From Plicaturopsis crispa FD-325 SS-3 (lineage: Eukaryota; Basidiomycota; Agaricomycetes; Amylocorticiales; Amylocorticiaceae): a stretch of DNA of 36,188 bases. The notes below the pieces were generated by a model that did not search any database, was not told the origin of the DNA, and was given only the letters and a program-made list of their open reading frames with translations. The stretch covers positions 1,236,179 through 1,272,366 of the forward strand of contig KN832563.1 of assembly GCA_000827205.1 (NCBI GenBank), in the 5' to 3' direction. The position numbers and the translations under genes are program-made. Below, one piece after another: positions 1 through 36,188 of the stretch. Position 1 is the stretch's first letter. Each line of letters begins with the position of its first letter.

Positions 1-1
1 T

Positions 2-511
2 TACTACGTTCCGGGCGATGCTTCTGTGCGCTCGCGGTCTGTGGAACGCCTCCAGCGCCAGGGTCAAGGAGGAGGTTCTGGGCCGCACCGCTCTGCCTCT
101 CGCCAATCCGAAGTGGGGTTGGGAGGCGTGCGTAATTCGCGCTCTTACGCGCAGGCGGGAGGTCCTTCGAGGCAGGGAGCTGCCGGTCCTTCGAGGCAGG
201 TTACGGCCAGTTCTTCAAGACAGGCCGCCGGTCCTTCGAGGCAAGTAGCCGCGGGTTCGTCGAGACAGGCTATCGCCGGTCCATCAAGACAGGCCACCGC
301 CGGTCCATCGAGACAGACGGGAGGGGCCTCAAGGCCCAGCGGGCGCAGACTGCCGCCAATCGACGAGTTCAGCGAAAGAGCGCGTTACCGCCAACGAGTC
401 CCTGTCGAGGACGATGTCGACGATGACATGAACCTTGGCGTCGACAATATCCCTCGCATGATGGGCTATCCCGAGTATGATGACGAGTATATAGTGTACT
501 CGTCATCTTAG
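2..511 (+). CDS. 3' end of an unknown low-complexity protein (5' truncated by window edge)
   Basis: The frame is open from the first bases of the window to a TAA at 509-511, so only the C-terminal 169 or so residues are present. The middle is a degenerate repeat of the type (A)GPSRQ / ASSRQ, about eight copies between roughly 160 and 325, rich in Ser, Arg, Gln and Gly and probably disordered. The tail is acidic (VEDDVDDDMN) and ends in tyrosines and serines (DDEYIVYSSS). I do not recognise a family and no catalytic motif is visible. The in-frame ATG at 26 is unlikely to be the true start because the frame is open upstream of it. It may be the tail of another mobile-element gene, but nothing in the sequence proves that. 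Confidence 0.55.
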   Translation, partial: YYVPGDASVRSRSVERLQRQGQGGGSGPHRSASRQSEVGLGGVRNSRSYAQAGGPSRQGAAGPSRQVTASSSRQAAGPSRQVAAGSSRQAIAGPSRQATAGPSRQTGGASRPSGRRLPPIDEFSERARYRQRVPVEDDVDDDMNLGVDNIPRMMGYPEYDDEYIVYSSS

Positions 512-709
512 TGTGCTTGTTGTGCGTCCTTCGTGTCTTCCCGACTGCCAATCTGTTGTGTACGGGCCGGGCCCCGCGTATATACATTTTCTTGTTGTTA
601 CTATACATCTTGTCAGCTACATATCCGTCACTCATTGAATAAATGAGACTTCTTGGTGCACGTCGTGTCTAGGTTGAGTGAGATAGAAGTGACGACGGCC
701 TTTTAATTC

Positions 710-1350
710 AGGCGGGGTTCCCATGAAAGCCCTTGGGTGACCCTTTCAATTGTGTGGGCTTCCCATAAACTTTGATGGGTGACCCTGCAAAGATGTGGGT
801 GTCCCATGAAAGCTCCAGTGGGTTACCCTTGCAAAAATATGGGCTTCCCACAACGACATGTGCACAATTCATGGGTGGCCCTTGCACAGATGTGGGCGTC
901 CCACAATGGCTTGTGCGCATTTAATGGGAAGCCCTTGCAAAGATGTGGGCTTCCCACAACAACTTGCGCACAATTAATGGGTGACCCTTGCACAGATGTG
1001 GGCGTCCCACAATGGCTTGTGCGCATTTAATGGGAAGCCCTTGCAAAGATGTGGGCTTCCCACAACGACTTGCGCACAATTAATGGGTGACCCTTGCACA
1101 GATGTGGGTGTCCCACATTGGCTTGCGCGCATTTAATGGGAAGCCCTTGCAAGGATGTGGGCTTCCCACAGGAACTTGTGCACCACTCATGGGTGACCCT
1201 TAAAAAGATGTGGGCCTCCCATAAAAATTCATGGGTGTCTCCCAAAGTGAATATAGGCTTCCCGCACCAACTTGCATAGGATCATGGGCAGCCCTCAAAA
1301 TTGTGTGAGTTGCCCATAAAGCTTTTGGGTGGCCCTTAAAATTGTATGGG
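710..1350. repeat. 53-bp tandem satellite with internal palindrome
   Basis: About twelve tandem units of 53 bp, for example units starting at 976, 1029 and 1082. Two variants alternate (AATGGGTGACCCTTGCACAG and AATGGGAAGCCCTTGCAAAG starts), giving a 106-bp higher-order period in the centre. Each unit has an inverted motif TGTGGG-N-TCCCACA or close to it. Units degrade toward both edges. Open frames across it on both strands are by-products of the repeat. Confidence 0.9.
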
Positions 1351-2784
1351 GTGCCCTTGGAGGGTGGTAAGGGTCAATGATTAACAATGACATACTCAAG
1401 TACTTAGAGCCTTGAGCTACATAAAGTGAACTTTGTAATAGCGCGTAGTTTTGTTGGGATTTCACTGAGTCTATTCGGCTAGATAATGTAGATAGTCATA
1501 TCCTCTCAACACGGTCCACTGGTAGCAGTAAGCATATATAAGTGTCAGCGGTATGCTACAAATACTTCAAACTCAAGCCACTGAGAGCATTCCGCCCATC
1601 TGGATAATAGGACCAGCACTAGTGAGCAACAAAGGTGTTGGGATATCCGGATCATGATGCGGACGACTGATACTAGATGATATTTCAATTATCTTATCAC
1701 TTGGTATTTTACATATCTTAGCAAATTTGATTCTATCCACCCCCGTTGTTCTTGTCTCTTTGTGTTGCTCTTCTACTTCACTGATGCTCTCTGTTGTGCG
1801 CACTCAATTCCTACAAAAGGGACCCACACCGGACCGCTTCAGGTGAGCATCGACTATCTACAAGAGTGAAGAGTCACAAGTGTTGTGTCCAAATATACAG
1901 ATGGAGAGTCGCAGGTGTGGGCAACGTACTGATAAGAGGGGGCCAGGCCAGCAAACAGATTTTTAGTGCCAACGGAAAAAATAATATATTCAAAAGACCC
2001 CTGGCACCCTATGGGACGATGGGCCTATGGGCTAGTGCCAAGAGAAAATAGAGAAGGACCACGGTCAGTGGGCCAATATATAATGACCCATGAAGGGAGG
2101 CCCACACAAAAGTGGGCTGGCCCGCTATAGCAGGTCAAGCTGGCCCAAGACCAGGCGGCCCACACCAGAAAACCATCTCTTAGACCAATTCCATGTATCA
2201 CATTATTATATCTAATAGATGGTATAAAGGGGGTGACTGAAGTGCACGAGTAAACCCTTGCGAAAGGTTTACTCTAGAGATTCTCCACACCAAATTTTTT
2301 TCTGCTTCCTGTGGAATGAGTTTATAGCTTTCTGAGCATTTTGCCCGCCAAATGTGACAGGCGTGATCATGTGATGTAGTCGTACATGAACGAGCCCTAT
2401 CTTATGTGGTGCGCAATCACGGCTCGGATTTGTGAAGACCACGTGATCCACGACAAGTAAATCGCGTCGTGAAAACAGCTCCTGCATAACAACTGATTGA
2501 CTTTGAATGCAACGGCTTTTTGGTGCCAGATCAACTATGTAGGTTATGCTTTGCCCGTTCCCGACTAGAGAGATCATCCAAATGCCCCGTTATTGTAAAA
2601 ATAATGATACCAAATGGTCACCTCCGATCAAGTGCCACACCCTCCTCTTCACCGTCAATATGATGGTACTTGAATGCACAGATATATGGTTTCAAAATAA
2701 AAGAGAGTATCTAAATGTATGTACAATAGTAGGTGAGGTATAGGAAATCTACGAAGTAGAATTAATGTGAAGATGAAATACTAA
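1351..2784. other. Gene-poor AT-rich spacer
   Basis: I see no convincing gene here. Frames are short and have no recognisable motif or splice structure. The base composition is more AT-rich than in the two large elements. It lies just downstream (minus-strand sense) of the host-gene stop at 2785, so part may be its 3' untranslated region. Confidence 0.4.
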
Positions 2785-3693
2785 TTACTGGTCTTGGTCA
2801 AGGTCCATATTATCGTCCAATCCGTGTGGCTCGAGCGCATTTCCGTCAGGTTCAGTCAAAGTCATACCTGGAACACTGCTTGCAGTCCTTGTCTCGTATC
2901 TGTCTAGAGCTGCAAGTAATGCTGTGAGCTTCTGTGCCTTCACTTTGACACGAGCTTTGATTGGTACTGCGTCGCCAGCCTCGCAAAGTGCAGCCAGCTC
3001 TTGAGTCCCCAGTCCACGGGCCTCATCGTAGAGCCTATGCACAGCAAGCTGCTTGTCCAGCTCTGCAACCTTCAGCCGCAGAATTGCTTTGCGGTCAGAA
3101 ACAACGACAACCAGTGCCAATTTAGCAGCTACTGCTGCAAGGCGAACCCGTTTTTCTTCGTCCTTTGCCCTTTTGGCATCCACCACATTGCGAGCGTGAT
3201 CCACTAGTGCTTCCGTACGTTTTGCCTCAATGCCGCTCGTGTCCTCCAGCCGAGCCTCCCAAATCAGTGCCCAATGGTCGTCCGCTTCGAAACAAGCATC
3301 CATGAAGGCCTGGGTATTATTTATACAAAATGCGGCCTGGTCCGACAGGTGACTGATGGTCATGCAGGGCTTTAATCGAGCCTCGCGCCGGAAGAAGCCA
3401 AGTGCTCCCTCATTCACATCATTGGTGGTGGGCATAAACGCAGTCGCACACTCCTCCGCACTGGTGATGTCAATGTCACCACCTGTGGCGAATTCAGATG
3501 TGAAGTGCTCCCAGGTGACAAGGCTGTCTTTGAGGAAACAGACAAGGAGGGGAAGAAGGTGCTCAAGGCAGGGTGCAAGAGCGGCAGTGTGCAATGTGCA
3601 GATGTCACGGTTGGTCCATGGCTTCCCGTCGAGTGTAACAGCCGCGTATGAGCCTTCGGTAGCAAAGATAAGGATGTCGGGGTCAGCTATGAT
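2785..3693 (-). pseudogene. Interrupted host gene F, C-terminal fragment (repeat-type family, unknown function)
   Basis: About 300 C-terminal residues of the gene that E1 and E2 have split. Visible landmarks are TLDGKPWT, FTSEFATGG and TTNDVNEGALGFFR, followed by a long charged, Ala/Arg/Lys-rich helical region (EAKRTEALVDHARNVVDAKR) and an acidic tail ending DNMDLDQDQ. I believe this belongs to a large repeated Agaricomycete protein family, possibly transposase-derived; that is recollection and was not searched. The frame enters from E1 at the duplicated CTATGAT (3687-3693): residues 'II' lie on the duplication and 'ADPDIL' follow, which continues '..NHVQHII' at 15375. The frame seems to run on to about 3753 in the same direction, but that part is transposon end and not native coding sequence. 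Confidence 0.75.
3687..3693. repeat. Target-site duplication of E1, left copy (CTATGAT)
   Basis: Seven bases identical to 15375-15381. The match extends to 8 bp (GCTATGAT, 3686-3693 and 15374-15381) because the last base of E1 happens to equal the flanking base. Taking CA as the element terminus gives 7 bp. The duplication lies in codons of gene F, whose frame is continuous across it once E1 is removed. Confidence 0.85.
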
Positions 3694-3760
3694 CAGCCAT
3701 TGATGTGAGATAATTGCAAAGGAACGCGTACTATCCTTTTGTCGACAATGCAATGCAACG
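3694..3760 (+). repeat. E1 left terminal inverted repeat
   Basis: Pairs with 15307-15374 in inverse orientation. The best block is ATTGCAAA followed by AAC-CG-ACTATCC and then CAATGCAATG-AAC on both ends. Weaker similarity continues to about 3826 (TTTCGG(A)CTTG on both sides), so the whole repeat may be near 120 bp. The outer 19 bases match at only about half of positions apart from the CA start. Confidence 0.85.
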
Positions 3761-3834
3761 CGGGGATTTGATCTACAGCCAAACCGGATCTGATTAGTCA
3801 GCAGGCTAGCTTTCGGACTTGGAAATTTTCAAAA

Positions 3835-4200
3835 CCACTCTCTGGGCGCCTTTTTTGGCTTCCCAAAACGGCTCTTCAGCCCCTAAGCCTATCTGAAAGA
3901 CTTTTGGCGCGATTTCTGGCTTCCCAAAAAAGCTCTATAGCCCCTAAACTCACTGGAACACTCTTGGGCGCGATTTCTGGCTTCCCAAAAAAGCTTCATA
4001 GCCCCTAAACTCACTGGAACACTCTTGGGCGCGATTTCTGGCTTCCCAAAAAAGCTTTATAACCCCTAAACCAACTTCAACACTTTCTGGCGCGATTTCT
4101 GGCTTCCCAAAAAAGCTCTACAGCCCCTAAACCAACTTAGCGCTTTCTGGCGCGCTTTCTGGCTTTTTAAAAAGGCTCAACAGCCCCTAAGTTGGACTTG
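3835..4200. repeat. 61-bp subterminal tandem repeats of E1 (six units)
   Basis: Six units whose GGCTTCCC or GGCTTTTT landmarks fall at 3857, 3918, 3979, 4040, 4101 and 4161, a spacing of 61 bp (60 for the last). Each unit has GGCGCGATTTCTGGCTTCCC, then a run of A, AGCTC(T/A), then AGCCCCTAA. They sit just inside the left end of E1. Subterminal repeats are often transposase-binding sites; that role is inferred here. I see no matching array at the right end. Confidence 0.9.
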
Positions 4201-4533
4201 TGATTTTTTTTAACTGCGCACTCAAGTCACCACACCTTCATTTCTACCCCAAGTTCATTTCTCTCAGCTTCAACAAGTCTGAATAGAACAACCATATATA
4301 TTTTACATAGAAGTAACGAGCCTTGACATTATATAGTATATGAAAAACACGGCAAACGAAGTTTGCCGGTCCGAAAAAAATAGCAATTGCGGCGGGCCCA
4401 AGCTGCAAAGATGCGCATCAGGGATCCTAAACGCGCCTCTTTTTACGCTGCCTCCCGTCTGCGTCTGTAGCTGCGCGTTTCCTAAGTTGAGTCGTAAGGT
4501 TAGGTAGATTGGGGCCAAAAATAACAAATGAAC

Positions 4534-7331
4534 TTACGGGGATCCTCGCTCCTCCGCAAGGCGACGGTGGATGGCCCAAGAAACATCCTCTAATGCGGCA
4601 GTCCACTGGGGTGTTGCTGCATGCTCAGCATCCCTCCACCACTTCAAGCATGCCAGCACGCCCAGAAGCCCATTTTTTCCGGGGACACGTAGCGCTTCTA
4701 ACGTTCCCTCGGTGCTCTGCTTCATTGGAAGCCCGGGCCTGTCTCCATGGCGCCATGCAGGGTTGCACGAGGCCCACCACACCTCCCAGTCGGCAATGAA
4801 GGTCTTGAGATTCTTGATAGGGAGGGAGCGGGACGGATTGCGACCGCGGCTCACCCACCACACTACTTGCTCAGGCCGGCGGTGGTTTGTGAAACCCGTT
4901 ACCTTTCCAAGAGCGTATCAGCACGCGCATCAATACACTGACAATATAGAAACGTACCGGAGAAAAAAAATTGTATTCCTCCTCCAGAGCAGCCCACGCG
5001 TCAACACACAGGGACCACCCAGGCCCGTAATGTGCACTGTCGAGGAAATCCCGCGCACTCTTCATCCAGTCGGGCAGGGCTGCGACAGGCCTAGTCGGCT
5101 CAGCTGATGAAGCCGGAGCCATAGCTGGTGCTGCTGACGAAGCGAGCATCCCCGCTGCAGGCGTTAAGGCCGGGAGACCTCCCCCCACAATCCCCCCGGA
5201 CAGAGCGGAGGAGGGCTCTACAGGTCCGCTATGAGCAGGGCCTGTAGATATCCCCCCAACAGCCTCCGTGAGAGGTGGGGCTCCACTCCCGTTAGAATCT
5301 GGCGGTGGAGTGAAATCGCGCGGCGGGGAAACACCGCCGTGCTCTTGTGCAATCGGTGAGCCGTCCCGCGCATCGGCCGTTGGATGGTTCCGCGAAGAGC
5401 GCCGTAGCACAGTCGGAGCCCCATTGCTTCGGGGTCGCGGCTTGGGCCGCGGTTGTTTAGCGGGTCGACCTTCATTCCCTAGCAGACCGTCCCTTGCGGC
5501 GTCCAAGTCCAGCTGTTTCATCAACCTCTTCTGGAATGCAATGTTGCCCTCCCGCACAAACATGTGCATGGGCATGCTATTCAGCTTCCTGAGGCGGCGA
5601 GCCCTATCCCCCGCACCAAGTGCATCGAGCTCCTCCTGCAATGGAGATCCTATAGCGCGAGGCTCCGGCGTGTCTTGTGGAGGCGGAGGTGTTGACGGTC
5701 GCGGCGGGCCCGCCAATGCCGACGGAGTAGCTGGCCGCGAGGGTGCTGACGGAGTGGGCGGCCGCGAGGATGCCGACGGAGTGGGCGGCCGTGATGGCGC
5801 TGACAGCGTTGGCAGGCGAGACTGCGCCGACTGCGCCAACGGCTGTGACGGTGCGGACGCAGTCGGCGGACGACTCGGCCCCTGTGATGGCGCCGGAGGA
5901 TGAAGCAGCCCACGGGAGGCAATCTGGGCTGAGTTGAATGGCGCCTGCAGACCCCCAGCAGCCGCGCCTCCATTGACAGGCGTATCCGCCCGCGAACCGG
6001 CTGGCGTTGTATAAAAGTGCGACGATGACCCTGGGCGCGTCTGCTCAAGCATTCGCTCTAAGTCTGCATCCTCCTCGAGTGGGCAGGCAAGAGGGTTCTC
6101 TGAAAAACGCGTCAGCAATGGGCATCTTAGCAAAGGAATAGCAGCGTACCGGCCGTATCCCTTACAAACCGACTGAACAGCCCAATGACAAGTTTGTCGT
6201 AAAGCGCCGGGTTCCATTGCGTGAAGTCCTGGTTGTCCTTTGTCGTCCCAGCATGGAGGCTACGCAGTTCATGTGTCAAAACATAATCGCAGTTTAACGG
6301 GGGTCGAAACGCACCTAGTGACAAAGAAGTTTATATCCGCCTCGTCTGGCGGCGACCCCGCAAGCAGAGTCAGATTCAACCCTGTATGCGCCCGGATTCC
6401 GTCAAGAAGAGGCTGCACCACCACTGCCAGCCGCGCACGAGCCCTGAAAAATTACGGTTAATTAAGTCCAGGAAACATACAGAGCGGGGGGGCGTACTCG
6501 CGAACCATACCAGGGTCCTTAACGTCCTCAGCAAACGCCTCGGGCGTATTCTCCCATTTTTTTACCGCGGCCTGATGAATCTCGTCTACGGCCTGGTGAA
6601 TCTCCGCGCGGACTTCATCGGATTCCTCCCTGAGATACCGCCGTGCAATGTCGCACCGGAATACAAGGGCATCGTCTGGATCTCCGTTGACGGCATCCCA
6701 TGTCGCATCGAACTCAGCCGCAATACGCGCACGGTTGGGTTCGCGTGTCATGTAATAATGGTAGTCGGATTGGCGGTGGGGTGCGGTGCGTGAGCCTTTC
6801 CGCAGGCCGCGAAGCCAGTTGGTATACGGATTTCGTCGCGTTGTGTTCGTAGTGTGGCGTCTGTAGTTGTACCAGTTTTTGATTTGCTACCGTGGTGTGT
6901 CAACGACACGGTCTACTCAGGTATTAGGACAGACTCACCTCAATCTGCAGGTCTTTGGCCGTCATCTGCTTCTCCTTAGCTTTCTTGGCCCTCCTTCCCC
7001 TGCCCTTCCTCCCCTTGTCCCCCTCCTGACTGGTCTCCACTGCATGTTCACCGTCGTCCGCGTTGCTTCGGGCGGGAATCGTCTTCACCACCTCCACAGA
7101 GTCTGGCATCCCAAAGGCCCGCCAAAAGTCTGACAGGACCACCGGCCAGAATTCCTTGACCCGCTTGACGCTTGACGCATTCAAAAACTCGTCCAGGTGG
7201 GACTCCAAGAGCTTGAGCTCCTCCCCATGGAAAGCGCCCTTGTTGCCAGGCTTGCGGCGCAGCAGAGATGAGGTCGGCGCGCTGCCAGATGGGTCCTCGT
7301 GCGTAGAACCCCCATCCTCGCTGTCCGACAT
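4534..7331 (-). CDS. E1 gene A: homeodomain-like / WW-rich protein, about 843 aa, six exons
   Basis: Exons read 7331-6939, 6886-6498, 6443-6315, 6259-6150, 6099-4958 and 4902-4534. All introns are GT..AG, 50-55 bp, and the phases join into 844 codons including the stop. The N-terminus (MSDSEDGG) leads to an Arg/Lys-rich segment, then LQIE joined over the first intron to QIKNWYNYRRH, which resembles a homeodomain recognition helix (IxNWFxxRR). This is followed by a helical region, a long Pro/Ser/Thr-rich linker with PSRPPTPSA repeats (about 5700-5870), and a C-terminal domain with RPEQVVWWVSRGR, FIADWEVWWASCNPAWR and LRVPGKNGLLGVLACLKWW. Paralogue: gene C in E2, whose third exon is also exactly 129 nt. 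A DNA-binding accessory role is inferred; the function is not known. Its start faces gene B. Confidence 0.8.
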
Positions 7332-7518
7332 TGCGAATGAGCTGCTGATGTAGCTGGGTGCAAGAAATGAGCAGGGAGGCCGATGCGTGACGCTTAACGA
7401 GCGAGCGTCAAGCCCTGGTGCAAAAAATGTACGGGCGCTTTACATAAACAAACCATCCACGCGACCAACGGGCTGTTATCAACCACCACTGCACCAACCA
7501 CCATACTCCCACACGCCA

Positions 7519-8268
7519 ATGCTCATGGAACCGTACACTTGCACCCCACCTATCCACCGTCAGACTGACGGGCGAAACCGTTGGTACATTGTTACCAAAG
7601 GCCCGCATGCGGGGATCTACCAAGGCTGGTACGTTGGTTTGCTTCAACTTCCCATTTCACTTCATATTAACTCGCAATCCACGTACACAGGACAAACGGC
7701 GCGGAAGACGCCTCCCAAGGGATTCCTTCAGCGGGACATTCAAAGGTTCCCTCAGAGGAGGACGCCCGAAGGGTCTGGCGCGACTACTGCCTTGCTCACC
7801 ACTCGCATCCGGCTCCCCCTGCTTCTCCGGCTGCCCCCGCTCCCCCAGCCACCCAGCGTGTGCGCTCTCCACCCACCACACCCTCTCGCCCTCCTCTCGC
7901 TCAACCGAGATTCGACACACCGCCTCGTCGTCCTCTCTCAGCCGCCCAGCCTACTACCCCCGTGCAGCTCCAGCGGGAGGTCCGCGACTCAGCCATTGCT
8001 GAGGCGCTTGCGCAAATGGACATCGGCGCTCGCGGATCCATCCCCAGCGAGTTTCGCTATTTCGCCGTCCGCGCAGGAGACGTGCAGCGCGTGATGTGCA
8101 CCACTCGGTTAGTTTCTCCCCCGCCCTTTCCGCCGTCACCTCTGACCTCCCCCTAGGTCTAAGGCCCTCGAGATTCTACACGATCACCAAGCTCGCGGCG
8201 TGTCTGCCGAGCTGATGTACGCCCGCTCGGTGCAGGAGGCCGAGGCGTTCTTATTCTCAGAGGATTAG
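7519..8268 (+). CDS. E1 gene B: two viroplasmin/RNase H1 N-terminal-like modules, 212 aa
   Basis: Exons are 7519-7628, 7691-8107 and 8157-8268 (213 codons with TAG). Module 1 has RWYIVTKGPHAGIYQGW, an intron, then SQGIPSAGHSKVPSEEDARR, which matches the (W/H)YVV-x-G-xxxGIY-xxW...S-xx-EA pattern of the caulimovirus viroplasmin / RNase H1 N-terminal fold. That fold in RNase H1 binds RNA:DNA hybrids and dsRNA. A Pro/Ser-rich linker follows, then a divergent module 2, YFAVRAGDVQRVMCTTR joined to SARSVQEAEAFLF-like sequence. Introns fall at equivalent places in both modules. I chose the ATG at 7519 because it lies just before the domain and gives a 187-bp gap to gene A; an in-frame ATG at 7387 is possible. 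A nucleic-acid-binding role in the transposon is inferred. Confidence 0.75.
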
Positions 8269-8367
8269 CTACAGTACTTAGCGTTGTTTGCTCAATATCA
8301 ATAGCGCGTACGCGCCCTTTCTGTGTTGAACTACGGGCAAGCGCGCAAACATATGGATTCATCTCAG

Positions 8368-9022
8368 TCAAACATAACAGGCTAGAAAGTCAGCGCGACG
8401 CGCTATACCGACATGCAAGAGGCCCAGCAGATGCGAAATAAGATAGGCATGGAGCTGCCTTGAGTCAAGCTGCCTCACCATCTGCCACCGTACGAATCCC
8501 TCCAAGAGCCGCTCCCCCTCTGCTATCTCCTCCTCTAACTGGGATGCCCATGCACCCGCTATCCCTGCCTCCACTGCCTCCTGGTGCTCCATGTCGAGTG
8601 CTGGAAGCCAGCGCGACGATCCGCTTTCACGGAGGTTAGCCCAGCTCTCGATGGCGGCCATGACAACCCGCGAGCTGGATTCCTCCGTGAACGCCGCCGA
8701 GACTCCCCTCGGTGGCTCGGGTGGGCAGCAGATACCGCAGAAGGGGTCGCGATGGGTGCTGCGGCATAGGCATCCCTGATCGCGCCTCCTATTGCAAACG
8801 CTAAGTCAAGATATGCACTGCATAGGCACCCTACGCACCTTTTGCACCTCTCCTTGACGTCTGAGATACGGGCCCGTCGATTTCTAGAGAGGAATCGCGG
8901 TTAAACCTAACACTACGAAGGGGTGGAAACACAACGTACTTCAGGTAATACTTTGCGCATGCATCGCGATGGGACTCGGCTTGCTCCTCCTTAGAAAGCG
9001 TCTTTTTTTTAGATTTGGGCAT
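8368..9022 (-). CDS. E1 gene E: small basic N-terminal / helical C-terminal protein, 182 aa
   Basis: Exons 9022-8940, 8883-8839 and 8788-8368 join into 549 nt (183 codons). Introns are GT..AG, 56 and 50 bp. The N-terminus is highly basic (MPKSKKKTLSKEEQAESHRD, then YYLKNRRARI, then KERCKRRR), a layout I recall from short Agaricomycete proteins of unknown function. A cysteine-rich patch follows (CLCRS, then FCGICCPPEPP), then a helical, Glu-rich C-terminus (QLEEEIAEGERLLEGFVRWQ). It could bind nucleic acid through the basic patch; this is inference. It sits between gene B and TET1, converging on B with 99 bp between stops. No copy is visible in E2, where the matching stretch (22470-23711) is empty. 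Confidence 0.65.
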
Positions 9023-9398
9023 GCGTGTAGGAATAGAGAAAGAACGACCCAAGACAATAGATGTTGAGGAATGATTGAGATGTAGAGGAAGGCCAATGAG
9101 GGTGCTGAGCAAAGTGAGAAGCCCGTGCGGTGTGAGAGAAACGAGAAACGCGAGCATCTGCCCGGGTGATTTGCGATGATTTGCGATAATTTGCCGCACT
9201 GACTTTTCTGACTTTGAATAATGAACGCGTCAATGATTTGTATAGCTGGCTTTTCTACATGTCAAAGATTTGTATAGGCTCATCCTTAGTTAGGCTGGTT
9301 GCTAGTGTTCACTTGTAATATTTGCTACTCAATTTTGGCAAGGGCAACGGAAACGCTCAAGTGCGCAAGGCATATTGTTATAAACGCATACATAGAGT
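9023..9398. other. Intergenic segment between gene E and TET1 with short repeats
   Basis: No gene seen. Two small direct repeats are present: GATTTGCGAT-type units repeated at about 9169-9195, and a 16-mer TCAATGATTTGTATAG / TCAAAGATTTGTATAG at about 9230 and 9268. They lie upstream of gene E (minus sense) and could be promoter elements. There is no independent support for that. Confidence 0.4.
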
Positions 9399-11196
9399 CT
9401 ATATAGTCTTTTGAAACTCGGATAGCGTAGAAAACATGGATAGGCCCTTCTTCCACCTCGTCGCGCGATCCGCAGCGCGCTGCTGGGCGGCTTCAGCGGG
9501 ATACGTCCCCGCCGCAATCTCCTCATTGATGGATTTATCGGTGCGGAACCCGTTGTATACCCAACGGAAAAGGCCACCTGCGCAATATTGAGTGAATGAA
9601 TACCGAGTCTCACCAGGCCTGATGGACGTGTTTGAGTGCTTCAGAACTGCCGAGGGAATAAGAATGGTGGCCCCGGGCGGGAACTCGATGACGAGCCCAA
9701 GGTCCCACAGCACGAAGTGGCCGCCGAGGGTGTGGTCAAACCGCCCAAGGGCCGTGATAGCGCACCAGCCGTAGGATACATTGCCGTGGTCGATGTGTGG
9801 GTAGCATATGGTGTTGGGCCCGAGGTTGAACGTCGCGGCGGGGAAAATGCTGTACTTGAAGTTTTTGCGGAGGAGGGGGTTCCACGCCCACAGCTTGCCC
9901 ATTGTGTCGGTGTACTGCTCCGCAGATCGCGGTGCAAACATCTGGAATGCGCCTGTGCGGAGCTGTTAGTGGGGCAGCAGGGAGGGGCGGCGCTGAACTC
10001 ACGGCTTCCAAACCCAGCAAGGCGCTGGATGGAGGGGCTGGCGAGAAGGAATGCAACGGCGGTGGCGAAGAAAGCGGGGATGTCGAGGTTCTGTGGTTTT
10101 TTCTGGCCGCCGCCGAAGGAGACGCCGGTGGCAACGGCATTGAATTCGCCGCGGCGGTGCTCTCCGTCGAAGGAGGGCGGCGGCTGGAGAGCCTCGGACT
10201 GCTCTTCGAATTCGTTGGTGGCGGTGGCGATGAGGTCCCTGAAGGTCTGGGTGCGCGGGCAACCCGCGAGCATGCCGAGCACAGTGCCGTCAGCGCCGAC
10301 AACGGGCCTTGGTCCCCTAGCGTGGAGGTTAGTGCTGCAAACGCACGCGGGGGTAGGCGTACTCACTGGCCATCCCAAGACACCTTCCGGAAGTTGAACG
10401 GCGCCTGCGTCAACTCCAGCGTGGTGTACTCGCGCTTCTCCGCCTCCTGCTCCGGCTTAGGAACCCTCTTCCCGATCCAACCGCCCTCTGCTACCCGCCC
10501 GTCGGACCATCCAGCTTTCGCGGGGATGGGTGTGGCTGCGGCAGCCCTTTTGCGAATCGCGCGAGTGGCGGTGGCCTTCACTCCGCGCGTGCGACCCTCC
10601 TGAGCGGCTGCGGTTTCGCGGAGATGACGGCGCCGGTCCTTGTTGCGCCGGCTGTAGCGCCCCTTGGACGAGCCAGCGGTCTTCTTCTGCGGAGAGGCGG
10701 GGGGAGAGGGCAGCCGCGGCGGCGAGGGGAGGGCGAGCGGAGTGGTGAAGATGCGCGAGGGGCTAGGCGAGGGGGGAGGGGCTGGGTACACGTCGTCAAT
10801 CGCCTCCTGTCGCGCTTCGCGGGCTAACTCCTCCTCCTGCTGGTCCTGCAAGCGCTCCGCGAGTTGGAAGTTGGAGGCGGGGTAAATGGGCGGGCCCATG
10901 TTTTGGAGCGGGGGCTCGTATGGAGAAAATATGGTGCCGCGACGCGTGATTCGACCTGCAAAGGGGTGTATTAGCGTGAGTGCTGGCGGTGGTTGGACGG
11001 TGTTCTTGATGGTGCCAGCGACGGCAGTCCTTTCTGCTACCCAAGGTCGAGCTATCGTACTCAGACCGTCGCGCTGGCACCGTGGCGACGAGCGCATCAG
11101 CCTTTCTGCTACCCAAGGTCGAGCTATCGTACTCGGCTGATGGCTGCGTCTGCAGAGGGTGGCTAGGCGCATGGGAGGGCTTATAAAGAGACTCAC
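9399..11196 (-). CDS. TET1: TET/JBP-like 2-oxoglutarate, Fe(II)-dependent dioxygenase
   Basis: Exons 11196-10367, 10316-10003 and 9952-9399 (introns 50 bp each) join into 566 codons. The TET/JBP family oxidises 5-methylcytosine or thymine in DNA, in the nucleus. The metal site is readable: CYPHIDHGN gives the HxD pair (about H434 and D436), LKHSNTSI the distal His (about 487), and RYSFTQYCAGG the Arg (about 498) that contacts 2-oxoglutarate. Upstream blocks VATGVSFGGGQ and RLAGFGSR are shared with TET2. The N-terminal third is low-complexity, Pro/Ser- and Arg/Lys-rich. The start is uncertain: ATGs at 11196 and 11172 lie in a region with a 34-bp direct repeat and a TATA-like motif at about 11182, so initiation could be internal, near 10900. 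It is divergent from KDZ1 and intact. Confidence 0.88.
11029..11134. repeat. 34-bp perfect direct repeat in the TET1 5' region
   Basis: The 34 bases at 11029-11062 recur exactly at 11101-11134, 72 bp apart. In TET1 sense each copy would encode STIARPWVAER, so the 72-bp step preserves the reading frame. It lies between the divergent TET1 and KDZ1 genes. It may be leader or promoter sequence instead of coding, depending on the true TET1 start. Confidence 0.9.
11182..11187. promoter_or_regulatory. TATA-like box in the TET1/KDZ1 divergent region
   Basis: TATAAA on the plus strand (CTTTATAAG on the minus). It lies 196 bp before the KDZ1 ATG. On the minus strand it falls at the most upstream TET1 ATGs (11196, 11172), which argues that TET1 translation starts further in. 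Support is by motif only. Confidence 0.3.
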
Positions 11197-11382
11197 CGAA
11201 CATTTGCAAAGAAACGCGGGGGAGGGCGGTGTGAGGATGCAAAAGTGGCGGTGGGCGAACTTTTTTACTTATGAATCGCGGTCACATGTGGCTGAACTTC
11301 AAATTTCCCACAGTCGCGCTAGCCGCGCACCCTGTGCTTACGGTACTGCTGGCAGCCGCGTCTTCGCCTGCCACCGCGCTCG

Positions 11383-14300
11383 ATGTCTCTGCGGCGCAAG
11401 CAGGCTAAGACGATCCTCCGCTCCCATGTTCACACTGTATCTCTAGGCGATGTTTACGGCGTCAGCACGCCTCACACCGTTCAGCGCACGTCCCTGGATA
11501 ACCGCCGAACCTTTTCGGACCGCCAGCAAGTGCGCTTGCCGCCCTCAAAGCGCCCTCGAGTGGCCGAACCAACGGTACCGGCGGTGGGCCAGGAGGTCGA
11601 GGACGCGTTTACGGTGGCAGGGCTGGAGGGTGCGGATGCGTTGTTGAATCGCATTGAGGTGTCGGATGTCCGAGCAAAGCGCTATGCGTCCTCGGTGAGT
11701 AGTAACCTACGGGTGGAAAATTTCGAAAACTCACAAGACCATCCCAGGACTCCCCTCTCAAGCAGTGGACGCCGCACCGCGACGAATACCTGGCCGAGTT
11801 TCTGCGTCGCGAGGGTCGAGGGTATTTCACGGCGGATCGCTGCCCTGCATGCCCAACGGACGGGCCTGCGGGTGCGGCTCTCTACCGGTGCCTGGACTGC
11901 TCATCGCTGGAGCTGCTGTGCAACCGATGCTGTGTCGCCGCTCATGCGCGGCACCCGCTGGATTGCATTGAGGTGCGTTACCTCTACCTTCGCTGTGTTG
12001 TACCCGCCTAACCCATCCTTGTAGAAATGGACAGGGTCGTGCTTTGTGCGATCGTCGCTGAACGCGCTGGGCCTGCGGGTCCAGCTGGGCAACCACGCCC
12101 GCGATCGGTGCAAGAACCCCCACCCAGCCAGTGATACGTTTACGGTGGTGCACACGACTGGGATCCATCGGGTTGCCGTCGACTACTGCCAGTGCGCTGA
12201 CGCTGTCGATGCGGGTTTATACCGGCAGCAGCTACTGCGCTTTGGGTGGTACCCTGCCACGCACGACCTCCCCGGCACTGCGTGCACCTTTCGCATGCTA
12301 GAGCACTTCCATCTGGCGACGCTGCAAGGAAAAATTTCGGCCTACGACTACTATGGCGCGCTGGAGAAGCTGACTGATAACACGGGTCTCGAGCCATGCC
12401 CAGTACGTCCTCGCGTCTTTGCTTATGGGGGGGGATGAGCTAACCGTACCGCATCGCAACCAGGACCGGTACCGGGCGATTTTACGCATCATACGCGAGT
12501 GGAGAAACCTCAAGATGCTCAAGCGTGGTGGGCGAGGGCACGATGAAGCCGGGGTCGATGGGACGCAGCCTGGCGAGCTGGCTGTAGTGTGCCCGGCGTG
12601 TCCCGACGCTGCCGTCAACTTGCCGGAGGGTTGGGAGAATGCGCCAAAAGAACAAGGGTACGCCGCACGTCCATTTTTCAACACTCGCGGCCTGGTATTA
12701 ACGGTCCTTATTAGGTTTCTCTACCGGCTATTTGTGGCGTTTGACGCTTGCTTTCGGCTCAAGCGCCGAATTGTGTCCAGCGAGCATCGCGACCCCGGGC
12801 TGGGCTGCGGGTGGTCCTATTTTGTGCCCGATGCAATCTACCGGAGGTACATCGCCACGCAGGGGGAACAAAAGGAGGTGAGCAGAGGTGGTTGTGTACG
12901 CTGTTTGTCGCGCTAACTGAGGGCTTAGATTAACACCTGCACAGGGCTATCGGCGGTAGACCACGCCAACGATCGATTGCAACGCGGATACGCCTCCACG
13001 GCGGCGGGGTTGGGCTTATGCTCGCGGCACGAGTTCATCGGCCGCAACGCTGTAGTTGATCTCCAGAAGGGAGAAAGGTATGTAGGCGCTTTTCATCAAC
13101 CGCTCCATGGCCTCACCAGCTGTGCACAGGTATTGCAATATGGACTGGGCGTTTGCATCCATGTTCAAGCACCAGCACCCTCGGCAGCCAACCGTTGTTT
13201 CATACGACATTGCGTGCCAGTGGCACCGTAACCTCGAGGCGCGGCTCGCTGCTCTCCCCCGCGTCGTTCGGCTCGTTATCCCGTCGGAGATCTTCTGGTA
13301 CGCGATCCCCAAGCTGCACATCCACTCCCACATCGTCAAGTGCCAGATCACGTACTCCTTCGACTGGCTGGCTGGTGCAGGGCGCACGGATGGCGAGGGG
13401 ATTGAGCGGGCGTGGGCCAACATGGGCCCTGTCTGCACAAGCACCCGGGAGATGGGGCCTGGGTCTCGGCATGACACCCTGGACGACCATTGGGGTTACT
13501 GGAATTGGCAGAAGCTGGTGGGACTGGGTGAGTGGCAGTCCTTGGAGTGTAGGCCTTATACTAACGCAAATCCATAAGGCAAATCACTCAAGAAGAAGCT
13601 GGTCTCGGCGATTCCTGAGCGCCTTAAACACCAAGCCGCGTTCGACGCATTCACGGAGTCCCAGAACGCTGCGGACGTTGCGGAGTGGCGGGCCATGGTT
13701 GTGGATTTCGAAGCTGACGGCAGCAAACCCAACCCATACCACCTACCCAAGTCGGGTCTCACCGAGGCCGATGTGCGCCTCAACCTCGCGCAACATGACG
13801 CCGAGCTGGCAGCTGCCGGCGCCCCTTCCCTGCACAACGTCAGCCCAAGCGGGTTTATAGTTGCAGGCCTGGATCTCGAAGAGCAGCAGTACGTATTGTA
13901 TTCAGTAATCGTGGCGGTACATTGCTAACAAGTTTTACAGACGGCATATCCGGATTGAGGCCTCAGGTCCGTGGGCTCCTACCCAGCCAGAGGGTCTCGA
14001 AGGCGCACGACTGCGGACGAGCCTCACGAGTACGCAGGAGACCGACATCACACAGCTCCGCACCCGGCTAACGCGGAATATTGCGCGATTCCGAACACTT
14101 CAGGCAACGTATATGCCTGCCGCCCTACAGCGCCTAGCCGCAGTCCCGCCTTCGCAATCAGTTCAGCAGCCCGAGGACGAGCCGTTGTACCTCCCATCAG
14201 CGCTGTCGCCGGATGAGCGTAGGGGATGCACGGCTGGCCTAGGGGAGATTGAAGACAGGCTGCGGGATGCCCAATGCGCTTCTGCACTGGACCGGCTACG

Positions 14301-15126
14301 GACGCAACTACACATCAAGTCGCGGTACCTCACTTACAAGCAGTTTGAATCCCGACACCAGGCGATGTCCACGCGGACCCGGGCGCTCATCACACGAAAC
14401 GAGACAAAAATCCAGCTACATGCCGCCAAATACCAGGACGCGCGTGCGGCGAGGATTGGGTTAGCAGGCGGCGACGCTGCCGCCGTCAATCTGCGTGAAC
14501 TCACGCGGAACGATTGCCGCTGCATGGAGGATTCGGAGGAGCTTGAGCGACGCGCAGAGCGACGACGGCTCATGCATGAGCGTCGCCGTGGGCTAGAAGC
14601 GCGCGATCGACGCGAGGGGGCCATCGCCGACCGAGAGCGCCCAGAGAGCGATACCGTGGGCGTCGGACACGGTGAGGGCACGCGCATAGTGTCGGTCTCG
14701 TGGATCTGGAACGGTGCGGACGACGTGAATGTACGGGATGCGCTACGGGTGGAATGGGCGAAGGCGTGGTCGCGGGCTCGGAGGTGGGATGAGGAGGTGA
14801 GGCTGGTAAAAGAAGAGATGCGCCGGGTGGTGGTCTCGCTGGAGCACCGCGCACAGGTGTGGACGAGGCGCAGGGAGGGGGCGGGCAATCTGGAGCCGGC
14901 GCATGCGGAGGGTGTACGCGCGTTTGCGGATTCCCAGGCAATGATTTTGCAAGGGATCGCGCAGAAGTTTACCGCACTGTGGAGTGAGGTGGGGGTGGAG
15001 AAGGAGGGCGCGGGTATGGCGGAGGAGGACGAGGCAGAGGAGGACGAGGCGCCGGAGGAGGAGAACGCGCCGCCGCCAACCGCAGCGGAGGAATTTATTA
15101 GAGATTTGTATGAAATTCCGGTTTAG
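11383..15126 (+). CDS. KDZ1: KDZ transposase with CxC2 cysteine cluster, about 1,104 aa, nine exons
   Basis: Exons 11383-11694, 11748-11972, 12025-12402, 12464-12657, 12715-12877, 12929-13077, 13130-13527, 13579-13888 and 13941-15126 sum to 1,105 codons with every phase consistent. The N-terminal CxC2 cluster (about residues 136-180) shows CPAC, YRCLDC, LLCNRCC and HARHPLDCI, a zinc-binding module tied to KDZ transposases. The RNase H-fold core has its DDE triad: FDACFRLKRR (D380), SYDIACQW (D500) and GIERAW (E566), plus the STREMGPGSRHDTLDDHWGYWN block. A long coiled, Arg/Glu-rich C-terminus ends in an acidic run. It should cut and move E1 in the nucleus. It is intact and divergent from TET1, with 186 bp between the upstream-most TET1 ATG and this ATG. 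A G8 run (12426-12433) lies in intron 3. Confidence 0.92.
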
Positions 15127-15306
15127 TAATATATATCGAGCAAAAACAAATTTTTATAGATCTTTTCGCAATGCAGTACGCTACGGGAATGAGCCCGAGG
15201 AGGCCAGGATGGTGGGCATTGCATTTCAATGTCCGAACGGGTTGTAGAGGATGCCGAGGACGCTTACAAGCCGAAAGTTTGGTTGGTGGCAGTGTAGCAG
15301 AATATC

Positions 15307-15374
15307 CGGTTCCATTGCATTGACGGCAATGGGATAGTTCGAGTTTTTTTGCAATGGGGCTACAGCATGAGGTG
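15307..15374 (-). repeat. E1 right terminal inverted repeat
   Basis: Inverse of 3694-3760. From the end inward it begins CACCTCATGCTGTAG, then ATTGCAAA, AACTATCC and CAATGCAATGG-AACC. Weaker similarity to the left end continues inward to about 15265. It lies about 180 bp beyond the KDZ1 stop. Confidence 0.85.
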
Positions 15375-15381
15375 CTATGAT
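15375..15381. repeat. Target-site duplication of E1, right copy (CTATGAT)
   Basis: Identical to 3687-3693. On the minus strand it codes '..II' at the end of the middle fragment of gene F. Confidence 0.85.
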
Positions 15382-17312
15382 GTGTTGAACATGGTTCTTG
15401 ACCCGCTCGTGAAGTGGCCCCAGATCCAGCATGTTGATTTTGTCCGCACCCATCCCCCGGACCATTGTGGCATATCAGTTTGAGATTGCGATCACATTGA
15501 GAGCGAATACTACGAGCTCGGCGAGTGTTGCTGGGTCATGCAGTGCATCAAAGATATTCTGCTCGATATTCATGAAGTTGCGCTTCTCCTTGATATCGCG
15601 GGCATCCTGGATGAATGCGATGTACTCGGGAAGGTACGTGATGATCTTGATAGCACCGTGGCCTATGGTTTGATAGCGAGTGCTGGTAATAGCAGGGAAT
15701 CTACCGGATGAGCCTCCCTTGATCTTTTGGAAGTAGTAGATACAGAAATTGTGCAGGCTGACCTTGTCGTCTTTGTGGTTGACGACTGCACCAACTAGCG
15801 CAACTAGTTTGGCACTGCCTTGCCTGGAACTCTCGAGCGCACGCTGTACAATTGGAGAGGATTCCTCGGAGATTTTGGCCAGTCGGATGGCCGCAGCATT
15901 ATCTCGGTTCGCGAGGACAATCAGAGGCTCGACACCATTGAGACCCCACCACAGCATCATTGCCGTGTTGCCCCCCTTCACAACATTAAGCTCTTTGTGC
16001 ATGGAGCACCCAACCCAGAAGAAGAGACTCAGCTCTCGCCTTGTCTCCTCTAGAAGCTCGTCGGATGCGTGCTGGCCAAGGTGAACGGCAAGCTTTGACA
16101 TCATGTCCAAAGTGTGAGCGGCCTGTGCCTCTCGAGAAAGCAGGCTCCATGCCTCAGCACCTCCCGCGGCAGCATTCCGAGAGGTTTTGGATTCGGAGAG
16201 AACAGTGTCAAGCGCATCCATTGCGAGGGAGAGTATGTGCTCATAACCAAGTGCTCGGCATGTCTCCGTATGCTTCAGCTCCTTCATGAGGCACACAGTT
16301 TTCTTCTGGTCGCTGGCGTGATCACCATTCATGCTCTGGAGTCCTATATCAAAGTCAGTGGGGAGGAAGACATGATGTAGTCGCTGCCTCAGGGGACTTT
16401 GCATATATGCGGTCGAGATGTTGTCTATGCTCTGCTGCCAGTTTTTGACCTGTGTTTTGCTCGTGTGATCGACGGTAGAATTAACGGAAATTAAACGATT
16501 GCGGTGGACGAGGGGGGAGGTATCTCCTTCTTTGTACAAAGGGGCCAACATCATGACATGTTGGGACTTGGAATTGATGCTGCAATGTGATGTTCCGTCG
16601 CCGCTAGCCATGAACTCTGACAGTCAAGCAGCTGGTCAGTAAAGGCCATAATCGGAGAGGCGCCTTCACATACTTTTCGCTACCGCCATCTCGAAGCCAG
16701 TCTGTATACGAGAGGCAATACCGCCCTCGATAAGCGAACACTTGACAGTCCATCTGCTCATGCGTCCTTTAACAAGGAGGCCAGCAGACTTCGCAAGGTA
16801 CCCGATGATCGTTCTGACCGACTCTTGAGCGCAGCCTGCAAAAACGAGCGCACGGGCCAATGCCCTTGCCTTGGAGGTGTAAACACCACCCGACTGGAGG
16901 TCCCATGTGCACGTCTGCTGAGCACCCTGCGCACAAGCTTTCGCCACAGCCTTAGCCCTGTTCTTAGGCTCCCATCGCTCTCGCAACTCGTGTTTGCGAA
17001 TGGCCTTTTGAAGATCGTTGAGAAGGCGCTTGTACCATGCGAGCTCGGACATTGAGGTATCGAGGAGTGCGTGGAGTGTCGTGTATGCACAATCGGCAGC
17101 CGCAGTGGTTGCCCGTGAGAGAGCAGAGGTGTCTGTGACACTTGTCTGGGCCGTAGACAACAATTGCTTTGTGCTCTTCAGCTCAATGCGTAGGGATAAC
17201 CGCTTGATCTTAGTGCGCTGAATTGTGTGCACGTAGTTTCTCATGCACAGTGCGTCCACTGCGGCCTGCACTAGGCTTGCGTCCAGGGTAGCGCAAACTC
17301 CCACAAGCAACT

Positions 17313-17319
17313 GTTGCGC
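17313..17319. repeat. Target-site duplication of E2, left copy (GTTGCGC)
   Basis: Identical to 29811-29817. On the minus strand it reads GCGCAAC within gene F codons for Ala-Gln. The match is exactly 7 bp and does not extend to 8. Confidence 0.82.
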
Positions 17320-17432
17320 CAGGTGTCCCTGTAATAACTTTATAATGTCCTACAGTAATTACTGGAACTCGCATTGCAATGTCACCAATAACTTTAAGCA
17401 CACTAACCTTCTGTCCGCATTATAATGCCCTC
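17320..17432 (+). repeat. E2 left terminal inverted repeat
   Basis: Pairs inversely with about 29697-29810. Shared landmarks from the end inward: CA start, TGTA, TTATAATGT, ATTTACTG / AATTACTGG, CGCATTGCAAT, CACACTAACC / CCACTAAGCC, and CATTATAATGCC(C/T)TC. The outermost 28 bases align without a gap at 18 positions. Confidence 0.82.
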
Positions 17433-18075
17433 CCTATGTATCTGTCCGGGATCAGGCTCTGCACGGTGAATCCTATGCTTATAAATCATGTGGCTGGCAC
17501 CTTTCGGTACTTCATCGGGGCGCGCATATTCCGATTGCTCGGACAATACTCGGATGTATGCTTTGGGCGTTCAAAACATTTGGAAACGCTTCGGATCTTG
17601 TGCCCTGCCTTCTGCGCTCCTTCGGGTAGCTCCCTCAATGCTCGGCATCAATGCCTTGGGCCTCGTCGTCGTGCCTCGAGGCTCGCACATCTAATTTTAG
17701 ATTTCTTCTTCAAACCTTCGTGAGGGACTTAGGCAAATTTCACCTTCCTCTCGAAAATCATGATTTGTGATTCTTCAAGCTCTGGTATTCATCACAAGTT
17801 TCACTAAGTCCAAACTTCTGATTTTCAAGTGTCTTTGGGGAAAATAGTGTATAATCATAATATGCACAATAAAGATATTAAGCTATCTATAAGTCACAAA
17901 AATGCGAGTTCGTAACAATCTAATGTAAAAGGGGAGCCGGGTATGGCAAGCAAGCAAAAAGATAAACGACGACACCACCACAGCGAGGGGGGCATGGAGA
18001 CAACAGTTACTGTTTGTTGCGCTTGGACCTGCACGAGCATCAGCTCTCCACACGCAAAATAAAGGACTCGAAGCC
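17433..18075. other. E2 interior spacer, no gene seen
   Basis: AT-rich between the left inverted repeat and the end of gene C. No coding region or tandem repeat is recognisable. E1 has a 61-bp subterminal array at the matching place, and nothing like it is visible here. Confidence 0.45.
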
Positions 18076-21000
18076 TTACCTAGGTCCGGCCACATACGGG
18101 GCCTTCCGCTTTCTAGCCGCTGCCGTTGTACTCTCTACTGCGGACATCCCGGATCTTGTCGAGCGCATTACCCGGTTGCTGGAGTTGGTTTCCGCTGACG
18201 TCTCCGTCGACTGTTTGCCGGAAGCCGTGGGTGTCGTGGACCTGGCGCCGACTTCAATCTTCGCAAAGAACTCGAGGGCCCACGAGACATCGACGACGGC
18301 GTCTAGCCACGCGGCCTGCGCGCGGAAGCCCGGGCTCCTCTCAATGTTGAATACAGCGCTTCCCCACCAAGAAAGGCTGAGGATGACCAGGATGAGGCCA
18401 CAGCTGCCTGTCCTGCGCAGTGTGCCCCACTCGAAGTCGTTGTGTTCACGGGAGGGCCGTACTGCGCCCGGAGCGACACGCCCTTCAGGCTGTACAGCCA
18501 GCCACCACTCCCATCATGACTTGCTGAAACTGTCCACGTCGATGGGTCGGTCGACGATGGGCCGCTTTTCCTTCATCCACCGAGTTAGCTCAGGTGGACG
18601 ACGGCCAGCGGGCAGCCGATTAAGATCCAGATGGACCTGATGTCAATTGATTAGCGGCATCACAAGAGAGCCATGCAAATGCTTACCGGGTGCCCATCCT
18701 TTTCCTGAATCTCAATGAACCTCCGCAAGCAAAGCTCCCAATCCCGTCCCCAGTCCTTGCCGTCCGTGAACAGCCGGTAGAAGTCCTTCATGACGACTGG
18801 CCAGCTCCTTGTTTCGATGCCGGCGAGCGGCGATGGTAGAGGAGAGGCGACGCGAGGAGCAGTCTCGCTAGCTGGTGAAGATTGAGGTGCAGGCGGGGCG
18901 ACAGGAGGACGAGTAGTGGGTGCATGTGAAGGCGCCGGCGCAATGGGAGGTCGAGGAGCAACAGGAGGGGTGGGTGCAGGCGCTACGGGAGGTGGTGGAG
19001 GAGCGACGACACCCAGACCAGCGGCGGACGCGGGCGCAACGGGAGGTGGTGTTGAACTCACAGCAGGGGTGGGCGCGATGGCAGGGGTGGGCGTGGGCGC
19101 GACGGCAGGGGTAGGCATGGGCGCGACGGCAGGGGTGGGCGNNNNNNNNNNNNNNNNNNNNNNNNNNNNNNNNNNNNNNNNNNNNNNNNNNNNNNNNNNN
19201 NNNNNNNNNNNNNNNNNNNNNNNNNNNNNNNNNNNNNNNNNNNNNNNNNNNNNNNNNNNNNNNNNNNNNNNNNNNNNNNNNNNNNNNNNNNNNNNNNNNN
19301 NNNNTGTGGGCGCGACGGCAGGGGTAGACGCGACGGCGGCCGGACCAGCGGCGGGCACGGCAGATGAAGGAGTTGTGTGGGAAGTAGTGATGGGTGTGGC
19401 AGGAGCTACACCTCTGAACGAGGCAGGCTCAGACGCCACCCGCTGGGACACCGCAGCTGCTGGACCGGCTGTAGGCTGAAGCGACTGGGAGCGCAGTAGA
19501 CTCTCGGGAGACGAGGTACCGCCTGTCCAACGAGGGCGAGGGCGAGGGCGGGGAGGATCGAGGGGCGACGTTGTTGTCTTAGCGACGATCCCATCAGCCC
19601 TGGTGGGGTTACGATCGGGATTATCAGTTCCGGTGACCGCGTCACCCGACGTGCCCTCCCCAAGGTTGAGGTCCATCCCCGTGGGCGCATCCCAGTTGTA
19701 GTCCTCGTCGTCGAGTCCCTGCACGTTCTGCTGCGTGGAGGCTCCTGACAGTCCAGCGGCGGACGGTTCCGGGGATTTGGTTTTGAACGTCTCAAGGGCG
19801 TCGAGGTCCAATGTATTGGGAAGGGCGCGCTCACGGATCTGTTCGGGAGCTAGCAAAAATGAATCAGCAGGCCATCGACCAGTGCATGCTAATCTGGGTA
19901 CTCACTGAAGACGTGCTGCGCAAACCTTATCATGGACTCGCGGATGACCTGCATGGCTTCTGGGTCGAACTCGGGCCATTTCTTCTGAAGGAGGCCATAA
20001 GTGAGCCCCGAGTGGACACTATGGCATACATGCTCAGTTGCACATCAACAAAACATGGATAGTAGACTTACGTGCGCATTTCAATCTTCCCACCGAGCTC
20101 CCCAATGGGACCGGCCATGAGGATGGAGGTAGCCATACCGAACCGCTCTGTCATCAGGTCTGCGAAAGGCTGGAGAACGTATGCGATGTCCGCTAACACG
20201 CTGTAGATATGAATGGTTAGATCAATCAAGACAGATATGAAAGGGGGCTCACGCATGGAATTGCTCCGGCGACCGCGCCATGCCCTCCTCGAGCCTGGCT
20301 TTGAAGGCTTCGAGTTCGACCGTATGCTCTGCTTGAGCCCGGCCATCCAATTGTTGACGAAACTCCTCGCTCTCTTCATTGTAAGCCTCCTGCGTCACTC
20401 GATTGCAAACACTGATGCGCTCAGGTTGCCGCAATCCGTCCGGGTTGCCCGATTCTTCAACAATCTCCCAAGCGGCCTGCACGTGTTCCCATTCAGCGTC
20501 AAACCGTGCCTTGACACGTGTTTCGTAGTAACGCTTCGAGTAGTACTGTACGGCGCGCAACTTTCGAGGGGCGGAGGGAACCATTTGGGCGATGTCCTCC
20601 ATCAGCGATTGAAGCGCGTCGGTCCGCCTGTCCGTTTTCACCAATTTTTTGTAATGGTGGCGGTACCACTGGCTGATTTTCTGTTTAGAAGTATCAGTGT
20701 ATGGTCTATGAGTCTACGAGAAAAGGTAAACACGTACCAAGCGCACGTTTGTGTACACGCTGGCATGCCTTGCTGCTTCCTTCTCGGACAAACCCACCGT
20801 GCTCGGGTCTGCTTCTTCGATGGCATCGTCCGGCGGGTCCTCGACATCCTCCGCGAGGTCCTCCTCAATAGGTAAGTCGTAACCGTACTTCTTGATGAAC
20901 AGTTTCGCAACATTGCTGTAGAATAAGCCGGCGGCTGCAGGGCCAGCGTCCTGAGCACTCTGCCACTGTTCAGAACGCAACTCCTAAAATTTGGCCTTGG

Positions 21001-21085
21001 TTCCTCGGAAGGTGGACTTGCGGCCAGGCGGGGCGGCAGGCTTTTTAGATAGGATGGTTTTGACACGAGTATTTCTTTTGGCCAT
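18076..21085 (-). pseudogene. E2 gene C: decayed paralogue of gene A
   Basis: Exons 21085-20738, 20680-20253, 20200-20072, 20018-19906, 19849-18687 and 18636-18076, with introns of 50-57 bp and consistent phases. Like gene A it has six exons, the third exactly 129 nt. Recognisable parts: LKISQWYRHHYKK (homeodomain-like helix), YVLQPFADLMTERFG, TVHSGLT (gene A has SLHAGTT), an acidic/Pro-rich linker with PTPAVAP repeats broken by a run of N, DWGRDWELCLRRF, and a WEWWLAVQP C-terminal block. Two in-frame stops break it: TAG at 20984-20986 and TGA at 18514-18516. The TGA stands where gene A has the Trp of FIADWEVWW, consistent with TGG to TGA. Its start faces gene D, as A faces B. Function unknown; DNA binding is inferred. 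Confidence 0.75.
19142..19304. other. Assembly gap (163 N) inside a tandem repeat
   Basis: The flanks are the same 18-24 bp coding repeat (PTPAVAP and variants, minus strand), so the gap is most likely a collapsed or unresolved repeat. The number of repeat units and the reading frame across it cannot be known from this sequence. Confidence 0.95.
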
Positions 21086-21212
21086 GGCTATACGGACAGA
21101 GGCTTGCACGGATCGAGCGGTGCAGTGCGGCGAGGCAGAAACGGAAAGTAAGTCCGGGGTCCGCGCACCCACATGACTCATTTCCTTTCCGAAAATTTCC
21201 AACTGGGATTCT

Positions 21213-21220
21213 TATATAAA
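21213..21220 (+). promoter_or_regulatory. TATA box upstream of gene D
   Basis: TATATAAA about 54 bp before the gene D ATG (21274), in the 188-bp divergent space between C and D. The position is suitable for a short-leader transcript. Motif evidence only. Confidence 0.45.
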
Positions 21221-21273
21221 CCTGCACCCCAGCATTCCTCTCTTTCTTTCACGACCCCATCATCTCCTCTGCG

Positions 21274-22469
21274 ATGGTATCGCATCGTCCCCATACCCCA
21301 CCTTGTCCTCGCAGGTCGTCGACTTCCTCTTCATCTACTCACTCCTCCTCCCACTCCTCCCCTTGCTCCTTTGTAACCGCTTCCTCCTCGTCGCTGCCCT
21401 CAATTGCCCACTCCCGCTCTGTCTCCGGTAACTCCAGTACATCTTATGGCACGGATGATGACCTGGTCGCCGCGATGACGACCGCGTGGGAAAATGGTAA
21501 GTCTTCGGTTGTCGCAGCCCACGTCCAATCTCACCCGTCGCCAAGGACTCGATGACCCGCCAGAGGAAGAAAAGAAGGCCTCGCCTACCGCGCCTGCCCC
21601 TCCTAATTCTTCCGGCTCCCCCCCATTCTCGTCGAAGGAGTTGCTGCAGGACGAGGGTGAGTCCTTCAGTCTCACAGCACCCCAGTCCACCTCCCGCAAA
21701 CAATATGCTGTGTCGTCTGGTACGACGGTGGGTGTCTTCAAGCATTGGTGAGTACAGTGTGATATTTTTATGTTCCCGGCCCTCACGACGCTCACAGGTA
21801 TGAGGCAGGCAACCATATGCAAGGCGTTCCCGGAGGCCAGGTGCGGAGTATGCCACCTGTTTCTCCTCCTACGACGCCCAGGCGGCGGCGGAAGTCGCAT
21901 TACGTCGTTACGCGCGGTCTTGCCCCGGGTATCTACGCGGATTGGTAAGTTGTCGCCAGGTAGCACCTGGTACCCACCATAATTGATCATCTAGGCCTGC
22001 GTGTGAGTGGCAAATCAAAGGTGTTTGAGGGGCCCTACAGCAAGGCTACGGTAGTCTTTGCGACGCACAGAATGCTTGGCAGCTGGCTATTGAGCATGGT
22101 GTCGTTGACACCATTGACGTTGAGGGCCGTGTATTGAGTACTAGTGACTGGTCTGTCCGCCGGGCTCCCACCCCGCCCTTGGCGGCTTCGGCGCCGTTGC
22201 TGCGTTCCGCCTTGAGTTGGCCCTCGTCCCCTAGCGACGCGCAGTGGATTGTTGTCTTCGCCGGCCGTAAACCCGGCATCTATCCCAACTGGTAAGTCTG
22301 CTCTTGTAATGACCGACACGAGGTTAACACCTACGTTAGGACGCTTGCAGGTCCCCAAGTACATGGCGTCAGTTGTGCTAACTTCACTAGTTACGAGACG
22401 GAGAGGAAGGCATGCATTGCCTTTGCAACGGCTCAGCGGGACGGCTTTGTTCATGTTCGGACGGATTGA
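21274..22469 (+). pseudogene. E2 gene D: three viroplasmin/RNase H1 N-terminal-like modules, stop codon in module 2
   Basis: Exons 21274-21496, 21546-21747, 21798-21944, 21995-22291 and 22340-22469 (333 codons). A Ser-rich N-terminus is followed by module 1 (QYAVSSGTTVGVFKHW | YEAGNHMQGVPGG), module 2 (HYVVTRGLAPGIYADW | PACEWQIKGV, stop, GALQQGYG) and module 3 (WIVVFAGRKPGIYPNW | TLAGPQVHGVS, then SYETERKACIAFATAQRDG). The vertical bars are introns, and all three split the same conserved Trp codon as TG|G. The in-frame TGA is at 22026-22028, where a serine (GVSGA) would be usual. Otherwise all phases hold. Gene B in E1 is the intact two-module relative. A hybrid- or dsRNA-binding role is inferred from the fold family. 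Confidence 0.75.
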
Positions 22470-23711
22470 TTTTATGTAGTCATGTTTTTGTTGTTTTGTG
22501 CACTCGTACTGTCGTTGCAATGTTATTTTTTGCACCTTTACAGTCCTAACCCTAAGTTAAGGTTCGTTGTGCTTGTGCAGTGACTGCAAAGTGGCGTACC
22601 TGCGTTGCTTTATAGTAGCGTACCCGACTCGCTTTACTGATATTCTGTAACTTATTGTGCATGTAGTTGACTACATGTACGACACTGGGGCAATTCTTTG
22701 TTGTATTTGTGAACTCTGTGAATGTAATGCCACTAAAGGCATGGTGCCGACATACATGATAGTTGAGATCGACGTAGGTTGAGATTGATTCAACGGTACA
22801 CCGCACACATTGCCTGCATAAGATCGCGCGGTAAATTCATACACCATGCGCAAAGGCAAATGCAATATGGTTGAATATATCATCGAAGCACTAAGTTGGC
22901 TCGTAGATAATATTCAGGATGCTATTCTACAAGCCAGTCCATTCACTGAGCTCGAGTGGCTGCGAGTCTTTGACCGTCCAACTCCAGTTCAATAATTATG
23001 TTGAATCGCAATGAGATGGTACCTGACAATATATCTAGTTCGCCGGTACGCATATCGCTGTTGCACGTCCCCAGCACGGACGACTCAAGACGGTCAAAGT
23101 GATTCCACCAGAAGGATTTTAGAATTCTCAGTCATGCGCTGCACAGATGAGTTTGGGCGTCGTGGGCGTATAAATCACTGAGTAAGGTAAGTATACTTCC
23201 CTCTTCCCTTAGGGATAATGTTTCCACCCCAACTGAGTACTACTGACATCCTTCCCAGCTTGATAGCTAGTATATCTGTCACTGGTCGCGGATCCGCCAC
23301 CTTGACGAAACAGGCAACAGGGACTTTGTGTGACCGCAAGTTTGCACATTTTCAACCGCTGTTTCTTTTTCTTTCTCAACTTTCACCCTAGTTCTTCACG
23401 GTCACTCTCTTTCAACACTCCACTCTCGTTCAACACTTTCTTATCGACACGGTGAGTCTGTCTCTTCCCTTTCTATTTCCTGTGCTCAAATCTCGCGTCG
23501 AAAGCCTTTGGGGCCTCTCCAAGGCCCTGCTGGTTGGACGCGCGAGTCGTCGTACTTTCTCTTTGTGCGGGAAATGGTTATAAGACTCCCGCGCCGAATA
23601 CCTTTGGGGTCTCTCCAAGGCCCTGTTGGTAGGACGTGCAGGTCGAGCCTTTTTTCTTCTGTATGTTGCTATTCAACTTTGACTGACACGCTCCCGATTC
23701 TACGCAGATCC
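22470..23711. other. Spacer between gene D and TET2, including a probable 5' leader intron
   Basis: No gene seen; there is no counterpart of gene E. A probable leader intron of TET2 runs from GTGAGT at 23452 to CAG at 23707, four bases before the ATG. Inside it are two copies, 96 bp apart (about 23505-23542 and 23601-23636), of CCTTTGGGG-CTCTCCAAGG followed by CCCTG-TGGT-GGACG. A TATAAAT motif at about 23169 may belong to TET2. Confidence 0.45.
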
Positions 23712-25500
23712 ATGGCCTCCCGGACGCGCGTAAGTAGACTCCGTCGTGACGCTTGACCTCGCTGACCATGCTCTTTACACCAGACGCGCACAGGACGCAA
23801 GTATAGCGCGTACTCGGAAGCTCCGTGCATCCACACTTCAGTAGACGTGGGGGTACTCTTGCAACGCGCCCTGGCCGAAGAAGACGCGCGTTATGCGAGG
23901 GGTGATGACAATACGGAAGGCCAAGGTTTTGATCATACAACCACGCCTCCCCCAACACCCCTCCTTCCTTCGCTGCCGCCGTCACCGGTTGCCGCCCCGC
24001 AGGCGCTTCCTCCACTCACGCCCTCAGAGGACCTTCTAGGCCTCTCCCATCTTGATCCACCTCGTGCGCGCAGTATGTCCCCTCTTTCGGACCTTACCGA
24101 CCTTAGCCTTTTGGACGACGAGCCTTTCTCGATGATTAACAAGGATCGTGCCGCCTCTAGGCATACAAGCCGCTCGTCGCGTCCTGGGAGGAGAAAATAC
24201 AAGGCCGAAAAGCGGGTGGAGAAGCGGCGCAAGCAGCGCAAGGAAGCGGGCGCGCTGCCGAACCTGTTTGCATACAAGACGCGATCCTCCTTGTCCAAAA
24301 AGTACAGCAACGTTCCCGCCATCCGGACCGCTTTCGACGCCGCCAAGCTCCATACCGCACGCGGCTCCTACGTAGGCTTACGGCTGGAATCGATCCGTCA
24401 AACGCCGTGGAAGCTATTTGAGTTGTTACGGCGAGGGTTTAAGGTGGTGAAATGGGATGGAAAGTACGTCTGTCCATGTGCTTTCACGCCGTTCTCTTGC
24501 TTACAGTGCTGCTAGATCTGTGCAGCTTGTCCTGGATGCGAACGGCAAGATCATCGTTATTCTCGCCAGTGAGCCAGTGGACACCGACTGGAGTGGCGTT
24601 GTCAAGACCGTGACGCAAGGCTTTGTGTCGGCTCGCGACGAGGGTCGCCGCTTCTTTAAGCCAAAGCAGCTCCATCACCGCCGAGGGAACTTCATTGCGC
24701 TTGCCTCGGGCGTCTCATACGGCGGCGGGCAAAAGGTATGTGCCCTCGTATAGTGCTCCGTCGCTGCTCCTCACCAAACGTGCAGGCTCCGGGCAACCTC
24801 AAGTCCTCCAAACAAGAGTGGTGCCTCCTCGACCGCTTACTTTGCAACGAGGGTGTTCGGCGCATGGCCGGCTTCAGTAGTAGTGCGTACTTCATTGTCG
24901 CTCCGTTTTACTGGTTCTGACAAACATCGTGACGCAGGCATCATGGTGTACTATGCCCCAAAACTGTTCAAGGACTACACGGACAACTGAGGGGCGCTGT
25001 ACGCGTATGACAAGTCCCTCAAGTTGAACTTTCCCAATAGTGTTTTCCCCGCCGCCACTTTCAATCTCGGACCTGAGTCGGTTAGCATCGACCACGTCGA
25101 CTCGGGCAACATCGCAAACGGCATGTGCCCAGTGCACAGTCTGGGGCGCTTCGACTACACGAAAGGTGGCCACCTTATTCTATGGGACCTTAAGCTTGTC
25201 ATCGAGTTCCCCCCTGGATCCACCATTCTTCTTCCTTTGAGCACCTTACGCCACGGAAACACCACTATTCAGGAGGGGGAGGAAAGGATGAGCTTCACAC
25301 AGTATTGCGCGGGCGGGCTCATCCGCTGGGTAAAGTACGGTTTCCGATCGGGAGTGTCCCTCGAAGAAACCGCCGCAGGCCGTCGGTTCAAGGCGCGCGT
25401 CGACGGTGACCCCGATGTGCGCTGGCGCGAGGCCTTGAACAAATTCTCAAATAGGGATGAGCTGGTCCGGGACAGGGAGGATGTTTTCGGTGCTGACTAG
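23712..25500 (+). pseudogene. TET2: TET/JBP-like dioxygenase with one in-frame stop
   Basis: Exons 23712-23729, 23784-24463, 24507-24735, 24786-24882 and 24938-25500 give 529 codons with consistent phases. The N-terminus is RTR/RTGRK-rich, then disordered and basic (KAEKRVEKRRKQRK). The middle has LASGVSYGGGQK and MAGFSSS, as in TET1. The catalytic domain keeps its ligands: SIDHVDSGN (HxD), LRHGNTTI (distal His) and RMSFTQYCAGG (Arg). A TGA at 24988-24990 (after DYTDN) lies just before the catalytic core and would remove it. Unless it is read through or an assembly error, the enzyme is not made. Unlike TET1, it lies in the same direction as its transposase, 210 bp upstream of KDZ2. The chemistry assigned to the family is oxidation of 5-methylcytosine. 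Confidence 0.82.
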
Positions 25501-25710
25501 CTGCCCGAGTTTCTTGTTATTAGCTACATGTAATGATACTTATTGTGATATATAAGTACTGCGTTCTGTCTTGTCGATCGCGACGGTGAAAACACAGGGA
25601 GTGTCATAAACGCGCCACAAAATGCTAAGTCCCACTCCACGTGGCTTGGTAGAAGTTGCAAGCGCCACGCTGTGCCACGTCATCTTCAGTCTTTGAACCA
25701 TCATGCATAC

Positions 25711-28700
25711 ATGAGCCGCCTCAGGCCTCTCACTCAAGGGAAAAAGCGGAAAGCTGAGGTTTTTGACCTCGCCCCTGCACCTGCTATCGAGCGCTCAATT
25801 TCGGTGTCCGACGACAACAGGCGGATCCGGACGACTATCACTCGCGTTCGTACGGCCAACGAGCCTGTTGGCGCGTCTTCCTCGGCCTACAATCTTCCAT
25901 TAGACTCCGAATTCCATGACTCTACTGCCGACTTGGGCGACGCCCTGACCGAGGGGGAGCACGTAGTGGAGCCGGAGCATGAGGGCTTGGAGGGCATGCG
26001 AGTTATTTTGGTGGTGCGGGCGAAACACTATGAAAACTCGGTGTGTTTCTTTTTTTATTTGTGCTTTACCTTGCAGACCTCATAAGGACCATGCTCTTAA
26101 GGATGCGCTTCTGAAAACTTGGACTGGTTTTCGTGACCAATATTTGGACGAATGCATGCGGCTTGAGGGTAGGGGGACACGATGTCGAACCGTCTGCCCT
26201 CATTGCCCCACGGAAGGGCGAGAAGGTGTTATTTGTTGCCGGAACTGTTTTAACGGCGGCATGATGTGCATTGAGTGCATGATAGAGCGTCACCGGCACC
26301 TTCCTCTGCACATAATCGAGGTGTGTCTTTCGTCGTCTTGTTAGGTTCATGTCGCTAATTTCCGTGCATGACAGCATTGGAACGGATCGTTCTTCCAGCA
26401 TATTTGGCTGCACGATATCGGCCTGCGCCTTCAAATGGGCCACGAGGTCGGAGAGGGATGCCCCTTCAAAAAGACTGGTCCTCAAGCGTTTGTCGTGTTG
26501 CACACGAACGGGATTCATTACGTCGGCGTGGATTTCTGCAAATGCCCAGGACAAGGACCCCCTCATGTACAACTTCTTCGTGCATCCTGGTGGCCGGCCA
26601 CCCCCCTGGAAAAGCAAACGTGCGCCACGATGGCCGTCCTCCGTCAATTCCACCTCCTCAATCTGCAAGGGAAAATCTCCGCCTACGACTTCTACCGCGC
26701 GCTTGAGAAGCTGAGCAACGGGTGGGGGTTGAAAAAACTTCCGGTGTGTATCTTCTCTCAAGGCTCCCATATCAATACTTAACGTTCTTTAGGACCGAAT
26801 AAGCCCGTGGATGATAATGATACGGGAGTGGCACCACAATCACGATGACCAAACGGGCAGGATGCGGGCTGGATCCCACTGGGATCCTCAGGACGTCGCA
26901 AGGGGAGCTAGCGGTTCCTTGTCGCGCATGCCCGTTGCCGGGCGTCAACCTTCCGGAGAACTGGGCTGATGCACCAAAGGCTATGGCGTAAGTGGCATGT
27001 CCTCACCACTCGACACTCGCTTACATGGCTTGTAGATATATTTACCGGTTGATCCTGGCACAGGACGCCTGTTTCCGGTTTATGAATCGCATGCGATCGA
27101 CCGAGAAAGCAGATCCGTCACTTGGCCCTGGATGGGCATATTTTCAGGAGACCTCCGCGTATTCCACGTTCCTCAAGAACTACACGCACGACAAGGAGAT
27201 TAGCACTTGCGTGGCATTCACAGCCCTTATGCTCGCCAACATGAAGCGCACCAAGGGTGTCGCATCAACAGGTGTGGGGGGCGTCAGTTGTGGGCGGCAC
27301 GAGACGTTCAGGGCAAATGGGTTGGGGGATCTGCAGAAAGGCGAATGGTACGTCGTCGGCTGTCTCCTCATAATCGGCGTCAACTAATTCACTCGGTAGG
27401 TACGCAAATATGGATTACATATTCTTCTCGTCAATTGTCGGTTGCGCCCTCCTCTATCTCCTTGTCTCCTACAACGTTGCCTGCCAGTGGAGCAAAAATT
27501 TTTGGTCCCGCATGGAGAAGACCCCGGCGCGTCTTCGCCTCGCTATGGAGCCCGCCAACGTCACGTTTGTCGTACCTGCCTTCCACATTGAGGCTCACGA
27601 ATCCAAATGCCGCAACCGTTACAACTCACGGCGGACCAAAGGGACGGGCCGCTCAGACCTCGAAGGGCCCGAGAGGCTTTGGGCATGGTTGAAGGGTGCC
27701 GCCGCGAGCACTCGGGAGATGGGTCCAGGGCATCGGCGTGATACCCTCGACGACTTTTGCGGGTACGCAAACTGGTTGAAAATAATCGGGTTTGGTGAGT
27801 GCCTCCTCTGTTTGTGTCGAAGCTTACTGATTTATTGACCAGGTAATCTATTCCTTCGACGCATGCTAGAGGCAATTCCGGAGGCACGCGCACATCGCCA
27901 AGTGTTCGAGGACTTCAAGGAAGGGTTACGCGCTGAGCAACCAGGCGCCGTGGAAGCCTGGGAGGCCATGCTTGCCCTGTGGGAAGGTGATCCCACTCAG
28001 CCTAACCCGTACGTTGCTGGGGATTCGGATGGTGAGTAGCGCATCGATCCTCGTGTTCGGCGGTACAGTTACTGACAATGACTTGCAGAGCCTACAATGG
28101 CCGACGTTCGGCTTGCCATGGCTCAAGAGGAGCAACAACGGGTGGAGGTGGGGGCGCTTAATATGCACGACTCCACGCCGGCAGCCTTTCTGCTGCTGGC
28201 TTTGGAAATCGAGCTTGTGCAGTGAGTATCTGCATGAATGATGCATAAATGCGTGCTGACCATTTTCGTACAGGAACACCATCGCTGCGGAGGTACGAGC
28301 TGCGGGACGAGAGCCAACGCCGCTTCAAATGGCGGGTATCCAAGACCGTCGGAACGCTATACTCAAGAAGATTCGCCGCATGCGCGAGCTGCAAGCTATA
28401 TACATGCCGCGCTTGTACGACTACCTGCACCCCGAGGGCGACCAATACAATGAACGCAACGGTGTTCTCGTAGAGAACGTCCGCCTCCACCTCCCTTCCA
28501 GTTTCAACGCCGTGGCACGCACTCAAGTGTGCTTGGAGGGTCTTCTTGCCATGGAGGAACGCCTACGGTTGGCTGAGACATCGGACGCCCTCGACGAGCT
28601 TTGCCGCAACATTCAGACCCGCTCGTTTGTGCACAAGTTCCGCATCTCGAATAGGACCGGCCAGAAGCGCGCGACGCGCACGCAGACGCTCATCAACGGG

Positions 28701-29459
28701 GTTCAGGTGCGCCTCACTGCCACCAAAGTGCGCTACCGCCGCGCCCGCGCCGCCTATCTCGCTCTCCACAGACCTGGGGAGTGGGAGAACAAGTTCCACA
28801 TCCTCAGGGACAAGGACGTTGTCGGGGCAAACGGGCAAGCCGTCGAGAGCATGGAGGAAGAGGGCAGTGCACGCGCGCTCGCGGCTGTCAACCTCCCAAG
28901 GGATGCTCTTTCATGAGCACGCGCAGCCATCGACGCGCGTATGGACCCTCTTCGGCCAGACGGCGGCCGTCGCCGCCTCTCGTGGATCTGGTTCTGTGCC
29001 TCCTCTACTGGAGACGCAAACGTCGACGAGGAGTTGCATGACGGTGAGTTATCATTCACCAATGGCATCGTATCCAGCTGATCGCTTTTTACAGCACTAC
29101 GAGTTGAGTGGGCCAAGGCCAAGGCCCGTGCCGAACGCTGGCACGAGGAGGTAGTGCTGCTCAATGAAGAAATGTGTTGTGTCATCGCCTTTTGTCGCTG
29201 GAAGGCAGACTGGTGGGCTGTTCAAGGCAAACACCGCGAACACACGACCACCCCCGAGCTTTATGAAGGCATCCAGGCGTACGCATCCGAGCATGCCAGC
29301 ATGGAGCGTCGGATGGTGTCGACGCTCGAGGCAAAATGGAAGAGTGTTCACAAATGCGCCGTAGCTGTCATCGAGGGGGGGGACGTTCGGGAGTTCTCAC
29401 CCAATGACGGCACCGTTGAGGTGGAGATTCCCCTGGATGAGGGGCTCGAGGACGAGTAA
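25711..29459 (+). pseudogene. KDZ2: decayed KDZ transposase (frameshift, stop, catalytic Asp to Asn)
   Basis: Exons 25711-26040, 26087-26320, 26375-26743, 26793-26987, 27036-27347, 27400-27794, 27843-28031, 28089-28221, 28274-29043 and 29095-29459. The CxC2 cluster is present (CPHCPTE, CCRNCF, MCIECM, RHLPLHII). Three lesions are visible. First, exon 4 is 195 nt against 194 in KDZ1 and the frame jumps by +1 near 26838, after REWHH. Second, the second catalytic Asp (SYDIACQW in KDZ1) is Asn, SYNVACQW (AAC, 27473-27475). Third, TGA occurs in frame at 28914-28916. First Asp (27064-27066) and Glu (27671-27673) remain. Exon 5 (312 nt) equals KDZ1 exons 5+6 (163+149), so an intron differs. An upstream ATG at 25672 is also in frame. 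Confidence 0.88.
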
Positions 29460-29696
29460 CGGGTGGTTTTTTGTTTCAGGTACACGCGGTTGTTCCGCGG
29501 AAATTGTCCCGCTTACCCCGCATTCAATTTTGTGGCCCCCCGTAGTATTTTTGCAATGCATGTATTTTTGGATCTCGCGATTGCATATCTTATCAAGCCC
29601 AAACGGTCTGTACATGGGGTTGAAATAGTCGAACAGCCGAGTCTTAGTCAGCCTTAGGATTGCAAAGGGTGCAGGGATTTACTTTTTTGGTAGGGA

Positions 29697-29810
29697 GAGA
29701 GGCATTATAATGTGCCAGTAGGCTTAGTGGCCAGTGGCTTACTGGAGAAATTGCAATGCGCGATGCAGTAAATAATGTGTCACATTATAATGTGGGTACA
29801 TCTACTGGTG
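29697..29810 (-). repeat. E2 right terminal inverted repeat
   Basis: Inverse partner of 17320-17432. It ends in CTGGTG on the plus strand. The palindromes CATTATAATG at about 29703 and 29783 have counterparts at both positions in the left end. Confidence 0.82.
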
Positions 29811-29817
29811 GTTGCGC
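29811..29817. repeat. Target-site duplication of E2, right copy (GTTGCGC)
   Basis: Identical to 17313-17319. It is the end of the N-terminal fragment of gene F on the minus strand. Confidence 0.82.
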
Positions 29818-30060
29818 AGCACAAAGCTGCAGATAAATGCGCTCGAGTTCTGCGCGATCTTTGGTGTTCTTGCGCTCCGACGCAAACAGGAGCGCACACA
29901 ATTCCAAGAGCTCCAGCTGGAATAATTCAACGGCTGATTTGGAGGCAGAGGAGCGCGTAATCTTGCGCGTAGAGGCAACAACCGACGCCGCCAGGATGGG
30001 AAGGTCGGGGATGTTTTCTTTATTGCCGTTCGAAGGAGCCGCATCCATACAATGGGGCAT
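29811..30060 (-). pseudogene. Interrupted host gene F, N-terminal fragment
   Basis: Starts at ATG 30060 (or 30048, in frame) and runs 250 nt to the E2 junction. It is Asn/Glu/Lys- then Ser/Arg-rich (NGNKENIPDLP, TRKITRSSASKS), followed by a leucine-rich helix (VELFQLELLELCALLF) and ELERIYLQLCAAQ. The frame ends one base into a codon, and 17312 supplies the other two, so LQLCAAQ continues into QLLVGVCATLDASL. An apparent continuation of the frame to 29785 is E2 sequence. A 14-bp duplication around the start (CCATTGTATGGATG, about 30042-30071) provides the two candidate ATGs. No promoter is identified. Confidence 0.7.
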
Positions 30061-30769
30061 CCATACAATGGGTATGCGTGCACTATGTGTTGGTTCGTTT
30101 CCTCTTTCCTAGGTGTACGATACTTGCTAAAGAGGGCCACTGCTGCGCATGGCAAGAAATGAGTCCTTAGTTTTTTTGTGATCCTAGTCCAGATAATCTC
30201 ATTCGAAATGTGAAAGTCTCTGTAAGAAGCTATTTTATCATTCCGCCTAGTCACAGATAGCTTCCATGGTGGCACAACATGACACAATACAAGAAGAATG
30301 ACTAGTGAAAAATGCTTTATAAACAATTGTGCGGCAGTAAGATTTATAGAGAGGTCAACAGAGCACTTGTTTGCATGGGTAAATGAGCTGCACCAATACT
30401 TGATCCTGATTGCATGTACATTGTAGACCATTGTGATCCAGATTTGCAGAGTTCAAAATCCGCATTGGCTCTAGATTTCTACTTATACATAATTCCTACA
30501 ATCTGCTTTTGTATAGTAAGTGATCTATATGTGCACAAGTCATTATTGTTCACACTCTGCTGTCTGCACTCTGCACAATCCTCACTCAGCTACCTGTGTT
30601 TCTACCCTATGAGCAATGTATGCATTCTATGTTTTGAAGCTATCTACACTCTTAAGCATACATGTTTTCACATTGTCTGCATCTGTACATTATCTGTGTT
30701 CTGGGGTTACCACAATCTAAAGCTATCTGTACTATAGAGTGCAAACAGCGTAAAAACATAGATAGTGTA
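30061..30769. other. AT-rich spacer grading into the minisatellite
   Basis: No gene supported. From about 30480 the sequence shows scattered, strongly diverged copies of the repeat that becomes regular after 30950 (TCTGCA / TTTTACA / ATCTGTGTT words), so the array seems to decay gradually on this side. Confidence 0.4.
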
Positions 30770-32045
30770 AAATGACGGATATTGTAGAGTATCAGCATTT
30801 TTACAGCATCCGAGTTATCTATGTTTTTACACTACCTGCACTCTACAGTATCTGTGTGTTTACAGCAGTATTAGTTTCAAGTTCCTCACAGTGTACACAA
30901 TTAGAATTTTTGTGTCACCTACACTTTTACGGCATCTGCATTTTTACAGCATCCACATTTTTGTATTACCCACGTTTTGAAGCTATCCACGCTTTTAAAA
31001 TATCCATTTTTTCACACCATCTGCGTTTTTGCAATTATGTTTTACACTATCCGCACTTTTACGCCATCCGGGTTTTTGCGATCGCATTTTACACCGTCCG
31101 CATTTTTGCAATTGCGGTTAACACGATTCGTGTTTTTTGCAGCCGCGGTTAACACCATCCGCATTTTTGCAATCGCGCTTTTACACCATCCGCATTTTTC
31201 ACCATCTGCATTTTTGCGATCACATTTTATACCGGCCGCGTTTTTGCAATCGCAGTTAACACGATCCGCGTTTTTGCAATCACGTTTTGACACCATCCGC
31301 ATTTTTTGCAATTGCGGTTAACACGATCCGCATTTTTGTGATTGCGTTTTGACACCATCCGCATTTTTTGCAATTGCGGTTAACACGATCCGCACTTTTA
31401 CACCATCCGCGTTTTTGCAATCGCGGTTAACACAATCCGCGTTTTGACACTATCCACATTTTTGCAATCGCGGTTAACAGCATCCGCGTTTTTGCGATTG
31501 CATTTTTCACCATCCGCATTTTTGCGATCGTGTTTTACACCATCCGCACTTTTGCGATCGCACTTTTACACCATCTGCATTTTTTCACAATCCGCATTTT
31601 TGCAATCGCGCTTTTACATCATCCATACTTTTGCGAGCGAGTTTTTACATCATCCGCATTTTTGCGATCGCGCTTTTATACACATCATCACACTTTTACA
31701 CCATCCGCATTTTTTGACGATCCGCATTTTTGTGATCGCGCTTTTACAACATCCGCACTTTTGCGATCTCGCTTTTACGACATCCGCACTTTTGCGATCG
31801 CGTTGTTACATCATCCGCATTTTTGCGATCGCGCTTTTACTTCATCCACATTTTTGCCATCGCGCTTTTACACCATCCGCACTTTTTCACGATCCGCATT
31901 TTTGCCATCGCGTTGTTACACCATCCGCACTTTTGCGATCGCGCTTTTACATCATCCACATTTTGCGTCATCCGCATCTTTATCCCATCTGCAGTCTACA
32001 CAATCCGCATTTTTATGCTGTCCGTGTTTTTACACTGTTTGCACT
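30770..32045. repeat. Large GC/AT-alternating minisatellite
   Basis: Tandem units of roughly 31-36 bp built from three words: ACACCATCCGCA, TTTTTGCGATCGCG and CTTTTACA. Many units carry the palindrome GCGATCGC or GCAATCGCGGTTAACA. The units are most regular at 31400-31950 and most diverged at the left. Long frames reading HHPHFCDRAF-like peptides in several frames are by-products of the repeat and not genes. Confidence 0.92.
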
Positions 32046-32080
32046 CATTTTATATTGATTACGTAATATATTCACGTGTT

Positions 32081-32378
32081 GCGGATGTGCGCTGAAAAGC
32101 GCGAGACAGGGGCTTTCTAATGAGCCCTGGTCAAGTGATTTGAAGCAATATTGAGTGAGATATACCTCAGCAAAGTATTTCACCATAAATGACGTCAACA
32201 CCGGCTACCTAGCTCGTTGTGGTACCTGGCATGACGTCATTGAGGTTGCCGGTTGCCGGTTGCCAGCCAACCTTGGTAAAACAATGTTTGGACCATATCT
32301 CACTCAATCTTGCTTCAAATCGCTCGACCAAGGGCTCGTTAGAAAGCCCTTGTCTTGCGCTTTCTATCGCGCATCGCA
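32081..32378. mobile_element. Fold-back / MITE-like element, about 300 bp
   Basis: Long inverted repeat: arm 32081-32163 and arm 32295-32378, separated by about 130 bp. The arms share GGGCTTTCTAA, GAGCCC, TGATTTGAAGCAA or CGATTTGAAGCAA, and ATTGAGTGAGATAT. The arms differ at scattered positions and the outermost 15 bases are weaker. No coding capacity. I could not identify a clear target-site duplication. Typical of a non-autonomous DNA transposon (family knowledge). Confidence 0.8.
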
Positions 32379-34714
32379 GCCCATCGGCTGTTTGGGATGG
32401 TCAAGAGACCTCACCTGACTACTTGAGAAGTAGACGAAGGGATCCGATGTTGAGATCAGACACTGAGAGAGCAGCAAAGGGGCACAGACACAGACACAGA
32501 ACGAGCAATGATGATAGCAAGTGGTAAGAGCAGAATACAGGAGATTGGACTTATGTAGTTCCGATGTATGCTACTGCTTGGTCCAGCAGCTCAACCTCAG
32601 CCACCAGAGCACAACACACTCCAACATCCAATTGGCACCAATCGAGGTGATTGTGCCGAATATGAGGACGCAGTCAACGACTGCATCTGCGAACGACTAC
32701 GCACTGCCGTTAGCAGGACACGTGTTGCGCTACAATCACGCATACAGCAAGAAGCTCGAGACATAAAGTCTCGAGACATGTACAATGCGCAACGACATGA
32801 TAGTGACAAAGCGCTGGCAAGGTTGAACGGGGACGCACTGTGGCGTTATAACACGCCTGTGGTTAACGATACCGCTGAGCGGTCTCTCGGTTTGCCAACG
32901 CCCTCCAAACTGCAATGCACGTAGTCTCTGTGGCTCCTGGGGTCAGGATATTGACCAAGAGAGTCCAGACACAAGCATGAGGAAGTGCGCTGAATGGTGT
33001 ATTGGACGGGTTGACAAGGAGTGGTGCTTTTCTATCGCCAAATTGGAGGCCTGTTATAGTGAGTTAGACACCCATCAACCAATTAGCAGAAAAAGAAATA
33101 ACACACTGATGAGGAGAAATTCATCAGGGGAGTCGAGGTGGTTAGCGATGAAGCATCTCTCTTGTTTGAGATTTTTCTGCGTAAACGTTTGTGCAGTAAG
33201 CCCTCTATGAGGCATCAGTGTGAAAACTCCAGAGCGCTTCTTGGGCCGGACGGGAAGCCAAGTTAGAGTCGATGGTTGTAGAAGACTGGCACTAGAATTG
33301 TCGGGGATAACAAAGTGTCTATTGTGGAAGAGAGACATCAGCTTGTGGTTCATCTCTTCCCAGATAGGACTGTCGGCACAATCAACTTGAAGAACAAGGA
33401 GAATAAATTTGACCGTGAATGGCAGGAGGCCAACAAAAAGATGCTTCATGCCTAAACTAGGCATCATATGGAGACTTGATGCAGTTTTAGATGTTTGTGA
33501 GGTGGTGGGTGCACCACTAACACCTTTTGAGTGCCGAGACTTCCCTGAAGCGGCTGCAACAGCCTGGTAGCTAGCTGGTCACGCGGCGTCCATTTGTGGC
33601 ATTATTGGGCTGGGACTGTGAAGTTGAGAGCGGCAGATTGTACAGACCAGGAGCTAACGCAGATGATGGTGGTGGAAGAACACTCGCGTAGCCGGTCACC
33701 AGGGGCGCAGAGGCAATAGCAGCGGCCAATGAGAGTGTCTAGGTTTGGGTTTGGGTAGGAGCAGATGATGTTATGCTGTGGAGAAGCTGGCTAGAACTCT
33801 GTGGGAAGAGGCTAGACAATGGTAGATTAGGTTGCAAAAAAAGCTGATATGGCGGGCAGCGAGCACCACACCTTTGGGGCAGTGTGTGCTGTAACCATGG
33901 GGAACCACAGACGCACAGTGTTGTAAGGCTAGTATTGATTCCTGGGTTCTGTGTGGGCAGCCCTTTTAGAGGAGTCATTGGGAGAGAACAAACTATGTAC
34001 GCTTGACTGGAATCCACCGCAGTTTGTGCGAGGGCATGCTCCACAAAACCACACACGCTCCCTTTCACCTAACAGGCTAGCACGGGAGGCGGTATGGGCG
34101 AAATACAGATGCTCGCAAGCACCACACAGCTGCTGAGCACTGTCCGGTGTCTATATTTTGGGAGAAAAAAGTATCAAGCCTTCAAACGCTAGCACAGGGA
34201 GATATTGTTGACTTACATATGAAGGTCCTCCTGTAGTAGGGTGGATGGTGCACCATGTCTTGTAAGCACTCGGGCAGGAAGGCTGGTACTGACAAGCACC
34301 ACGGGGGTGTAAAGTCATGATCGGTGGACCCAGCGGACGAGGGGAGCAAAGACGGGCACAAGAGGAAACAAGCTGTGTTTAAGTCAAAGTGCATTCAACT
34401 CCGACAAAGTATGAGTGAGTGTGAACAGAAATAAGTAGCATTTTGTCTACGCGGCACATAAAATAGACAAAAATGGTTACCAAAATGAACCAGAGTGAAC
34501 TCGAATGAACTGGAGATGTATGAGCAGGGATCAGTGGGCATGAATAAGAATGAGGGGACATGAGTGTGACTAGAGATGAAGGGATGTGAACCATTATGTG
34601 CAGAAGGATCTAGGATGAATGAGCATGAACAAGGGTTATTAGGGATGAATAGGGGTTATCCGAGGTGAAGGAGTGTGATGAAGGATGAGCGGGAGGGAAT
34701 TGGCATGATCTGAA
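32379..34714. other. Low-information region, no gene supported
   Basis: Frames of about 100-130 codons exist (for example 32568-32924 plus and 33075-33467 minus), but they lack recognisable motifs or splice-consistent extension. The segment at 34420-34700 is rich in ATGA/GATGAA/GAGTGAA words, a diffuse simple repeat. Confidence 0.4.
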
Positions 34715-35233
34715 TTATAAATTATTCTTGTCCGATAAAGCCAACCATAGTATGGAGCCGTGAAGACCTGCACTCGTGAAAAAAGGATTCACAAATGGCT
34801 TTGAAGTGTCGGCCGAAAGATCATGCGGTGCCAACGGACCAACAGTATTTGCAGGACCGAAAATGGGATTCACAAAGGCCGCCGATGTGTCAACAGCAGG
34901 ACGGCCCACAGATTGACCACCGACAAAGGCAGGGCGGACGAAAAAATCATCCCCTGCAAGTGGCTTGGATGTGTTCGGCTGGTGTTGCGATGGTGCAGTC
35001 ACTGGCACCGTGCTAAGTTGCAAAAATGCGGGGTGAACATACGGAGATAATACATTCTCTGTAATGCCATGCGAGGCTAACATGCCAGAGACATAATGAG
35101 CATCGTCGCACTTGCCGTCCTCAGATGCATTCGATGCATGCGCCGTGCCCAATATTGTTTTGCCTGCCAAAGTTAGATCAGAGGCAGAGCATGCACAGGA
35201 CAACTCACTACGAAGTGTACGTTCTTTTGGCAT
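34715..35233 (-). CDS. Possible small gene or fragment with FVNP(I/F)F repeats, 172 aa
   Basis: Open frame from ATG 35233 (MPKERTLRSELSC) to a stop at 34715. The C-terminal half contains a diverged internal repeat: FFVRPAFVGGQ, then AAFVNPIFGPANT, then KPFVNPFFTSAG, each preceded by DTS or NTSK. The repeat argues that the frame is or was translated. No family recognised, no signal peptide and no catalytic motif seen. It could be a remnant of a larger protein. Confidence 0.35.
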   Translation of the reverse strand: MPKERTLRSELSCACSASDLTLAGKTILGTAHASNASEDGKCDDAHYVSGMLASHGITENVLSPYVHPAFLQLSTVPVTAPSQHQPNTSKPLAGDDFFVRPAFVGGQSVGRPAVDTSAAFVNPIFGPANTVGPLAPHDLSADTSKPFVNPFFTSAGLHGSILWLALSDKNNL

Positions 35234-35440
35234 GGTAAAGTCGGTGGAAGGGAACAGGAAGAGCTATTGCAGAATGGTCAAAGTTCAATTTCGATGTCCC
35301 GCAGCGGCTTTGATCTTCCGATCGCAGCAAAGGTTTGACTCTTTTTTTGGCCTTTACGTCAATGGCACACAACAAAACCGAGCACTGTGAATGGCAACAT
35401 TTCTCATCTTCTACTCCAACCACCACCATCTCAACCAGCC

Positions 35441-35760
35441 ATGAACTTCGAGCAAATCTAGAGCCAACTCTATGTCCTTGGATATCAAGTCCAAGGAGCA
35501 TTGGCACAATACAACAGGCCTGCGGATCAGGCAGATCCTCTTGACGCCACAATCCGGACCCTGGGCCAGATCGCCGTAAGTCTGACTTCGTTATTTTTTG
35601 ACCAAAGTCATTCCTAACCCAACCTCAGGTCGACACTCGGGATGTTATGGTGCAAAACCCCATGCTTTCTCCGCTGCACAATGTCCTACACTGGCCTCGT
35701 CACCTGCTCAGTGTGTTTGCAGACGCTACTGCCCATGGCTCTGTTACAGTCTGTGTTTGA
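35441..35760 (+). pseudogene. Possible short two-exon gene with an early stop
   Basis: ATG at 35441 (MNFEQI) is followed by TAG at 35459-35461, after which the same frame stays open (SQLYVLGYQVQGALAQYN) to a canonical GTAAGT..CTCAG intron (35575-35629). The second exon, starting VDTRDVMVQNP, ends with TGA at 35758-35760. The intact intron and in-phase exons suggest a former gene, but the length is small and no family is recognised. The TAG could also mean the region was never coding. Confidence 0.25.
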
Positions 35761-35903
35761 TACTTATCCTCGAGTCTTCCCTTTCTTTGTTTACCTCGCT
35801 TTGGCTGGACAGGCCAGCCACTCTGTCCGGTTTCCGCTCCGCTCTATTTGTTTCTGTTTGTACCTTACTCTACAAAAGCGGAGTCCGAAGTTCTCACTCT
35901 CTT

Positions 35904-35976
35904 CAGTGACTTACTTTGGACTCCAGGTTAGTGTTTGGCTATATCTCAATATACAGTGACTTACTTCGGACTCCAG
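35904..35976. repeat. 23-bp direct repeat, two copies
   Basis: CAGTGACTTACTTTGGACTC plus CAG at 35904-35926 recurs at 35954-35976 with one mismatch, 50 bp apart. Related words (GGAGTCCGAAG, 35880-35890) lie nearby in inverse orientation. Confidence 0.75.
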
Positions 35977-36188
35977 CTGTCTGTTACTGTAAGTTATCTC
36001 ATCCAGCAAGTGTCTAGTCCGTTCTGGTGCAGTTCACACTGCAATAGGCTTCCCTCCCCAAGGCCTTCTTTACGTCCACCCCCAGAACATCAGCGCCAAC
36101 GATTCCCACACTCCCAAACCATGCCATATTACAGGGCTAGAGGAGAGACCCCTCCTCCTGGGAATGACGTTCAGCCCACTCGCCGCCA

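Follow-up and report, generated by a model that had tools for sequence, protein, structure and literature searches.

The window analysed here is a stretch of 36,188 nucleotides (contig 10:1236179-1272366) from the 33.2-Mb genome of Plicaturopsis crispa FD-325 SS-3, a wood-rotting fungus of the order Amylocorticiales. It holds three pieces of one minus-strand gene and, between them, two elements with exact borders, target duplications and KDZ genes, which we call A and B. The features are as follows.

2785-3693, minus strand: piece 3 of the gene, with the TNDVNEG motif and its putative catalytic Glu, the C-terminal helices and the TAA end; the second copy of duplication A lies within it
3687-3693: left target duplication of A, CTATGAT
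3694-15374, plus strand: element A, Kyakuja-like KDZ transposon of 11,681 bp with CA..TG termini
3713-3785: 5' subterminal inverted repeat of A, from base 20; its partner lies equally far from the 3' end
9402-9965, minus strand: 2OG-Fe(II) dioxygenase-like ORF of A (weak Tet_JBP match, E 0.033, under the cut-off)
11745-14991, plus strand: KDZ transposase region of A, with the CxC2 cysteine cluster at 12058-12387 (Pfam CxC2, 7.9e-43; similarity to B)
15375-15381: right target duplication of A, CTATGAT
15375-16616, minus strand: piece 2b, holding the Cys/His motif and the first two putative catalytic Asp; one copy of duplication A lies within it
16617-16673, minus strand: intron of 57 bp, GT..AG
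16674-17319, minus strand: piece 2a, coiled coil and helix-turn-helix-like region (joined frame; structure of a relative); includes one copy of duplication B
17313-17319: left target duplication of B, GTTGCGC
17320-29810, plus strand: element B, Kyakuja-like KDZ transposon of 12,491 bp with CA..TG termini and a 163-bp N run at 19142-19304
17337-17391: 5' subterminal inverted repeat of B, from base 18; its partner lies equally far from the 3' end
24991-25497, plus strand: 2OG-Fe(II) dioxygenase-like ORF of B (weak Tet_JBP match, E 0.02, under the cut-off)
26099-29348, plus strand: KDZ transposase region of B with the CxC2 cluster (Pfam CxC2, 1.5e-41; KDZ, 7.3e-19 and 1.7e-37)
29811-29817: right target duplication of B, GTTGCGC
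29818-30060, minus strand: piece 1, codons 1-81, with the N-terminus KEN...STR-ITR (joined frame; match to the C12 copy)

The segments 30060-29818, 17319-16674, 16616-15375 and 3686-2785 of the minus strand join into a single frame of 3033 nt when the 57-bp intron is removed and a single copy of each 7-bp duplication is retained. The initial annotation had read one minus-strand gene in three pieces with its frame kept, and this holds; its junction peptides, LQLCAAQ/QLLVGVC and NHVQHII/ADPDIL, match the joined frame, and its intron (GT..AG, 16673-16617) coincides with an intron-sized gap at the same place in two relatives of the same genome, C1 and C12. Its length of 3,033 nt or 1,011 codons in one frame also stands, but this count includes, besides the terminal stop, an in-frame TGA at codon 677 (15475-15477) which it had missed. 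Most relatives read HPY at this position and are aligned there without gap, so an intron around the TGA is ruled out. With the TGA column left unscored, the window copy keeps 88 of 92 conserved residues, and its four deviating columns (4/92) are mid-range among 62 relatives of at least 480 aa, so that nothing but the TGA points to a long decay. The five candidate catalytic residues are all kept as well. Thus the interrupted gene was probably intact until fairly recently. The middle piece is partly 100% identical to a 360-aa partial hypothetical protein of P. crispa FD-325 SS-3.

Junction A is aligned through by uninterrupted relatives from several Agaricomycetes and from metagenomes. A search for an uninterrupted homologue over both junctions had been proposed as a check of the three-piece reading, and one is found in the same genome. 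In this C12 copy, query 10-292 is matched by a single exon (30% identity, KEN...STR.ITR included) and 298-974 by the next, and query 28-293 is matched with E 4.9e-21. The N-terminus of the family is poorly conserved. Compared alone with 10 database relatives, piece 1 did not stand out clearly from shuffles, of which 16 to 295 in 300 scored as high, and junction B therefore rests on the C12 copy, the duplication and the borders. As further support for junction B we considered how far the SR(R/W)TV motif lies from the first Met. This distance is 269 in the joined frame and 264-274 in P0004, P0005, P0009 and P0020, while 257, 245, 199 and 35 are found in P0029, P0023, P0021 and P0008, respectively, too variable to weigh. 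No relatives were found among viral contigs.

The borders of element A recur in the genome. Its first 2507 bp have 15 genome matches, of which 12 (own included) reach the first base, all 12 with the identical start, and three are internal; the first 190-200 bp occur at 11 other places with the identical start base. The last 385 bp have 16 matches, 15 of them (own included) with the identical end base and one stopping inside. Pairing by nearness gives seven A-type copies (own included), and exact 7-bp duplications are present in 7/7. Duplication A itself is exactly 7 bp; an eighth matching base comes by chance from the last G of the element. Contigs 34 and 43 carry A-type 3' ends with the same flank, which may belong to a single copy, and contig 19 carries two A-type copies with about 2.8 kb between them. 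A frame of 265 codons over the empty site of the contig 34 copy looked like another broken gene and is not counted, because Pfam gave no match and the database no relative, and its PDB matches were at chance level (best E 0.13). For element B, a relative on contig 9 has the same start and end positions, with AAGATAG on both sides.

Both elements carry the KDZ transposase domain (PF18758), and the cysteine cluster ahead of the transposase core is CxC2 in both. The KDZ domain of A lies at contig 10:1249306-1249683 (E 7.9e-36, 127.6 bits over the cut-off); the other reading frames tested gave the start of KDZ at 8.7e-5, under the cut-off, or no KDZ match. The B transposase has an in-frame stop at 26989-26991, a point at which A is open. 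Seven plus-strand stretches are alike between the two transposases with 28-46% identity, the dioxygenase-like ORFs are 51% identical, and the likeness between the ends of A and those of B is not beyond chance. By the divergence of their transposase sequences, A and B are different Kyakuja-like families that entered in two separate insertion events. Two independent KDZ insertions had been proposed from the outset, and each element indeed has its own KDZ and CxC2 domains, its own exact 7-bp duplication and recurring borders. They also have the same orientation, as proposed, both transposases being on the plus strand; the shared strand of two transposases is a coin toss. The inverted repeats noted earlier are present at both elements, but they are subterminal, from base 20 of each end in A and base 18 in B. 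The outermost 17-19 bp lie outside the alignments, and strong inverted repeats come next: in 500 letter shuffles, the local alignment score of A and of B was reached by none with 100-bp ends and by one with 40-bp ends.

Kyakuja transposons of the KDZ group were reportedly treated by Iyer et al. in 2014. In the passages of Kojima 2025 (PMC12730594) concerned with them, Kyakuja have 7-bp duplications and CA..TG termini, and two Laccaria families are without TIRs. Elements A and B share with them the 7-bp duplications (also found in the six other A-type copies and the contig 9 relative of B), the 5'-CA..TG-3' termini (also in other copies), the KDZ transposase, the dioxygenase-like gene and an Agaricomycete host. 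In contrast to the Kyakuja in these passages, A and B carry inverted repeats 18-20 bp inside their ends, and Amylocorticiales is absent from the five host orders named there. Their dioxygenase also matches Tet_JBP weakly. Aligned with three clear Tet_JBP proteins of the genome, the dioxygenase-like ORFs show invariant H, D, H and R columns, at Tet_JBP E values of 0.02-0.033 under the cut-off; BLASTP against one such protein (L076) gave no similarity. Taken together, we infer an affiliation of A and B with Kyakuja. Another case of large KDZ elements inserted in a single gene is KDZ1-3 in FRR1 of Cryptococcus, which are about 9-11 kb long and, in the part of that report describing them, have TIRs of 139-241 bp, duplications of 4-8 bp and CxC1, unlike the 7 bp and CxC2 of A and B (PMC12810828).

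The interrupted gene itself looks like a transposase, of an Agaricomycete family with a predicted Hermes (hAT) fold. The prediction was made for a relative of the window protein and has an RNase H fold with helical insertion as in Hermes. With VIA it aligns well to Hermes over part of the chain, while Foldseek gives low whole-chain TM-scores of 0.15-0.23 by query length (rmsd 17-21). In an alignment of 63 rows, conserved columns among rows with a letter are D (57/57), D (60/61), C (62/63), H (63/63) and E (53/56). The D, D, E and C-x2-H of the family correspond to the Hermes residues by aligned range only, and the catalytic roles of D, D and E are putative. Pfam comparisons of the family showed no hAT domain: hATC is absent from the best 25 of the 48 Pfam families that 43 members match with E values up to 1, and PF05699 has 13 matches in the genome, none at family places. 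The family profile found nothing among PDB chains by sequence except keratin (E 0.35). Kinship with KDZ was rejected, as a profile comparison with 11 KDZ segments found nothing (probability 0.2%). The family is patchy over Agaricomycetes, with several members in some species.

Related transposons bounded by both ends occur in the genome. The C1 and C12 family members are transposons of 4.1 kb that have 7-bp duplications and whose 14-bp inverted repeats are perfect; the TIR of this subgroup is TGGGCTTGGGCAAT. Three short TIR pairs of 1.0-1.5 kb resemble non-autonomous copies. The family is like hAT (Hermes) in its predicted RNase H fold with helical insertion, its conserved D, D, E and C-x2-H and its short TIRs; it differs in that neither hATC nor BED is recognised, in the long coiled coil at its N-terminus, in its 7-bp duplications and in its own TIR sequence. 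The 8-bp target duplications of hAT were not found, with 7 bp in all five family TIR pairs. In the portions of Kojima 2025 (PMC12730594) on hAT, variants with 5, 6 and 7 bp duplications are given, among them hAT7 of rust fungi, assigned to hAT by transposase similarity and having 7-bp duplications. The present family shares with hAT7 the hAT-type transposase and the 7-bp duplications, but Pfam hAT models do not recognise it.

Since the interrupted gene is itself transposase-like, we are confident that the locus is a nest of transposons, two Kyakuja-like KDZ elements inside a hAT-fold transposase gene. The initial annotation, which read it only as a gene hit by transposons, had not seen this nature of the gene. 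In the proposed course of events, the site would first have held a DNA transposon copy of the cut-and-paste kind, about 4 kb long, or its transposase gene; the encoded transposase has a predicted hAT (Hermes) fold and, at its N-terminus, a long coiled coil. Into this copy two KDZ transposons of different Kyakuja-like families, each about 12 kb long and carrying a KDZ transposase with CxC2 and a dioxygenase-like gene, would then have inserted in two events. DDE transposases cut their element out and paste it at a staggered break, where gap repair duplicates the target. From this behaviour and the duplications we infer a cut-and-paste mechanism for A and B, each insertion making a 7-bp staggered cut whose repair would leave the 7-bp duplication. 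Insertion A lies between the codons of the two putative catalytic Asp and that of the putative catalytic Glu, so A alone would end the transposase, and insertion B severs the first 81 codons.

Several observations weigh against a transposon nest. In four scans, no TIRs or duplication of the window copy itself stood out from shuffles, and when three mismatches are allowed the C1/C12 TIR has 5 matches in the window against 4.3 expected, no more than chance. The family has no Pfam hAT domain, the fold is predicted for a relative with low whole-chain scores and a partial VIA alignment, the subterminal repeats are at odds with the TIR-less Kyakuja of the passages cited above, the ends of A and B are unlike, and element B has the 163-bp gap. 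Alternatively, the interrupted gene could be a stationary, domesticated host gene derived from a transposase and killed by the two KDZ elements. The missing ends of the window copy and its 88 of 92 conserved residues would fit such a gene, and the C5 and C23 members have no TIRs within about 1.5 kb either. This is unlikely, as C1 and C12 are transposons with TIRs and 7-bp duplications, the short TIR pairs resemble non-autonomous copies, and the distribution over Agaricomycetes is patchy with multiple members in some species.

That one gene was hit twice might instead reflect a preference of KDZ elements for this gene family, as the initial annotation had suggested. The genome has at least 43 KDZ matches, grouped by hand into about 31 places. 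With 31 to 49 insertions, the upper figure allowing roughly for copies that lack a KDZ match, a uniform-insertion model expects 0.05-0.14 pairs as close as this one (1.94 kb before insertion), a value that counts in favour of a preference and also against our reading. If transposons do not cluster, two hits so near each other are a mild coincidence; more close pairs would be expected if they gather in transposon-rich parts, and contig 19 has the two A-type copies about 2.8 kb apart. The check for KDZ insertions in other family copies, also proposed earlier, turned out against a preference: C1, C5, C12 and C23, the other family members found in the genome, are uninterrupted over the matched parts (0/4 hit), and each of the six further A-type copies that have both ends is on another contig, at no place of the family. 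The nine Kyakuja-like duplications read on both sides (CTATGAT, GTTGCGC, AATCCTG, GTCGCGC, TTCAATG, GGGCAGG, ACTTGCA, TGGCAGC and AAGATAG) have no common motif by eye. We thus regard a target preference as very improbable. The other proposal, that of a tolerated landing site, agrees with the data. A dispensable transposon copy can take insertions without cost, and with the four other members uninterrupted and no motif by eye in the duplications, such tolerance is enough and a preference is not needed. An assembly artefact, in which scaffolding or haplotype collapse misjoined the pieces, could draw on the N run in element B, and we give it next to no weight against exact duplications at both sites, borders recurring in other copies and a frame continuous over both sites.

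We tentatively suggest, at somewhat under even probability, that the interrupted gene belongs to a so far undescribed lineage of DNA transposons spread throughout Agaricomycetes. Such a lineage would combine a hAT fold without hAT domains recognisable by sequence with a long coiled coil at the N-terminus and 7-bp duplications; one subgroup has the TIR TGGGCTTGGGCAAT, the transposase is open in copies of 4.1 kb, copies of 1.0-1.5 kb would be non-autonomous, and the proteins are annotated as hypothetical. No description of the family or the locus appears in the titles and abstract beginnings among the matches listed, a scope outside which most subscription journals and Repbase lie.

What seemed a host gene hit twice is a transposase-like gene, which calls for caution when fungi rich in transposons are said to show 'gene disruption'. 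For two Kyakuja-like families in Amylocorticiales the exact ends and the 7-bp duplications are now available, this order being absent from the list of hosts in the cited passages of Kojima 2025 (PMC12730594). Of greater interest is the candidate hAT-fold lineage, as which a widespread family of hypothetical proteins may now surface; since copies bounded by both ends are present, its mobility would be directly testable.

The transposase of element B, one of the two Kyakuja-like KDZ transposons that split the transposase-like gene, carries an in-frame stop codon at 26989-26991, while that of element A, the other, is open at the corresponding place. Element B may be inactive, or an intron may lie at this stop. 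Element B also contains an assembly gap of 163 N at 19142-19304, and its stretch 17543-17723 has other matches in the genome at 69-88% identity, as a whole at three places and as a part of about 46-60 bp at six. In element A, immediately inside its 5' end, a 61-bp unit is repeated in tandem five to six times (3845-4190).

Each element holds a dioxygenase-like open reading frame with a weak match to the Pfam dioxygenase domain Tet_JBP:

9402-9965, minus strand, element A
24991-25497, plus strand, element B

The two share 51% identity and are oppositely oriented relative to the transposase. BLASTP of both against a clear Tet_JBP protein of the P. crispa genome gave no likeness. They may represent the distant type named PE in Kojima 2025 (PMC12730594).

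Outside both elements, tandem arrays with units of 53/106 bp (819-1221) and about 30/31 bp (30921-31964) flank the interrupted gene, one on each side. Elsewhere in the genome, two Kyakuja-like copies related to element A (contig 19, 52575-57360 and 60159), spaced about 2.8 kb apart, form another small cluster. Three short elements of 1.0-1.5 kb carry the hAT-fold terminal inverted repeat, that of transposons related to the interrupted gene, and exact 7-bp duplications:

contig 1, 586416-587936
contig 10, 211155-212149
contig 14, 739774-740775

These are probably non-autonomous copies.
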